From Achromobacter insuavis (GTDB lineage Bacteria > Pseudomonadota > Gammaproteobacteria > Burkholderiales > Burkholderiaceae_B): a stretch of 55,941 bases of DNA. The notes beneath the pieces were generated by a model. That model saw only the letters and a program-made list of their open reading frames with translations, had not been told where the DNA came from and did no database searches. Location: positions 1-55,941 of the forward strand of contig NZ_CADIJR010000044.1 of NCBI RefSeq assembly GCF_902859645.1, read 5' to 3'. Positions 1-55,941 of the stretch are shown here, piece by piece. The first letter of the stretch is position 1, and every line of letters starts with the position of its first letter. Made by a program: the position numbers and the translations under genes.

Positions 1-2
1 CC

Positions 3-1040
3 CTGATCGCCCAGGCCCCGGCCGGCGCCGAAACGGCCGCCGCCCGCGATCCCATCGTGGCCGAGCGCAGCGCCACCGCGCTGCCCGGCAGCGGCCACAG
101 TTGGGGCTTCGCGGCCCTGGCGCGCGACGGCGCCGAACTGCTGCTGGCGCGCCGCGAGAACGGCCTCACCGTCTACGACACCGCCCGCCGCCAGGCGCTG
201 GCCCGGATACCCGGCACCGAAGGCGCCAACGCCGTCGCCGCCGTGCCGTCGGCCGACCGGCTCTACGTGGCCGGCATGGACGGCAGCGTGATCGTGGTGC
301 GGGCCTCCGACCGGCAAGTGCTCAAGCGCGTGCCGCTCGACATCGGCAACCTCAACAACGTGCTGTACGACCCCGACAGCGGCCAGGTGCTGGTGACCAG
401 CGGCCGCCGCGGCGCCGTGTCGCGCGTCTACCGCCTCGATCCGGCCTGCGACTGCGTGCGCGCCAGCCTCGACCTGCCGGCCGCCAAGCTCGACGCGCCC
501 GCGCTGCTCGGGCCCGGTGTGGTGGCATTGCCGCTGCGCGACGAGGGCCGCATTGCCGTCATCGACCTGCGCCGCATGACGCTGACGCGCCTGTGGCAGC
601 CGCCGCAATGCCCGCGCCCCAGCGCCCTGGCCGCCGATCCCGCCGGCAAGCGGCTGTTCGTCGCCTGCCGCGGCGCCGATCCGCGCCTGCTGAGCCTGGA
701 CGCGGACAGCGGCGCGGTACTGGCCAGCGCCGCCGCCGGCCGCGACATCAACGCCCTGGCCTATGACGCCCGCCGCGGCTGGCTGCTGGCGCCCAGCGGC
801 GCCGATGCCCGCCTGTCGATCCATGACGCGAGCCGTACCGGCCACCTGCGCCGGCTGGCCTCCATCGGCACCCGGCCCTGGGCCCACAACATGGCCTACG
901 ACGCCGACCACGGCATCGCCTACCTGCCCAGCATGGACGACACCGAGGTCTATCCGGCGGACGGCGGCGAGTCGCAACGGCATTTCACCGCCGACAGTTT
1001 CACCGTCACCGCGTTGCGCCTGCGCGAGGCGCGGCCATGA
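3..1040 (+). CDS. YncE/YVTN-like beta-propeller protein, 5'-truncated by window edge
   Basis: The frame is open to the left edge, so the true start is outside the window. A GTG at 57 is in frame, but the codons before it read like the end of a signal peptide (LIAQAPAGAET), so I treat the gene as partial, with about 345 residues visible. The protein has repeated short blocks of the type 'hydrophobic-Asp-Pro-x-Gly/Ser-x-x-hydrophobic' (YDPDSGQVL, ADPAGKRLF, YDARRGWLL, YDADHGIAYLP), typical of YVTN/YncE seven-bladed propellers. Such proteins are periplasmic, bind ligands or partners, and often lie beside TonB receptors. Its stop overlaps the start of the PepSY gene (ATGA at 1037-1040), so the two are probably translationally coupled. 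Substrate unknown. Confidence 0.75.
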   Translation: MIAQAPAGAETAAARDPIVAERSATALPGSGHSWGFAALARDGAELLLARRENGLTVYDTARRQALARIPGTEGANAVAAVPSADRLYVAGMDGSVIVVRASDRQVLKRVPLDIGNLNNVLYDPDSGQVLVTSGRRGAVSRVYRLDPACDCVRASLDLPAAKLDAPALLGPGVVALPLRDEGRIAVIDLRRMTLTRLWQPPQCPRPSALAADPAGKRLFVACRGADPRLLSLDADSGAVLASAAAGRDINALAYDARRGWLLAPSGADARLSIHDASRTGHLRRLASIGTRPWAHNMAYDADHGIAYLPSMDDTEVYPADGGESQRHFTADSFTVTALRLREARP

Positions 1041-1708
1041 GCCTCGCCTCCGCCAACTCCGCCATCGCCCGGCCGCCGCGTCCGCCGGCGCGGCGCGGTC
1101 AATACCTGAAGGCGCTGCGCAAGGCCCACGGCTGGCTCGGTTTGTGGGGCGCGCTGCTGGGCCTGCTGTTCGGCGCCAGCGGCATCCTGCAGAACCATCG
1201 CGCCGTGCTCAAGATCGACATGCCCGGCCCGGCGGTCGAGACCCTGCAATTGCAGGCGCCCGCCGGCCTGCCGCGCACCGACGCGGCGGTCGGCCAATGG
1301 CTGCAGCAGGCCTTGAAGCTGGACAAGCCGGTCGAACGCGTCCGCAAGGAAGCGGCGCAGGACGTGCGCTGGGGCGATGTCACCGCGCGCCAGCCCGAGC
1401 GCTGGCAGGCGCTGTTCCGCGCGCCGGGCTATCAGGTGCAGGTGGAATTCTGGCCGCAAAGCGGCGCCGCCAGCGCCCGCCGCAGCAGCGCCAGCTGGTG
1501 GGGCGTGATCCAGAACTTCCATCGCGCCAATGGCACCGGCGTGGCCTGGGTGCTGCTGTCCGACACCATCGGCGGCGCGCTGATCGCGCTGTGCCTGACC
1601 GGCGTGCTGCTCTGGACCGAACTGGAAAAACGCAAGCTGATCGGACTGGCCATCGCGTTCGCGTCGGTGATCGCGTGCCTGGCGGCGGTGGCGCAATCGT
1701 GGGCCTGA
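1037..1708 (+). CDS. PepSY-associated transmembrane protein
   Basis: A 223-residue inner-membrane protein. A first membrane segment (about residues 30-48) begins with the HGWLGLWGALLGLL pattern typical of PepSY_TM proteins. A periplasmic region of about 120 residues follows, with a second His motif (FHRANGTG near 155), then two further segments (about 165-190 and 200-220). Family members sit beside TonB-dependent receptors and include ferric-siderophore reductases such as FpvG; this one is the short form. The 4-bp overlap with the upstream propeller gene and the edge position suggest the end of a metal or siderophore uptake operon starting outside the window. The reductase role is inference. 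Confidence 0.75.
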   Translation: MSLASANSAIARPPRPPARRGQYLKALRKAHGWLGLWGALLGLLFGASGILQNHRAVLKIDMPGPAVETLQLQAPAGLPRTDAAVGQWLQQALKLDKPVERVRKEAAQDVRWGDVTARQPERWQALFRAPGYQVQVEFWPQSGAASARRSSASWWGVIQNFHRANGTGVAWVLLSDTIGGALIALCLTGVLLWTELEKRKLIGLAIAFASVIACLAAVAQSWA

Positions 1709-1715
1709 TGCGGCA

Positions 1716-2855
1716 TCAGGCAGGTTGCGCCCCGGACGGCAACGGGCCGATCTCCAGCGGGCAATGATGCTTCAACGGAAAGCGCACGCGCCCGTCCACC
1801 ACCAGGAAGTTCAGCTCGGCATCGCCGCGCGTGTGCAATCGCCGCGCATCGAAGCGCAGGGCCGGAATGTAGGCGTCCTGATACCAGCGTCCATCCACCC
1901 GCACCCAGCGCACGTACTCCGGCGAACGCCCCAGCGTGCGCACGGTGACCAGCACTTCGGTCACCGGGCCGCGCACCGTGCGCTTGCAGGTTTGTAGCCG
2001 CGACCTTTGCTGCCACAGCCAGAGCTTGCGCAGCGGGCCGATACACGGCGGCGACAGACACGCCAGCATCACCGCCGCGAACAGCCACAGGAACGCCTGG
2101 TAGGCATCCAGCGACAGGATCCCGACGATTGCCCCCAACCCCACCGGCAGCATCATCAGGAACAGGAAGATCCCCACCATCCATGCCAGCGGCTTGAGCG
2201 CGCCGCGCCGCAGTTCGGCCCAGTCGTCCTCGCCCATGGGCTGGTCCGTGACCCGCACCGGCGGCAATTCCGGATAGTCCACCCGCGCGATCCTTTCCCC
2301 GCAGGAAAAACTGATCCGCGCCTGCGCATCGGGATACAAGGTATAGAGGTCCATCACCTCGTGCTGTACGATCGCGTCCGGATTGGGGGGATCGAGCAAG
2401 CCGGGCACCGGCTTGCCATCCAGCACGTAGTCGACGCGGGCGCCCTTCCACCGCAGTCCGCCCGAATTCCGGGTAGGCGCCACCGGGGCCGCCGACAACG
2501 GCACGCCATCGGCGCGCGGCCGCATGCCCGTCAGCGCGCCCTGCGCCACCTGGACGCGCCCGGCCCGCAAGACGCGGCCGATGCCCACGAAGGCCTGCCC
2601 GTGGCGCCAGGCCGTGTGCAATGCCACCGGCAGGAACACCAGAATCGCGACCAGAAGGCCATAGGAAGCGGCAATGGCGCGCCCGGGCACCACGTAGTCA
2701 CTCAGCCATTGCGGCGGCGAATACCAGAGCCACAGCAGATACAGGAACATCAGGACGATGAGAAGGGCCAGCGCCATCAAGCCACGGTGGCTCTGGCGGC
2801 GGGCCTCGAGTTGGGCCCGCAAGGCGGCGTTCAATTCGACTTCGGAGAGGTGCAT
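1716..2855 (-). CDS. hypothetical multi-pass membrane protein
   Basis: I do not recognise a family. The product (about 379 residues) has two N-terminal membrane segments (an LLIVLMFLYLLWLWY-type stretch near 30-45 and one near 65-85), a soluble region of about 120 residues, and a second hydrophobic pair near residues 225-275. A basic, Arg-rich C-terminal domain follows. I chose the ATG at 2855; a TTG eight codons upstream (2879) is possible, and neither has a strong Shine-Dalgarno. It converges on the PepSY gene with only 7 bp between the stops. The layout resembles DUF3592-type envelope proteins, but I cannot assign it. Confidence 0.7.
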   Translation of the reverse strand: MHLSEVELNAALRAQLEARRQSHRGLMALALLIVLMFLYLLWLWYSPPQWLSDYVVPGRAIAASYGLLVAILVFLPVALHTAWRHGQAFVGIGRVLRAGRVQVAQGALTGMRPRADGVPLSAAPVAPTRNSGGLRWKGARVDYVLDGKPVPGLLDPPNPDAIVQHEVMDLYTLYPDAQARISFSCGERIARVDYPELPPVRVTDQPMGEDDWAELRRGALKPLAWMVGIFLFLMMLPVGLGAIVGILSLDAYQAFLWLFAAVMLACLSPPCIGPLRKLWLWQQRSRLQTCKRTVRGPVTEVLVTVRTLGRSPEYVRWVRVDGRWYQDAYIPALRFDARRLHTRGDAELNFLVVDGRVRFPLKHHCPLEIGPLPSGAQPA

Positions 2856-2971
2856 GGGGCGCTCGCAACGAATCGACAAGGAACCTGGGGCACAGTCGTC
2901 GGGACGGACGCCCGGACTGTGCTGTCGGCCGATGCTATCACGCGCGGGCGATGTTGTGACAAAAAACTACA

Positions 2972-4399
2972 TCAATATAGATCGTGCCCAATCAGCGCAT
3001 CGCCGGGTGGAGGATCGGAAAACAATCCCAAGACCGGCGCGTACACAAGTTCATCGACCTCCTGCCCAACGAGAGCATGGCGATGCATCAGGTTATCCAT
3101 CAGTTCGAATGTGGCGTCATGGTCTGCGGCAAGCTCGACGCCGGCCATTCGTTCCGGATCCAGCGCCACGGACTTGGCTTGGAAATAAAACCGTATGCAA
3201 TCGTCGAATTCAGGCCCTTTCCACGCATCGCACACCCACGGATTCGACTCTTCCGGCAACGGCACCCATGAAGGCAGGGGTTCGTCGCCGACCACTTTGA
3301 TGGGGGGTGACGGGCGCCCCATCAGATCGCTGGGACCGGGTGGATCGACAACCTCGATGTAATAGGGAGGTTGAGATCCTGGCGGCGCGGATGCCACGGG
3401 TTTCTCCCCTGCGACAGGCTTATCCGGCCCCGCCGCGGGCGGAGCGGCGGGCGGCGCGCTCGGAGCGGGAGGCGGCGCGGGCGGCACGAACGGCAGGCTG
3501 GGAACAAGCGCCCAATCTCCGAAGCCGTCAGGCGGTATTCCGATCTCTCCCCCCGATATCAAGTTTCCATCGTGGTGCGGCGCGCTGGCGTCATTCCCCG
3601 GGGGCGAGCCGGCCGAGGGATGAGGGGCCGGCGTAAGCAGGGTTACCGGCGTCGAGGTTCCGATCTGTTCGAGCACCGAGCCGTCGTTCATCACGGTGAT
3701 GATTCTCGTCGCTGCTTCAACGACCAGGCCATTGGCGATGGGCGTAAAGCTGTGGATCGCCTGGAATGCATCCTGGTAGCAAGCCCACGTGTTGCTGGCG
3801 CCGTCCATCTGCGTGCACGTCACTCCGAAGAGTCGGTAGGCGAGGCCCTCGTTCTTGGCATCGAAAGCCATGCCTGTGATCGTGCTGCCGAACTGATCGG
3901 TATAGGTCAGGCCATCGATGTGGTGGAAGAGTTTTTCGAAGGATTTTGCCAATTCAAGAATGCGGTGCCCCATCCACTCGCTCGATGCGTTGGGCAGATC
4001 AACGAGTAATATTTTCTCGAAGAATGCATACAACATGAGGCGGCCATATACGCGCTCGGCCGCCGGCAGCTGGTCGAAATCAAGCTGTTCGAGCCTGGCC
4101 ATCAAGACGAGATCCGCCTCCAGCTTTCGCACGGCTTCATCCGGCTGCCCCTGAGCGTCGAAATAGGCAATGTCATGGTCCTTGCAGAACGAATCGACGG
4201 GACTGATCTCGGGTGTCACCCCGTCGATGCCGATGCGCGTCAACACTGCGCTCTCGACCAGCTGCTCCCTGGTTTTCTCCCCACCTCTCTCCCCCGCGGA
4301 CCAATTTGGCCCGCACCAGAGCCCGTACACGGGTATGTAGCTCGTTGGACTCCAGGAATCCAGACCCACCCATCCGATTGCATCATGCTCCATTGCCAT
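2972..4399 (-). CDS. phospholipase-A2-like domain protein with proline-rich linker
   Basis: A 475-residue protein without a signal peptide. Its N-terminal part carries the two hallmarks of the PLA2 fold: a calcium-loop-like Y25-G-L-W-C29-G-P-N-W and a catalytic-helix-like D69-S-F-C72-K-D-H75-D76-I-A-Y79. The His-Asp dyad followed by Tyr is the PLA2 signature; the HDIAY form resembles parvoviral and bacterial short PLA2 domains. A Pro/Ala-rich linker spans about 280-335, followed by a 140-residue C-terminal region I do not recognise. The ATG overlaps the stop of the upstream propeller gene (TAATG), so translation is coupled. Lipid hydrolysis is inferred from motifs only; a secreted or T6SS-type effector, or a structural non-enzymatic PLA2 fold, are alternatives. 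Confidence 0.7.
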   Translation of the reverse strand: MAMEHDAIGWVGLDSWSPTSYIPVYGLWCGPNWSAGERGGEKTREQLVESAVLTRIGIDGVTPEISPVDSFCKDHDIAYFDAQGQPDEAVRKLEADLVLMARLEQLDFDQLPAAERVYGRLMLYAFFEKILLVDLPNASSEWMGHRILELAKSFEKLFHHIDGLTYTDQFGSTITGMAFDAKNEGLAYRLFGVTCTQMDGASNTWACYQDAFQAIHSFTPIANGLVVEAATRIITVMNDGSVLEQIGTSTPVTLLTPAPHPSAGSPPGNDASAPHHDGNLISGGEIGIPPDGFGDWALVPSLPFVPPAPPPAPSAPPAAPPAAGPDKPVAGEKPVASAPPGSQPPYYIEVVDPPGPSDLMGRPSPPIKVVGDEPLPSWVPLPEESNPWVCDAWKGPEFDDCIRFYFQAKSVALDPERMAGVELAADHDATFELMDNLMHRHALVGQEVDELVYAPVLGLFSDPPPGDALIGHDLY

Positions 4400-5598
4400 T
4401 ATTCGCTCCTCGAATTGATCGAACAGCCCTGTGCGCCGTCATCCATGCCACACGCACTTGTGTCTACCGGAATGACTTCCGCATCCCGCCACGACGGCAG
4501 TGGAATCGCGGTCCAGGTATCCGTCGCGATATCCAGCATGGCCAAGCCGCCCGGACGGTTCGTGACATCCATCGGCTGGTCCCAATAGATCGACGCGAGA
4601 TATGCGCCCGCCGGATCGCAGATCAACTCCTGCGGAATGAATCCCAGGCCCGGCTGCCAGGCCTTGCGCTGGCCTCCCGGTTCAATACGGATCAAGGTCA
4701 GGCCGTAGCGCGGCGTCTGCCCCCAGAGATACAGGTTCCCCGCCCGATCCATCGTCGGCATCTCGGCGTACTTGATGCCGCTGAAGACCTGTGGTTCGGG
4801 CAGCCTCGTATCTCCGCGCCGCATGCGATGGACGCTGCTTCTGCCATACAGGGGCTCGTAGCTCGAGAGATGTCCCGCCGGCCCGAAGGTTCGGAACAGG
4901 ATCTCGTCCTCCGAGAGATACTGCGCCTGGCCGCCGGAAACGAATTTGAAGATGCCGGCAAAAGGCCGTTCCGTCGCGTCGGCCCGATCAAACTCCCAGA
5001 TATCGAAATCGAGCAGGCCCAGGCGTTGTCCGGGCGGCAGGATGCGTCCCGTCCTCCAGAATGCGATCCGGCTTTCATCCAGCGACATGAAAGGCGAGAG
5101 CTTGTTGCCCCGCGCCAAGGGAAGGATCTGGAGGCCCTCGCCATCGCTGCGCATCAGCAGGATCTGCATGGCGTCGAGCGAACGGCGCTGTTCATCGTCG
5201 GAATCGCCGGCGATCCGCCGCCGCGACATCACGATGTAGTTGCCCTGCGGTGAATAGCGGGCGTAGGGATAGGTGTAGCCAGCGGGCAGTCCGTAGCGAT
5301 ACAGCTTTCCCGTCTTCCATTGATAGCGCATGACGTCGCATCGGTTGTCGCCGGTCCGGGCGCACTCCACGAACAGCCAGTCATTGCCATCGGGATGCAC
5401 GCTGAGCGAACGGATCTCCCGGCCGCCATTGGGCGGGGAAAACGGCGTCTGCGTCGTTGGCGTCTCCTGCACCTCGTCCGACTTGACGGGCGCGTTGGTG
5501 AACCCGTGCGGGAACGGCAGCAACCATGACAACGGCACCAGCATAAGCATCGCCAGTACCGAAGCGATCACGAGCAGGCACGCGTGCTGTCGTTTCAT
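4399..5598 (-). CDS. membrane-anchored TolB/WD-like beta-propeller protein
   Basis: A 399-residue protein. Residues 1-30 form a signal anchor (MKRQHAC, then a long hydrophobic stretch), so the rest is probably periplasmic. The body has TolB/PD40-like blades: 'SLSVHPDGNDWLFVE', 'RYSPQGNYIVMSR', 'SLDESRIAFWRTG', 'TMDRAGNLYLWG', 'CDPAGAYLASIYW'. It is the first gene of a two-gene unit, its stop overlapping the start of the PLA2-like gene. As the only partner of a possible lipase, it could bind, chaperone or neutralise it. That role is inferred from position; no immunity family is recognised. The pair shows less extreme GC bias than its neighbours, which may mean acquisition. Confidence 0.7.
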   Translation of the reverse strand: MKRQHACLLVIASVLAMLMLVPLSWLLPFPHGFTNAPVKSDEVQETPTTQTPFSPPNGGREIRSLSVHPDGNDWLFVECARTGDNRCDVMRYQWKTGKLYRYGLPAGYTYPYARYSPQGNYIVMSRRRIAGDSDDEQRRSLDAMQILLMRSDGEGLQILPLARGNKLSPFMSLDESRIAFWRTGRILPPGQRLGLLDFDIWEFDRADATERPFAGIFKFVSGGQAQYLSEDEILFRTFGPAGHLSSYEPLYGRSSVHRMRRGDTRLPEPQVFSGIKYAEMPTMDRAGNLYLWGQTPRYGLTLIRIEPGGQRKAWQPGLGFIPQELICDPAGAYLASIYWDQPMDVTNRPGGLAMLDIATDTWTAIPLPSWRDAEVIPVDTSACGMDDGAQGCSINSRSE

Positions 5599-5790
5599 CG
5601 CCGTCGCCCCAGCTCGGCGCCGGATCTGATCTGCCGATGCAATAACCGGGTTTCAGCGGCAACGCCGAACACCCCCGCCCCATACTTCCGACACCACGCC
5701 ACCGCCGCCTCCACGCCGCCACCCGACAACCGGACCTCCCTCGCGCCTGTCGAAGCGCGCGGTCCGCCTCGACCGGCCCGCGCATGGAGC

Positions 5791-5817
5791 CGTTATTGCC
5801 GATCCTCCGCAATAACG
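5791..5817. repeat. 9-bp perfect inverted repeat, intergenic
   Basis: CGTTATTGC (5791-5799) and GCAATAACG (5809-5817) flank a 9-base loop. A further copy of GCAATAAC lies at 5639-5646 in the same gap. The 273-bp interval 5599-5871 holds no gene. It separates the tsuA stop from the start of the membrane-propeller gene, so it should contain that gene's promoter. There is no T-tract, so the structure is not an obvious terminator. Confidence 0.55.
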
Positions 5818-5871
5818 TATCGGCGGGAACCGTCAAGCGGAAGCGGTTGCCGGTGGAAAGCGGACGGATGC

Positions 5872-7188
5872 TCAGCGCGTCGGGCGCAGCTTCAGCGCCA
5901 CCCAGATCCCCGCCACGCAGGCCGCGCCGAAGATCCAGCCCGACGCCGCGCCCGCCATCACGCCGGACAGCAGAGTGCCGACGGTGCAGCCCAGCGCGGT
6001 CATGCCGCCCCACCCCATCAGGACGCCGCCGGTGAAGTTGCGCAGGATCTCGCGCGCCGTCGGCCAGCGCGGCCGGAACGCGCCGGCGGCCAGCGCGGCG
6101 GCCCAGGCGCCCGCCACCAGCGCCAGCACGAAGGCGCCGTTGTTGGACAGCAGCGCGTTCTTGACCGCGGTGGCGCAGCCGGCGAAGGTGTCCAGCCCCT
6201 CCAGCCGGGCCGGCAGCGCGCCGGCCGCGGACGCGGCGGTGCGGGCCACGCTGCCCAGTTCGGCGGTCACGCCCAGCGGCGCGATGCGCAGGTAGGCGAT
6301 GACGCCGATGAAGGCCACCAGCAGGCCGCCGACCGCGGGCGGCCAGCGGTCCCGCAGCACGGCTTGCCATGGCGAGGACGGCGGCGTGGCCGGGCCGTTC
6401 GCCGCGTGCTGGGAGGCATTCGCTGGCCGGATGGCGGCGCCGTCAGGCGCGCCATCGGCCTGGCGCGCCGCCGGAACGCGCCGGCCGAGCCGGCTCAGGC
6501 CCAGCGCCAGCAACGCCAGCAACGCGATTTGCAGCAGCACGGTGCCGCCGTAGCCGAGGTGGTGCGGCAGCCACACCACCAGCGCCTGCTGGATCATGGC
6601 CAGGTACAAGGTGTTCCAGGACGCGAAACCCAGCACGAAGCCGACGCCCGCGCCCAGCAAGGCGAATGGCGAGGCCAGCGCGCCTTCGCCGAGGCGGTAC
6701 AAATGCGCGCTGATGCAGGAGCCCGAGATGCGCATGCCGACCCCGAACACGAACGCCCCGGCCACCAGGGCCAGGCTGACCGGCCCGATGTGAGCGCCGG
6801 GCGGCAGGCGCTCGGCCCCGGGGATGGGCAGGAACGCGCCGAACACCGCGTGATAGCCGAGCGTGCCGACCGCCAGCGCCACCAGCACGGCATAGGCGCC
6901 GGCGGGGTCGCGCCGCTCGATCGCGTCACGCGCGATGCAGTAAAAGCAGAATCGTGAACGTTGCAGCACGATGCCGAAGGCGGCGCCGAGCAGCAGCGAC
7001 AAGGACAGGCCGCGGCCGCCCTCGGGCTGCGACGCCAGCCACCAGGCGGCCGCGCCGATGGCGGCCAGCAGCGCCACGGCCGCCGCATTGCCGATCGCCG
7101 CGGCGGCGGACGGGATCGCGGCGGCCGAGCCCGTGGCGACAGCCGCCGCCGACCCGGCCGGCGGCGCGGAGTTTCCCAGGGCGCTCAC
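5872..7188 (-). CDS. tsuA: YeeE/YedE (TsuA-type) thiosulfate/sulfur transporter
   Basis: A 438-residue inner-membrane protein with about ten or more hydrophobic segments. It carries the YeeE/TsuA cysteine motifs: QRSRFCFYCIARD near residue 80, GSCISAHLYRLGEG in the middle and LGCTVGTLLSGVMAGAASGW near the C terminus. In characterised TsuA, thiosulfate passes along conserved cysteines by transient S-H-S bonds. The N terminus is unusually Ala-rich (about 45 residues) before the first motif, and a start further inside is possible. The GTG start directly abuts the TGA of the rhodanese gene (TGAGTG), so the two are cotranslated. This suggests paired periplasmic sulfur transfer and import. The exact substrate is inferred. 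Confidence 0.88.
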   Translation of the reverse strand: MSALGNSAPPAGSAAAVATGSAAAIPSAAAAIGNAAAVALLAAIGAAAWWLASQPEGGRGLSLSLLLGAAFGIVLQRSRFCFYCIARDAIERRDPAGAYAVLVALAVGTLGYHAVFGAFLPIPGAERLPPGAHIGPVSLALVAGAFVFGVGMRISGSCISAHLYRLGEGALASPFALLGAGVGFVLGFASWNTLYLAMIQQALVVWLPHHLGYGGTVLLQIALLALLALGLSRLGRRVPAARQADGAPDGAAIRPANASQHAANGPATPPSSPWQAVLRDRWPPAVGGLLVAFIGVIAYLRIAPLGVTAELGSVARTAASAAGALPARLEGLDTFAGCATAVKNALLSNNGAFVLALVAGAWAAALAAGAFRPRWPTAREILRNFTGGVLMGWGGMTALGCTVGTLLSGVMAGAASGWIFGAACVAGIWVALKLRPTR

Positions 7189-8115
7189 TCAGGTCTTGCC
7201 CCACACGGTGCCCGACGGATTGCTGATCGGCGAACCGACGCTGTTGCCGTACTCGGTCCACGAACCGTCATAGTTGCGCACGTCGTAGCCCAGCAGCTTG
7301 CGCAGCGCGAACCACGAGTGGCTGGAGCGCTCGCCGATGCGGCAATAGGTGATGATGGGCTTGCTGCCGTCCACGCCCACCGCCTGGTAGATGGCGCGCA
7401 GTTCGTCGGCCGACTTGAAGGTGCCGTCTTCCGCCACCAGCTTGCTCCAGGTGACGTTGACCGCGCCCGGCACGTGGCCGGCGCGCACCGCCAGTTCCGG
7501 CACGCCGTTGGGCGCGAAGATCTTGCCGTTGTATTCGTCGGCCGAACGGATGTCGACCAGCACGTCCTGCTTGTCCTTGCGCGCCACCGCCAGCACGTCC
7601 TGCAGGTGGGCGCGCAGCGCCGGGTTGGCGTCCTTGGGACGCGCGTTGCCGGCGGCCAGCACCTTGACGCTGTTGGACTGCGGGCGGCCCTCGGCTTCCC
7701 ATTTCTTGCGGCCGCCGTCCAGGATCTTCACATTGTCGATGCCGTAGATGTCGAAGATCCACGCGCCCCAGGCGGCGAACCAGTTGTTGTTGTCCCCGTA
7801 CAGCACCACGGTGCTGTCGGTGTTGACGCCGGCGCGCTCCAGCAGCGCCTGGAACTGCTTGGGCGGCGCGATGTCGCGGTTGACGGTGTCGACCAGGTCG
7901 GTGTGCCAGTTGACGTTGCTGGCGCCGGGAATGTGGCCGCGCTCGAACAGGCCGGGATTGACGCTCACCTCGATGACACGCACCTTGGGGTCGTTCAGGT
8001 TCTTCTCCAGCCACTCGGTGGTGACCAGGTACTTGGCGTGCTGCGCCGTGGCGGGAAAGGCCATCAGGCTGGCCAGCGCGGCGAAAGCGCCCGCCAGCAG
8101 TTTCGATAGGGACAT
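7189..8115 (-). CDS. periplasmic thiosulfate sulfurtransferase (two-domain rhodanese)
   Basis: A 308-residue protein: a signal peptide (MSLSKLLAG...FPATA, cleavage near residue 24), an inactive N-terminal rhodanese domain with the CH2A-like VRVIEVSVNPGLFERGHIPGA, and a C-terminal domain with the active loop ITYCRIGERSSH. The CRxGxR loop is the thiosulfate:cyanide rhodanese type, not the CGxGVT loop of mercaptopyruvate sulfurtransferases. I chose the second of two adjacent ATGs (8115) because GGAG lies 6 nt upstream of it; the other is 8118. It is followed without a gap by tsuA, so it probably handles thiosulfate or sulfane sulfur in the periplasm for that transporter. Confidence 0.9.
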   Translation of the reverse strand: MSLSKLLAGAFAALASLMAFPATAQHAKYLVTTEWLEKNLNDPKVRVIEVSVNPGLFERGHIPGASNVNWHTDLVDTVNRDIAPPKQFQALLERAGVNTDSTVVLYGDNNNWFAAWGAWIFDIYGIDNVKILDGGRKKWEAEGRPQSNSVKVLAAGNARPKDANPALRAHLQDVLAVARKDKQDVLVDIRSADEYNGKIFAPNGVPELAVRAGHVPGAVNVTWSKLVAEDGTFKSADELRAIYQAVGVDGSKPIITYCRIGERSSHSWFALRKLLGYDVRNYDGSWTEYGNSVGSPISNPSGTVWGKT

Positions 8116-8218
8116 CATGATCTCCGGAAGCAGGCGCAATGCGGCCTGGGAATCCGGAGCATATTTGTTCAGCTTACAGTCAGGAACAATTTACTGGTCA
8201 TATCCTGATTACCGGAAT

Positions 8219-8248
8219 GCGCAGGTCGCGGTCGATCGCGACCTGCGC
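8219..8248. repeat. 12-bp perfect hairpin between rhodanese genes
   Basis: GCGCAGGTCGCG (8219-8230) and CGCGACCTGCGC (8237-8248) pair perfectly around a 6-base loop (GTCGAT). It lies downstream of the cupin-rhodanese stop (8364) and upstream of the periplasmic rhodanese start, both on the minus strand. There is no T-run, so it may be a factor-dependent terminator, an mRNA 3'-end stabiliser or an operator. The rest of 8116-8363 holds no gene; an AT-richer patch at 8160-8215 is the likely rhodanese-tsuA promoter. Confidence 0.6.
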
Positions 8249-8363
8249 CCGCGAATTCCGGCGCGAGGCCAGCGCGGCGCCTGCCTTCACGACAGGCCGG
8301 CGCCGTGGCGCCGCGCGGCGGATGCCCCGGCTGGGCATCGCCCGCGGCGCCCAGGCGCTCCGC

Positions 8364-10571
8364 CTACGCCGCCGCGATCAACCGGATATCCGCGCTGCCA
8401 TCGCGCTCCAGCTGCGCCACCAGCCCCAGCTCCCAGTCGAGATAGTCGCGGAAGCCCTGGTCGCGCGCCGACAGGTCGTCGAACAGATACGGGCTGATGC
8501 TCTGGTCGTCGTCGCCCGTCAGCACGCCCTCGGCGCCTTGCGCCAGCGGCAGGCCCTGCGCCTGCCAGGCACGCGTGCCGCCCAGCAGGTAACTGACCGG
8601 ACGGCCGCTGCGCCAGGCCAGTTCGGCCGCCGCCACCGCGGCCAGCACGCCGTCGGGCGAGGTCAGCACGATGGGGCGTTGCGTGTCGGTCGGCAGAAAC
8701 TCCTGCAGGCGATCCGGCGCGGCGTAGCGCGCGCCCGGTACGTGGCCGCGCTCGTAGGCCAGCCGCGATTCGATATCGAACAGTTCGGCGGCGCCGGCAT
8801 CCAGCGCCGCCCGCAAGGCCTGGGCCCGCAGCGCGGGCGCGTCGGGCCGGTGGCGCAGCACGCGGCGCGGCTCGGCGCCGCGTTCCAGCGGCGCCAGCGC
8901 CGGCGGTTGGTACAGATAGACCTCGACCGCGCCCAGCTGCGCCAGCCAGGCGCCGGTGGTCTGCGCGCGCACGCCGTCCCAGTCGACCAGCACCACCCGC
9001 GCGCGGCGCGTCGCCAGGTACTCGTCGGTCGCCTGCACCAGCTGGCCGCCCGGCGCCCAGCGCCAGCCCGGCAGGTGGCCGGTCTCGTATTCCTCGCGGG
9101 TGCGCACGTCGAACTTGTACAGCGTGCGCGTGCCCTGCTCGGCCTCGAACGCTCGCAAGGTGGCGGCGTCGATATGGCCGATGCCGGCGCGTTCGGCCAC
9201 GCCGCGCGCCTGCACGCGCGCCGCGGCGGCGCTGTCGGCGGACGGTTCCGGCAAGGCCGCCTGGCGGCCATAGGCCAGCTCGCGGCCGGACAGCAGCCAT
9301 TCCATGGTGCCGTTGCGCAGCGACGCCACGCGGTTCGGGATGCCAGCGTCGATCAGCGTCTGCGCGCCGACGATGCTGCGCGTGCGGCCGGCACAGTTCA
9401 CCACCACGAAGGTCTTGGGATCCGGCGCCAGTTCGCGGATGCGGTACACCAGTTCGGCGCCCGGCAGGCTGTGCGAGAACGGCAGCGTAAAGTTGTGGAA
9501 TTCCTCCGGCGTGCGGCTGTCGACCACCACGATGTCGTCGCCGCGCGCGACGCGCTCGTGCAGGTCGTCGACGTCGATCCAGGGCGTGTGCTTCTCGTGC
9601 TCGATGACTTCGCCGAAGGCCTTGCTGGGCACGTTGGTGCCGGAGAACAGCTCGCGCCCTTCCCGCTCCCAGCCGTCGGTGCCGCCGGCCAGCACCGAGA
9701 TGTCGGTCCAGCCCAGGCGGGTCAGCTTGGCCGCGGCCTGGTGCGCCAGGGTCTCGTCGTCATCCACCAGCACGATGCGCGTGTCGCGGCGCGGCACCAG
9801 GCGGTCGGCCAGCACCTCCAGGCGCCACAGCGGCGCGGGCACCGCGTACAGCAGGTGGCGGCGGGCGTAGCGGCCGGCTTCGCGCACGTCGAGCACGGCG
9901 ATCTCGGCCTCGCCGCGCAGCGCTTCCTGCAACCCGGCGGGCGACAGGCGCGCATGGTAGATCGCGGCCGGCGGCGAAAAGGTGCGGTAGGAACCGCCAG
10001 CGGTGCTCTCGAACACCACCCGGCCATGCAGACGGTCGAGCGCCAGGCCGTAGAAATGCAGGTGCGCGCCGGGCTTGCCGTCCACCAGCTCGATGGTGTG
10101 CACGTCGCTCGGTCCCAGCACGATCGAGTCGCCCGCGGCCACGTCGACGCGCCGCACGTGGGTCAGCACGTCGCGGCCCGGCTCGGCGCCGGCGCTGCGC
10201 GCATAGACCTCGTTGCGCTCGTTGCCCGACACGCCGGCGATGATGGCCCAGGTGGTGTGGTCGTGCGGCGGCTGGGCCTTGCCCGCCTCGCCCAGCGACA
10301 GGTACAGCGCGTAGGCGCCGTCGGCGTCCTCGGCCAGGCGGTAGATCGCGGTGGGCCGGCCCGGCACCACTTCAAAGGCCTGCGGCGGAAACAGCTCGGC
10401 GCGGCGGCCCAGCGCTTCGAGCAGGCGGGCGACCGGCGCCAGTTGATCGGGCGTGGCGCGCGCGGGGTCCGGCACCAGGGCCTTGACCTGCGCGATGAAG
10501 TCGCGCACGGCCCGGGCGCGTTCGGTGTCGTGGCGGAAAGCGGCGGCGGCCGCGTCGGAATGGGTGCTCAT
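8364..10571 (-). CDS. thiol-dioxygenase-like cupin fused to four rhodanese domains
   Basis: A 735-residue cytoplasmic fusion. Residues 1-215 form a COG5553/cysteine-dioxygenase-like cupin with metal-ligand motifs PPH103-D-H105 and H170-L-H172-F-Y-G. Four rhodanese repeats follow, roughly 230-325, 345-460, 485-595 and 610-690. Only the second has a nucleophile, in the loop N-C393-A-G-R-T-R. The equivalent loops in repeats 1, 3 and 4 read VDDDETL, VDWDGVR and TSPDGVL and lack cysteine. A likely role is oxidising a persulfide or thiol held on or handed over by the rhodanese module. The cupin is paralogous to the separate cupin at 13363-13989. Its promoter should lie in 10572-10720. The arrangement is seen directly; the substrate is unknown. 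Confidence 0.88.
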   Translation of the reverse strand: MSTHSDAAAAAFRHDTERARAVRDFIAQVKALVPDPARATPDQLAPVARLLEALGRRAELFPPQAFEVVPGRPTAIYRLAEDADGAYALYLSLGEAGKAQPPHDHTTWAIIAGVSGNERNEVYARSAGAEPGRDVLTHVRRVDVAAGDSIVLGPSDVHTIELVDGKPGAHLHFYGLALDRLHGRVVFESTAGGSYRTFSPPAAIYHARLSPAGLQEALRGEAEIAVLDVREAGRYARRHLLYAVPAPLWRLEVLADRLVPRRDTRIVLVDDDETLAHQAAAKLTRLGWTDISVLAGGTDGWEREGRELFSGTNVPSKAFGEVIEHEKHTPWIDVDDLHERVARGDDIVVVDSRTPEEFHNFTLPFSHSLPGAELVYRIRELAPDPKTFVVVNCAGRTRSIVGAQTLIDAGIPNRVASLRNGTMEWLLSGRELAYGRQAALPEPSADSAAAARVQARGVAERAGIGHIDAATLRAFEAEQGTRTLYKFDVRTREEYETGHLPGWRWAPGGQLVQATDEYLATRRARVVLVDWDGVRAQTTGAWLAQLGAVEVYLYQPPALAPLERGAEPRRVLRHRPDAPALRAQALRAALDAGAAELFDIESRLAYERGHVPGARYAAPDRLQEFLPTDTQRPIVLTSPDGVLAAVAAAELAWRSGRPVSYLLGGTRAWQAQGLPLAQGAEGVLTGDDDQSISPYLFDDLSARDQGFRDYLDWELGLVAQLERDGSADIRLIAAA

Positions 10572-10720
10572 GGGATCCGGAATTCCTGGGGTTGAAGAAC
10601 CGGATCAGCCTACGTCCGCGGCCCGGCGCGGACAACGTAGAAATGCGTCTATGGATATGCGGCGACTGCGCGGCCCATGTCGGCCTCTGGCCGATCAGGC
10701 GGACCGCGCGCGCGCCGCGG

Positions 10721-11650
10721 TCAGGCCTCGCCCTTGAGCGCCTGGTCCACCACCGCGCGCGTCAGCGTCGGCACGAACATCTCGATGAAATGGAAGGCGT
10801 AGCCGCGCAGCCAGGCGCCGCGGCGGATGGCCAGCCGCGTCAGGTTGATCTCGAACAGATGGCGCGCGTCGATGGCGCACAGGCGCGTGTCGCGCTCGGC
10901 GTCCCAGGCCACGGCGGCCACGATGCCCACGCCCAGTTCCAGCTCGACGTAGGTCTTGATGACGTCCGCGTCCATCGCCGTCATGACGATGTCGGGCGTG
11001 ATGCCGGCGCGCGCGAAGGCTTCGTCGATGTGGGCCCGGCCGGTGTAGCCGCGGCCATAGGTGATGATGGGATAGCGCGACAGTTGCGACAGGCTGATGC
11101 CGCCTTCCACCGCGCCCAGCGGATGCCCCTTGGGCACGATGATGCTGTGGCTCCAGCGGTAGCACGGCAGGTTCAGCAGGCCGGGATAGTCGGCCACCGC
11201 CTCGGTGGCGACGCCGATGTCGGCCTCGCCTTCGAGCAGCATTTCCGAGACCTGCCGCGGCGAGCCCTGGTGCAGGTGCAGCACCACCTCGGGATAGCGC
11301 TGGCGGAACTCCTTGATGACCGGCGGCAAGGCATAGCGCGCCTGCGAATGGGTCGCGGCGATCGACAGCACGCCCTTGCGGCTGTCGGCGTATTCGGCGC
11401 CGGCATGACGGATGTTGTCGGCGCATTGCAGGATCTGCTCGACCAGCGGCAGGATCTGCTCGCCCGGCGGCGTCAGGCCGATCAGGCGCTTGCCGGAGCG
11501 CACGAAGATGTCGACGCCGACCTCTTCCTCCAGCTCGCGGATCTGGCGGCTGACGCCGGGTTGCGAGGTGTGCAGGCTTTCCGACACGTCGGTCAGGTTG
11601 AAATCGCGGCGCACGGTTTCGCGCACGGAACGCAGTTGCTGGAAGTTCAT
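10721..11650 (-). CDS. cysB: CysB-family LysR transcriptional regulator
   Basis: A 309-residue LysR protein. The N-terminal winged helix begins MNFQQLRSVRETVRRDFNLTDVSESLHTSQPGVSRQIRELE, which is close to CysB/Cbl. The effector domain contains the conserved TTHTQARY-like segment (AATHSQARYALP) that binds sulfate or acetylserine in CysB. CysB controls assimilation of sulfur sources in response to O-acetylserine, thiosulfate or sulfide. The ATG at 11650 is fixed by family alignment, although the frame is open further upstream into the VOC gene. It lies 40 bp behind the VOC gene and probably shares its promoter. Its place inside a sulfur locus makes local control of the transporter and rhodanese units likely. 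It may be a second CysB-like paralogue rather than the main CysB. Confidence 0.9.
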   Translation of the reverse strand: MNFQQLRSVRETVRRDFNLTDVSESLHTSQPGVSRQIRELEEEVGVDIFVRSGKRLIGLTPPGEQILPLVEQILQCADNIRHAGAEYADSRKGVLSIAATHSQARYALPPVIKEFRQRYPEVVLHLHQGSPRQVSEMLLEGEADIGVATEAVADYPGLLNLPCYRWSHSIIVPKGHPLGAVEGGISLSQLSRYPIITYGRGYTGRAHIDEAFARAGITPDIVMTAMDADVIKTYVELELGVGIVAAVAWDAERDTRLCAIDARHLFEINLTRLAIRRGAWLRGYAFHFIEMFVPTLTRAVVDQALKGEA

Positions 11651-11690
11651 GGAATCGCCGAGGCCTGTGTGAGGGAGCCGAGCACGAGGC

Positions 11691-12038
11691 CTAGCCGAGA
11701 AATGCCAGCTGGTTGCCGCTGGGGTCTTTGACGTACATGACGCGCGGCAAGGCGTCGGGCAGCGAACAGACCGGGTGAAAGCCCGCATCGCGCAGGCGCA
11801 GCAGGATGTCGTCGTAGGCGCCGGTGCGGATGGCCAGGTAGTCGGCCCTGACCTCGCGGCTGACCTCGGCCACCGGCGACAGCGACAGGGTCGCGTCGCC
11901 CAGCGCGAACAGCAGGCGCCCGTCCGGGACTGGCATTTCATCCAGCCCGAGGGTGCCGCGGTAGAACTCGCGCACGGCGTCCAGCTGCCGCGCCGCGAAG
12001 GAAAGCTGTACCGATCCGATCGAAGAAATAGAAGACAT
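11691..12038 (-). CDS. glyoxalase/bleomycin-resistance (VOC) family protein
   Basis: A 115-residue single VOC-fold protein. It shows the usual beta-alpha-beta-beta-beta halves: 'VQLSFAARQLDAVREFYRGTLGLDEM' at the N terminus and 'PRVMYVKDPSGNQLAFLG' at the C terminus, with the Asp-Pro-x-Gly-Asn-x-hydrophobic end of VOC proteins. The start at 12038 is preceded by GGCAGGG; upstream codons in frame look non-coding. It is the leader gene of a bicistron with the CysB-like regulator. Substrate not predictable; glyoxalase-type handling of a thiol adduct would suit the neighbourhood but is speculation. Confidence 0.82.
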   Translation of the reverse strand: MSSISSIGSVQLSFAARQLDAVREFYRGTLGLDEMPVPDGRLLFALGDATLSLSPVAEVSREVRADYLAIRTGAYDDILLRLRDAGFHPVCSLPDALPRVMYVKDPSGNQLAFLG

Positions 12039-12067
12039 GCCCTGCCGCCAACCTTGGAACAAGGCAA

Positions 12068-12107
12068 ATTCTAGACCCCGGGGGTACAACCGGACAAAGA
12101 GGTTGTA
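12068..12107 (-). promoter_or_regulatory. probable promoter with overlapping inverted repeat, VOC-cysB operon
   Basis: Reading the minus strand, TTGTCC (12097-12092) and TAGAAT (12073-12068) are separated by 18 bp and lie about 30 bp before the VOC start at 12038. An inverted repeat TACAACC (12085-12091) / GGTTGTA (12101-12107) with a 9-bp gap overlaps the -35 element. It could be an autoregulatory site for the downstream CysB-like protein. Confidence 0.5.
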
Positions 12108-12160
12108 ATTGCTTCTACATAATCAGAATCCCTAAGGAAACGCAGTCATTTGCATATGCG

Positions 12161-13366
12161 TCAGGCGCTGCGGCGCAGGCCGTCGCGGACCACGCCGAAG
12201 GCCCGATCGAGGTCTTCCACCAGGTCCAGCGGATGCTCCAGGCCGATGTGCAGGCGCACCACTTCATGGCCGCCCTGCCACACGCTGTGTTCGGCCAGCC
12301 GTTCCGGCGCCGCTTCCAGCGCCAGGCTCTCGTAGCCGCCCCAGGACGCGCCGATGGAGAAATAGCGCAACGCGTCGATGAAGCGCGCCGCGGCGCCCGG
12401 CTGGTCCGCCCGCAGCGCGAACGACACCAGGCCGCTGGCGCCGCTGAAATCACGCCGCCACAGCGCATGGCCGGGATCCTGCGGCAAGGCCGGGTAATAG
12501 ACCCGCTCGACGTCCGCGTGGCGCGACAGGTATTCCGCCACGCTCAGCGCGTTCTGGTGGTGGCGCGCCAGCCGCACGTCCAGCGTGCGCAGGCCGCGCA
12601 GCGTCAGGTAGGCATCGTCCGCGCCCACCGCCAGGCCGAGCGCGTCGTAGGTGGCGCCGACCTGCCGCGCCAGCTCGGGGCTGTCGACCGTGACCACGCC
12701 CATCATCACGTCCGAATGACCGGCCAGGTACTTGGTGGCGGCCTGGATCGAGATGTTGGCGCCCAGCGCCAGCGGCTGGTAGTAGAGGCCGCCGCTCCAG
12801 GTGTTGTCGGTGGCCACCACCACGCCGCGGCTGCGCGCCTGGGCCGCCAGCGCCGGCAGGTCCAGCACCTCGAACAGCAGCGAACTGGGAGACTCCAGAT
12901 ACAGCAGCCGCGTGTTGGGGCGGAAGCGTTCGGCCAGATCGTCGCGGCCGGGCGAGAAGTATTCAACCTCGATGCCGTAGCGCTGCAGCAGCGCCTTGTC
13001 GACGCGCCGCACCGGCGAATAGACGCTGTCCGACACCAGCGCATGCTCGCCCGGCGCCAGCGTGGCCAGCAGCACCAGCACGATGGCCGACAGGCCGGAC
13101 GGCGCCAGGACGCTGCGATGGCCCCCTTCCAGCGAGGCCACCGCAGCTTCCAGCGCCTGGTGCGTGTCCAGGCCATGGCGGCCGTAGGTGGCGACGCGTT
13201 CGCCAGCGGCGCGCTGCGCGTTCAGCGCCGCGTGCGTGGCGGTGTCGGCAAAGCGCACGGTGCTGGTGCGCACCACCGGCACATTGACCGGGCCGGCGCC
13301 CTGCTTCAGGTCGGGACTGCCGGCATGCACCAGCCGGGTTTGCACGTGGGCGTGATCGAGGCTCAT
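12161..13366 (-). CDS. metC: cystathionine beta-lyase / trans-sulfuration PLP enzyme (MetC type)
   Basis: A 401-residue Cys/Met-metabolism PLP enzyme. It has the PLP Asp at D187 (VATDNTW) and the Schiff-base lysine K212 in the family motif AATKYLAGHSDVMMG. The N-terminal 'TYGRHGLDTHQALE' and 'GHRSVLAPSGLSAI' also fit. The length and GHSDVMMG motif favour beta-elimination of cystathionine or cystine (releasing thiol, pyruvate and ammonia) over gamma-synthase activity. It is the last gene of the transporter operon and overlaps the cupin stop by 4 bp. In this context a C-S lyase for the imported sulfur amino acid is as likely as methionine biosynthesis. Confidence 0.88.
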   Translation of the reverse strand: MSLDHAHVQTRLVHAGSPDLKQGAGPVNVPVVRTSTVRFADTATHAALNAQRAAGERVATYGRHGLDTHQALEAAVASLEGGHRSVLAPSGLSAIVLVLLATLAPGEHALVSDSVYSPVRRVDKALLQRYGIEVEYFSPGRDDLAERFRPNTRLLYLESPSSLLFEVLDLPALAAQARSRGVVVATDNTWSGGLYYQPLALGANISIQAATKYLAGHSDVMMGVVTVDSPELARQVGATYDALGLAVGADDAYLTLRGLRTLDVRLARHHQNALSVAEYLSRHADVERVYYPALPQDPGHALWRRDFSGASGLVSFALRADQPGAAARFIDALRYFSIGASWGGYESLALEAAPERLAEHSVWQGGHEVVRLHIGLEHPLDLVEDLDRAFGVVRDGLRRSA

Positions 13367-13989
13367 GCGCGCTGCTCCTGGCCCGGCTTCATCTGGGTGG
13401 CGTTGTAGTTGACGATCTCGCCGGTGGCCAGGTCGATGCCGATGCGGCCCGACAGCGTCTCCAGCGGCTGGCCGTACAGGTGGAAATGCAGGGTCGGCTC
13501 ATCGCCGGTGACATGGATGCTGTGGATGTCGTCCGGCAGGAACGACACCGACTGCCCCGGCTGCACCACCACTTCGCGCACCTGTTCCAGCGTGGCGCGG
13601 CCGGCCTGCGAGCCGTCGTCGCTGCGGCGGTAGACGCGATTCAGTTCCTGGCCCGACAGGGCCACGATCACCGCCCAGGTGGTGTGGTTGTGCGGCAAGG
13701 TGGTCTTGCCCGGGTTGATCGAGTTCAGGTAGAGCGCCGGTTCGCCGGCGGCGTCGTCGGGATTGAGGCGGTAGCGGGTCGAGGCGCCCACGCCCTGCCC
13801 CGGCGCCGGCGGCGCGAATTCGGCCGCGGGAAACAGCGCGCGCTGTTGCGCCAGTTGTTCCAGGCGCGTGGTGATCCGCGCCAGCAAGTCGCGCGACAGC
13901 GGCGCGGCGGCCAGCAGGCCGCGGATGTCGGCCAGGGCGTCCTGCACCTGCTGGCGGCGTTCGAGGGAAACGGAAGATTCGGTGGTCAT
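13363..13989 (-). CDS. cysteine-dioxygenase-like cupin (COG5553)
   Basis: A 208-residue cupin with metal-binding motifs LPH100-N-H102-TTWAV and LH168-F-H170-LYG. It matches the N-terminal domain of the cupin-rhodanese fusion at 8364-10571 over the same blocks (HxHTTWA, SGxExNxVY, HFxxYG). Members are treated as thiol dioxygenases that add O2 to cysteine or mercapto-acids with non-haem Fe(II). I chose the ATG at 13989, which has GGAG 5 nt upstream, over an in-frame start at 14019. It follows the ABC ATPase gene by 26 bp and overlaps the lyase gene by 4 bp. Substrate (cysteine, 3-mercaptopropionate, mercaptolactate or other) cannot be read from sequence. Confidence 0.85.
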   Translation of the reverse strand: MTTESSVSLERRQQVQDALADIRGLLAAAPLSRDLLARITTRLEQLAQQRALFPAAEFAPPAPGQGVGASTRYRLNPDDAAGEPALYLNSINPGKTTLPHNHTTWAVIVALSGQELNRVYRRSDDGSQAGRATLEQVREVVVQPGQSVSFLPDDIHSIHVTGDEPTLHFHLYGQPLETLSGRIGIDLATGEIVNYNATQMKPGQEQRA

Positions 13990-14015
13990 GTCGGCTCCGG
14001 GTTGCGCAAAGCGCG

Positions 14016-14867
14016 TCACACTGCGAGGCGCAGCGGGTCAAAGGTCAGGTAGGCGTCGATCGGATCGGCCTGGGCGCGCCGCACCGGCGGCTCGGCCGAG
14101 GCGCGTTGCAGGAAGGCGCGGGTGCGTTCGCTGTCGGGCCGGCCAAAGATGCGGGCCGGCGGGCCGTGCTCGACGATGCGGCCGGCCTCGGTGAAGTACA
14201 CCGTGTCGCTCACCTCCTGGGCGAAGCGCATTTCGTGCGTCACCAGCACGCAGGTCAGGCCGTCCTGCACCAGGTCGCGGATCACGGTCAGCACTTCGCC
14301 CACCATTTCCGGATCCAGCGCCGAGGTCACTTCGTCGAACAGGATCAGTTCGGGCCGCAGGGCCAGCGCGCGGGCAATGGCCACGCGTTGCTGCTGGCCG
14401 CCCGACAGCTCGCCCGGGTAGGCGTTTTCCTTGTGGTCCATGCGCACCTTGGCCAGCAGCTCGCGCGCCAGCGCCTGGGCCTGGGCCCGCGGCTGGCCGT
14501 TGACCTTGATGGGCGAAATCACCAGGTTCTCCAGCACGCTCAGGTGCGGGAACAGGTTGTATTGCTGGAACACGAAGCCCACCCGCTTGCGCAGGGCGAT
14601 CAGCTCGGACTCGGTCTTGAGCCCGTCGACCCGCACGCCGCCGACCTCGATCTCGCCGCGCTGCGGCCGCAGCAGGCCGGTGATGCAGCGCAGGATGGTC
14701 GACTTGCCCGAGCCCGACGGGCCGATGATGGACACCGCGTTGCCGGGCCGGACCTCGACGTCGATGCCCTTGAGCACCTCGGTCTGGCCGAATGCCAGGT
14801 GCACGTCCCGCAGGCTCACCAGCGGGGTGTCGGTCGCGGCGTGGCCGCCGCTGTCAGTAATGCGCAT
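14016..14867 (-). CDS. polar amino-acid ABC transporter ATP-binding protein
   Basis: A 283-residue ATPase of the GlnQ/HisP/TcyC family. It has Walker A G49-PSGSGKST57, a Q-loop near 101 (FQQYNLFPHLS), the signature LSGGQ at 154-158 and Walker B LILFDE at 174-179, followed by the VTSALDPE D-loop. The family energises import of amino acids including cystine. The C-terminal 35 residues extend beyond the typical 245-250-residue length. It overlaps the upstream permease gene by 14 bp, in an operon with both permeases and two binding proteins. Neighbouring sulfur enzymes suggest a sulfur-containing substrate. Confidence 0.92.
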   Translation of the reverse strand: MRITDSGGHAATDTPLVSLRDVHLAFGQTEVLKGIDVEVRPGNAVSIIGPSGSGKSTILRCITGLLRPQRGEIEVGGVRVDGLKTESELIALRKRVGFVFQQYNLFPHLSVLENLVISPIKVNGQPRAQAQALARELLAKVRMDHKENAYPGELSGGQQQRVAIARALALRPELILFDEVTSALDPEMVGEVLTVIRDLVQDGLTCVLVTHEMRFAQEVSDTVYFTEAGRIVEHGPPARIFGRPDSERTRAFLQRASAEPPVRRAQADPIDAYLTFDPLRLAV

Positions 14868-15672
14868 AACGTCGTTCCAGATGGCGCGTCCAGCGCGCGA
14901 TGGGATAGCAATAGGCGAAGAACAGCGCCAATAGCGTGAAATAGACCAGGATGGTGAAGTCGCTGCGCGCCACCGTGTTGCTGGCCACCGTGGCGGTGTC
15001 GACCAGGTCGTGCACGCCGACCAGCGAGGCCAGCGAGGTGCTCATGGTGATGCTGGCGTACAGGTTCATCCACGACGGCAGCATGCGCCGCACGCACTGC
15101 GGCAGCACGATCATGCGGAAGATCTGCGAGCGCCGGAACGCCAGCGACTGCGCCGCTTCCCATTGCGCCTCGGGGATCGACTGGATCGCCCCGCGGAAGA
15201 TCTCGGCGACGTTGGCGCTGGCCGGCAGGCCCAGCCCGATCACCACCTTGATCCAGTCGGGAAACGGCAGGTTCCAGCCGCCCAGGTTCAGTTCGAACGG
15301 AAACACGTAGGTCGTGAAGTACACCAGCACCAGGATCGGCGCGTTGCGGAACGCCAGCACGTAGATCCGCGTCAAGCGCCGCAACAGGGGCGACGGCGAC
15401 AGCGACAGCGCGCCCACCACCAGCCCGACGGCCGTGCCCAGCGCCATGGCCAGCACGCTGATCTGCACGTTCATGCCCAGGCCGCGCAGCAACGCCGGCG
15501 ACCAGTGCCACAGGTGCCGCACCGCGGCCGGCGCGCTGTCGGTCAGGGCCCACGCGACGCCCAGCGCGACCAGCGCCAGCAGCAGCACCACCCACGGATC
15601 GCGCAGCAGCGCCCGCCAGCCGCCGCCCGCGCGATGCGCGGCAGCGCCATTCAATACCAGTTCATTGGCCAT
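14854..15672 (-). CDS. polar amino-acid ABC transporter permease (second)
   Basis: A 272-residue inner-membrane permease. After an N-terminal segment (about 25-45) it shows the His/Glu/Gln-type permease core: 'GLGMNVQISVLAMALGTAVGLV', then the ATPase-coupling EAA loop 'IPEAQWEAAQSLAFRRSQIFRMIVLPQCVRRMLPSWMNL' (about 190-230). It overlaps the first permease gene by 11 bp and the ATPase gene by 14 bp. With the other permease it forms the heterodimeric channel of the importer. Confidence 0.92.
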   Translation of the reverse strand: MANELVLNGAAAHRAGGGWRALLRDPWVVLLLALVALGVAWALTDSAPAAVRHLWHWSPALLRGLGMNVQISVLAMALGTAVGLVVGALSLSPSPLLRRLTRIYVLAFRNAPILVLVYFTTYVFPFELNLGGWNLPFPDWIKVVIGLGLPASANVAEIFRGAIQSIPEAQWEAAQSLAFRRSQIFRMIVLPQCVRRMLPSWMNLYASITMSTSLASLVGVHDLVDTATVASNTVARSDFTILVYFTLLALFFAYCYPIARWTRHLERRYAHY

Positions 15673-16399
15673 AGCCGGGCATCCTCAAGCGCGCTTCCAG
15701 CCAGCGTCCGCCCACGCTCACCAGCCAGGTCAGCAGGCCGAAATACAGCAGGATCAGCAGCAACAGTTCCAGCACGTTGTCGCGGTGCGACCAGATCATG
15801 ATGGACTCGTAGGTCACATCCCCCACCGCGATGGCCGAGGCGATCGCGGTCATCTTCACCAGATCCACCAGGTTGTTGACCAGCGCCGGCAGCGCGAAGC
15901 GCAGCGCCAGCGGCAGTTGCACCTGCGTCAGGATCTGGCGGCGCGAGAAGGCCAGCGAGCGCGCGGCTTCCAGCGTCACCGCCGGCACCGCCTCGATGCC
16001 GGCGCGCAGCGCCTCGGCGTGGAACACGCCCTTGTGCAGCGCCACCACGATCACCACCCACATGAACGGCGTGATCGGGCTGCCACCGCCCAGCTTCTGC
16101 GTGATCAGCATGTTCAACACCAGGAAGGCGCAATACAGCTGCACCAGCGTCGGCGTGTTGCGGGTCAGTTCGACGAAGGCCTGCAGCGGCCGCGCCAGCC
16201 AGCCGCGACCGCTGGTGAGCCCGGCCGCGATCAGCACGCCGAACAGCAGGCTGACGGGGATGGTCCAGGCGCACAGTTGCAGCGTCACCAGCAGGCCGTG
16301 GCCGAAGGCGGACAGCTCGCCCGGATCCAGCACGAAGCCGTAATTCAGGCCCAGGGGCTTGAAGAAATGGACCCAGGCCTGCAATGCCTGTTCGATCAT
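15662..16399 (-). CDS. polar amino-acid ABC transporter permease (first)
   Basis: A 245-residue permease of the His/Glu/Gln/Arg family. It contains 'GHGLLVTLQLCAWTIPVSLLFGVL', the 'VELTRNTPTLVQLYCAFL' element conserved in this family, and the EAA loop 'IEAVPAVTLEAARSLAFSRRQILTQVQLPLALRFALPALVNNL' contacting the ATPase. Five membrane segments can be recognised. The start overlaps the stop of the aminotransferase gene by 4 bp, and its own stop lies inside the next permease gene, so the whole transporter is tightly coupled to the enzymes before it. Confidence 0.92.
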   Translation of the reverse strand: MIEQALQAWVHFFKPLGLNYGFVLDPGELSAFGHGLLVTLQLCAWTIPVSLLFGVLIAAGLTSGRGWLARPLQAFVELTRNTPTLVQLYCAFLVLNMLITQKLGGGSPITPFMWVVIVVALHKGVFHAEALRAGIEAVPAVTLEAARSLAFSRRQILTQVQLPLALRFALPALVNNLVDLVKMTAIASAIAVGDVTYESIMIWSHRDNVLELLLLILLYFGLLTWLVSVGGRWLEARLRMPGYGQ

Positions 16400-17640
16400 G
16401 CGGCCGCCTCCAGCGCCGCCGGCCGCAGCGCCGCCACGGCGCGGCCGATGCGCGTCACGGCTTCGGCCAGCTTGGCGTCCGACGCGGCGAACGACAGCCG
16501 CAGGTACGGCGACAGGCCGTAGGCCGCGCCGCGCACCACCGCCACCCCTTCGGCTTCGAGCAGCCAGTCGACCACGTCGCCATCATCGGCGATGACGCCG
16601 CCGTCGGGTCGGACCTGGCCGATCAGGCCGGCCACCCCGATCCAGGCGAAGAACGAGCCGCGCGGCGCCGCCACGCGCAGGCCCGGCACCGCGCCCAGGC
16701 CGTCGACGATCAGCCGCGCCCGGCGCGCATAGGCCAGCCGCGCGTTCTCGACGAAGTCGTCGGCCACGCCCTGCAGCGCCACCAGCGCGGCGGCCTGGCC
16801 CAGCGAACTGGGGCCCGACGACACCTGCGACTGCACCGCCTCCAGCACGCCGATCAGCGCCGCCGGGCCCACGCCCCAGCCGATGCGCCAGCCGGTCATG
16901 GCATAGGCCTTGGACACGCCGTTGACCGCCAGCGTGCGTCCGGCCAGCTCCGGCGCGACGCGCAGCAGGTGCGCGGGCGGCTCGTCGAACCAGATCTGCT
17001 CGTACATCTCGTCCCACAGCACCAGCACCGACGGGTGCTCGCGCAGCACCGCCGCCAGCGCCGCCAGCTCGGCCTCGCTGTAGACCGCGCCCGACGGATT
17101 GCCGGGGGAATTCAGGATCAGCCACTTGGTGCGCGGCGTCAGCGCCTGGCGCAGGCCCTGCGGCGTGAGCTTGAAGCCATCGGCCTCGGCCGTCGGCGCC
17201 AGCACCGGCCTGCCGCCGTTGACCCGCACCGAGTCGAGGAAGGTGGGCCAGTACGGCGTCGGCACGATCACCTCGTCGCCCTCGTCCAGCGTGGCGGCCA
17301 GGGCCAGGTAGATCACCTGCTTGCCGCCGTTGGAGATGATGACGTGGGCCGCCTCGGTGGGCAGGCCGTGGCGCTGGCGATAGCCATCGGCCACGGCGCG
17401 CCGCAGCGCGGCGGTGCCGGCGGTCGGCGTGTACTTGGTCTGGCCTTGCGCCAGCGCCAGCGCGGCGGCGTCCTTGATGGCCTGGGGCGTGTCGAAGTCG
17501 GGCTCGCCCGAGGTCAACACCACGATCGAGCGGCCCTCGGCCGCCAGCCGCGCGGCGCGCGCGCCGGCCGCGGCGATGGGCGACAGTTCGACGCCGCGGG
17601 CGCGGCGCGAGAACACGCCGGGAAACAGGGATTCAGTCAT
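16396..17640 (-). CDS. class I/II PLP aminotransferase
   Basis: A 414-residue fold-type-I aminotransferase of the aspartate/aromatic group. It carries SGEPDFDTP near 44-52, NSPGNPSG at 177-184, the pyridine-N Asp at D210 (VLWDEMYE) and the Schiff-base lysine K244 in SKAYAMTGWRIGWG. A carboxylate-binding Arg is expected near the C terminus (YLRLSFA context). Family members transaminate aspartate, cysteine, methionine or aromatic amino acids. Here it sits between an FAD 2-hydroxyacid dehydrogenase and the transporter with 4-bp overlaps on both sides. Reversible conversion of an imported amino acid to the keto acid that the dehydrogenase would also make is the natural inference. Confidence 0.9.
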   Translation of the reverse strand: MTESLFPGVFSRRARGVELSPIAAAGARAARLAAEGRSIVVLTSGEPDFDTPQAIKDAAALALAQGQTKYTPTAGTAALRRAVADGYRQRHGLPTEAAHVIISNGGKQVIYLALAATLDEGDEVIVPTPYWPTFLDSVRVNGGRPVLAPTAEADGFKLTPQGLRQALTPRTKWLILNSPGNPSGAVYSEAELAALAAVLREHPSVLVLWDEMYEQIWFDEPPAHLLRVAPELAGRTLAVNGVSKAYAMTGWRIGWGVGPAALIGVLEAVQSQVSSGPSSLGQAAALVALQGVADDFVENARLAYARRARLIVDGLGAVPGLRVAAPRGSFFAWIGVAGLIGQVRPDGGVIADDGDVVDWLLEAEGVAVVRGAAYGLSPYLRLSFAASDAKLAEAVTRIGRAVAALRPAALEAAA

Positions 17641-19058
17641 GACAGGACCTTTCCGGGATTCATCAGGTTCAGGGGATCGAGCGCCTGCTTGACGCGGCGC
17701 ATCAGCGCCAGTTCCAGCGGGCTCTTGAAATGGGGCAAGGCGTCGCGCTTGACCTGGCCGATGCCGTGCTCGGCGCTGATCGAGCCGCCCTGCGCATGGG
17801 CCTGGGCGTGCACCAGGTCATGGATGCGGGCCTCGTTGGCGAACAGGCGCGCCACCGGGCCGGCGGGGTCGTGCGACACGTTGTAGTGCAGGTTGCCGTC
17901 GCCCAAGTGGCCGAACGCCATCGGCCGCAGGCCCGGGTCGAGCGCGCGCAGCGCTTGCGCGGCGCCCTGCAGGAAGGCCGGAATCCGCGAGACCGGCACC
18001 GAGATGTCGTGCTTGACGTTGCCGCCGTCACGCGCCTGCGCCAGGCCGATGGCCTCGTCGCGCAGCCGCCAGAACGCGGCGGCCTGCTGCAGGCTGTGGG
18101 CGATGGCCGCGTCCTCCAGCAAGCCCTCGCCCAGCGCCGCCTCGGCCAGGCGCTGCAAGGCGTCCGCCGCGCCGGCCTCGTTGGCGGAGACCTCCAGCAA
18201 GGCGTACCAGGGTTGCGCCAGCGCCGGCAGCGGCTGCGGCTGGTCCGGCACGTGGCGCGCCACCAGTTCCAGCACCGGCCGGCCGATCAGTTCGAACGCC
18301 GTCAGCTGCGCGCCCAGGCGCCGCCGCGCCAGCGACAGGAACCCCAGCGCCGCCTCGATCGACGGCAGCCCGGCCAGGGCGCTGCCCTGCTCGGCCGGCT
18401 TGGGATACAGCTTGAGCGTGGCCGCGGTGATCACGCCGAGCGTGCCCTCGCTGCCGATGTACAGGTCCCGCAGCGAATAGCCGGTGTTGTCCTTGCGCAG
18501 GCCGCGCAGGCCGTTCCAGACTTCGCCCTCGGCCGTCACCACCTCCAGCCCCAGCGTCAGCTCGCGCGCATTGCCGTAGCGCAGCACCTGCGTGCCGCCG
18601 GCGTTGGTGGCAAGATTGCCGCCAATGGTGCAGCTGCCTTCGGACCCCAGGCTCAGCGGGAACAGGCGGCCGGCCTGGCTGGCGGCCTCCTGCACCTGCG
18701 CCAGCACACAGCCGGCCTGCACCGTGATGGTGTCGTTGTCGGTATCGATGCCCAGCACCCGGTTCAGGCGGCCCAGCGACAGCACCACGGCCTGGCCGCT
18801 GGCGTCCGGCGTGGCGCCGCCCATCAGCCCGGTATTGCCGCCCTGCGGCACCACCGGCACCCGCGCGGCGCGGCACAGGCGCAATACCGCCGCCACGCCC
18901 TCGGCGTCGGCCGGACGCGCCACCGCCAACGCCTGTCCGTGCAGCACGCGGCGCTGGTCGGTCAGGAACGGCGCCGCGTCCGCGCCGGTCGCGACCCAGT
19001 CCGCGCCCAGCCGCGCGCGCAGCGCGGCCAGCAGCGTGTCCTCGGCGGCCGTCGTCAT
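17637..19058 (-). CDS. FAD-dependent D-2-hydroxyacid dehydrogenase (GlcD/DLD/D2HGDH family)
   Basis: A 473-residue vanillyl-alcohol-oxidase-fold flavoprotein. The FAD-binding PCMH domain (about 40-220) includes VVPQGGNTGLMGGATPD and SEGSCTIGGNLATNAGGTQVLRYGNARE. The C-terminal FAD-oxidase domain ends with FGHLGDGNLHYNVSHD and SISAEHGIGQVKRDAL, motifs for metal and substrate-carboxylate binding in D-lactate and D-2-hydroxyglutarate dehydrogenases. It would oxidise a D-2-hydroxy acid to a 2-keto acid. No glcE or glcF follows, so it is not glycolate oxidase. Overlaps of 4 bp with the binding-protein and aminotransferase genes suggest a hydroxy-acid analogue of the imported amino acid, for example mercaptolactate (inference). 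Confidence 0.9.
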   Translation of the reverse strand: MTTAAEDTLLAALRARLGADWVATGADAAPFLTDQRRVLHGQALAVARPADAEGVAAVLRLCRAARVPVVPQGGNTGLMGGATPDASGQAVVLSLGRLNRVLGIDTDNDTITVQAGCVLAQVQEAASQAGRLFPLSLGSEGSCTIGGNLATNAGGTQVLRYGNARELTLGLEVVTAEGEVWNGLRGLRKDNTGYSLRDLYIGSEGTLGVITAATLKLYPKPAEQGSALAGLPSIEAALGFLSLARRRLGAQLTAFELIGRPVLELVARHVPDQPQPLPALAQPWYALLEVSANEAGAADALQRLAEAALGEGLLEDAAIAHSLQQAAAFWRLRDEAIGLAQARDGGNVKHDISVPVSRIPAFLQGAAQALRALDPGLRPMAFGHLGDGNLHYNVSHDPAGPVARLFANEARIHDLVHAQAHAQGGSISAEHGIGQVKRDALPHFKSPLELALMRRVKQALDPLNLMNPGKVLS

Positions 19059-19915
19059 GGCTTGGCCTGGGCCTCGGGCGGCGCGCTGTCGAACTTGCCG
19101 GCCTGCGCGTCGGCGTTGGCCTGCCGCAGGTAATCGGCCGGCACGCCGAACTTGTCGGCCTCTTTCACCAACAGGCCGGACTTATGCCAGTCGCGGATCA
19201 CGCCGTCGACGAAGGCGCGCGTATCGGCCTCGTTGCGGCGGGTCCAGATCACCGTGGGCGACGGGATCAACTGGTCCGGGGTGGCCAGCTCGAAGCCTTC
19301 CCATTCCTTGCCATTGGGCCCGTGCAGCGTCTCGTACAGCGCCGGCTGGATGTGCACCGAGGCGTCGCAACTGCCGCCCTTGAGCGCCAGCAGCGATTCC
19401 GGGATGTTGCGCAGGCCCTTGACCACCGCGCCGTAGGTGTCCTGCAGCGGCTTGGCGAAATTGCTGCCTTGCGACACGCAGGCCACCTTGCCCTTCAGGT
19501 CCTCCCAGCGCTTGATGCCGCTGCGCTTGGACACCATGGCCGCGCCGCCGACCAGGTTGTAGGGCGTCGGCGCGTAGCTCAGGATCTCGCTGCGTTCCTG
19601 GGTCCACTGGATGTTGGCGATCAGCAGATCGACCTTGCCGGCCTGCAGGAACTGCACGCGGGTCGCGGCCGTCACCGGCACCGTCTCCAGCGTCACGCCC
19701 AGGCGCCGGGCGATATCGCCGCCCAGCTCGGTCTGGAAGCCGCCCACCTTGCCGGTGGCCGGATCGAGCAGGCCGAACGGCGGGCTGGCGCCGTCCACGC
19801 CCACCACCAGCTTGCCGCGCTGCTTGACGCGGTCCAGGGTGGCGTCGGCGTGCGCCGCCGTCGCCAGGGACGCCAGCGCCAGCGCGGCGGCCCACTTGAT
19901 TGCTTGTCTATTCAT
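19055..19915 (-). CDS. ABC transporter periplasmic amino-acid-binding protein, copy 1
   Basis: A 286-residue bacterial extracellular solute-binding protein family 3. It has a Sec signal peptide (MNRQAIKWAAALALASLATAAHA), then VKQRGKLVVGVDGASPPFGLLDPATGKVGGFQTELGGDIARRLGV, the usual lobe-1 start. It shares the block 'WEDLKGKVACVSQGSNFAKP' and 'YGAVVKG' with the neighbouring copy at 19947-20786, so the two are paralogues from a local duplication. Its stop overlaps the dehydrogenase start. Ligand is probably a small amino acid or analogue. Confidence 0.92.
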   Translation of the reverse strand: MNRQAIKWAAALALASLATAAHADATLDRVKQRGKLVVGVDGASPPFGLLDPATGKVGGFQTELGGDIARRLGVTLETVPVTAATRVQFLQAGKVDLLIANIQWTQERSEILSYAPTPYNLVGGAAMVSKRSGIKRWEDLKGKVACVSQGSNFAKPLQDTYGAVVKGLRNIPESLLALKGGSCDASVHIQPALYETLHGPNGKEWEGFELATPDQLIPSPTVIWTRRNEADTRAFVDGVIRDWHKSGLLVKEADKFGVPADYLRQANADAQAGKFDSAPPEAQAKP

Positions 19916-19946
19916 CGGTCTTTTCCAACACGGGCGGGCGCGAGGC

Positions 19947-20786
19947 TCAGCTGCCCTGCTTGTACTTGTCGTGCAGTTCCTGCAGCAGCGGCTGCGGCGG
20001 CTGGATGTCCAGGCGCTTCTCGGTGGCGATCAGCCAGCCGCTGCGGTGCCAGCCCTGGATCACCTTGTCGACGGCGGCGATGGTGTCGGCCTCGCCCTTG
20101 CGGGTCCAGACCACCGAATTGGCCGGCAGCACTTCCGTGGCGATGGGCGCGTGATAGTCGGCCCATTCGGGATTGGTGCGCAGCAGCGGATGGATCAGGG
20201 TCGAATCGTGCACCGCGGCCACGCACTGGCCGCCGCGCAGCGCCAGCAGCGAGTCCGAAGAACTCTTGTAGCCCTTGACCACCGCGCCGTAGTCGGCCTG
20301 CAGGGGCCGCGCGAAGCTGCTGCCCTGCGACACGCAGACCGGCTTGCCGCGCAGGTCTTCCCACTTGGCGATGCCGCTGTCCTTGCGGGTGGCGGCGGCG
20401 CCGCCCACGCGGAAGAACGGCGTCGGCGCGTAGCCGAGGATCTCGGCGCGTTCGGGGTTCAGCTCCATCGACGCGATCAGCAGATCGACCTTGCCCGAGA
20501 TCAGGAACTGCGTGCGGGTGGCGGTCTGCACCTGCACCAGCTCGGCCTTCACGCCCAGGCCCTTGGCCAGTTCACGCGCCAGATCGGGATTCCAGCCGAC
20601 CAGTTGCTGCGTGGCGGGGTCGATCGAGCCGAACACGCCGCCGTTGGCCAGCACGCCGATGGTGACGGTGCCGCGTTCCTTGATCTTGTCCAGCGTGGCA
20701 TCGGCATGGGCGCCGGCGGCGCCGGCCGCCAGGGCCAGCGCGACGGCCGCCTGCAGGATACGGCCGGAGATATTGCGAGTCTTCAT
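19947..20786 (-). CDS. ABC transporter periplasmic amino-acid-binding protein, copy 2
   Basis: A 279-residue family-3 solute-binding protein and first gene of the nine-gene operon. Signal peptide MKTRNISGRILQAAVALALAAGAAGAHA is followed by TLDKIKERGTVTIGVLANGGVFGSIDPATQQLVGWNPDLARELAKGLGV. It differs from copy 1 in the ligand-facing N-terminal loop (VLANGGVFGSI against VDGASPPFGLL) but keeps the 'WEDLRGKPVCVSQGSSFARP' block. Two receptors for one permease pair suggest two related ligands. The 105-bp gap 20787-20891 should hold the operon promoter; no clear sigma-70 elements stood out. Confidence 0.92.
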   Translation of the reverse strand: MKTRNISGRILQAAVALALAAGAAGAHADATLDKIKERGTVTIGVLANGGVFGSIDPATQQLVGWNPDLARELAKGLGVKAELVQVQTATRTQFLISGKVDLLIASMELNPERAEILGYAPTPFFRVGGAAATRKDSGIAKWEDLRGKPVCVSQGSSFARPLQADYGAVVKGYKSSSDSLLALRGGQCVAAVHDSTLIHPLLRTNPEWADYHAPIATEVLPANSVVWTRKGEADTIAAVDKVIQGWHRSGWLIATEKRLDIQPPQPLLQELHDKYKQGS

Positions 20787-20891
20787 GTTGTTGTGTCGTA
20801 GGCATTGAACGGAGTTCTATGCTGCGGTCCGCCGCCGCACAACACAAAGAAGACTTTCAGATATGAATATGAAACCGCTGTTGCGGCGCGC

Positions 20892-21917
20892 CTACTGGAG
20901 CTTGACGTCGGCGGTGGCGATCACGCGCCGATAGGTCGCGATGTCGTCGCGCACGGTCTGGTCCACGGCTTCCGGCGTGCTGGCGGCGATGGCGAACCCC
21001 AGGTTCTCAAGCAGCGTGGCGGTCTCCGGTTCGCGCAGCACCGCCACCACATCGCGATGGATGCGCTCGACCAGCGCCGGCGGGGTCGAGGCCGGCGCCA
21101 CGAAGCCCTGCCAGCTCTCGACCGCGTAATCGGCCAGGCCCGCCTCCTGCATGGTCGGCACCTCCGGCAGCGCCTTGGAGCGGTACGGCGTGGTCACCGC
21201 CAGCGCCACCAGCTTGCCCGAGCGCACGTTCTCGGTGGCCGCGGCCAGCGTGATCAGCATGGCATCCACGTGGCCGCCCAGGACGTCGAGCGTGGCCGGG
21301 CCGCCGCCCGGATAGGGAATCTGGTTGGTCTTGGCGCCGATGCGTTCGTTGAGCAGTTCCACCGCCAGGTGCTGCAGGCTGCCGTTGCCGCCAGGCAGCG
21401 CCAGCGAGATCTCGCCGGGCCGGCTGCGCACCAGCGCCACGAATTCCTGGAAGGTCTTCACGCCCAGTCCCGGACGCACCACCAGCAGCTGCGGATTCAC
21501 CACCGCCTTGGTCACGCCGCGCAGGTCGCGCAACGGGTCGTACAGCGGCTTGCCGGGTTGCAGCGCGTTCAGCGACAAGGCATCGCCGCCCAGCAGCAGC
21601 GTGTAGCCGTCGCCGCGCGCATGCGCCACCGCGGCATTGCCGATGGCGCTGCTGGCGCCCGGCTGGTTCTCCACCACCACGCTCTGCCCCCACTTCTCGC
21701 TCAGTTTCTGCGCCACGGTGCGCGCCAGCTTGTCGGCGCTGCCGCCGGCCGCGATCGGCACGATCAGCTTGACCGGCCGGCTCGGATAGCGCGTGGCGTC
21801 GTCCGTGGCGGCCGGCGCGGCGCCGGTCATGTTGCTCAACAGGCCCGCGCCCACCACCACGCCACCGGCCAGGCCGAGCGCGGCCTTCAAGAGGGACCTG
21901 CGTCGATTGCCCATCAT
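20892..21917 (-). CDS. Bug/TctC-family periplasmic receptor with twin-arginine-like signal
   Basis: About 341 residues. The N terminus reads M(M)GNRRRSLLKAALGLAGG, a twin-Arg plus hydrophobic-core signal, possibly Tat. The mature part has the Bug landmarks YPSRPVKLIVPIAAGGSADKLART, VVENQPGASSAIGNAAVA, the QIPYPGGGPATLDVLGGHVD block and VPTMQEAGLADYAVESW. Bug proteins bind carboxylates or amides; no TctA/TctB membrane partners are present in the window. Two adjacent ATGs (21917 and 21914) both follow GGAG. It is the third gene after pcp and the hydrolase and is separated from the hydrolase by a 16-bp tandem repeat. Ligand unknown. Confidence 0.9.
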   Translation of the reverse strand: MMGNRRRSLLKAALGLAGGVVVGAGLLSNMTGAAPAATDDATRYPSRPVKLIVPIAAGGSADKLARTVAQKLSEKWGQSVVVENQPGASSAIGNAAVAHARGDGYTLLLGGDALSLNALQPGKPLYDPLRDLRGVTKAVVNPQLLVVRPGLGVKTFQEFVALVRSRPGEISLALPGGNGSLQHLAVELLNERIGAKTNQIPYPGGGPATLDVLGGHVDAMLITLAAATENVRSGKLVALAVTTPYRSKALPEVPTMQEAGLADYAVESWQGFVAPASTPPALVERIHRDVVAVLREPETATLLENLGFAIAASTPEAVDQTVRDDIATYRRVIATADVKLQ

Positions 21918-21996
21918 CCTGCTCCTGCGGAAATTCCAAGCAGGCCAGGATAGGAGCGCGCCGTGCGCCGGACAAATACCGATACGCAATGTGGAA

Positions 21997-22088
21997 ATGC
22001 TGCGGCAGCCGTTGCTGGGGCAGCCCTATGCTGCGGCAGCCCTATGCTGGGGCAGCCCTATGCTGCGGCAGCCGTACGCTGCGGCGGT
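21997..22088. repeat. 16-bp tandem repeat, five and a half copies
   Basis: Units of TGCTGCGGCAGCCCTA and TGCTGGGGCAGCCCTA alternate: 21997-22012, 22013-22028, 22029-22044, 22045-22060, 22061-22076 and a partial unit to 22088. Copies differ mainly by C/G at one position, with CCGT/CCCTA ends varying. The array starts just after the hydrolase stop and ends about 80 bp before the Bug start, so it lies in the transcript of the pcp-hydrolase-Bug unit. Each TGCTGC..GCAGC unit can fold on itself. No spacers, so it is not CRISPR. Confidence 0.85.
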
Positions 22089-22975
22089 TACGCCAGGAAC
22101 GCCAGCATGCGCCGCGCCAGTTCGCGCGGCTGCTCTTCCGGCAGATAGTGGCCGCAATCGGCCAGCACCCCGCCGCGCAAGTCGCGCGCCAGCGGCCCCA
22201 GCGCCTGGTGCAGGTCGGGCGCGCTGCCGTGCTCGCCGCCCAGCGCCAGCACCGGCAGCGTCAACGGCGTCTCGCGCAGCGCCCGGTTCTGCTCGGCCGA
22301 CTGGTGCGCCGCGCGGTAATAGCCGAGCATGCCGCGCAAGCCGCCCAGCGTCTGGTAGACCCGCTCGTACTCATCCAGGTCGGCGCGGCTGAACACGCCC
22401 GGCTTGTTGGCGGTCTTGCGGCTGAAGAACCACTCGATCAGCACCCGCTCGCGGCCCTGCAGCAGCGCTTCGGGCAGGTCCGGCACGGTATTGAAGAGGA
22501 AATGCCAGCGCTTCCAGTTGTCCGGTCCCAGCTCGAAGCTGGCGGGCAGCGTCACGCCAGGGATATTGGCGTCCAGCAGCACCAGCCGCTCGACCTCGTC
22601 GGCGTGGCGCGCCGCGTAGGGATAGGCGATCCAGGCGCCGATGTCGTGCCCGGCCAGCGCGTAGCGCGTCAGCCCCAGCGTGTGGAACAGCGCCCGCAGG
22701 CGCTCGCCCGCCGTGCGGGTGTCGTAGCCGTCCAGCGGCTTGTCCGAGTCGCCCTGCCCGGGCAGGTCCACCGCATAGAGGCGGAAATGCGGCGCCAGCA
22801 GCGGCATGACGCGGCGCCACGCGTACCAGCTCTGCGGAAACCCCGCCAGCAGGATCAGCGCCGGCCCGGCGCCGCCTTCCACCACGTGATAGCCCAGGCC
22901 GTCCACCCGCGCCTGCCGGTGGCGGAACGGCACGCCGTCCAGCGCGAAGGCGTCGGCGTCGTTGAAGGTATCCAT
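22088..22975 (-). CDS. alpha/beta hydrolase (epoxide hydrolase / haloalkane or fluoroacetate dehalogenase type)
   Basis: A 295-residue alpha/beta-hydrolase. It has an oxyanion-hole HG-like motif LLAGFPQSWYAWR (about 42-54), the nucleophile elbow G-H-D111-I-G-A and the catalytic His in CGH276YLPEEQP. An Asp nucleophile in GHDxGA places it with epoxide hydrolases and haloacetate dehalogenases rather than Ser esterases. The W-rich cap (FELGPDNWKRWHFLFNT) matches fluoroacetate-dehalogenase-like caps, but a halide-stabilising set cannot be confirmed by eye. It starts 13 bp after the pcp stop, so the two are cotranscribed. Confidence 0.85.
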   Translation of the reverse strand: MDTFNDADAFALDGVPFRHRQARVDGLGYHVVEGGAGPALILLAGFPQSWYAWRRVMPLLAPHFRLYAVDLPGQGDSDKPLDGYDTRTAGERLRALFHTLGLTRYALAGHDIGAWIAYPYAARHADEVERLVLLDANIPGVTLPASFELGPDNWKRWHFLFNTVPDLPEALLQGRERVLIEWFFSRKTANKPGVFSRADLDEYERVYQTLGGLRGMLGYYRAAHQSAEQNRALRETPLTLPVLALGGEHGSAPDLHQALGPLARDLRGGVLADCGHYLPEEQPRELARRMLAFLA

Positions 22976-22988
22976 CGTCCGTCTCCGT

Positions 22989-23636
22989 TCAATGCAGCGC
23001 GCCGCCGCCTTCCTTGACGTCCGCCGTGACCGCCAGCGAGGTCGCCACCATCACCTTCACGCCCTCGATCAGCGTCTCCAGCGCCAGGCTGGGCTGGCCG
23101 GGGTGATGGGCCGCCATCTCCGGCAGGTACGGCACGTGCACGAAGCCGCCGCGCAACGCCGGGCGCTCGGTGGCGATGTAGTGCGACAGGCCGTAGAAGA
23201 TGGTGTTGCAGTTGTAGGTGCCCGCCGTCGACGACACCGACGCCGGCACGCCCGCGCGCCGCAGGTCGCGCACGATGGCCTTGATCGGCAGGGTCGAGAA
23301 ATAGGCCGCCGGGCCGCCCGCCACCACCGGTTCGTCGATCGGCTGGCGGCCTTCGTTGTCGGGGATGCGCGCGTCCACCACGTTGATCGCGACGCGCTCG
23401 ATCGACACGTCGCCGCGGCCGCCGGCCTGGCCCAGGCAGATCACCAGGTCCGGTTGCGTGTCCTCGATGGCCTGGCGCAGCACGCCCACCACCTTGCCGA
23501 TCACGCACGGCAGCTGGCGCGCCACCAGGGTGGCGCCGGCCACTTGCGCGCCATCCAGCCGCCGCGCGGCTTCCCAAGAAGGGTTGAGGGTTTCGCCATC
23601 GAACGGTTCGATGCCGGTAATCAATACGGTCGTCAT
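22989..23636 (-). CDS. pcp: pyroglutamyl-peptidase I (pyrrolidone-carboxylate peptidase)
   Basis: A 215-residue C15-family cysteine peptidase that removes N-terminal pyroglutamate from peptides. The triad is visible at canonical positions: E80 (SIERVAIN), C143 ([14 protein letters not shown]) and H167 (FVHVPYLP). The N terminus [23 protein letters not shown] is the family hallmark for the start at 23636, although the frame is open much further upstream. It is divergent from a LysR gene and leads the hydrolase and Bug genes, suggesting a regulated scavenging unit. The protein is cytoplasmic. Confidence 0.95.
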
Positions 23637-23702
23637 TGCGCAGTCCTTCGATTCCATTGCTGCCAGCCATGGTAGGACCGCGCCATGGAATTGTTGAAAT
23701 CC

Positions 23703-23722
23703 ATAATCGCTATTCGTATTAT
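23703..23722. promoter_or_regulatory. candidate LysR-type binding site between pcp and lysR
   Basis: ATAAT (23703-23707) and ATTAT (23718-23722) form an interrupted dyad with a 10-bp centre, close to the T-N11-A pattern bound by LysR proteins. It lies immediately before the LysR ATG at 23730 and within 70 bp of the divergent pcp start, in a locally AT-rich patch. It could serve both autoregulation and pcp control. Confidence 0.45.
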
Positions 23723-23729
23723 TGATGGC

Positions 23730-24656
23730 ATGAATCTTTCCGCCGTCGATCTGAACCTGCTGGTCGCCTTCGAGGCGCTCTACGACACCCGCAACGTGAC
23801 CCTGGCCGGCCAGCGCATCAACCGCGCCCAGCCCTCGGTCAGCAGCGCGCTGGGCCGCCTGCGCCTGCTGTTCCAGGACGAGCTGTTCCTGCGCACCGCC
23901 GACGGCATGCAGCCCACGCCCAAGGCCGCCGCGCTGATGCCGGCCGTGAGCGCGGCGCTGGACCAGATCCGCCAGGCGCTGACGCAAGGCGCCGGCTTCG
24001 ATCCCCAGGCCGCCGCCGGCCGCCGCTTCACCGTGGCGGCCAGCGACTACGCCGACGTGGTGATCGTGCCGCACATCGTCGCGGCGCTGCGGCGCGACGC
24101 CCCCGGCATCGACCTGCGCATCGCGCGGCTCGACCGCGCCGCCCTTTACGAGCAGCTGGACAACGGCAGCGTCGACCTGGCCATCGGCGGCCACCTGGCG
24201 CCGCCCAAGCGCATGCTGCGCGAACGCCTGTACCCGGAGCATTTCGTCTGCATCGCCGACAGACATCATCCGGCGCTGCGCGGCCGCAAGCTCGACCTGG
24301 CGCGCTACGTGGCGCTGCCGCACGCCCTGTTCACGCCCAGCGACGACGGCTCGGCCCGCGGCGTGGTGGACGCCAGCCTGGCGCGGCTGGGCCAACGGCG
24401 CCGGGTGGCCTGCACCTTCGCCCACATCGTCGCGCTGCCGCACGCCGTGCAGGGCACCGACCTGGTCGCCACGCTGGCGCGGCGCGCCGCGTTGCGGCTG
24501 GCCGGCCCCGGCCTGACGCTGCGGCCGCTGCCGCCGGAGGTCGACCCCGGCCCCTTCGATATCGACATGGTGTGCAGCCGGCGCGCGCCCGGCGACGCGG
24601 CGCTGGCATGGCTGCAGCAGGTGGTCCGCGACGCCGCCGCGCGGCTGGCCGATTGA
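23730..24656 (+). CDS. LysR-family regulator (NodD/NahR-like group)
   Basis: About 308 residues. The start at 23730 gives the conserved group N terminus [45 protein letters not shown], so the in-frame ATG at 23685 is less likely. The winged helix (about 10-70) is followed by a LysR substrate domain containing '[32 protein letters not shown]'. Proteins of this group respond to aromatic or small organic acids. It is transcribed away from pcp-hydrolase-Bug and is their likely regulator. Confidence 0.88.
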
Positions 24657-24673
24657 CCGGGCGCCCATGAAAA

Positions 24674-24703
24674 AAGCCGGCCCCCCTGTACGGGCGCCGG
24701 CTT
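24674..24703 (-). terminator. rho-independent terminator for the DUF4189 gene
   Basis: AAGCCGGC (24674-24681) and GCCGGCTT (24696-24703) pair around a GC-rich loop that can add CCC/GGG pairs. On the minus strand the stem is followed by a T run (complement of the A run at 24669-24675). That orientation fits termination of the minus-strand gene ending at 24741. Confidence 0.75.
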
Positions 24704-24740
24704 GCCGTGCCGGGCGGCGCGCGGCCGCCTCATGGCGATC

Positions 24741-25574
24741 TCAATTGGCCTTTTCGTCCTCGCCGGCATAGCCGCTGATGTAGGGACGGCCCGAGCAGCG
24801 CACCATCGCCACGCAATTGGGCAGGCCGCTCTTGGCGCTGCAGGTGTTGCGCGCCGCATCGCGCGCCGCCTTCGGGTCGGGATCGAGCGCGGTGTAGCTG
24901 GTGCCGCGCCCCTTCACGCCCTTGGCCCAGGCCAGGCCGACGCAGCTGTCGCGGTAGGTCAGGACCTTGGTGCAGCCGATGCAGTCCTCCCATTCCAGCA
25001 GCTTGTTGATGGCGTCCTTCTCGTTGGGGTAGCCATCCGAATAGGTCAGATCGCCCGTGTTCATCTCGGCGACGGCGCCCCAGTACTCGCGATCGTTGAG
25101 CTTGGCGGACAGGGCCTCCAGCTCGGCCGGCGTGGCCTTCCTGGCCGCCTCCACGTCCTGCGCGCTGTAGCCCGGCCCCACGCACAGCGGCATCGTGGTC
25201 AGCCAGCATTTGCCGTCGGGGCTGCCGGCGGTGCAGCGGCGGACCGCCTTCTTGGCCGCCATTTCCGGCGACACGCTGTTGCCGGGGAACAGGTCGTTCG
25301 AGGTATTGCGGGCGTAGGTCATGCAGCTGTCCGAAAACCAGCTCAGCGATTTGCAGTCCTTGCCGCCGCCCTTGCGGCAGGCCGCCAGCGCCGCCGATTC
25401 GGCCGCCTTTTCCGAATCCTCGGGCAGCGCCCAATAGATCTTGGCGTGTTTGCCATCCGTCGCGATGCCGCCGTACAGCTTGTCGGCATGCGCCTGTGGC
25501 GCGAACAGGCCCGCCATCAACGCCAGCGCGCCGAGCGCCGCGCGGATAATCGGAGAAAATCGGGCAAATATCAT
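24741..25574 (-). CDS. secreted DUF4189-type protein, two repeats
   Basis: A 277-residue protein with a Sec signal peptide (MIFARFSPIIRAALGALALMAGLFAPQAHA). Two DUF4189-like units follow: YGGIATDGKHAKIYWALPEDSEKAAESAALAAC (from about 34) and YWGAVAEMNTGDLTYSDGYPNEKDAINKLLEWEDC (from about 160). Each has the 'W/YGAIA ... A...AL..C' pattern and paired cysteines, so several disulfides are expected in the periplasm. I chose the ATG at 25574 because it begins the signal peptide; the frame is open 53 codons upstream. DUF4189 function is unknown. The 304-bp gap to the divergent lipoprotein gene holds an AGCGG-TTTAC-CCGCT dyad (25620-25634) but no gene. Confidence 0.82.
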   Translation of the reverse strand: MIFARFSPIIRAALGALALMAGLFAPQAHADKLYGGIATDGKHAKIYWALPEDSEKAAESAALAACRKGGGKDCKSLSWFSDSCMTYARNTSNDLFPGNSVSPEMAAKKAVRRCTAGSPDGKCWLTTMPLCVGPGYSAQDVEAARKATPAELEALSAKLNDREYWGAVAEMNTGDLTYSDGYPNEKDAINKLLEWEDCIGCTKVLTYRDSCVGLAWAKGVKGRGTSYTALDPDPKAARDAARNTCSAKSGLPNCVAMVRCSGRPYISGYAGEDEKAN

Positions 25575-25878
25575 CGTTCGGGTTCCGGATCGGGTGGATT
25601 CAGCGGCCACGATCTTAGCAAGCGGTTTACCCGCTCCGTCCCCTCTGCCAAGGCGGCGCGGGCATATTGAGTAACAAATTTCACCATTGGCGCAAGGAAG
25701 CTGGCCCCGTTTTCCGGTAAAAATGGCGGACATTTCGTAAGCAGGCTGTCAGTCTGCAATCACTCTCCCGTCACAAGCCCTGCCGACCCGGCCTGTCACG
25801 AAGAGACACAAAACGCCTGGCGCCCGGCCGCGATCACCGCCGCCGCGTCCGGCCGCCACGGAGCACCGACCGCACGCC

Positions 25879-26445
25879 ATGACGTTCCCCCTGCCCCTTT
25901 CCGCCCGCCGCCCGCCGCTGCGCCTGGCCGCCAGCCTGATCGCCGCCGCCAGCCTGGCCGGCTGCGCGCCGATGCCCAGCGGCGGCAGTTCGTCGCTGCC
26001 GTCGCTGAGCCGGGTCTTCTCGGAAGGCCTGTCGTTCTCCCCCAGCGTCAACGTCGCCCGCAACATGCAGGGCCGCTCGATCAACGACGCCATCGCGGCG
26101 CTGGGCGAGCCTTCCAAGAAGCGCGCGATCGGCAACACCATGGAGCTGGAGTGGTCCGACTACCAGTCCGCGCCCTACCAGGAATGGGTCACGACCGGCA
26201 CCAGCCAGCAGGTGGTCGGCATGATCCCGGCCACCAACACGACCGCGGCAACGCCGGTATTTCAGCAAAGCAGCAGCGGTTACTACCAGGGCCGCACCCG
26301 CATTTATGAATGCAAGGTGCTGATGCGCATGAAGGACAGCGTCATCGTCGATTCCACCGTCGACGGCAACGTCTGCCCGGAATTCATCGCCGCGCTGCGT
26401 AAATGGGCCGGTGAAAATGAAGCGAAGAATTATGTCGTGAAATAA
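25879..26445 (+). CDS. hypothetical outer-membrane-type lipoprotein
   Basis: A 188-residue protein with a type II signal peptide and lipobox LAG-C at about residue 29 (IAAASLAGCAPMPSGG); the residue after Cys is Ala, so outer-membrane sorting is expected. The mature part has 'INDAIAALGEPSKKRAIGNTMELEWSDY', a pattern seen in small SmpA/OmlA-like lipoproteins where a Gly-x-Pro turn precedes beta strands. I do not assign it further. GGAG lies about 15 bp upstream, which is long. It ends before an AT-rich 247-bp intergenic region. Confidence 0.75.
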   Translation: MTFPLPLSARRPPLRLAASLIAAASLAGCAPMPSGGSSSLPSLSRVFSEGLSFSPSVNVARNMQGRSINDAIAALGEPSKKRAIGNTMELEWSDYQSAPYQEWVTTGTSQQVVGMIPATNTTAATPVFQQSSSGYYQGRTRIYECKVLMRMKDSVIVDSTVDGNVCPEFIAALRKWAGENEAKNYVVK

Positions 26446-26692
26446 GGCGCGAGGCGGCGCGAGAGATGCGCCGCCCGCACGGGCCGATAATCGCGGCGCT
26501 CGGTATTTATTTTGTCGACATTATTTTGGAAATCACTTCCAAAGCTGTCATTTAACTGAATATAAATAACCTCAAAAACGCAAAAATAAATAACGTCGGC
26601 CGATTAATTTTCCGCCGCGCCTGCCGTTAGTCATGGTGATACTCCCCGGCAAGCCTCATGGGCAGCTGTTGCCCGCCAGGAATACCACTGAC
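26446..26692 (+). promoter_or_regulatory. AT-rich intergenic region with dyad and direct repeats
   Basis: No gene is seen in these 247 bp. From about 26500 to 26615 the sequence is strongly AT-rich, unlike the rest of the window. It holds a perfect dyad TTTGGAA-ATCAC-TTCCAAA (26525-26543) and a 9-bp direct repeat ATAAATAAC (26562-26570 and 26586-26594). TTCCAA (26537) and TATAAA (26561) are spaced 18 bp and could be a promoter for the downstream gene, with the dyad over its -35. Confidence 0.55.
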
Positions 26693-28234
26693 ATGACCAC
26701 GATCTCCAGCTACACCCCGCCGCTCGTCATCGCCCCGCAGGCGCCGGCGACCGGGGTGTCCCGCGTCACCACCGTCAACCGCAGTCCCGACATCCCCGCG
26801 TCCACTTCGGTGACGCTGGGCCAGCCGGCCAACGTGCTGACCTATTCGCCCGAATCCGTCGCCGCTGGCCAGGTGCAGGAACCCGACGCCCTGTCCTCGC
26901 TGATGTCCGACAACGTCCGCGCCTCGTCGCTGACCGGCCAGTTCAAGGGCCTGGCCGCGGCCCTGCTTGGCCGCATGCAGAACGATGGCGGCAATTACTC
27001 GCTGTCGATCCCGTCGGCCCGCGCCGCCGCGCCGGTGGACGGCGTCGCCGCGCCCAAGGGTCCGGCCGTGGCCGACAATTCGGTCGCGTTGCGCATCACC
27101 ACCGCCAGCGGCGCCAAGGTCACGGTAACGCTCGAAAGCAATGAAAAGGGCCTGGGCGTGCAGATCGACGTGGGCGACGCCAAGCTCACCGAAGAAGAAC
27201 GCACCGCCATCGCCGGCCTGTCCAAGTCGTTCCAGGACGCCGTCGACGGCCTGACCTCGGTGCCGCCCAAGCTGGCGCTGGGCGCGCTGGCCAAGTTCAA
27301 CACCAGCGTGCTGTCGTCGGTGTCTCTGGAAGCCACGGTCGGCGCCGAGGGCCCCGATCGCGTCAGCTTCAATTTCCAGGCCGATGCGGGCCAACGCTCG
27401 CTGACGGTCAAGACCGTGGCCGGCTCGGCCCAGATCAACGTCGACGCCAGCAAGCCCAGCCAGTTCGGCAGCAGCCAGCAGCAGACGACCGCCATCAACA
27501 ATTACCTGACCAAGTTCGACAGCGCCCAGACGCGCGGCGAAGGCGATGCCACGCTGATGGCCCTGTTCAAGTCGGGTTTCGCGGACCTGCACAAGAGCTA
27601 CGGCGACTGGGCGCCGGAAGCCAAGACCACGACGCGCCTGGGCATGCCGGCCGAAGTGCATCGCACCATGCTGTCCGGCCTGGCCGACTTCTCCGCCTCG
27701 ATCAATCAGGCGCCGGTCGCGTCCAATCCGCTGCAGGCGCGTGAGCTCGACACCTTCTCGTACGAGACCTCGCAGAACACCAGCTCCAGCGGCCGCCCGC
27801 AACTCGACCTGGCGATCACGCAACAGCAGCAGTCGTCGCTGAACGCCAGCTTCCACCGCGCGCTCACGCCCGATCAGAAGCTGAACCTGACCACGGATCC
27901 CGAGTCGCAGAACTACGCGTTCTACCAGATCCGCGACGACTACAGCAACCGCACCGACATCGCCTACGAAGACGGCGAACTGGCCAAGGCCTCGTTCACC
28001 GAGTCCAGCACGATGTCCACCCTGGTGACCAAGTTCATCAAGGGCAAGCTGGTCGACCAGAGCAGCATCACGCCCACGACCCAGACCCGCACCCAGGACC
28101 TGATGGGCCTGCTGCGCGCGGCCGATCTGACCAGCCACCGCGAAGACACCCGCACCCCGCGCGATCAGGTCGAGGCCGCCCTGATCCGCAAGCAGGAAGA
28201 CCTGGCGCAAGCCGTGGCCCGCCTGCGCGGCTGA
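26693..28234 (+). CDS. cysteine-free Ser/Thr/Gln-rich protein of unknown function
   Basis: A 513-residue protein I do not recognise. It has no cysteine and, as far as I can see, a single tryptophan. The low-complexity N terminus (about 1-120) is rich in Ser, Thr, Pro and Ala and has no signal peptide. The central part alternates acidic strands (VALRITTASGAKVTVTLESNEKGLGVQIDVGDAKLTEEE), and the C terminus is helical and charged (DQVEAALIRKQEDLAQAVARLRG). Absence of Cys and a flexible N terminus are common in proteins exported unfolded (type I, type III or flagellar-type). The start at 26693 is preceded by AGGA about 11 nt away; a GTG at 26633 is also in frame. Its AT-rich promoter suggests regulated expression. 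Confidence 0.75.
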   Translation: MTTISSYTPPLVIAPQAPATGVSRVTTVNRSPDIPASTSVTLGQPANVLTYSPESVAAGQVQEPDALSSLMSDNVRASSLTGQFKGLAAALLGRMQNDGGNYSLSIPSARAAAPVDGVAAPKGPAVADNSVALRITTASGAKVTVTLESNEKGLGVQIDVGDAKLTEEERTAIAGLSKSFQDAVDGLTSVPPKLALGALAKFNTSVLSSVSLEATVGAEGPDRVSFNFQADAGQRSLTVKTVAGSAQINVDASKPSQFGSSQQQTTAINNYLTKFDSAQTRGEGDATLMALFKSGFADLHKSYGDWAPEAKTTTRLGMPAEVHRTMLSGLADFSASINQAPVASNPLQARELDTFSYETSQNTSSSGRPQLDLAITQQQQSSLNASFHRALTPDQKLNLTTDPESQNYAFYQIRDDYSNRTDIAYEDGELAKASFTESSTMSTLVTKFIKGKLVDQSSITPTTQTRTQDLMGLLRAADLTSHREDTRTPRDQVEAALIRKQEDLAQAVARLRG

Positions 28235-28253
28235 TACGACGAGGCACGCAAAA

Positions 28254-28297
28254 CGGGGCAGGCCCGGCGATCCCGCCGGCCTGCCCCGTCGCTTTTC
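28254..28297 (+). terminator. strong rho-independent terminator
   Basis: CGGGGCAGGCC (28254-28264) pairs perfectly with GGCCTGCCCCG (28278-28288) and is followed by TCGCTTTTCTT. It ends the 513-residue gene 20 bp downstream of its stop and separates it from the convergent RidA gene. Confidence 0.85.
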
Positions 28298-28318
28298 TTG
28301 CCCCGCCGCCAGGGGCGG

Positions 28319-28717
28319 CTAGGCGTCCTGCGGCAGTTTCGCGATCACCTTGATCTCGAAATCGAAGCCGTACAGCCAGGTCACGCCCACCGCCGTCAGC
28401 GTCGGATGCGGCGCCTGGCCCCAGTATTCCGGCACCACCTGCCAGATGGTCTCGAAGCGGGACGCCGGATCCACCATGAACACCGTCACGTCGATCACAT
28501 CCTCGAAGCTGGCGCCGGCCGCCTTCAGGATCGCGTTCAGATTGTCGAACGCCTGCCGCACCTGCGCCTGCAGGTCGGGTTCGGGCGAGCCGTCCTCGCG
28601 GCTGCCCACTTGGCCCGACACGAACAGAAAGCCATTGGACCGCACGGCGGGCGAATAGCGGTTGCGTTCATACAGCGCCTGGCGCCCGGCCGGAAAAACC
28701 ACATCACGCGTTGCCAT
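28319..28717 (-). CDS. RidA/YjgF/Rid-family enamine-imine deaminase
   Basis: A 132-residue Rid-family protein. It contains the family pattern 'YSPAVRSNGFLFVSGQVG', 'QVRQAFDNLNAILKAAGASFEDVIDVTVFM' and the C-terminal 'HPTLTAVGVTWL'. In true RidA an Arg near the C terminus ('P..R') binds the substrate carboxylate; here that position reads HPTLTAVG, so it belongs to a Rid subfamily lacking that Arg and may not be a canonical 2-aminoacrylate deaminase. I chose the ATG at 28717 (GGAG 7 nt upstream). It is divergent from a LysR gene, which probably regulates it. Confidence 0.85.
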   Translation of the reverse strand: MATRDVVFPAGRQALYERNRYSPAVRSNGFLFVSGQVGSREDGSPEPDLQAQVRQAFDNLNAILKAAGASFEDVIDVTVFMVDPASRFETIWQVVPEYWGQAPHPTLTAVGVTWLYGFDFEIKVIAKLPQDA

Positions 28718-28793
28718 ACTCATTCTCCTGTCTCGGGCCTCGGCCCGTATTGATGATGCAGGCACTGTACGGACGGCGCCGCCGCCGATAAAT

Positions 28794-28831
28794 GGGCAAG
28801 CTTGTCCATCACTGTTTGTAAAATGCAAACA
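28794..28831. promoter_or_regulatory. two adjacent dyads between rid gene and lysR
   Basis: GGGCAAGCTTGTCC (28794-28807) is a 14-bp palindrome with one mismatched pair. TGTTTG (28813-28818) and CAAACA (28826-28831) form a second dyad with a 7-bp gap. Both lie in the 137-bp divergent region, 24-60 bp upstream of the LysR ATG, and are candidates for its binding sites. Confidence 0.5.
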
Positions 28832-28854
28832 ATCCCCTGATCCCTGGAGTGGCG

Positions 28855-29805
28855 ATGGACCGTTTCGACGCAATGCAGGCCTTCGCCCGCGTGGTGGAAA
28901 CCGGCAGCTTCACCAAAGCGGCCGACACGCTGCACATGAGCAAGACCAGCGTCACCCAGCTGGTGCAGCAGCTCGAGGCGCGGTTGCGCGTGCGGCTGCT
29001 CAACCGCACCACCCGCAAGGTCAACGTCACCGCCGACGGCGCGGTCTACTACGAGCGCGTGCTGCGGCTGCTGGCCGACATGGACGACGCCGAGACCAGC
29101 CTGTCCGTCGCCGCGGCCGTGCCGCGCGGCCGCCTGCGGGTCGACGTGCCCAGCCCGCTGGCGCGCATGATCCTGGTGCCCGCCCTGCCCGCCTTCCACG
29201 CGCGCTACCCGGACATCCAGCTGGATATGGGCGTGAGCGACCGCATCGTCGACGTGATCGGCGAGAACGTCGACTGCGTGGTGCGCGGCGGCGAGCTGAC
29301 CGACCAATCACTGATGGCGCGACGCGTCGGCGACCTGCAATTGCGCGTCTATGCCGCGCCCGCCTACCTGCAGCGGGCCGGCGCGCCCGGTCATCCGCGC
29401 GACCTCGAGGACAGCCATCACCGCATCGTCGGCTTCCTCTGGTCGCGCAGCGGCAAGCCCCTGCCCTACGCCATGCGGCGCGGCGACGAGCGCGTACACG
29501 CGCACGGCCGCTACGTGGTCGCGGTGGACGACGGCAACGCCTATCTGGCGGCGGGCCTGGCGGGCATGGGCGTGCTGTGGCTGCCCGACTACATGGCGCG
29601 CGAGCATGCCGCGCGCGGCGAACTCACGCCGCTGTTCGAGGACTGGCAACTGGACCCGATGCCGCTCTACATCGCCTTCCCGCCCAACCGCCACGTCAGC
29701 GCCAAGCTGCGGGTGTTCATCGACTGGGTGGCGGAACTGATGGCGGAGCATGCGCCGCCCGAGTTCGCCCGCATACACCCGCCACCTACAATACGGCAAT
29801 CGTAG
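28855..29805 (+). CDS. LysR-family regulator (AaeR/DhcR-like clade)
   Basis: A 316-residue LysR protein starting MDRFDAMQAFARVVETGSFTKAADTLHMSKTSVTQLVQQLEARLRVRLLNRTTRKVNVT, the N terminus of the large clade that includes AaeR and PgrR. The substrate domain includes 'PRGRLRVDVPSPLARMILVPALPAFHARYPDIQLDMGVSDR'. ATG 28855 has GGAG 5 nt upstream; a GTG two codons earlier is less likely. Divergent from the Rid gene and its probable regulator. Confidence 0.9.
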   Translation: MDRFDAMQAFARVVETGSFTKAADTLHMSKTSVTQLVQQLEARLRVRLLNRTTRKVNVTADGAVYYERVLRLLADMDDAETSLSVAAAVPRGRLRVDVPSPLARMILVPALPAFHARYPDIQLDMGVSDRIVDVIGENVDCVVRGGELTDQSLMARRVGDLQLRVYAAPAYLQRAGAPGHPRDLEDSHHRIVGFLWSRSGKPLPYAMRRGDERVHAHGRYVVAVDDGNAYLAAGLAGMGVLWLPDYMAREHAARGELTPLFEDWQLDPMPLYIAFPPNRHVSAKLRVFIDWVAELMAEHAPPEFARIHPPPTIRQS

Positions 29806-29871
29806 AGGCCTTGAGCCTGAACCAAGGATGTGCATGACTATCGCAACCCCCCGCGCTACGAGGCCACACCG

Positions 29872-30447
29872 ATGAGCGAATGGAGCGAGATCAAGGCGCG
29901 CTTCAAGCGCCCGCTAAGTGCGCTGTTCCTCTGCCTGATGCTACTGATTTTGTCCCGCGATCTCTTCGACGCCGCGAACAAGGCGTACCTGCCGCCCGAT
30001 CCCGCCACGCTGCACGCCATCGCCGTGCGCGTGGACAAGTTGGCCGTATGCCCCTACTCGCGGACCGCCAGCTCCCGGCAGAACAGCGGCTACAGGCCTC
30101 TTTGCTATTTCTCGAACGACTATCCCGACGTGGCGTTCGAGGCGGGCGCCGTTGTGACCGGCCTCGTCCTGCCACGGACCCTGGAACTGCTGACCGACCG
30201 CGAGCCGGACGACCTGAAGAACGTCTACGAGGGCCAGATGTTCAGCGTGCACGTGCCCATCAGGGTTTATGGGCTGCGCCAGATGGACGGCAAGGTGTTG
30301 TGGGATCCGGTGGCCACCTACGATAGAGCCTGGTCCACCAAGCAGCGCAAGAAGGCGTATGCCTGGCTCGTGGTGCTGATCGCGCTGGGCTGCGCCGCCT
30401 ACGCCTTCCTCAGGATCCGGGCGATCCTGCGCGATCCGCATCTATGA
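29872..30447 (+). CDS. hypothetical bitopic membrane protein
   Basis: A 191-residue protein with a membrane segment at about 20-35 (ALFLCLMLLILS) and another at about 158-178 (AWLVVLIALGCAAYAFL), enclosing a soluble domain of about 120 residues, probably periplasmic. The domain has two cysteines (CPYS, CYFS) that may form a disulfide and an 'YEGQMFSVHVPIRVYGLR' strand segment. No family recognised. The start at 29872 has GAGG 8 nt upstream. It follows the LysR gene by 66 bp on the same strand and converges on the methyltransferase. Confidence 0.65.
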   Translation: MSEWSEIKARFKRPLSALFLCLMLLILSRDLFDAANKAYLPPDPATLHAIAVRVDKLAVCPYSRTASSRQNSGYRPLCYFSNDYPDVAFEAGAVVTGLVLPRTLELLTDREPDDLKNVYEGQMFSVHVPIRVYGLRQMDGKVLWDPVATYDRAWSTKQRKKAYAWLVVLIALGCAAYAFLRIRAILRDPHL

Positions 30448-30472
30448 CCTGACGGCCCCTCGCCCGCCCGGC

Positions 30473-31081
30473 TCAGGTCCGCCTGGCCAGCCACACCGTC
30501 GCGTTGCCGCAAGCAGCGTCCCATTCGACGTGGCGCAATACCTCGAAGCCGTTGGCGGCGAGCAGCTCGCGGTATTCGGCGCTGTCCAGGCTGCCGTGAT
30601 AAAGCGGCTGGCCGTCGAGCTGGCCGATGGCCTCGCCCAGCGTCGTGCCGCTGGTGAACATCAGCGCCGCGCCCGGCGCGGCCAGGCGCCGGAACTGCGC
30701 GAACATGGGCCGCTGGTCCTCGGGCGACAGATGGAAGAAGCTGTGCCACGCGATCAGGCCGTCGAACGGCCCGGCGCAAGGCAGCTGGCGCATGTCGGCG
30801 GCGATCCACGCCTGCTCGGGAAAGCGCGCCGCGGCGCGCGCCAGCAATGCGGTCGAACTATCGACGCCGGTAATCCGGCAGCCGTGTTCGATCAGGTGGC
30901 CGGCGATCGGCACGCCGGTGCCGCAGCCGATGTCCAGCACCCGCGGCGCGGCCGCCGGCAACGCCGCCAGGAAGTCGGCCAGCCAGGCGCGCTCGATCAA
31001 CGCGGCGCCGCGGTCGCGCTCGAACGCTGCCGCATGCGCCTGGTACAGCGCCATCACGTTGCGGGACAAGGGATTGGACAC
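30473..31081 (-). CDS. class I SAM-dependent methyltransferase
   Basis: About 202 residues. Motif I is VLDIGCGTGVPIAGHLIEHG (near 65), motif II/post I 'ITGVDSSTALLARAAARFP', and motif III 'FDGLIAWHSFFHLSPEDQ'. These define a Rossmann-type methyltransferase of the Methyltransf_25/11 group. The GTG at 31081 lies 4 bp after the TetR stop, so translation follows the TetR gene; an internal ATG at 31054 is the alternative. Substrate not predictable. Coupling to a TetR regulator suggests a stress-inducible modification or detoxification role. Confidence 0.85.
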   Translation of the reverse strand: MSNPLSRNVMALYQAHAAAFERDRGAALIERAWLADFLAALPAAAPRVLDIGCGTGVPIAGHLIEHGCRITGVDSSTALLARAAARFPEQAWIAADMRQLPCAGPFDGLIAWHSFFHLSPEDQRPMFAQFRRLAAPGAALMFTSGTTLGEAIGQLDGQPLYHGSLDSAEYRELLAANGFEVLRHVEWDAACGNATVWLARRT

Positions 31082-31085
31082 GGCC

Positions 31086-31787
31086 TCAACCCGGCGCGGC
31101 GCCGCGCATGAACAGGTCCCATGCGCGGTCGAAGTAATCCTGCTGCGCCGCCGGATCGGCAAAGCGCGTCTCGCCCAGCATGGTGGCGACCAGCGGCTTG
31201 ATCGAGGTGGCGTACAGCAGTTGCTCGGCGATGAACGCGGCGTCGCCGCCGCCCAGCGTCCCGGCCGCCTGCGCCTCGGTCACCATATCGGCCAAGCGCC
31301 GCAGGAAGGGATCGTCGGCGCCGGGGGTGGGCTGCACGCCCTTGGCCGGCAAGGCCTCGCCCAGCGCCACGCGGTTCAGCGCCACCAGTTGCGGACGCAG
31401 GTTGATGTCCAGCAAGGCGCGCGCGTAGCGGCGCAGGCGCTGCTCGGGCGCGCCCGCTTCAGCCATACAGGCGTTCAGTTCCTCGACGATCGCGCCGCGG
31501 AACGTGTCCATCAACGCGCCGAACAGCGCGGCCTTGGAGGCGTAGCGGCGGTACAGCGTGTCCTTGCCCGCCTTGCAGATCTCGGCCACCTGCTCCATCG
31601 ACGTCGCGGCATAGCCCTGTGCGGCGAACAACTCGGCCGCGACCGCGAGGATGCGGCGCTCCAGCTGCGCCGCCGCTTCCCGGGTCGGCCGCCCGCCCGG
31701 CGCCTTGCGCACCGTCTCGCCGGCGGGCGACGTCGCGGCGACGCGGCGGGCGGGGGTGGCGGTCTTGCTGGGCTGGGTGGTGGGCAT
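31086..31787 (-). CDS. TetR-family regulator
   Basis: A 233-residue TetR/AcrR-type repressor. After a 35-residue basic, disordered N terminus the helix-turn-helix reads 'ILAVAAELFAAQGYAATSMEQVAEICKAGKDTLYRRYASKAALFGALM', followed by an all-helical ligand domain. The start at 31787 is the first ATG consistent with the family; the frame is open 20 codons upstream. It is divergent from the TonB-receptor gene and cotranscribed with the methyltransferase; a perfect dyad in the divergent region is its candidate operator. Confidence 0.9.
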   Translation of the reverse strand: MPTTQPSKTATPARRVAATSPAGETVRKAPGGRPTREAAAQLERRILAVAAELFAAQGYAATSMEQVAEICKAGKDTLYRRYASKAALFGALMDTFRGAIVEELNACMAEAGAPEQRLRRYARALLDINLRPQLVALNRVALGEALPAKGVQPTPGADDPFLRRLADMVTEAQAAGTLGGGDAAFIAEQLLYATSIKPLVATMLGETRFADPAAQQDYFDRAWDLFMRGAAPG

Positions 31788-31922
31788 CCAATCGGTCCGT
31801 GGCTGGCAGTCTTGAAGGCCCCTATTGTCCCGCAGCGCGCGCCGCACGGCAAATAACCAAACGCAAAAGTCCCGTTATCACCTAGGCAGAAAGCACGTCA
31901 AGGGTTTTATTTTTTCCAAATT

Positions 31923-31944
31923 AACTGGACGTTACCGTCCCGTT
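31923..31944. promoter_or_regulatory. candidate TetR operator, near-perfect 22-bp palindrome
   Basis: GGACG-TTAC-CGTCC (31927-31940) is a perfect dyad, extended by AAC on the left and GTT on the right with one mismatched pair (31923-31944). It lies between the TetR gene and the TonB-receptor gene, about 54 bp before the receptor start. Just downstream, an AT-rich stretch (31944-31985) includes GATGATGATTGCAATTGAG, a weak Fur-box resemblance (about 11 of 19). Confidence 0.55.
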
Positions 31945-31997
31945 TATGTGATGATGATTGCAATTGAGATTTCTTTTCATTTGCAACAGGTGTTGAA

Positions 31998-34148
31998 ATG
32001 GCGATTGATGTCCGGGAAGCCGTGATCCTCGGGGCGGTTTCTGGTTTGCTGGCGGCCGGCGCGGCCCAGGCGCAGCAGGAAGCGGTGCAACTCAGTCCGG
32101 TGGTGGTCAAGGGCGAATCCGCCGACCCGGCCGACAGCAGCGACCGCATCCTGCTCCCGACCACCACCTCGGCCACCAAGACCGGCACCCCGGTGCTCGA
32201 AACGGCCCAGTCGATCTCCACCATCACCCGCAAGCAGCTGGACGACCAGGCGCCGCAGACCGTCAGCGAAGCCCTGCGCTACACCGCCGGCGTGCTGTCC
32301 GACCGCGACACCAACTCGCGCTACGACTCGGTCTTCCTGCGCGGCTTCGGCGCCTTCGGCACCGCCACCAGCTACGTCAATTTCCTCGACGGCCTCAAGC
32401 TGCCGCGCGGCCAGGCCTTCGCGCAGGCGGCCATCGACCCGTACCTGCTGGACCGCATCGACGTGCTCAAGGGACCGTCGGCGCTGCTGTACGGGCAGGT
32501 CAGCCCGGGCGGCCTGGTGAACCAGGTGAGTCGCCGGCCGTCCGACCAGGCCACGCACGAGATCCTGCTCGAAGGCGGCAACGAGGGCCGCGCCCGCGCC
32601 GGCTTCAGCAGCCAGGGCGCCGTGAATGAGGCCGGCACGCTGCAATACAGCCTGAGCGCGGTTGGCCGCTACGCCGACAGCCGCTACGACGGCGTGCACG
32701 AAAGCCGCTACGCGGTGGCCCCGTCGCTGACCTGGCGGCCCAACGCCGACACCACCTTCACGCTGTCCGCGTACTATCAGAAGGACCCGGACGGCGGCTA
32801 CTTCAACTCGGTCTATCCCAAGTTCCTGGCGCCGTCCCGGTACAAGGACGACCTCGGCCGCCGCTTCAACGTCGGCGACCCCAAGTTCGATTCGTTCGAG
32901 CGCGAACAGCACGGCATCGGCTACCAGCTGGAACACCGCGTCAGCCCGGCGCTGACGCTGCGCTCGCGCCTGCGCTATTCGGACGTCGACGTCGACTTCC
33001 GCTCGCTGCAGATGGCCGCGCCGCTGGCCGCCGACGGCACCATCGCGCGCCAGGCGCTGCGCTCGATCGAGGACGTCAAGGGCGTCGCGCTCGACAACCA
33101 GGCGCAGATCGACTTCGCCACCGGCACGGTGCAGCACACCGTGCTGACCGGCATCGACTACCAGCACACCCGCAGCAACTGGCAGTACAACTGGGGCCCC
33201 GCGCCGTCCATCAACGTCGCCAATCCGCAGTACGGCCAGCCGATCGGCCCGCTGACGACCATCATCGACAGCGGCCAGACGCTGCGCCAGACCGGCGCCT
33301 ACGTGCAGGATCAGTTCCGCTTCGGCGGCTTCCGCGCGCTGCTGGGCGTGCGCCACGACTGGACCGAGCAGGATTCCGACAACCGCCTGGCCAAGAGCGC
33401 CACCAACCAGTCCAGCGAAGCCACCAGCTACCGCGCCGGCCTGCTGTACCTGTTCGACAACGGCCTCGCGCCCTACGTCAGCTACGCCACCTCGTTCGAG
33501 CCCAACGTCGGCGTCAACGCCAGCGGCGCGCCGTTCGTGCCGAGCAAGGCCAGCCAGTATGAAGTCGGGTTGAAGTACCAGCCGACCGGCGTGGACGCGC
33601 TGTTCACGGTGTCGGCGTTCGACATCCGCCAGCGCGACGCGCTGGTGCCTGACACCTTCGGCTTCAACACGCAGGAAGGCCGTATCCGCTCGCGCGGCCT
33701 GGAGTTCGAGGCGCGCGGACAGGTCACGAACAACCTGGAGCTGATCGCCGCGCTGACGCTGCTGGACACCAAGGTGACGCAGGCCGCGGTCGAGGCCAAC
33801 AAGGACAAGCGGCCGCAGGCGGTGCCCACGTACTACGGTTCGGTGTGGGCCAACTACCGCTTCGGCGCCGGCGCGCTGGAAGGCTTCAAGGTCGGCGCCG
33901 GCGTGCGCACGGTGGGTTCGAGCTACGCCGACAACGCCAACAAGGTGAAGGCCGACGGCTACACCCTGATCGACGCCGCGCTGCGCTACGATTTCGGCGC
34001 CGCCAGCCCCAGCCTGAAGGGCCTGGAAGGCCGCCTGAACATCAACAACCTGTTCGACAAGACCTACTACTCCAGCTGCAGCTCCGACTATTTCTGCCAA
34101 TACGGCAATGGCCGCCAGATCATCGCCGGCCTGAGCTACCGCTGGTAA
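31998..34148 (+). CDS. TonB-dependent siderophore receptor
   Basis: A 716-residue outer-membrane receptor. The signal region ends at AAGAAQA (about residue 25). The plug (about 40-170) contains ETAQSISTITRKQLDDQAPQTVSEALRYTAGV and LKGPSALLYGQVSPGGLVNQVSRRP, the FhuA/FpvA siderophore-receptor signature. The barrel ends in the aromatic-terminated LSYRW. Near the C terminus is a Cys pair (SSCSSDYFC) typical of FhuA-like receptors. AGGTG lies 6 nt before the ATG. It heads a three-gene iron unit with the binding protein 10 bp downstream. Ligand is probably a hydroxamate-type ferric siderophore, but this is not certain. Confidence 0.93.
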   Translation: MAIDVREAVILGAVSGLLAAGAAQAQQEAVQLSPVVVKGESADPADSSDRILLPTTTSATKTGTPVLETAQSISTITRKQLDDQAPQTVSEALRYTAGVLSDRDTNSRYDSVFLRGFGAFGTATSYVNFLDGLKLPRGQAFAQAAIDPYLLDRIDVLKGPSALLYGQVSPGGLVNQVSRRPSDQATHEILLEGGNEGRARAGFSSQGAVNEAGTLQYSLSAVGRYADSRYDGVHESRYAVAPSLTWRPNADTTFTLSAYYQKDPDGGYFNSVYPKFLAPSRYKDDLGRRFNVGDPKFDSFEREQHGIGYQLEHRVSPALTLRSRLRYSDVDVDFRSLQMAAPLAADGTIARQALRSIEDVKGVALDNQAQIDFATGTVQHTVLTGIDYQHTRSNWQYNWGPAPSINVANPQYGQPIGPLTTIIDSGQTLRQTGAYVQDQFRFGGFRALLGVRHDWTEQDSDNRLAKSATNQSSEATSYRAGLLYLFDNGLAPYVSYATSFEPNVGVNASGAPFVPSKASQYEVGLKYQPTGVDALFTVSAFDIRQRDALVPDTFGFNTQEGRIRSRGLEFEARGQVTNNLELIAALTLLDTKVTQAAVEANKDKRPQAVPTYYGSVWANYRFGAGALEGFKVGAGVRTVGSSYADNANKVKADGYTLIDAALRYDFGAASPSLKGLEGRLNINNLFDKTYYSSCSSDYFCQYGNGRQIIAGLSYRW

Positions 34149-34158
34149 GGAGCCGACG

Positions 34159-35274
34159 ATGCATCGACGCCGCTTCTGCGCGGGACTCGCGCTGGCCGGA
34201 CTGGGCGGCGCCCTGCCCGCCCTCGCCAGCCCGCCGCGCACGCTGACCGACATGGCGGGCCGCGCCTTGCGGCTGCCCGCCGCGCCGCGCCGCATCGTGC
34301 TGCTGGAGGCGCGCGACATCCTCACCATGGCGCTGCTGCATCCCGATCCGGCGTCACTAGTGGTGGGCTGGGCCGCCGCCGACCGCATCGACAGCGAGGC
34401 GCTGCAGGCGCGCTTCGAGCGCAAGCGGCCGATCGCGGTCATCGGCAAGCAGGCGCCCACCACGATCTCGCTGGAAGGCATCGTCAATCTGGCGCCCGAT
34501 CTGGTGGTGACCAGCTCGTTCATGACGCCCGAGGATGGGGCCGGCGGCCTGTTGCAGCGCCTGACGGCCCTGGGCATCCCGGTGGCCTACAGCGATGTCG
34601 CCAGCAACGCCGCGGCGCCCGCCACGGCCGGCCCGATCGACACGCTGCACCGCAACCTGCGCATGTGGGGCGACATCCTCGATGCCGGCGACCGGGCCGC
34701 GGCCTATTCTGCGTTCGCCGACGAGCGCCTGGCCGAGGTCGCGCGGCGGCTGGCGGGCGCCAGGCCGGTCACCACCTATCTGGAAGTGCAATCCACGCCC
34801 GACGACTGCTGCTGGGCCGCCGGCAAACAGGTCTGGGGCGAGCTGCTGGCGCTGGCCGGCGGCCAGAGCCTGCCCGGCGTGACCGCGCCCTGGTACCAGA
34901 AGCTGCAACTCGAATACCTGCTGGCCACGCCGCATGACGTCTACATCGCCTCGGGCGGCGGCTGGGTCTCGGGCGGGCGGCCGGCCATCGGCCCCGGCAT
35001 CGACCCGGCCCAGGGCCGCGCCGGCCTGCGGCGGCTGGCGGCCCGCACCGGCTTTGCCGCGCTGCCCAGCGTACGCCAGGGGCGCGTGCATGGCATCTGG
35101 ACCGGCCTCATCACGGTCGCGCCGTTCAACCCGCTTTTCGTCGAGGCCGCCGCCAAGTGGCTGCACCCCGACCGCTTTGCCGATTTCGACCCCGCCGAGA
35201 CCCTGGCGACGATCAACCGCCGCTTTTTGCAGGAGCCGATCGACGGCCCGCTGTGGGTCTCCCTCCAGGAGTAA
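34159..35274 (+). CDS. ABC iron-siderophore periplasmic binding protein
   Basis: A 371-residue BtuF/FecB/FhuD-fold protein. An N-terminal signal MHRRRFCAGLALAGLGGALPALA is followed by 'LTDMAGRALRLPAAPRRIVLLEARDILTMALLHPD', the usual start of the family, and the connecting helix region in the middle. AAGGAG precedes the ATG. It lacks neighbouring FecC/FecD permease and ATPase genes, so it must use a transporter encoded elsewhere or act only in periplasmic capture. Its stop is followed 3 bp later by the siderophore-interacting protein gene. Confidence 0.88.
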   Translation: MHRRRFCAGLALAGLGGALPALASPPRTLTDMAGRALRLPAAPRRIVLLEARDILTMALLHPDPASLVVGWAAADRIDSEALQARFERKRPIAVIGKQAPTTISLEGIVNLAPDLVVTSSFMTPEDGAGGLLQRLTALGIPVAYSDVASNAAAPATAGPIDTLHRNLRMWGDILDAGDRAAAYSAFADERLAEVARRLAGARPVTTYLEVQSTPDDCCWAAGKQVWGELLALAGGQSLPGVTAPWYQKLQLEYLLATPHDVYIASGGGWVSGGRPAIGPGIDPAQGRAGLRRLAARTGFAALPSVRQGRVHGIWTGLITVAPFNPLFVEAAAKWLHPDRFADFDPAETLATINRRFLQEPIDGPLWVSLQE

Positions 35275-35277
35275 ACC

Positions 35278-36396
35278 TTGTCCAACCCCTCTGCGCCGTC
35301 CTGTACGGCGTCGGCCGTCATCGCCTTTCCCAGGCTGGCCGACTATCTCGAACCGATCCTGGCCGCCATCGCCACGCACGACATGACCGTGCGCGCCGAA
35401 TCCGACCACCACGCCGTCACCGCCGCGTTCGGCAGCGCCACGCTGCGGGTCCGCCCGGGCGCGCTGCATATCGAGATCGAAGCCGCCGACCCCGCCGCCC
35501 TGAATCGCATGAAGCACGCATTGGCCGGCCCGATCGGCTTCATCGCCGCGCAGGAGCGGCTCGACATCCAGTGGCGCGGCGACGCCGGCGGCCTGACGCC
35601 GCTGGACGACCTGCGCATCCTGCGCGTGGCCACGGTGCGCGACCTGACCCCTTACTTGCGCCGCATCGTGCTGCAGGGCGTCGATCTGGCCCACCTGGAC
35701 CGCGCCGACCAACTGCATTGCCGCCTGATCTTCGCGCCCAAGGGCGAGGCCGAGGTGGCCTGGCCGATGCTGGACGGCCACGGCCGCGTCACCTGGCCCG
35801 GCGGCAAGATGCCGACCCGCGTCTACACCATCCGCGCCATCGATCCGGCCGCCGGCGCGCTGACGATCGACTTCGCGCTGCACGCCGATGCCGGGCCCGC
35901 CACGCGCTGGGCGCAGGCGGCCGCGCCGGGCGACCGGGTCGGCGTCGTCGGCCCCGCGGCCGGCGGTCCCAAGCCGGCGGCCTTCCACGTGCTGGCGGGC
36001 GACGAAACCGGCCTGCCCGGCATCGCCCGCATCCTCGAATCGCTGCCCGCCGATGCGCGGGGCCACGCCTTCATCGAGGTGCGCGACGCCAGCGAGGAAC
36101 TGCCGCTGGCCAGGCCCGCCGGCATCACCTTGAAGTGGTTGCACCGCGATGGCGCGCCAGCCGGCGCCACCACGCTGCTGCCCGATGCGGTCCGCGCCGT
36201 GACGTGGCCGCCGGCGCTCGACGACGCGTTCTTCTGGGGCGGGTGCGAGCACAAGGCGTTCCGCGCCATCCACCGCTACCTGCGCCACGACCTCGGCTTG
36301 CCGGCCGACCGGCAGGTACTGTATTCGTACTGGCACCGCACCCTGAGCGAAGAGCAGATCATCGAGATCGGCGCGCCGGCCTATCTGGCCGAATAG
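35278..36396 (+). CDS. siderophore-interacting flavoprotein with N-terminal DUF2218
   Basis: A 372-residue cytoplasmic ferric-siderophore reductase. Residues about 12-95 form a DUF2218 domain (AFPRLADYLEPILAAIATHDMTV...MKHALAGPIGFIA). Residues about 115-250 are the FAD-binding SIP domain, including MPTRVYTIRAID. The rest is the SIP C-terminal domain with FFWGGCEHKAFRAIHRYLRHDLGLPADRQVLYSYWHR, matching ViuB/YqjH. The protein releases iron after uptake. It uses a TTG start at 35278 with AGGAG 7 nt upstream, inside the coupled iron operon. The 235-bp region after it is described separately. Confidence 0.92.
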   Translation: MSNPSAPSCTASAVIAFPRLADYLEPILAAIATHDMTVRAESDHHAVTAAFGSATLRVRPGALHIEIEAADPAALNRMKHALAGPIGFIAAQERLDIQWRGDAGGLTPLDDLRILRVATVRDLTPYLRRIVLQGVDLAHLDRADQLHCRLIFAPKGEAEVAWPMLDGHGRVTWPGGKMPTRVYTIRAIDPAAGALTIDFALHADAGPATRWAQAAAPGDRVGVVGPAAGGPKPAAFHVLAGDETGLPGIARILESLPADARGHAFIEVRDASEELPLARPAGITLKWLHRDGAPAGATTLLPDAVRAVTWPPALDDAFFWGGCEHKAFRAIHRYLRHDLGLPADRQVLYSYWHRTLSEEQIIEIGAPAYLAE

Positions 36397-36631
36397 GCCC
36401 GGCCGGCATGACAGCAGGGTGACAGAACGGTGACCATTGCGGCCCGTTTTGTACAGCTATTATTAAGGAAGCGCCCCTACAATCCGGCGGGCCCCACAAG
36501 GGCTCGCCAGGGGTCGGCCGCAAGGCGTCAGAGGGGCTGAAATAGTTCTTCACCCCCTCTTGCAGCTTGACGGGAACTCACCCCGCCTCGCGCCTATCCA
36601 TACCCTGTCCGCCGCTACCGATTCGCTTCCC
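36397..36631 (+). promoter_or_regulatory. promoter and structured leader before the transglutaminase-like gene
   Basis: TTGCGG (36437-36442) and TATTAT (36458-36463), 15 bp apart, are a possible promoter. The following leader has several hairpins: a 9-bp stem GGCGGGCCC/GGGCTCGCC (36486-36508, one G-U pair), a small GCC-GCAA-GGC stem with a GNRA loop (36517-36526), and AGAGGGG/CCCCTCT (36530-36560). I match it to no known riboswitch family. No gene is seen here. Confidence 0.45.
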
Positions 36632-37819
36632 ATGCCGTCTTCCCAGCAGTCACCGAATCATCCCGATCAGGGCGGGATCCGCATCCTCGCCGCCGACGCC
36701 GACGCCGGCCAGGCCGCCGCCGCGCTCGAGGCCACGCAGCAATACCTGTCCGACCTCGGCCTGCGCGCCGCCGCCCGCTGCGACCTGCGCAAGGCCGCCA
36801 CGCCCGGCGTGCATGCCGCGCTCAATCGCGGTTTCGCCGCCAGCTACCTGCCCGATCACGACACCACCCGCGTGGCGCGGGCGCTGAGCCTGCGCACCGA
36901 CGCCAACGAAGCCGACCTGGACCGCGAGATCGTGCTGGCGATGCTGGCCAGCCCGGTCGCCTTCGACTTCCCCAGCGTGGCGGAACTGGCCTCGGCCGTG
37001 CGCATCCGCCGCTACATCGTGCAGGCCGCCGGCAAGACCGCGCTGGCCTTCGACACCGAACACGCCGAGCGGCCCGAGGACTACTGGACCTACGACGAGG
37101 CGCGCGGCTTCACGGTGCTGCCGGGCCGCTCGCTGATCGACGGGCTGCGCAAGGCCACCCAGCCCGAGGCCTCGGGCCAGCTGTATTCGTTCTCGTGCTA
37201 CCGCGCCACCGAATACGTCACCGTGCTCGGCATCGCGCAGGAACTGCAGACGGCCAACCCCGACCTCGGCCGCCGGCTGCAGCGCCAATGGGAAACGCGC
37301 GCGGTCATGTCCGGCAGCTTCCACGACACCTTCCTGCACGAATACGGCGCGCTCGACGCGCCCTTGCCGCAGCGCTTCTACGTGCCGGGCGACCGGCTCT
37401 GGTTCCGCAACCCCGACGCCGAATCGTCGGACGTCGAAGGCTACGAAGGGTCCTGGGTGTTCTACCTGGGCGGCGGCCTGTTCAACAATTTCTGGGAACG
37501 CGGCGCGCCGTACACGCTGACGTCCAAGTGCGTCGAGATCTACCATTGGCGCCACGGCCTGCGCACCGACGCCGCCGGCAAGCGCTACATCGACGAACAG
37601 ATCGTCAAGGAACACGTGCACGCCACCCTGGCCGACCCCGAGGCCACCGCCGTCATCCTTGAACGCATGATGCGAATCCGCGACCCCCAGGGCGTGTACG
37701 CCGAAGGCGGCTGCATCGACGCCACCCGCGAGCGGGTGCGCTGGGTGCGCCCCGGCCATTGCGACATCGTGCTGCCGGACTTTCCCGGCGCGGCGCGGGC
37801 GCTCTCCATCGCGGCCTGA
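36632..37819 (+). CDS. Bacillus Tgl-like protein-glutamine gamma-glutamyltransferase homologue
   Basis: A 395-residue protein, longer than the 245-residue B. subtilis Tgl. By-eye alignment to remembered Tgl is extensive: SPVAFDFPSVAELASAVRIRRYIVQAA with TPVQFDYHSIAELMFELKLRMNIVAAA, LYSFSC189YRATEYV with FYAFECATAIVII, and VPGDRLWFRNPD...YLGGGLF with FLGDCLYFKNPE...LLGEDKYF. The catalytic Cys is kept as C189. The residues I align with the Tgl catalytic Glu (GEN motif), Glu115 and His200 look substituted, so activity may differ. An N-terminal 100 residues and a His-rich C-terminal part are extra. The ATG at 36632 has no clear SD; a TTG at 36560 is an alternative. No spore genes exist here, so the role is unknown. 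Confidence 0.75.
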   Translation: MPSSQQSPNHPDQGGIRILAADADAGQAAAALEATQQYLSDLGLRAAARCDLRKAATPGVHAALNRGFAASYLPDHDTTRVARALSLRTDANEADLDREIVLAMLASPVAFDFPSVAELASAVRIRRYIVQAAGKTALAFDTEHAERPEDYWTYDEARGFTVLPGRSLIDGLRKATQPEASGQLYSFSCYRATEYVTVLGIAQELQTANPDLGRRLQRQWETRAVMSGSFHDTFLHEYGALDAPLPQRFYVPGDRLWFRNPDAESSDVEGYEGSWVFYLGGGLFNNFWERGAPYTLTSKCVEIYHWRHGLRTDAAGKRYIDEQIVKEHVHATLADPEATAVILERMMRIRDPQGVYAEGGCIDATRERVRWVRPGHCDIVLPDFPGAARALSIAA

Positions 37820-37930
37820 ATCCCCCAAGCCGCTCGGTTTGAATTCCTCTGCGGGCGGCAGCCCCTGAGCGACCCCCTGGCCGGCCGCCACCAGGCCGAT
37901 CGCGGTCGTCGCCGCTTGACGCCGACGCTA

Positions 37931-37955
37931 TCATGCAACATCATATGTTTCATGA
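37931..37955. promoter_or_regulatory. 25-bp near-perfect palindrome upstream of methyltransferase
   Basis: TCATGCAACAT (37931-37941) and ATGTTTCATGA (37945-37955) are inverted repeats with one mismatch and a CAT centre. The site lies 44-68 bp upstream of the ATG at 37999, downstream of a possible -35 (TTGACG at 37917). It has the size and AT-richness of ArsR/SmtB- or MarR-type operators, but no such regulator gene adjoins it. The gap 37820-37998 holds no gene. Confidence 0.6.
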
Positions 37956-37998
37956 TGACGGCGCGCCGCCCTGGCCGCCGTCCCGCCCGGAGTCATCG

Positions 37999-38667
37999 AT
38001 GGCCTTCACCAATACGCCCGGCGCCTCGGACGACTACGCCGAACGGGTCGCGCGCCACGTCCCCGGCCTGCGCGACCTGCACCGCATGATCGGCCTGCTG
38101 ATGGCCGAGCTGACGCCGGACGACGGCCGCCTCCTGGTGCTCGGCGCCGGCGGCGGACTGGAGTTGAAGGCCCTGGCCGAGACGCGGCCAGGCTGGCGCC
38201 TGGACGGCGTCGATCCGTCGGCTGACATGCTGCGCCAGGCCATCGCCACATTGGGCGATCTGGCCCCGCGCGCGGCGCTGCACCAGGGCTATATCGACGA
38301 CGCGCCCGAAGGCCCCTTCGACGGCGCCACCTGCCTGCTGACGCTGCATTTCCTGGCAGCGCCCGAACGCCTTCGGACCGTTCGCGAAATCAGCCGCCGG
38401 CTCAAGCCCGGCGCGCCCTTCATCGCGGTGCACCACAGTTTTCCACCCGAACGGCGCGATGCCTGGCTGGCCCGCAATGCCGCCTTCGTGACCGCCGCGG
38501 GCGTGCCCGCCGAACAGGCCCAAAACGGCATGCGGGCAATGCGCGACAAGTTGCCGGTGCTGGCGCCGCAGGCAGACGAAGCCATCCTGCGCGAGGCCGG
38601 CTTCACCGATATCGAGCGGTTCTACGCCGCGCTGACATTCCAGGGCTGGCTCTGCCGCAAAACGTGA
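37999..38667 (+). CDS. class I SAM-dependent methyltransferase
   Basis: A 222-residue methyltransferase. Motif I is LLVLGAGGGLELKALAETRPGW (near 42), followed by 'LDGVDPSADMLRQAIATL' and 'FDGATCLLTLHFLAAPERLRTVREISRRLKPGAPFIAVHH'. The C terminus 'FTDIERFYAALTFQGWLCRK' fits UbiE/TehB-like members. The ATG at 37999 has GGAG 6 nt upstream; a start 22 codons earlier would fall inside the palindromic operator and is unlikely. Substrate unknown. Confidence 0.87.
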   Translation: MAFTNTPGASDDYAERVARHVPGLRDLHRMIGLLMAELTPDDGRLLVLGAGGGLELKALAETRPGWRLDGVDPSADMLRQAIATLGDLAPRAALHQGYIDDAPEGPFDGATCLLTLHFLAAPERLRTVREISRRLKPGAPFIAVHHSFPPERRDAWLARNAAFVTAAGVPAEQAQNGMRAMRDKLPVLAPQADEAILREAGFTDIERFYAALTFQGWLCRKT

Positions 38668-38815
38668 GCCGCCCCCTTGGGTCCAGGGCCATGGACAGGA
38701 AACCGGGAACACAACGGCGCGGATTGGGGGAAGCACAAAAGGCGCACGCCCGTGTTACTGTCGGCATGATGCTGCCACCTCTCTCATCCGCCCGGTACGG
38801 CCGGCGCGCACAACC

Positions 38816-41800
38816 ATGACCCTCACACCGGAATTCCCCATCGTCGGGGTAGGCGCGTCCGCGGGCGGCGTCGAGGCGCTGGAAGGCTTTTTCCGCGGTA
38901 TCCCGCCCGCGCCCGGCGTGGCGTTCGTGGTGGTCACGCATCTGAGCCCCTCGCGCGAAAGCCATCTGTCCGAGGTGGTCTCGCGCTACACCTCGCTGCC
39001 GGTGCTGACCGCCGTCGACAACCAGCAGATCGAGATCAACAGCGTCTACGTGCTGCCGCGCGATGCGCTCATGTCCGTGAGCCATCGCCGCCTGCGGGTG
39101 CTCAAGCGTCCCGCGGATCTGCCCGGACGCAGGCCCATCGACCTGTTCTTTTCCGCGCTGGCGCGTGATTGCGGCGATTTTGCCGCCGGCGTGATCCTGT
39201 CCGGCGGCAATTCCGACGGCACGCTGGGCATCAAGGCCATCAAGGAACACGGCGGCCTGACGTTGGCGCAGGCCGCCGACGGCTATGGACCGCGCAATCC
39301 GGAAATGCCGGACAGCGCCATCGCCAGCGGCCTGGTCGACTTCGCCTTGCCGGCCGAAGAGATGGGAAAACGCCTGGTGGAGTTCGCCCAGGGCCTGCCC
39401 ACGCTGCCGGACGCGACGACCGGGACGCAGGCCAGCGGCGCGGTGCGGCTGGATGCGGCCGGACTCGAAATAAGCAATCTGCTGCGCGCGCGGGTCGGCC
39501 ATGACTTCAGCGGCTACAAGAACAGGACCTTCATGCGCCGCGTGCAGCGGCGCATGCACGTGAACCAGATCGGCAGCCTCGAGGCCTATGTCGAGTTCCT
39601 GAAAGTCTCCCCGCAGGAGGCCAGCGCGCTGTTCCGGGACCTGCTGATCAGCGTGACCAATTTCTTTCGCGATGCCCAGGCGTTCGAGTCGCTGCAGCGC
39701 CTGATCATCCCGAAGCTGCTGGAAAACCGTGGCACGTCCGAATCGGTGCGCATCTGGGTGCCGGGCTGCGCCACCGGCGAAGAAGTCTATTCCCTGGCCA
39801 TCCTGCTGCGTGAACACATGGACAGCATGGCGGCCACGCCGCAGATCCAGCTGTTCGCCACCGACATCGACGACCGCGCGCTGGCCGTGGCCCGGGCCGC
39901 GCGCTATCCCGGCCAGTTGCTCGACAGCATGCCGCAGGAGCGGCGCGACCGCCATTTCGTCGCCGACGGCGACGGCTACGTGGTCAACAAACAGGTGCGC
40001 GAACTGTGCATCTTCTCGCCGCACAACGTGCTGCGCGACCCGCCGTTCTCGCGCATCGACCTGATTTCCTGCCGCAACCTGCTGATCTACTTCGGCGGCG
40101 AGATCCAGAAGCAGGTCATTCCCACCTTCCATTATTCGCTGCGGCCCGGCGGCTACCTGTTCCTGGGCATGTCCGAGAACGTCAGCCAGTTCAGCGAACT
40201 GTTCAGTCCGGTCGAGAAACGGCACCGCATCTTCCAGCGCCGCGCCGACATCGCCCCGCCGCCCCGGCCCGCGCTGCCGCTGGCATCCCTGCAGTCCCGC
40301 GGCCAGCCCAGCGCGGGCCCTCCGCGCCCGCAACCCGGCGCCGCCGCGCTGCGCCAGGCGGTCGATGCCCAGGTGCTGGCGCAGCATGCGCCCGCCCACG
40401 TGCTGGTCAATCGGGACGGCGACATCGTCTATTACTCGGGCCGCACCGGCAAATACCTGGAGGCGGCCGCCGGCGCGCCCACACGCCAGATCCTGACGCT
40501 GGCGCGCAAGGGCCTGCGGCTGGATCTGCGCACCCTGCTGCACGCCGCGGTCGAGAACGGCATGCCGGCGGTGCGCCGCGACGTCGCGGTGGAGGACGAC
40601 GAGGGCCGCGTGCAGCGCGTGTCGCTGACCGTCGAGCCGCTGGCCGCCCGCCACGACACGGAACCGCTGTACCTGGTGCTGTTCACCGACCAGGGGCCGG
40701 TCCTGACGCGCGAAGAAGCCCAGGTCCATGCGCATGCGTTGCGGCAAGGCGCCGCCCAGCACATGGAAACCGAGCTGCGCGACACGCGCGAGCGCCTGCA
40801 ATCGATGATCGAGGAATATGAAACCGCCCTGGAAGAGCTGAAATCCTCGAACGAGGAACTGCTGTCCGTCAACGAGGAACTGCAATCGACCAACGAGGAA
40901 CTGGAAGCCTCCAAGGAAGAACTGGTATCGCTCAATGAAGAGCTGCATACGGTCAATGGCGAATTGCATGGCAAGGTCGACGAGCTGGACCGCAGCAACA
41001 GCGACCTGCACAACCTGTTCGAAAGCACCGCCATCGCCACGCTGTTCCTGGACCACGATCTGATCATCCGCAGCTTCACCCCCGCGGTCGGCGACGTGTT
41101 CAACATCCTGCCCAGCGACTGCGGCCGGCCGATCACCGATCTGGCCAGCCGTTTCGACCTGCCCTCGTTCGCCAGTGACATCCAGCACGTCTACGACCGC
41201 TATCAGCCGATCGAACGGCGCATCGCCGGAACGCTGGACGGCAAGCACTATCTGTTGCGGCTGGTGCCCTACCGCGGCAGCGACAGCCGGGTGGACGGCG
41301 TGGTCGTGACCTTCATCGACATCACCCAGATCACCCGCGTCGAACGGCGCCATCGCATCCTGATCTCCGAATTGCAGCACCGCACCCGCAACCTGCTGGC
41401 GCTGGTCAAGAACGTGGCCCGGCGCACGCTGGGCGAAGGTGAACCCTTCAAGCGCTTCGACACCCGGCTCGCCGCCCTGGATCGCGTTCAGGGCCTGCTG
41501 GGAGAAACCGGCGGCGAGCGCATCGAATTCCACGACATGATGCGCCGCGAACTGGAGGCCGTCGGCAACGGCCACCAGATTTCGCTTGCCGGTCCGCCCG
41601 TGCCGCTACGCGCGGACCGCATCCAGACGCTGGCGCTGGCCATCCATGAACTGGCCACCAACGCGGTCAAGTATGGCGCCCTGAACTACGACACCGGGCG
41701 CCTGGACATCCAATGGCGCCTGGCCCGCCAGGACAACCGGGAAGTGCTGGTGCTCGACTGGGTCGAAACCGGCCTGCCGGTGGCGCCCGACGCCAGCCGC

Positions 41801-41953
41801 CGCGGTTATGGCCGCGAGTTGATAGAGCACGCGCTGGGGTTCACCCTGGCCGCCAAGACCACGCTGGCATTCCGGCAGGACGGCATTGCCTGCCACATCG
41901 AAGTGCCCCTGGAAAACGACACTGGCGCGGCCGAGCCGCCAGGTCCGGCCTGA
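38816..41953 (+). CDS. CheB-CheR-PAS-HWE histidine kinase fusion
   Basis: A 1045-residue multidomain signalling protein. Residues 1-190 are a CheB methylesterase domain with the nucleophile in GVGAS15AGG, THLSP, and GGNSDGTLG. Residues about 210-470 are CheR (FMRRVQRRMHVNQIGSLEAYVEFL, WVPGCATGEEVYSLAI, SCRNLLIYF). A PAS-like region (about 515-635) and a long coiled coil of Asn-Glu-Glu-Leu repeats (about 650-730) follow, then a PAS_10-type domain and an HWE/HisKA_2 kinase with the phospho-acceptor in ELQH855RTRNLLALV and the N-box HELATNAVKYGALN. No receiver domain is present. It is an orphan; input signal and output partner unknown. No good SD seen. Confidence 0.93.
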   Translation: MTLTPEFPIVGVGASAGGVEALEGFFRGIPPAPGVAFVVVTHLSPSRESHLSEVVSRYTSLPVLTAVDNQQIEINSVYVLPRDALMSVSHRRLRVLKRPADLPGRRPIDLFFSALARDCGDFAAGVILSGGNSDGTLGIKAIKEHGGLTLAQAADGYGPRNPEMPDSAIASGLVDFALPAEEMGKRLVEFAQGLPTLPDATTGTQASGAVRLDAAGLEISNLLRARVGHDFSGYKNRTFMRRVQRRMHVNQIGSLEAYVEFLKVSPQEASALFRDLLISVTNFFRDAQAFESLQRLIIPKLLENRGTSESVRIWVPGCATGEEVYSLAILLREHMDSMAATPQIQLFATDIDDRALAVARAARYPGQLLDSMPQERRDRHFVADGDGYVVNKQVRELCIFSPHNVLRDPPFSRIDLISCRNLLIYFGGEIQKQVIPTFHYSLRPGGYLFLGMSENVSQFSELFSPVEKRHRIFQRRADIAPPPRPALPLASLQSRGQPSAGPPRPQPGAAALRQAVDAQVLAQHAPAHVLVNRDGDIVYYSGRTGKYLEAAAGAPTRQILTLARKGLRLDLRTLLHAAVENGMPAVRRDVAVEDDEGRVQRVSLTVEPLAARHDTEPLYLVLFTDQGPVLTREEAQVHAHALRQGAAQHMETELRDTRERLQSMIEEYETALEELKSSNEELLSVNEELQSTNEELEASKEELVSLNEELHTVNGELHGKVDELDRSNSDLHNLFESTAIATLFLDHDLIIRSFTPAVGDVFNILPSDCGRPITDLASRFDLPSFASDIQHVYDRYQPIERRIAGTLDGKHYLLRLVPYRGSDSRVDGVVVTFIDITQITRVERRHRILISELQHRTRNLLALVKNVARRTLGEGEPFKRFDTRLAALDRVQGLLGETGGERIEFHDMMRRELEAVGNGHQISLAGPPVPLRADRIQTLALAIHELATNAVKYGALNYDTGRLDIQWRLARQDNREVLVLDWVETGLPVAPDASRRGYGRELIEHALGFTLAAKTTLAFRQDGIACHIEVPLENDTGAAEPPGPA

Positions 41954-42035
41954 AGCGGCAACGCCCGCCGAAATCCCTCAGCCCGGACAGCCCGATCGCC
42001 TTGCCGACCCGCCGCGACCGGCCCGCCTCGGCTGG

Positions 42036-42920
42036 TTACCCCTTCGCCAGCTGCGCCGCCAGGGCCAGCGCCTGCGCCAGGAACGGCGAGGCGTCGTCCT
42101 TGCGATAGCTGGCGATCACCGGCGACACGAAGGCCTCGGCGTCGATGCGCACGTGGGCCACGTCGCGCCGCTGCAGGCGCTGCACCGAGGCCGGCACCAC
42201 CGTCACCCCCAGGCCGGCCGCCACCAGGCCGATCGCGGTCTGCAGCTCGTTGGCCTCCTGCGCCACCTGCGGCGCATGGCCGGCGGCGCGGAACAGGTCC
42301 AGCACATGGTCGGCGAAGTTGGGCCGCGGCCGCGCCGGATACAGCAGGAACGGCTCCTGCGCCAGCCGGTCGACCGAGACGCTGGCGCAACCGGCCAGCG
42401 GGTGGTGCAGCGGCACGGCCGCCATCAACGGCTCGGTCATCAGGATGCGGCGCTCGATCGCCGGATCGTCCAGCAGGATCCGGCCGATGCCCAGGTCGAT
42501 GCGGCCGGCCTTGAGCGCCTCCAGTTGCGGCAGCGTGGTCATCTCCATCAAGCCGACTTCCACCTGCGCGTCGGCGCCGCGCAATTGCCGGATCAGCTCG
42601 GGCACGAAGCCGTACAGCGTCGACGGCACGAAGCCGATGCCGAACCAGCGCCGCCGCGCCTGGCCCAGCCGGCGCGTGCCCTCCAGCACTTCGTCCAGCC
42701 GCGCGGTCAGCAGCCGCGACTGTTCCAGCAGGAAGCGCCCGGCTTCCGTCAGGCGCAACGCGCGGGTGGTGCGTTCGAACAGCGCCACGCCCAGCTCCTC
42801 TTCCATCTGGCGGATCTGGCGGCTGAGCGGCGGCTGCGCCATGTGCAGCGCTTCGGCGGCGCGGGTGAAGCTGCCCTCGCGCGCCACCGCCTGGAAATAC
42901 CGCAGGTGCCTGAGTTCCAT
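42036..42920 (-). CDS. catR: LysR-family regulator (CatR/BenM-like), divergent from catB
   Basis: A 294-residue LysR protein of the CatM/BenM/CatR/CbnR group: MELRHLRYFQAVAREGSFTRAAEALHMAQPPLSRQIRQMEEELGVALFERTTRALRLTEAG. The effector domain has 'RRWFGIGFVPSTLYGFVPELIRQLRG', matching CatR-type ligand pockets. Regulators of this group are activated by cis,cis-muconate and sit divergently to catB, as here. The symbol is inferred from clade and position. The intergenic region has a dyad next to its start codon. Confidence 0.88.
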   Translation of the reverse strand: MELRHLRYFQAVAREGSFTRAAEALHMAQPPLSRQIRQMEEELGVALFERTTRALRLTEAGRFLLEQSRLLTARLDEVLEGTRRLGQARRRWFGIGFVPSTLYGFVPELIRQLRGADAQVEVGLMEMTTLPQLEALKAGRIDLGIGRILLDDPAIERRILMTEPLMAAVPLHHPLAGCASVSVDRLAQEPFLLYPARPRPNFADHVLDLFRAAGHAPQVAQEANELQTAIGLVAAGLGVTVVPASVQRLQRRDVAHVRIDAEAFVSPVIASYRKDDASPFLAQALALAAQLAKG

Positions 42921-42922
42921 GG

Positions 42923-42947
42923 TTTATACAAACCTTAAAGGTATAAA
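42923..42947. promoter_or_regulatory. candidate CatR operator
   Basis: TTTATAC (42923-42929) and GTATAAA (42941-42947) are perfect 7-bp inverted repeats 11 bp apart, immediately upstream of the LysR start codon and about 80 bp before catB. The arms contain the ATAC/GTAT element of CatR/BenM-type sites, although the gap is 11 rather than the usual 7 bp. Confidence 0.55.
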
Positions 42948-43027
42948 TGGAGACCCATATAGTCTTGGACTTGGCGGTCTGACGCAAGCGATACTGCGCT
43001 TCACCTGAAGAACCTGCTTTGGAAAGT

Positions 43028-44152
43028 ATGAATCCGGTAACGATAAACTCGGTCGAGGCGATCCTGGTGGATCTGCCGACCATCCGCGCCCACCAGCTCG
43101 CCATGGCCGTGATGCAGCGCCAGACGCTGGTGATCGTGCGCCTGCGCTGCAGCGACGGCATCGAGGGCATCGGCGAGGCCACCACCATCGGCGGCCTGTC
43201 GTACGGCGAGGAAAGCCCGGAAGGCATCAAGCTGGCCATCGACACCTACCTGGCGCCGGCGCTGGCCGGCCTGGACGCGGCCAACATCCACGCCGCCATG
43301 CGGCGCCTGGAAACCGTGGCGCGCGGCAACCGCTTCGCCAAGTCGGCGCTGGAAAGCGCGCTGCTCGATGCCCAGGGCAAGCGCCTGGGCGTGTCGGTCT
43401 CGACCCTGCTGGGCGGCGCCGTGCGCGCCAGCCTGCCGGTGCTGTGGACCCTGGCCAGCGGCGACACCGCGCGCGACATCGAGGAAGCCGAATCGCTGCT
43501 CGCCAGCCGCCGCCACAACACCTTCAAGCTCAAGGTCGGCCGCCGCGCCGTGGCCGACGACGTGGCCCACGTGTCGCGCATCAAGCAGGCGCTGGGCGAC
43601 CGCGCCCGCGTCACGGTGGACGTGAACCAGGCCTGGAACGAGGCCGACGCGGCCGGCGCCATCGCGCGCCTGGAAGCGGCCGGCGTCGACCTGATCGAAC
43701 AACCGATCCCGCGCGCCAACCTCGCCGGCATGGCGCGGCTGGCGGCGCGCTTCGTGGTGCCCATCATGGCCGACGAAGCCGTCAACGGTCCCGAGGACGC
43801 GCTGGCCATCGCGCGCCTGGGCGCGGCCGACGTGCTGGCGCTGAAGATCGCCAAGTCGGGCGGCATCCACGAAATGCTGCGCACCGCCGCGGTCGGCGAC
43901 GCCGCCGGCATGTCGCTGTACGGCGGCACCATGCTGGAAGGCTCGGTCGGCTCGATCGCCTCGGCGCACGGCTTCGCCTGCCTGCCGCGGCTGTCGTGGG
44001 GCACCGAACTGTTCGGCCCGCTGCTGCTCAAGGACGACATCGTCGCCAACCCGCCGCGCTACGCCGATTTCGAGATGGAGATCCCCACCGGCCCGGGCCT
44101 GGGCCTGGAACTGGACGAAGACAAACTGGCTTTCTACCGCAGGGACCGCTGA
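43028..44152 (+). CDS. catB: muconate cycloisomerase
   Basis: A 374-residue enolase-superfamily enzyme that converts cis,cis-muconate to muconolactone in the beta-ketoadipate pathway. With the ATG at 43028 the catalytic residues fall at the canonical numbering: K167/K169 (FKLKVG), D198 (DVNQAW), E224 (IEQPI), D249 and E250 (MADEAV) and K273 (LKIAKSGG). The N terminus 'VEAILVDLPTIRAHQLAM' and the loop 'EATTIGGLSYGEESPEGIK' are closest to CatB. A GGAAAG SD precedes it. A Bug receptor follows on the same strand, but no catA or catC is in the window. A chloromuconate or other cycloisomerase is a less likely alternative. Confidence 0.93.
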   Translation: MNPVTINSVEAILVDLPTIRAHQLAMAVMQRQTLVIVRLRCSDGIEGIGEATTIGGLSYGEESPEGIKLAIDTYLAPALAGLDAANIHAAMRRLETVARGNRFAKSALESALLDAQGKRLGVSVSTLLGGAVRASLPVLWTLASGDTARDIEEAESLLASRRHNTFKLKVGRRAVADDVAHVSRIKQALGDRARVTVDVNQAWNEADAAGAIARLEAAGVDLIEQPIPRANLAGMARLAARFVVPIMADEAVNGPEDALAIARLGAADVLALKIAKSGGIHEMLRTAAVGDAAGMSLYGGTMLEGSVGSIASAHGFACLPRLSWGTELFGPLLLKDDIVANPPRYADFEMEIPTGPGLGLELDEDKLAFYRRDR

Positions 44153-44175
44153 CGCGCCCTGCCCCACGGTTGTTC

Positions 44176-44204
44176 CCGCGCGCCGGCCACGCATCGGCGC
44201 GCGG
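44176..44204 (+). repeat. 10-bp perfect hairpin between catB and Bug gene
   Basis: CCGCGCGCCG (44176-44185) pairs with CGGCGCGCGG (44195-44204) around a 9-base loop. It sits in the 82-bp gap between catB and the Bug gene on the same strand and is followed by an A-rich run, not T. It could attenuate or stabilise segments of a catB-bug transcript. Confidence 0.6.
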
Positions 44205-44234
44205 AAAAATAATTCAAGCACACGGAGACACGAC

Positions 44235-45221
44235 ATGGCATTGCGCTACGCATTCAAACACCTCGCCCGGGCCTGCATGGGCCTGGCCCTGCTCGGCGCC
44301 GCCAGCGGCGCGATGGCCGACGGCTACCCCGACCGGCCGGTCAAGTGGATCGTGCCGTTCCCGCCGGGCGGCGCCATGGACAGCATCGCCCGCACCCTGG
44401 GCGAGTCGATGGGCAAGCAACTGAACACCTCGTTCATCGTCGAGAACCGCGCCGGCGCCGGCGGCAACATCGGCGCGGCCAGCGTGGCGCGTTCCAAGCC
44501 GGACGGCTATACCATCCTGATCGTGGCCAACGGCATGGCCGTGAACCCGGCGCTGTACGCCGACCTGAACTACGACCCGATCAAGGACTTCGCGCCGATC
44601 TCGCTGCTGGCGGTGGTGCCGAACGTGCTGGTCACCAACCCCGCGCGCAACGATGTGAAGAGCGTGGACGAAGTCATCGCCAAGGCCAAGGCGCAGCCCA
44701 ACCACTACACCTACGCCTCGGCCGGCGTCGGCACCTCGATCCACCTGGCGGGCGAGCTGTTCGTGTCCATGGCCAAGATCGACATGCTGCACGTGCCCTA
44801 CAAGGGCAGCGGCCCGGCCATCGCCGACCTGCTGGGCGGCCAGGTGGACTACATGTTCGACAGCGTGACGTCGGCCAAGCCGCATATCGAGGCCGGCAAG
44901 CTGCGCGCATTGGCCGTGACCACCGCGAAGCGCTCGGCCGCGCTGCCCAACGTGCCCACCGTGGCCGAAAGCGGCCTGCCCGGCTACGAACTGATGCCGT
45001 GGTTCGCCGCCTTCGCGCCGGCCGGCACGCCGCCCGAGGTCGTGGCCAAGCTCAACGCCGCCATGCGCCAGGCCCTGAACGAGCCCAAGGTCAAGGCGAC
45101 GCTGGACTCGATCGGCGCCGAATCCATCGGCGGCACGCCCGACGAACTGCGCGACTACCTGGCCAAGGAAACCGCGCAGTGGAAGGTCCTGGTGAAGGAA
45201 CGCAATATCAAGATCAACTGA
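44235..45221 (+). CDS. Bug/TctC-family periplasmic receptor (catB-linked)
   Basis: A 328-residue receptor. Signal peptide ends near ASGAMADGYPDRP. The mature start YPDRPVKWIVPFPPGGAMDSIART, then FIVENRAGAGGNIGAASVARSKPDGYTILI, HVPYKGSGPAIADLLGGQVDYMFDS and VPTVAESGLPGYELMPW are the family landmarks. Bug proteins bind carboxylic acids; linkage to catB suggests an aromatic or dicarboxylic acid upstream of muconate, but this is inference. GGAG lies near the start (ACACGGAGACACGAC-ATG). Confidence 0.92.
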   Translation: MALRYAFKHLARACMGLALLGAASGAMADGYPDRPVKWIVPFPPGGAMDSIARTLGESMGKQLNTSFIVENRAGAGGNIGAASVARSKPDGYTILIVANGMAVNPALYADLNYDPIKDFAPISLLAVVPNVLVTNPARNDVKSVDEVIAKAKAQPNHYTYASAGVGTSIHLAGELFVSMAKIDMLHVPYKGSGPAIADLLGGQVDYMFDSVTSAKPHIEAGKLRALAVTTAKRSAALPNVPTVAESGLPGYELMPWFAAFAPAGTPPEVVAKLNAAMRQALNEPKVKATLDSIGAESIGGTPDELRDYLAKETAQWKVLVKERNIKIN

Positions 45222-45222
45222 G

Positions 45223-45945
45223 TTACGCCGGCGTCGCGGTCGTATCGAGCAGGTGATCGACGATCGCCAGGATCTGCTCGGCGGCTTCGGCGATGTGGCG
45301 TTCCAGCGCCGCCTCGGCCTCGCCGGCGCGGCCCTGGCGACAGAACGCGATCAGGGCGCTGTGCTCGTCGTGGGCCTGCTGGCGGATCGGCGCGTTGACG
45401 ATCTGGAAGCGGAAATAGCGTTCGGATTTTTCATGCAGCGCGCGCACCATGGCCAGCGCCGCCGGGCGCTGCGCGGCGCGGTACAGCAACTCGTGCAGCT
45501 GCCAGTTGAGCCGGCCCCACTGCTGCGGCTCGGCGCTGTCCATCAGCGCCACGATGCGCGCCGCCTCGTCCAGGTCCTCGGGCGCGTGCTGCGAGACCGC
45601 CAGGCGCAGCAGCCAGGGCTCCAGCCGCAGGCGGATATCGAAGAACTCCTGCACTTCGGCGCGCGACAGCATCGAGACGTACGCGCCGCGGTGCGCGATC
45701 ATGTCCACCAGCCCTTCGGCGCTGAGCTGCCGGATCGCCTCGCGCACCGGCAGCCGGCTCACCCCCAGTTCCTCGGCCAGCAGTTCCTGGCGCAAGGCGG
45801 AACCGGGCGGAATCGCGCCGGACAGGATGCGGTCGCGCAAGGCGTCGACCACCAGGTCGACGGCGGTCTTGCGGATCAGCCGGCCGGCGGATCCGGCGGC
45901 GGAACGAGGCTGGGGAGCGCTGGCGGAAGAGGAATTCTGGGACAC
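45223..45945 (-). CDS. GntR-family (FCD) transcriptional regulator
   Basis: About 240 residues. The winged helix is 'LVVDALRDRILSGAIPPGSALRQELLAEELGVSRLPVREAIRQLSAEGLVDMIAHRGAYV', followed by an FCD ligand domain (EVQEFFDIRLRLEPWLLRLAVSQHAPED...). I placed the start at a GTG (45945); a GTG at 46014 is also in frame, and neither has a strong SD. It converges on the Bug gene with a 1-bp gap and is divergent from the DapA-like gene. Two near-identical sites in the divergent region are its likely operators, so it probably controls the DapA-like and Bug genes. Confidence 0.88.
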   Translation of the reverse strand: MSQNSSSASAPQPRSAAGSAGRLIRKTAVDLVVDALRDRILSGAIPPGSALRQELLAEELGVSRLPVREAIRQLSAEGLVDMIAHRGAYVSMLSRAEVQEFFDIRLRLEPWLLRLAVSQHAPEDLDEAARIVALMDSAEPQQWGRLNWQLHELLYRAAQRPAALAMVRALHEKSERYFRFQIVNAPIRQQAHDEHSALIAFCRQGRAGEAEAALERHIAEAAEQILAIVDHLLDTTATPA

Positions 45946-46070
45946 GTCACATCCGGTGGCGTTGCCGTCCGGCGGATGCCGGGGGGCGACGGAATCGCGG
46001 AAACCGTGCGCCACGCCCAGGAAAACCCCGAGAGACAGCCGGTATCCGCAGCCCGTTTAATGTGAGTATA

Positions 46071-46086
46071 TTGGATCCATGATCCA
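46071..46086. promoter_or_regulatory. GntR operator copy 1
   Basis: TTGGATCCA-TG-ATCCA. The same pattern, TTGGATCCA-NN-ATCCA, recurs 85 bp downstream at 46156. It lies 126 bp upstream of the chosen gntR start. TTGGATCCA is the symmetric core typical of FCD-type GntR sites. Confidence 0.65.
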
Positions 46087-46155
46087 GTTGATATCAGCGC
46101 CCTGACCCGGGCGATGGTTCGAGGCCGCGCGCCTCGTTTTTCTGGCCTTTTTATT

Positions 46156-46171
46156 TTGGATCCAATATCCA
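46156..46171. promoter_or_regulatory. GntR operator copy 2
   Basis: TTGGATCCA-AT-ATCCA, containing the perfect palindrome TTGGATCCAA (46156-46165). It lies 52 bp before the DapA-like start and probably overlaps its promoter. The spacing to copy 1 is 85 bp, close to eight helical turns. Confidence 0.65.
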
Positions 46172-46223
46172 ATCAATAGCCCGACAGTACAAACCGGGCG
46201 GATCACGCAACAGGAGCGGCAGC

Positions 46224-47126
46224 ATGAGCATTCAATGGCAAGGCGTATTTCCCGCGGTCACCACCAAACTGAAGCCCGATTTCTCGCTCGACCCGGATGC
46301 CATCCGCCAGGGCCTGGAGCGCCTGATCGCCAACGGCGTGGGCGGCGTGGTGATGATGGGCATGGTGGGCGAGAACGCCCAGCTCGCCCCCGAAGAAAAA
46401 CAGGCGGTGCTGCGCCTCGCGGTCGAGACCGTGCGCGGCCGCGTGCCGGTGGTGTCGGGCGTGGCCGAGACCGGCACCGCGCGCGCCGCCGCCTTCGCGC
46501 GCCAGGCGGCGGAGATCGGCGTCGACGGGCTGATGGTGTTTCCCGGCCTGACGTACAAGTCGGACGAGCGCGAAACGGTGGCGTTCTATCGCAGCGTGGC
46601 GCAGGCCAGCCCCCTGCCGATCCTGCTGTACAACAACCCGCGCGGCTACGGCGTCGACCTGACGCCCGACCTGGTGGCGCAACTGCTGGAAGAACCGACC
46701 ATCGTCGCGATCAAGGAGGAGTCCTACGACACCACCCGCGTAACCGACCTGATCACGCGCTTCGGCGACCGCCTGGCGGTGGTCTGCGGCGTCGACGACC
46801 TGGTGCTGGAAAGCGCCGCGCTGGGCGTCACCGCCTGGGTCTCGGGCATGGCCAACGCCGTGCCCAAGGCCTCGGTGGACCTGCTGCGGCTGGCGGCCGA
46901 GGGCGATCTCGTCCGGGCCCGCAAGCTGTATGCGGCGCTGACGCCGCTGTTCCATCTGGACACCGTGGTCAAGCTGGTGCAGCACATCAAGCTGGCCGAG
47001 CACCTGATCACCGGCAGCGCCGAAACCGTCAAGCCGCCGCGCCTGGACCTGGCCGGCGCCGAACGTGAACGCACCCTCGCCATCACCCGCCAGACACTGG
47101 CGGATCTTTCAGCCCTGGGCTACTGA
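46224..47126 (+). CDS. dihydrodipicolinate synthase/N-acetylneuraminate lyase-family protein
   Basis: A 300-residue class I aldolase of the DapA superfamily. It has the catalytic Tyr Y136 (LLYNNPRGYGV) and Schiff-base lysine K164 (VAIKEES). The DapA GTTGE motif is replaced by G-M-V-G-E (MMGMVGENAQL), which argues against true dihydrodipicolinate synthase and for a sugar-acid or keto-acid lyase/dehydratase. AGGAG lies 9 nt before the ATG. Adjacent Bug and GntR genes support a catabolic role. Confidence 0.9.
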   Translation: MSIQWQGVFPAVTTKLKPDFSLDPDAIRQGLERLIANGVGGVVMMGMVGENAQLAPEEKQAVLRLAVETVRGRVPVVSGVAETGTARAAAFARQAAEIGVDGLMVFPGLTYKSDERETVAFYRSVAQASPLPILLYNNPRGYGVDLTPDLVAQLLEEPTIVAIKEESYDTTRVTDLITRFGDRLAVVCGVDDLVLESAALGVTAWVSGMANAVPKASVDLLRLAAEGDLVRARKLYAALTPLFHLDTVVKLVQHIKLAEHLITGSAETVKPPRLDLAGAERERTLAITRQTLADLSALGY

Positions 47127-47139
47127 TACCGGAGCCACC

Positions 47140-48114
47140 ATGACCCGCACCCGCCTGCCCGCGCTGGCCTTCAGCGCCCTCTCCTTCCTGGCCTGCGTCG
47201 CGGCCGCCCCCGCCGCGATGGCGGCCGACTACCCCAGCCGCTCGATGGAGCTGGTGGTCGCCTACCAGCCCGGCGGCGGCAGCGACAACACCGCCCGCGC
47301 CATCGCCGAGGCGGTGCGGCCGCCCCTGCTGGCGCAACCGACCGTGGTCATCAACAAACCCGGCGCCAGCGGCTCGATCGGCTGGTCGTACGTGGCCAAC
47401 GCCCAGCCCGACGGCTACAAGCTGGTGCTGATGACGCCGGAAATGCTGGTGGTGCCGCTGATGGGCATCGGCAAGACCACCGTCAAGGACTTCCAGCCCA
47501 TCGCCCGCTTCACCGACGATCCGTCGTCGGTCACGGTGCGCGCCGACGCGCCGTGGAAGACGGTGGAGGAATTCCTCGACTACGCCCGGAAGAATCCGGA
47601 ACGGGTGGCGGTGTCCAACGCCGGCATCGGCACCGTGCCGCACATGGCGGCCGCGGCGCTGGGCGAGCAGACTGGCGTGAAGTTCGTGCACGTGCCCTAC
47701 CAGGGATCGGCCCCGGCCATCATGGGCCTGTTGTCCGGCGACGTGCAGGCCACCACGGTGGCCTATGCCGAGTTGCAGCAGCACGTGGACACCGGCAAGC
47801 TGCGCACCCTGGCCGTGATGGCGCCGAAGCGGCTCGACACCCTGCCGGACGTGCCGACCATGAAGGAACGCGGCGCTGACCTGCAGTTCAGCGTCTGGCG
47901 CGGCATCGGCCTGCCGAAGTCGGCCCCGGCCGACGCCATCGAAAAATGGCGCGCCGCCGCGCGCCAGGTGGCGCAGTCGCAGGACTTCCAGGCGCTGATG
48001 CGCAAGCAGAACCTGACGCCGTCATACGCCGACCAACCGCAATTCGCGGCCGACGTGGCGCGGCAGGAACAGGCCTTCAATGCGTTGGTGCCGAAGCTGA
48101 ACCTGAAACCCTGA
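47140..48114 (+). CDS. Bug/TctC-family periplasmic receptor (DapA-linked)
   Basis: A 324-residue receptor starting 13 bp after the DapA-like stop, with GGAG 5 nt before the ATG. Signal MTRTRLPALAFSALSFLACVAAAPAAMA is followed by YPSRSMELVVAYQPGGGSDNTARAIAE, VVINKPGASGSIGWSYVANAQPDGYKLV, HVPYQGSAPAIMGLLSGDVQ and VPTMKERGADLQFSVWRG. It differs from typical Bug proteins by 'VAYQPGGGSDN' in place of VPF.PGG. It is cotranscribed with the aldolase, so its ligand is probably the aldolase substrate or a precursor. Confidence 0.92.
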   Translation: MTRTRLPALAFSALSFLACVAAAPAAMAADYPSRSMELVVAYQPGGGSDNTARAIAEAVRPPLLAQPTVVINKPGASGSIGWSYVANAQPDGYKLVLMTPEMLVVPLMGIGKTTVKDFQPIARFTDDPSSVTVRADAPWKTVEEFLDYARKNPERVAVSNAGIGTVPHMAAAALGEQTGVKFVHVPYQGSAPAIMGLLSGDVQATTVAYAELQQHVDTGKLRTLAVMAPKRLDTLPDVPTMKERGADLQFSVWRGIGLPKSAPADAIEKWRAAARQVAQSQDFQALMRKQNLTPSYADQPQFAADVARQEQAFNALVPKLNLKP

Positions 48115-48143
48115 CGCGGCGAATCCGGGCGCGGAAAACAAAA

Positions 48144-48164
48144 GCCCCGGCTCCAGGCCGGGGC
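48144..48164 (-). terminator. rho-independent terminator for the Bug-rraA-ilvD operon
   Basis: GCCCCGGC (48144-48151) and GCCGGGGC (48157-48164) enclose a 5-base loop. On the minus strand the stem is followed by TTTTGTTTT, so it ends the minus-strand operon whose last stop is at 48216. It may also slow the plus-strand transcript ending at 48114. Confidence 0.8.
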
Positions 48165-48215
48165 GGGAATCAGGTCTTACATGATGGGGCGTAGGCTTGC
48201 GCCCATTGGCAGCCA

Positions 48216-49205
48216 TCACTCCACCGTCGCCCCCGACTTCTTCACCACCTCCGCCCAGCGCGGAATCTCCGTGGCCATCAGGGCGCGCAGTTCGTCGGGG
48301 GTGCTGCCGACCAGTTCCATGCCCATGGTCTTGCCGAGCTTTTCCTGCACGTCGGGTTCCTTCAGGATCAGCGCGATCTCGGCGGCGAGCTTGTCGAGGA
48401 TGGGCTTGGGCGTGCCCTTGGGCGCATACACCGCCTGCCACGAGGCCATCTGGAAGCCGGGCACGCCGGCCTCCTGCATGGTGGGCACGTCGGGGGCCAG
48501 CGAGATGCGGTCCTTGGTGGTGACGGCCAGCAGCTTGAGCTTGCCGGTCTGCAGCAGCGGCAAGGCGGCGGTCATCTGGTCGAACATGAACGTCACCGCG
48601 CCCGAGGACACGTCGACCATGGCGGGCGGCGTGCCCTTGTACGGCACGTGCGTCAGCGGCACGCCGATCATGCTGGCGAACAGTTCGCCGGCCAGGTGGG
48701 TGGAGGTGCCGGCGCCGGAAGACGCGAAGGTGCGCTTGGACGGATCCTTCTTGAGCAGCGCGATCAGGTCGGCCACCGAGTTCACGCCCAGGTTCGGATC
48801 GACCAGCAGCACGTTCGGCAGATAGGCGATCAGCGAGACCGGCTCGAAGTCCTTGACCGGGTCGTACTTCAGGTTCTTGTACAGGCTGGCGTTGATGGCG
48901 TGGGTGCTGATGGTGCCGCCGAACAGCGTGTAGCCGTCGGGCGCGGCCTTGGCCACGTAGGTGGCGCCGATGCCGCCGGCCGCGCCGGGCTTGTTCTCGA
49001 CGATGACGTTCTGGTGCAGCCGGTCGCCCAGCTTCTGCGCCAGCACACGGCCGACCACGTCGGTGGAGCCGCCCACGGTGAACGGCACCACGTAGGAAAT
49101 CGGCTTCTGCGCCGGCCATTCGGCGGCCGTGGCCGGCAGCGCCCACGCGCCCAGCAGCGGTCCTGCCAGCAGCGCGGCCAGCGCGCTGCGACGTTGCTTG
49201 TTCAT
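48216..49205 (-). CDS. Bug/TctC-family periplasmic receptor (dehydratase-linked)
   Basis: A 329-residue receptor. Signal MNKQRRSALAALLAGPLLGAWALPATA is followed by WPAQKPISYVVPFTVGGSTDVVGRVLAQKLG, VIVENKPGAAGGIGATYVAKAAPDGYTLF, THVPYKGTPPAMVDVSSGAVTFMFDQ and VPTMQEAGVPGFQMASWQAVYAP. The start at 49205 has GGAG 6-7 nt upstream; the frame is open 11 codons further. It is the last gene of a three-gene catabolic operon with the RraA-like and IlvD-like genes. Ligand is probably a sugar acid or related carboxylate. Confidence 0.92.
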   Translation of the reverse strand: MNKQRRSALAALLAGPLLGAWALPATAAEWPAQKPISYVVPFTVGGSTDVVGRVLAQKLGDRLHQNVIVENKPGAAGGIGATYVAKAAPDGYTLFGGTISTHAINASLYKNLKYDPVKDFEPVSLIAYLPNVLLVDPNLGVNSVADLIALLKKDPSKRTFASSGAGTSTHLAGELFASMIGVPLTHVPYKGTPPAMVDVSSGAVTFMFDQMTAALPLLQTGKLKLLAVTTKDRISLAPDVPTMQEAGVPGFQMASWQAVYAPKGTPKPILDKLAAEIALILKEPDVQEKLGKTMGMELVGSTPDELRALMATEIPRWAEVVKKSGATVE

Positions 49206-49269
49206 GCTTGTCTCCTGCCCTCTGTGTTTTATAGGCATGGGTCGCCGGCCGGTCGGCCGGCGCCAAGGC

Positions 49270-49989
49270 TCAACGGCCCTGTTCTTTGCGCCAGGCGGCG
49301 AATTTGTCCTTGGTGCCCGGGTCGGTGGGCGGATACAGGCCCAGGATCGACGCGCCGGCCTGCACCTGGCTGGTGACGAAGTCCTCGAACGCGGTCATCT
49401 CCACCGCTTCGTCCGCGATCTCGTCGGCCAGGTGCGCGGGGATCACCACCACGCCCTCGCGGTCGCCCACCACGATGTCGCCGGGGAACACGGCCACGTC
49501 GCCGCAGCCGATGGGCGCGTTGATGTCCAGCGCCTGGTGCAGCGTCAGGTTGGTCGGCGCGGACGGACGGTTGTGGTACGCGGGATAGCCGAGCTCGGCG
49601 ATCTCGGGCGAGTCGCGGAAACCGCCGTCGGTGACCACGCCGGCCACGCCGCGCTTCATCAGGCGGGTCACCAGGATCGAACCGGCCGAGGCGGCGCGCG
49701 GGTCCTTGCGGCTGTCCATCACCAGCACCGCGCCGGGCGGGCAGGTCTCGACCGCGGCGCGCTGCGGGTGGGCGCGGTCCTCGAACACCTTGATGGTGTT
49801 CAGGTCCTCGCGCGCCGGGATGTAGCGCAGCGTGAAGGCCGGGCCGACCATGTTGGGCAGCGTCGCGTTCAGCGGCCGCACGTCCTGGATGAACTGGTTG
49901 CGCAGGCCGCGCTTGAACAAGGCGGTGCACAGCGTGGCGGTGCTGATGCCGGCCAGCTTGGCGCGGGTGGCGGGATTCATGTCTGACAC
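49270..49989 (-). CDS. RraA/HMG-aldolase-family protein
   Basis: A 239-residue RraA-like protein. The catalytic region reads GVVTDGGFRDSPEIAELGYPAYH and, later, GDIVVGDREGVVVIP, the motif of 4-hydroxy-4-methyl-2-oxoglutarate/oxaloacetate aldolases. It is longer than E. coli RraA (161 aa) and lacks signs of RNase E regulation, so an aldolase or decarboxylase in sugar-acid breakdown is favoured. I chose a GTG at 49989, which has GGAG 6 nt upstream; the ATG at 49980 is 15 nt away. It is cotranscribed with the upstream dehydratase and downstream Bug gene. Confidence 0.88.
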   Translation of the reverse strand: MSDMNPATRAKLAGISTATLCTALFKRGLRNQFIQDVRPLNATLPNMVGPAFTLRYIPAREDLNTIKVFEDRAHPQRAAVETCPPGAVLVMDSRKDPRAASAGSILVTRLMKRGVAGVVTDGGFRDSPEIAELGYPAYHNRPSAPTNLTLHQALDINAPIGCGDVAVFPGDIVVGDREGVVVIPAHLADEIADEAVEMTAFEDFVTSQVQAGASILGLYPPTDPGTKDKFAAWRKEQGR

Positions 49990-50027
49990 GGAAAACTCCA
50001 GGGAAAGCGATTCAGGGGATGGCGGGT

Positions 50028-51758
50028 TCAGAAGATTTCCGGTTCCGGCACGGGCGCGCCGAAGCTGGTCTCGAGGAAGTCGAAATCGCAGCCCTCGTCG
50101 GCCTGCAGGATGTGTTGCGAGTACATCCAGCCGTAGCCACGCTCGTAGCGTTTGGGCGGCGGCGTCCAGGCGGCGCGGCGCGCGGCCAGTTCCTCGTCGC
50201 TGACGTTCAGGTGGATGCTGCGGGCCGGCACGTCGACGGTGATCAGGTCGCCGGTCTTGACCAGCGCCAGCGGGCCGCCGATGTAGGCTTCGGGCGCGGC
50301 GTGCAGGATGCAGGCGCCGTAGCTGGTGCCGCTCATGCGGGCGTCGGACAGGCGCAGCATGTCGCGCACGCCCTGCTTGACCAGCTTGGTGGGGATCGGC
50401 AGCATGCCCCATTCCGGCATGCCGGGGCCGCCCTGCGGGCCGGCGTTGCGCAGGATCATGATGTGGTCGGCGGTGACGTCCAGGTTCTCGTCGTCGACCG
50501 CGGCCTTCATGCTGGGATAGTCGTCGAACACCAGCGCCGGGCCGGTGTGTTGCAGGTATTGCGGCGCGCAGGCGCTGGGCTTGATGACGCAGCCGTCCGG
50601 CGCGATGTTGCCGCGCAGGACCGCCAGCGCGCCCTCGTCGTAGATGGCGGTGTCGAGCTTGCGGATGACGTCGTCGTTGTAGACCTCGGCGCCGGCGATG
50701 TTCTCGCCCAGCGTCTTGCCGGTGACGGTCATGGCCGACAGGTCCAGGTGCCCTTCCAGGCGCGACATCAGCGCCGGCAGGCCGCCGGCGTAGAAGAAGT
50801 CTTCCATCAGGTACTTGTCGCCGCTGGGCCGGATGTTGGCGATGACCGGCACCTTGCGGCTGGCGGCGTCGAAGTCGTCCAGGCCCACCGGATGGCCGGC
50901 GCGGCGCGACATCGCCACCAGGTGGATGATGGCGTTGGTGGAGCAGCCCATGGCCATGGCCACGTTGATGGCGTTGTGGAACGAGGCCGGGCTCAGGATG
51001 CGCTGCGGCGTCAGGTCATCCCAGACCATCTCGACCACGCGGCGGCCGCACTCGGCCGACATGCGCATGTGGTTGACGTCGGCCGCCGGGATCGACGAGG
51101 CGCCCGGCAGGGTCATGCCGATGGCCTCGGCGATGGCGGTCATGGTGCTGGCCGTGCCCATGGTCATGCAGGTGCCGTAGCTGCGGGCGATGCCGCCTTC
51201 GACCTCGGTCCATTGTTCCTGCGTGATCTTGCCGGCGCGGCGCTCGTCCCACAGCTTCCAGGCGTCGGAGCCGGAACCGAGGATCTTGCCCTTCCAGTTG
51301 CCGCGCAGCATCGGGCCGGCGGGCACGTAGACACAGGGCAGCCCGGCGCTGATGGCGCCCATCAGCAGGCCCGGCGTGGTCTTGTCGCAGCCGCCCAGCA
51401 GCACCGCGCCGTCCACCGGGTGGCTGCGCAGCAGTTCCTCGGCCTCCATCGCCAGCATGTTCCGGTACAGCATGGTGGTGGGCTTGACGAACGATTCGGA
51501 CACCGAGATCGCCGGCAGTTCCACCGGAAAGCCGCCAGCCTGGAACACGCCGCGCTTGACGTCCTCGACGCGCTGCTTGAAGTGGCTGTGACAGGGGTTC
51601 AGGTCGGACCAGGTGTTGATGATGGCGATGATCGGGCGGCCGGCCCAGTCGTCGGGGCCGTAGCCCATCTGCATCATGCGGGAACGATGACCGAAGGAGC
51701 GCAGGTCGTCCTTGGCCATCCAGGCGGCGCTGCGCAGGCTTTCGTAGGTGCGTTTCAT
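50028..51758 (-). CDS. IlvD/Edd-family dehydratase, probable sugar-acid (arabinonate-type) dehydratase
   Basis: A 576-residue Fe-S dehydratase with three cluster/active-site cysteines at C56 (SDLNPCHSH), C124 (GGCDKTTPG) and C197 (SYGTCMTMGTAS), and a likely carbamylated lysine at K126. Residue order and length match L-arabinonate/D-xylonate-type dehydratases better than IlvD (about 610 aa with GGCDKTTPA). It would dehydrate an aldonate to a 2-keto-3-deoxy acid, and the RraA-like aldolase gene after it could cleave such a product. Divergent from a GntR gene; a perfect palindrome lies between them. Confidence 0.9.
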   Translation of the reverse strand: MKRTYESLRSAAWMAKDDLRSFGHRSRMMQMGYGPDDWAGRPIIAIINTWSDLNPCHSHFKQRVEDVKRGVFQAGGFPVELPAISVSESFVKPTTMLYRNMLAMEAEELLRSHPVDGAVLLGGCDKTTPGLLMGAISAGLPCVYVPAGPMLRGNWKGKILGSGSDAWKLWDERRAGKITQEQWTEVEGGIARSYGTCMTMGTASTMTAIAEAIGMTLPGASSIPAADVNHMRMSAECGRRVVEMVWDDLTPQRILSPASFHNAINVAMAMGCSTNAIIHLVAMSRRAGHPVGLDDFDAASRKVPVIANIRPSGDKYLMEDFFYAGGLPALMSRLEGHLDLSAMTVTGKTLGENIAGAEVYNDDVIRKLDTAIYDEGALAVLRGNIAPDGCVIKPSACAPQYLQHTGPALVFDDYPSMKAAVDDENLDVTADHIMILRNAGPQGGPGMPEWGMLPIPTKLVKQGVRDMLRLSDARMSGTSYGACILHAAPEAYIGGPLALVKTGDLITVDVPARSIHLNVSDEELAARRAAWTPPPKRYERGYGWMYSQHILQADEGCDFDFLETSFGAPVPEPEIF

Positions 51759-51824
51759 AGGGGAAGCGGGGTCCAGGAAGGCGGTGGAATGAAACTGACG
51801 AAATCATTGACCAGACCATTTAAA

Positions 51825-51840
51825 CACTAATACATTAGTG
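51825..51840. promoter_or_regulatory. GntR-type operator between ilvD-like and gntR genes
   Basis: CACTAAT-AC-ATTAGTG is a 16-bp palindrome with perfect 7-bp arms. It lies 67 bp upstream of the dehydratase start and 75 bp upstream of the GntR ATG at 51916, in an AT-rich patch. It is the obvious candidate site for the divergently encoded GntR protein. Confidence 0.65.
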
Positions 51841-51915
51841 CGTCAGCTAGGTGAAAACCCGCTACACTCCGCTTCCACCACCGACCGTTCCGACCCTTTA
51901 CCGAACTTCGCTCCG

Positions 51916-52605
51916 ATGCCCAGCCACAAGCTCAGACTGGACCGCTCGCGACACGCCGCGCCGCAGGTCTTCGAACATCTGCGCGAACAGATCATGTCCC
52001 TCGAACTGGCGCCCGGCGCGCCGCTGTCGCGCGTGACGCTGGCCGAGGCCTACGGCCTGAGCCAGACGCCGATCCGCGACGCGCTCATGAAACTGGCCGA
52101 GGAAGCCCTGGTCGAGATCTATCCGCAGCACACCACGGTGGTCAGCCGCATCGACATCGCCGCGGCGCGCCAGGCGCACTTCCTGCGACGGTCGATCGAG
52201 CTGGAAATCGTGCACGTGCTGGCGCAGCAACCCGATCCCCTGCTGGTCCAGCGGCTGCAGGCCAGCATCGACCGCCAGCGTGTCTGCCACGCCGCCGGCC
52301 AGTACCAGGAATTCATGGCGGCCGACCAGGCCTTCCACCGCGACATGCACGCGGCCGCGGGCGTCACGGCGCTGTGGGACATGGAACAGCGCTACAGCGG
52401 CCACGTCGACCGCCTGCGCCGCCTGCACCTGCCGGAAGCCGGCAAGGCCGAACGCATCATGGACGACCACCAGCGGGTGCTGGACGCCATCGCGGCGGGC
52501 GATGCGCCGCGCGCGCAGCAGGCGTTGCGCGAGCACCTGTCGGGCACGCTCAGCCAGGTGGCCGAGATCTGCAAGCGCTATCCGGACTACGTGCAGGCCG
52601 ACTGA
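51916..52605 (+). CDS. GntR-family (FCD) transcriptional regulator
   Basis: A 229-residue GntR protein. The winged helix is 'APQVFEHLREQIMSLELAPGAPLSRVTLAEAYGLSQTPIRDALMKLAEEALVEIYPQHTTVV', followed by an FCD domain (FLRRSIELEIVHVLAQQ...FHRDMHAAAG...HQRVLDAIAAGDAPRAQQALREHL). FCD members bind small organic acids such as aldonates or hexuronates. It is divergent from the dehydratase operon and is its likely repressor. An in-frame start at 51838 would overlap the palindrome and is unlikely. Confidence 0.9.
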   Translation: MPSHKLRLDRSRHAAPQVFEHLREQIMSLELAPGAPLSRVTLAEAYGLSQTPIRDALMKLAEEALVEIYPQHTTVVSRIDIAAARQAHFLRRSIELEIVHVLAQQPDPLLVQRLQASIDRQRVCHAAGQYQEFMAADQAFHRDMHAAAGVTALWDMEQRYSGHVDRLRRLHLPEAGKAERIMDDHQRVLDAIAAGDAPRAQQALREHLSGTLSQVAEICKRYPDYVQAD

Positions 52606-52616
52606 GGCCGGGAGGC

Positions 52617-53072
52617 TCAGGCCTCGGCGCGCGGGGGACGGTCGCCGCGCGATTCCAGCAGCAGGTAGTCGCCGTCCTCGCCCGCGCCGGCGCCGATTTC
52701 CACGAAACCGCAGGCCTGGTAGAAGGCCAGCGCCGCGGCGTTGCGCCGCAGGCACTTGAGCCGGTAGCGCGTCACCGGCCAGCCGGGCAAGGCGCGCAGC
52801 AACGCCCGCGCCACGCCCTGCCGCTGCCAGGCGCGGCCCACATACAGGTGGTGGATGAAGTCGTCAGGCTCCCACAGCGACACGAAGCCGGCCAGGGCGC
52901 CGTCCGCGGCCAGCGCGACCCAGAGCCGTTCGCCCTCGGTCTGCGCGTCCAGGTCGACCGCGCGCAGGCTGGCCGGCGCCAGCCAGGGATAGGCCTCGCG
53001 GCGCGTCGCCAGGAACAGCGCGCGCAACCCCGGCAGATCGGCGGCCCGCGCCTCGCGCACGGTCGGCGTCAT
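52617..53072 (-). CDS. GNAT-family N-acetyltransferase
   Basis: A 151-residue GNAT domain. N-terminal VREARAADLPGLRALFLATRREAYPW is followed by the acetyl-CoA-binding motif A, 'IHHLYVGRAWQRQGVARALL' (Q/RxxGxA/G form), and motif B 'LKCLRRNAAALAFYQACGFVEIG'. Acceptor unknown. It follows the propeller gene by 3 bp on the same strand and may be cotranscribed; it converges on the GntR gene. Confidence 0.88.
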   Translation of the reverse strand: MTPTVREARAADLPGLRALFLATRREAYPWLAPASLRAVDLDAQTEGERLWVALAADGALAGFVSLWEPDDFIHHLYVGRAWQRQGVARALLRALPGWPVTRYRLKCLRRNAAALAFYQACGFVEIGAGAGEDGDYLLLESRGDRPPRAEA

Positions 53073-53075
53073 GCC

Positions 53076-54452
53076 TCACTCCAGCGCATAGCGCACGATG
53101 ATGGTCTTGCCGCCGCGATCGACGTGCACCAGCACGCCCTCGCCCGCCGCGTCCAGGCCGAGCAGGCCGCGCTCCTGGTCGGGCGAGAGCTGGAACGGCC
53201 GCCAGGTCCTGCCCTGGTCGCGCGTGTGGAAGTAGGTGCGGGTGTAATCCTTGAACGAGAACAGGTGGTCGGCATAGGTCTGCACCACCCAGCCGTTGCG
53301 GCCGAACCAGGCCTGGCCGATCCAGGTGCGCTGGCCGCGCACGGCCGGCATGGCGGCCAGCTCGTGCCAGTTGCTGTCGGCCGGATCGAGCCGGTAGATG
53401 CGGTTGTCGTCGGTGGCGTATTCAGGCTGCCCCACCCGCGGCTGCGAGCGCGGATCCTGCGGCGGCACCGGCGGCACGTCGTGGGTGATGCGGAACGCGG
53501 GCGAAGCGCCGTCCTGGAACCGCACCTCGAAGCGCCGGGTCTCGATGCGGCGCGCCACGCCGACCGTGACGCGGTCGCGCCAGCTCCAGCCGACGGCGCG
53601 GTCGGCGGCCAGCGGATAGAGCGACCAGCCGTACACCAGCTGATCGGTGGCGGCGCGGCCCGGGCCCAGGTGTTCCAGGAACGCCCGGCCATAGCTGTCG
53701 GCGTCGGGCCAGACCTGCTCGCGCAAGGACAGCGCCGACCAGTGGCGCGCGCCGTCCTCGCTGACCAGCAGGCGTTCGTCGCCGGCGCCATTGCTGCCGT
53801 CGGTCAGCGCCATGGCCCGCTCATCGGTCAGGAACACGGTGAACCGCCGTGGCGCGCCCAGCTGCAAGTCAGGCGCGTAGCGCCAATTGGCGCCCTGGTC
53901 GTCGGAACGCCAGACGTCCCACCCGCTGGAAGCGTCGCCGTCATGGCCGCGGCGCTGGCTGCCGCCCACCAGGTAGATGGTCTGCCCCTGCGGCCCGCCG
54001 AGGAGCGTGACGCCGGTGTCGCCGCCGATCGAGCCGAGCAGCGCGTAGCGGCCATTGTCACGGCCGCCATAGACCAGGTTGCGCACATCACGCGCCGAGG
54101 CGGCCGCCTGCAGCATGCCCTGCGTCGGATCGGCCGACGCGGCCTCGGCGCGCGCGGCCCCGTCCGCCTGGCAGCAGTCCGCCGCGGACGGCAGCAGCGC
54201 GTCCAGCACCGGCGCCTTGGCCAGGCCGGCGATATCCTTGTCGCCCGCGATCAGCTGCCCGACCAGGAACTGATGCTCGCCATAGCGGTACAGCCGCGTG
54301 CGCGAGTAGCCGGCCAGCGGCGGGCCATCGAGCTCGCCGATGACTTCGCTGCGCGCCAGCGGCTCGCCTTCCGGCATGAGCTGGTAGAACCCGTAAGCCA
54401 GCACCCCGGTCACGGCGATGGCCGCCGCGCCGGCGAGCACCCTGATATTCAT
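53076..54452 (-). CDS. Asp-box (BNR-repeat) beta-propeller protein, membrane-anchored
   Basis: A 458-residue protein with an N-terminal signal anchor (MNIRVLAGAAAIAVTGVLAYGFYQ). It has three Asp-box turns of the S/T-x-D-x-G-x-x-W type: SDDQGANW, SEDGARHW and TRDQGRTW. These belong to sialidase/VPS10/photosystem-assembly-like propellers. No sialidase Arg triad or FRIP motif is visible, so enzymatic sialidase activity is doubtful. The start at 54452 has GGAGAGG about 8 nt upstream; upstream in-frame sequence looks non-coding. Likely periplasmic and structural or ligand-binding. Confidence 0.78.
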   Translation of the reverse strand: MNIRVLAGAAAIAVTGVLAYGFYQLMPEGEPLARSEVIGELDGPPLAGYSRTRLYRYGEHQFLVGQLIAGDKDIAGLAKAPVLDALLPSAADCCQADGAARAEAASADPTQGMLQAAASARDVRNLVYGGRDNGRYALLGSIGGDTGVTLLGGPQGQTIYLVGGSQRRGHDGDASSGWDVWRSDDQGANWRYAPDLQLGAPRRFTVFLTDERAMALTDGSNGAGDERLLVSEDGARHWSALSLREQVWPDADSYGRAFLEHLGPGRAATDQLVYGWSLYPLAADRAVGWSWRDRVTVGVARRIETRRFEVRFQDGASPAFRITHDVPPVPPQDPRSQPRVGQPEYATDDNRIYRLDPADSNWHELAAMPAVRGQRTWIGQAWFGRNGWVVQTYADHLFSFKDYTRTYFHTRDQGRTWRPFQLSPDQERGLLGLDAAGEGVLVHVDRGGKTIIVRYALE

Positions 54453-54625
54453 CGTCGTCGCCTCTCCTCCGACCCCGGCCGGCGCCCCGTGGCACGGCGT
54501 CGGCATCGCTTGTCGAACGGACGAGACTATACCCCCGCGCCGCGCTTGCCGCCGGGTTCCGGCCGTCATGATTTCTTTCTCTATACTGGGGTGACTCCAC
54601 ACCGATGTCCCACAGGGAAGGCCCC

Positions 54626-55201
54626 ATGACAGCAAGGCAAGCGCAACTCACCCTCGTCCTGGCGGTATTGGGGGGGCCTGCCTGGGCCCAGGCGGGCAGC
54701 GCGGAGCCGGCCACGCCGGCCGATACCTGCGCGGTGGTGACGGTCCGCCAAGGCGATCCGGTCCCGCCCGACGCCTGCGCCGTCAGCATCGCGCCGGCCA
54801 CGCCGGATACCGGCGGCATCGTCTTCGGCGGCGCGCCGGCCTGGCAGCCGCTGGCGCCGCAGTCGATGCCCGGGGTGTTCTACGACCGCGACTCGATCGT
54901 GCAGCTGACCGAGCGGCCGCTGGTGATGCTGGCGACGGTGGCGTGGTTCTATGCGCAGCCGCGGGTCTCCGAGGCCAATGGCCAGCCCTACGGCTCGGTG
55001 ACGCAGCCCGTGACCATCAATTGCAGCAACAACACCTACACCATCACCGAAACCCAGCACTACGCCGGCCCCAACGCCACCGGGGAACTGGTGGAATCGC
55101 TGCCGGTGGCCGGCATTTCCAACGCGCCGGTGGCGCGCGACCCGGTGCAGCGGCAGCTGCGCAGCGTGATCTGCCCGGCCGGCAAGTCCTCGCGCAAATA
55201 G
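54626..55201 (+). CDS. small secreted protein, possibly surface-adhesin E-like
   Basis: A 191-residue protein with a Sec signal peptide (MTARQAQLTLVLAVLGGPAWAQA). The mature part has 'GVFYDRDSIVQLTERPLVMLATVAWFYAQ' and 'VTINCSNNTYTITETQHYAG', then a final Cys (RSVICPAG). The 'Y-D-x-x-S-I ... V-x-I-x-C-x(n)-Y' pattern resembles adhesin-E-like proteins (PF16747), with the two cysteines likely disulfide-bonded; this is a weak match. GGGAAGG lies before the ATG at 54626. Divergent from the Asp-box gene. Confidence 0.65.
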   Translation: MTARQAQLTLVLAVLGGPAWAQAGSAEPATPADTCAVVTVRQGDPVPPDACAVSIAPATPDTGGIVFGGAPAWQPLAPQSMPGVFYDRDSIVQLTERPLVMLATVAWFYAQPRVSEANGQPYGSVTQPVTINCSNNTYTITETQHYAGPNATGELVESLPVAGISNAPVARDPVQRQLRSVICPAGKSSRK

Positions 55202-55214
55202 CGGCGGCGCCGGC

Positions 55215-55941
55215 CTACCCGCGCCAGTAGCGGTACAGGCCCCGGGCGGCGGCATCCAGCAGGAAGCCCAGCGCGCCGATCAGCAGCACCATGGCCATCA
55301 GCTCGGAATAGGCCAGGCGGTCGCGGGTGTCGAGGATGAAATAGCCCATGCCGGCCGAGACGCCCAGCATCTCGCACGGCACCAGCACGATCCAGAGAAT
55401 GCCGATCGCCAGCCGCACGCCCGTCAGGATGTGGCCCAGCACGCCCGGCAGGATCACGTGGCGCAGGGTCTCCCAGCGGGTCGCGGCCACGCTTTGCGCC
55501 AGCAGCAGCCAGCGCGCGTCCAGCTGCTGCACGCCGGCGGCCGTGTTCAGCACGATCGGCCAGACGGCGGCGAAGGCCAGCAGGAAATACACCGGGTCGT
55601 CGCCCACCCCGAACACCATCACCGCGATCGGCATCCACGACAGCGGCGAGATCATGCGCAGGAACTGCATCGCGGGCGACAGCGCCGCCTCCAGGCGGCG
55701 GTAGCTGCCGATGGCCAGGCCCAGCGGCACGCCGATCGCCAGCGCCAGCCCCAGGCCCACCGCCACGCGGCGCAGGCTCACCAGCACATGCAGCGGCAGG
55801 TCCGAGCCGGTCAGCAGGGCCCACAGGCTGGCGAAGGTGGCGCCGGGCGCGAAACGCCGCGCCATGCCGCCGGCGGGCGCCAGCACGTCGGTGCCCAGCC
55901 ACCACAGCGCCAGCAGCGCCGCCAGTCCGGCCAGGCCAAGC
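55215..55941 (-). CDS. ABC transporter permease (SsuC/TauC/NrtB-like), 5'-truncated
   Basis: About 241 residues visible; the frame is open to the right edge and starts within the first membrane segment (LGLAGLAALLALWWLG), so the gene begins outside. It has six segments and the loop 'LDARWLLLAQSVAATRWETLRHVILPGVLGHILTGVRLAIGILWIVLVPCEMLGVSAGMGYFI', the family EAA motif. These permeases import sulfonates, nitrate or thiamine precursors with an ATPase and a binding protein, presumably encoded beyond the window. Confidence 0.88.
   Translation of the reverse strand, partial: LGLAGLAALLALWWLGTDVLAPAGGMARRFAPGATFASLWALLTGSDLPLHVLVSLRRVAVGLGLALAIGVPLGLAIGSYRRLEAALSPAMQFLRMISPLSWMPIAVMVFGVGDDPVYFLLAFAAVWPIVLNTAAGVQQLDARWLLLAQSVAATRWETLRHVILPGVLGHILTGVRLAIGILWIVLVPCEMLGVSAGMGYFILDTRDRLAYSELMAMVLLIGALGFLLDAAARGLYRYWRG

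Follow-up and report, generated by a model that had tools for sequence, protein, structure and literature searches.

A nine-gene operon was confirmed in the window (the whole stretch analysed, 55,941 nucleotides from Achromobacter insuavis), and we propose with moderate confidence that it is a modular operon using a carboxylated cysteine S-conjugate as a source of sulfur and probably of carbon/nitrogen. The operon probably imports cysteine with an extra acidic group on the sulfur together with the amino-free form of the same compound, releases the thiol and converts it to sulfite by oxidation. Among single substrates, S-(2-succino)cysteine is the leading, as yet unproven, candidate; it would give mercaptosuccinate. 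Gene identities, conservation, residue classes and co-occurrence were computed here; all else in this reading is inference or comes from PMC5373536.

All nine operon genes, the LysR gene, the rhodanese genes and the PF04143 gene were located on the minus strand by Pfam search (Table 1). The locus frames displayed GC3 values of 0.84-0.95 and their order was found again in relatives, the nearest named ones being Achromobacter, which sets them above chance frames. A first-pass annotation had described nine overlapping genes on one strand; the number and strand stood, but the genes of the two binding proteins SBP1 and SBP2 were separated by 31 bases without overlap, and the cupin and ATPase genes overlap only if the cupin starts at the GTG at 14019. 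In most relatives the match sets in at residue 9-11 of the cupin frame, in favour of the ATG at 13989, which would leave a gap of 26 bases. The annotated identities of the binding proteins, FAD enzyme, aminotransferase, permeases, ATPase and lyase were borne out by Pfam and that of the cupin by its match to mercaptosuccinate dioxygenase (MSDO). The genes for a TctC-type protein, a hydrolase and a pyroglutamyl peptidase were weighed as operon parts and kept as neighbours. The TctC-type gene recurs beside Achromobacter loci with the cupin and/or the aminotransferase.

Table 1. Genes of the locus, with positions in the window and the basis of each assignment.
Feature	Position	Strand	Basis
SBP1, PAAT binding protein, class A (Glu + Asp)	19947..20786	-	Pfam SBP_bac_3, residues
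SBP2, PAAT binding protein, class B (Gln + Ile)	19055..19915	-	Pfam SBP_bac_3, residues
FAD 2-hydroxyacid dehydrogenase	17637..19058	-	Pfam FAD_binding_4 + FAD-oxidase_C, solved-structure matches
Aminotransferase class I/II	16396..17640	-	Pfam, solved-structure matches
ABC permease 1	15662..16399	-	Pfam
ABC permease 2	14854..15672	-	Pfam
ABC ATPase	14016..14867	-	Pfam; nearest model TcyN, below cut-off
Predicted MSDO-type thiol dioxygenase (free cupin)	13363..13989, alternative start 14019	-	MSDO match
PLP C-S lyase, cystathionine beta-lyase family	12161..13366	-	Pfam Cys_Met_Meta_PP 6e-102; TIGR01324
CysB-family LysR regulator	10721..11650	-	NCBIfam PRK12684
MSDO-like cupin + four rhodanese-like domains, fusion	8364..10571	-	Pfam, alignment
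Double-rhodanese sulfurtransferase, signal-like N-terminus	7189 to about 8094-8139	-	Pfam, two rhodanese stretches
PF04143 (YeeE/YedE, Sulf_transp) membrane protein	5872..7188	-	Pfam
TctC-type binding protein, neighbour upstream of SBP1	20892..21914	-	Recurrent in Achromobacter loci

The free cupin is nearest to MSDO and is predicted to be an MSDO-type dioxygenase. Its score against Pfam Cupin_2 (25.8 bits) was just below the cut-off of 27.2, and its identity was settled by the match to the MSDO structure 8vni (8.5e-40); cysteine dioxygenase (CDO) and 3-mercaptopropionate dioxygenase (3MDO) were rejected as identities, as their chains matched at 3e-5 or weaker. Three histidines, which by motif we take to be metal ligands, the His/Tyr motif and the equivalent of MSDO Arg66 were all present in the alignment. 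Arg66 is the predicted substrate arginine of MSDO in PMC8503633. Arginine occupied this column in operon-type (119 of 120) and msdo-type rows (20 of 21) but in none of 48 fusion cupins and none of nine rhodanese-linked cupins; some genes recur among the rows, which represent 94, 19, 40 and 9 distinct sequences, respectively. A second arginine (window Arg182, equated by motif with 3MDO Arg168) was found in all rows of the four types. Clade-specific differences were also seen, for example MSDO Leu68 against Arg74 in the window. In contrast to a true-MSDO-like copy on contig C45 of the same genome, which scored 281 bits with the MSDO structure, the window cupin scored 140; the C45 copy is nearer to the characterised MSDO, so the window protein did not come out as its orthologue and is called MSDO-type.

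The C-S lyase scored 384 bits against TIGR01324 (cut-off 366), which places it in the cystathionine beta-lyase family, with its substrate side predicted only. The arginine at the position of E. coli Q115 was rejected as substrate evidence because it also occurs in the housekeeping lyase (four congeneric copies). Residues 58/59 were likewise rejected as a split between window-type and msdo-type lyases, since they differ among the lyases of operon-type loci themselves: the groups had been defined by their identity to the window lyase, and seven of the 15 low-identity rows came from Pseudomonas loci whose cupin is of the operon type. The substrate reading gets no support from the lyase sequence.

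The transporter carries two receptor classes. At an arginine column and the two class columns, 94 binding-protein rows had Arg/Glu/Asp, 75 had Arg/Gln/(Ile or Val) and five had other combinations or gaps, with no mixed receptor (Glu with Ile/Val, or Gln with Asp) among them; the 80 named loci alone gave 66, 51 and five. In four solved amino-acid receptors the two class columns hold Thr and Asp. SBP1, whose best solved matches were 1xt8 and 2yjp (which we take to bind cysteine), keeps the Asp and has Glu for Thr, whereas SBP2 lacks the Asp, presumably the residue contacting the alpha-ammonium group. In published work on GlnBP, itself outside the present alignment, the ligand contacts Asp157. 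SBP1 is thus a predicted amino-acid receptor, and SBP2, from its residues and from co-occurrence, a predicted receptor for the keto/hydroxy analogue without the amino group. The locus shares its transporter family and the Arg and Asp of SBP1 with cystine ABC transporters (Tcy) and with 1xt8/2yjp, but differs in the SBP1 Glu, in the SBP2 residue and in its scores, which were below the NCBIfam cystine cut-offs for the ATPase (TcyN, 303 bits against 406) and the receptors (SBP2 80 and SBP1 69 against 312); a cystine transporter was therefore rejected by these cut-offs. Cystine permease models were also among the locus matches, below cut-off.

The class B receptor travels with the aminotransferase. 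Among the 80 named loci, which were selected by their cupin, it was found nearby in 33/33 with the aminotransferase compared to 11/47 without (Fisher 2.5e-13, relatedness ignored). Of 13 independent pairs on the permease/ATPase tree, 11-12 agreed and none opposed (median p 0.0005), although the two genes usually lie close together and a single deletion removing both could exaggerate the link. Of 25 other Achromobacter genomes, 20 carried both SBP2 and the aminotransferase and five carried neither. The equivalent tree control for the aminotransferase and the cupin is weak because the loci were picked by their cupin, which hardly varies. The aminotransferase was also present in 15 of the 16 named loci with the FAD gene, but this link was not significant on the permease/ATPase tree (six pairs, median p 0.06). 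The FAD enzyme matched 3pm9 (9e-135), 6lpn (2e-92) and 8jdc (4e-50) and resembles D-2-hydroxyglutarate dehydrogenase more closely than D-lactate dehydrogenase. The closest solved chains to the aminotransferase were aspartate aminotransferases B and A (6f35, 6f77).

New here, besides the two receptor classes, is that the cupin is joined by lyase, permease and ATPase in 70 of the 80 named loci. A rhodanese accompanied them in 61, and a rhodanese near the cupin was found in 66. The linkage of sulfur genes to the transporter recurs in Burkholderiales and Pseudomonas, so the objection that it is not conserved falls away. The 15-kb stretch is, however, not the single unit first assumed: SBP2 with the aminotransferase, the FAD gene and the free cupin vary among relatives, while the core, the LysR gene and the fusion gene are constant. 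Transporter and lyase were kept without the free cupin in eight of 25 other genus genomes, and a ninth had a seemingly broken cupin.

The LysR protein scored 451 bits against PRK12684 (cut-off 402), confirming the annotated CysB-like regulator; this match covers the frame from residue 140 onward, which puts the gene start near 11650. The annotated cupin-rhodanese fusion also held. Its cupin is MSDO-like with Ile at the substrate-Arg (Arg66) position, and of its four rhodanese-like domains only the second has a catalytic Cys loop (CAGRTRS), in an alignment of proteins cut at 760 residues. Persulfide dioxygenase-rhodanese fusions likewise unite a dioxygenase and a rhodanese, but their dioxygenase has a metallo-beta-lactamase fold, unlike the MSDO-family cupin of the window. 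The double-rhodanese protein has the loop CRIGERS (read by eye), and in some members of the genus its gene adjoins the fusion gene. For a rhodanese of the locus the nearest model was 3-mercaptopyruvate sulfurtransferase (144 bits, cut-off 250). The name TsuA for 5872-7188 was dropped, as two TsuA models gave 82 bits against 400 and 62 against 645, supporting the family level only; a YedE/FdhT model was also far below cut-off (98 against 350).

In the proposed pathway, the amino acid would enter via SBP1 and the ABC permeases/ATPase, and SBP2 would feed the form lacking the amino group, a 2-keto or D-2-hydroxy acid, into the same permease. Oxidation of the D-hydroxy acid by the FAD enzyme would yield the keto acid, from which the aminotransferase would form the amino acid. 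The PLP lyase would split the latter into pyruvate, ammonia and a thiol bearing a carboxylate. Acting on this thiol, the MSDO-type dioxygenase would produce a sulfinate that decomposes to sulfite; the rhodanese protein, to which a second cupin is fused, would handle sulfite/sulfane sulfur, and the CysB-family regulator would control the locus. The MSDO reaction is known from published work (PMC5373536). The succinocysteine route itself gives the rhodanese no required part. The first-pass interpretation was partly supported. Import of an amino acid with its deaminated analogue, as predicted from receptor residues and co-occurrence, remains the favoured reading; C-S cleavage and dioxygenation of the thiol are likewise still predicted, and the locus is indeed linked to a rhodanese and to a regulator of the CysB family. 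The proposed direction toward a thio-keto acid gained no support: the aminotransferase is more likely to supply the lyase with the amino acid.

The msdo locus of Advenella mimigardefordensis DPN7 (MIM_c37410-c37480) comprises, according to PMC5373536, a LysR gene, MSDO, a cystathionine beta-lyase, a rhodanese and a PAAT ABC transporter, and msdo of Variovorax paradoxus B4 adjoins a rhodanese and a lyase. This core set answers the earlier statement that no named pathway has such genes. Like the Advenella cluster, the window holds a dioxygenase, C-S lyase, rhodanese (here a cupin fusion), PAAT transporter and LysR; unlike the locus as described there, it adds SBP2, the aminotransferase, the FAD dehydrogenase and the cupin-rhodanese fusion. 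The window operon is a diverged, enlarged relative of the msdo locus. The yxe (YxeK) and 2SL routes for S-(2-succino)cysteine acetylate, break and deacetylate it, recovering cysteine (PMC9706529). No acetyltransferase, monooxygenase or deacetylase was found by Pfam among the nine operon genes, and a pathway of the yxe/2SL type was rejected on the lack of the acetyltransferase and deacetylase; disposal of succinated cysteine would be the shared feature if the candidate substrate is right. A literature search without most subscription papers found none joining 2-succino, cysteine and mercaptosuccinate, a hint, together with passages of PMC9706529, that the succinocysteine-mercaptosuccinate link is not in print. 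We suggest tentatively, and consider rather unlikely, that the natural role of msdo-type clusters is to break down S-(2-succino)cysteine, the beta-lyase giving mercaptosuccinate and the dioxygenase succinate and sulfite. The window version would also recover keto/D-hydroxy forms through one permease served by two matched receptors, one for the amino acid and one for its desamino form.

Import of cystine or a mixed disulfide, which the lyase would cut to persulfide, pyruvate and ammonia, is unlikely. It would give the rhodanese, so often near the cupin, a role in taking the sulfane sulfur, with the dioxygenase oxidising the remaining thiol, and it fits the TcyN-like ATPase, the sub-threshold cystine permease and receptor matches and the match of SBP1 to 1xt8 and 2yjp. 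The free cupin is, however, MSDO-like and not CDO-like, with both arginines (Arg66 equivalent and Arg182) kept. The MSDO type of the dioxygenase, with its predicted substrate arginine, likewise leaves the cysteine/mercaptolactate examples of the first-pass annotation unsupported. We regard it as improbable that cysteine, mercaptopyruvate and mercaptolactate are imported, interconverted and desulfurated by sulfurtransferases: an aminotransferase, an FAD hydroxyacid dehydrogenase, a class B receptor and a rhodanese nearest to 3-mercaptopyruvate sulfurtransferase are present, but the FAD enzyme leans to D-2-hydroxyglutarate over D-lactate dehydrogenase and the aminotransferase to aspartate aminotransferases.

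PAAT transporters and aspartate-type aminotransferases are common, and the operon could on that ground serve uptake and catabolism of a non-sulfur amino acid next to unrelated sulfur genes; the recurrence of C-S lyase and thiol dioxygenase with the transporter genes across several genera in the cupin-chosen loci makes this very improbable. SBP2 might instead bring a desamino thiol acid such as mercaptosuccinate straight to the dioxygenase, the aminotransferase and dehydrogenase being a separate side reaction. Class B receptors without a nearby aminotransferase, found in 11/80 loci (ten Caballeronia/Paraburkholderia and one Corticimicrobacter), may serve a thiol acid without any amino group, and the Advenella PAAT receptor 37450 and ATPase 37480 stand in a table of increased-abundance proteins in PMC5373536. 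Paraburkholderia xenovorans LB400, for instance, carries the lyase, the transporter and a class B receptor with no aminotransferase close by. Direct import nevertheless has a small chance of being right for the window, against the class B receptor in every aminotransferase locus and the agreement of the independent tree pairs.

The conserved four-domain rhodanese is tied to thiol dioxygenases in two ways, by gene neighbourhood and by fusion. Succinated cysteine is a spontaneous damage product of fumarate and thiols. If the S-(2-succino)cysteine reading is true, the operon would provide a further route for its breakdown and a natural source of mercaptosuccinate, and with it a reason for mercaptosuccinate dioxygenase to exist and a hint at the natural food of the mercaptosuccinate-degradation cluster. 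The Glu + Asp versus Gln + Ile/Val rule, backed by aminotransferase co-occurrence on the tree, would predict whether a receptor of this transporter prefers the amino acid or its deaminated form.

Pfam confirmed, for the nine minus-strand genes of the operon, the families predicted by the first-pass annotation, and likewise the neighbouring LysR regulator, cupin-rhodanese fusion, second rhodanese protein and PF04143 membrane protein. The regulator had been called CysB-like and a curated model placed it in the CysB family. The nine genes had also been described as all overlapping, which is not the case for every gene pair, and TsuA as the identity of the PF04143 protein was dropped as unsupported on NCBIfam model scores. 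GC3 was 0.84–0.95 for the operon and neighbour reading frames, and the nearest named genomes among the matches listed in the named scan were Achromobacter (A. dolens cupin, 98%). Three genes upstream on the operon strand recur at the same place in many Achromobacter loci.

Coordinates of the features discussed (window positions unless a contig or a fetched locus, L, is named)
Feature	Position	Strand
PF04143 membrane protein	5872-7188	
Second rhodanese	7189-8094	
Cupin-rhodanese fusion	8364-10571	
LysR regulator	10721-11650	
Nine-gene operon	12161-20786	-
Free cupin	13363-13989	-
TctC-type binding protein, alpha/beta hydrolase, pyroglutamyl peptidase	20892-24668	-
Asparaginase, MSDO-like cupin, C-S lyase, rhodanese (contig C45, same genome)	about 40915-42668 and beyond (L033:9906-13305)	
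Free cupin gene apparently in two pieces (one congeneric genome, G032)	L044:8131-8511	
Further receptor type, Leu and Glu at class positions, near operon (Cupriavidus)	L112:11885; L119:13235	

In a search of solved structures the free cupin matched the mercaptosuccinate dioxygenase (MSDO) structure 8vni at 8.5e-40, with cysteine and 3-mercaptopropionate dioxygenases at 3e-5 or weaker. Arg66 of the V. paradoxus B4 MSDO is described as the predicted substrate-binding arginine (PMC8503633), and window Arg72 (208-residue numbering) aligns with it. Some genes are repeated among the rows of the cupin alignment (94 distinct operon-type, 19 msdo-type, 40 fusion and 9 rhodanese-linked sequences), in which this column held Arg in 119/120 operon-type and 20/21 msdo-type rows, Ile/Val/Leu in 48/48 fusion cupins and Leu/Ile in 9/9 rhodanese-linked cupins. 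Window Arg182, whose column is Arg in every cupin row aligned, we take by motif position as the putative counterpart of 3-mercaptopropionate dioxygenase Arg168 (role described in PMC8050391), the printed alignments ending before that residue. Since both arginines are kept, a dicarboxylate thiol would be a fitting substrate. Another cupin of this genome, next to a lyase and a rhodanese on contig C45, would be the likelier true MSDO because it scored 281 bits with 8vni vs 140 for the window cupin; no window-type polar amino-acid permease was found near it in a 20 kb stretch. In locus L161, the cupin that adjoins a relative of the FAD dehydrogenase has Leu where MSDO has Arg66, and no match to a window-type transporter or lyase was obtained there.

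The FAD enzyme was nearest 3pm9 and D-2-hydroxyglutarate dehydrogenase, far above D-lactate dehydrogenase, and the aminotransferase nearest aspartate aminotransferases among solved structures; to judge by these relatives, there is a hint that the acids handled bear a second carboxylate group. The lyase passed the TIGR01324 cut-off. At E. coli positions 58/59, lyases were mostly Arg/His in the 93 rows with at least 55% identity and Ala/Arg in 15/15 rows below 55%, but seven of these 15 are Pseudomonas lyases from operon-type loci, so these residues do not separate the cluster kinds. They were dropped as a marker of operon-type vs msdo-type lyases, which removes an argument of little weight against a substrate common to both clusters and leaves the odds as they were. 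Of the four domains of the rhodanese, only the second has a catalytic-type Cys (118/125 rows, mostly CAGRTRS; the remaining seven are gaps). The protein is encoded either on its own or as the rear part of a fusion with a cupin that lacks the substrate arginine. Our guess, from its family, is that it may handle sulfite or sulfane sulfur.

Receptors at least 45% like SBP1 or SBP2 in the fetched loci were compared at three columns. The SBP1 class (A) had Glu/Arg/Asp in 94 rows and the SBP2 class (B) Gln/Arg/Ile-or-Val in 42 + 33 rows, with other combinations or gaps in five, and no row among all those compared mixed the classes; the best 80 of at least 575 named loci contributed 66, 51 and 5 rows, respectively. 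The columns match the spacing of GlnBP Thr70 and Arg75, which contact the alpha group of the ligand, and we take the third as Asp157, which also contacts the ligand (PMC7400645). Four solved receptors carry Thr/Arg/Asp, with Thr in the first column where SBP1 has Glu. An Asp at such a third position holds the alpha-ammonium group of the ligand, and its loss from SBP2 suggests a ligand lacking that group. Seven loci (L096, L102, L103, L104, L106, L114, L119) among the best 80 of at least 575 have two class B receptors beside class A. All seven carry the FAD gene, representing 7/15 loci with FAD gene and aminotransferase vs 0/18 with aminotransferase and no FAD gene, and the two class B receptors may divide the keto and hydroxy forms between them.

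Class B receptors were present in 33/33 aminotransferase loci vs 11/47 without (best 80 of at least 575 named loci). In a tree built from both permeases and the ATPase of 75 of 89 loci (the best 80 of at least 575 named plus nine others; 14 left out with a gene missing or too short), a quick build with 16/72 inner branches unsupported, the aminotransferase changed state at least 13 times. The class B receptor tracked it in 11–12 of 13 independent pairs, none opposed (median p 0.0005); SBP2, FAD and aminotransferase genes usually adjoin and a single deletion could remove them jointly, and some class B receptors have no aminotransferase close by. The aminotransferase tracked the FAD gene in 4–6 of six differing pairs, none opposed (median p 0.06, not significant), and showed no association with the free cupin on the tree, a weak control because loci were picked by cupin.

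Within the genus, a superfamily cupin was found at 1e-10 in 38/61 genomes searched (own genome included), and a lyase orthologue of at least 73% in 25 of 28 congeneric genomes, chosen from 37 in light of the cupin result. Across stretches of 25 other congeneric genomes carrying the locus, SBP1, both permeases, ATPase, lyase, LysR and the fusion gene occurred in 25/25, SBP2 and aminotransferase were jointly present in 20 and jointly absent in five, the FAD gene occurred in eight, and the free cupin was whole in 16, absent in eight and apparently broken in one. The window genome carries every one of these genes. Beyond the genus, a cupin matched at 1e-25 in 32/399 genomes of the order, with the four-domain rhodanese near a cupin or fused to one in 16/20 stretches taken from those 32. 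The named scan confirmed at least 575 relatives among 595 pattern stretches. In the best 80, the lyase was present in 72 loci, the rhodanese in 66 and both with permease and ATPase in 61; some absences are contig ends, since 65 of the 80 have full 10-kb flanks. The comparison of gene order across relatives that the first-pass annotation had proposed found lyase, permease and ATPase together in 70 of these 80 cupin loci. Represented among the 80 are Achromobacter, Bordetella, Variovorax, Delftia, Comamonas, Cupriavidus, Caballeronia, Paraburkholderia, Herbaspirillum, Ralstonia and Pseudomonas. On the Variovorax paradoxus VAI-C plasmid CP063167 (L032), a sulfurtransferase gene precedes a core-type operon that is followed by three hydantoinase/oxoprolinase genes.

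In the known Advenella locus a PAAT ABC transporter stands together with msdo, a LysR gene and genes for a cystathionine beta-lyase and a rhodanese; growth on mercaptosuccinate was impaired in mutants lacking msdo or lysR, purified MSDO had a KM of 0.2 mM, and the locus description itself assigns the lyase, rhodanese and transporter no pathway role (PMC5373536). S-(2-succino)cysteine is the leading candidate for the specific substrate, at a rather low probability. Going by lyase-family chemistry, a beta-lyase would cut it to mercaptosuccinate, pyruvate and ammonia. In the literature library searched, no paper joined 2-succino, cysteine and mercaptosuccinate, and the succinocysteine routes described in PMC9706529 begin with acetylation and recover cysteine. 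Set against the Advenella locus, we judge the window locus to be a diverged and enlarged cluster of the msdo type, and the chances are about even that its operon would serve cysteine S-conjugate uptake, C-S cleavage and oxidation of the thiol.
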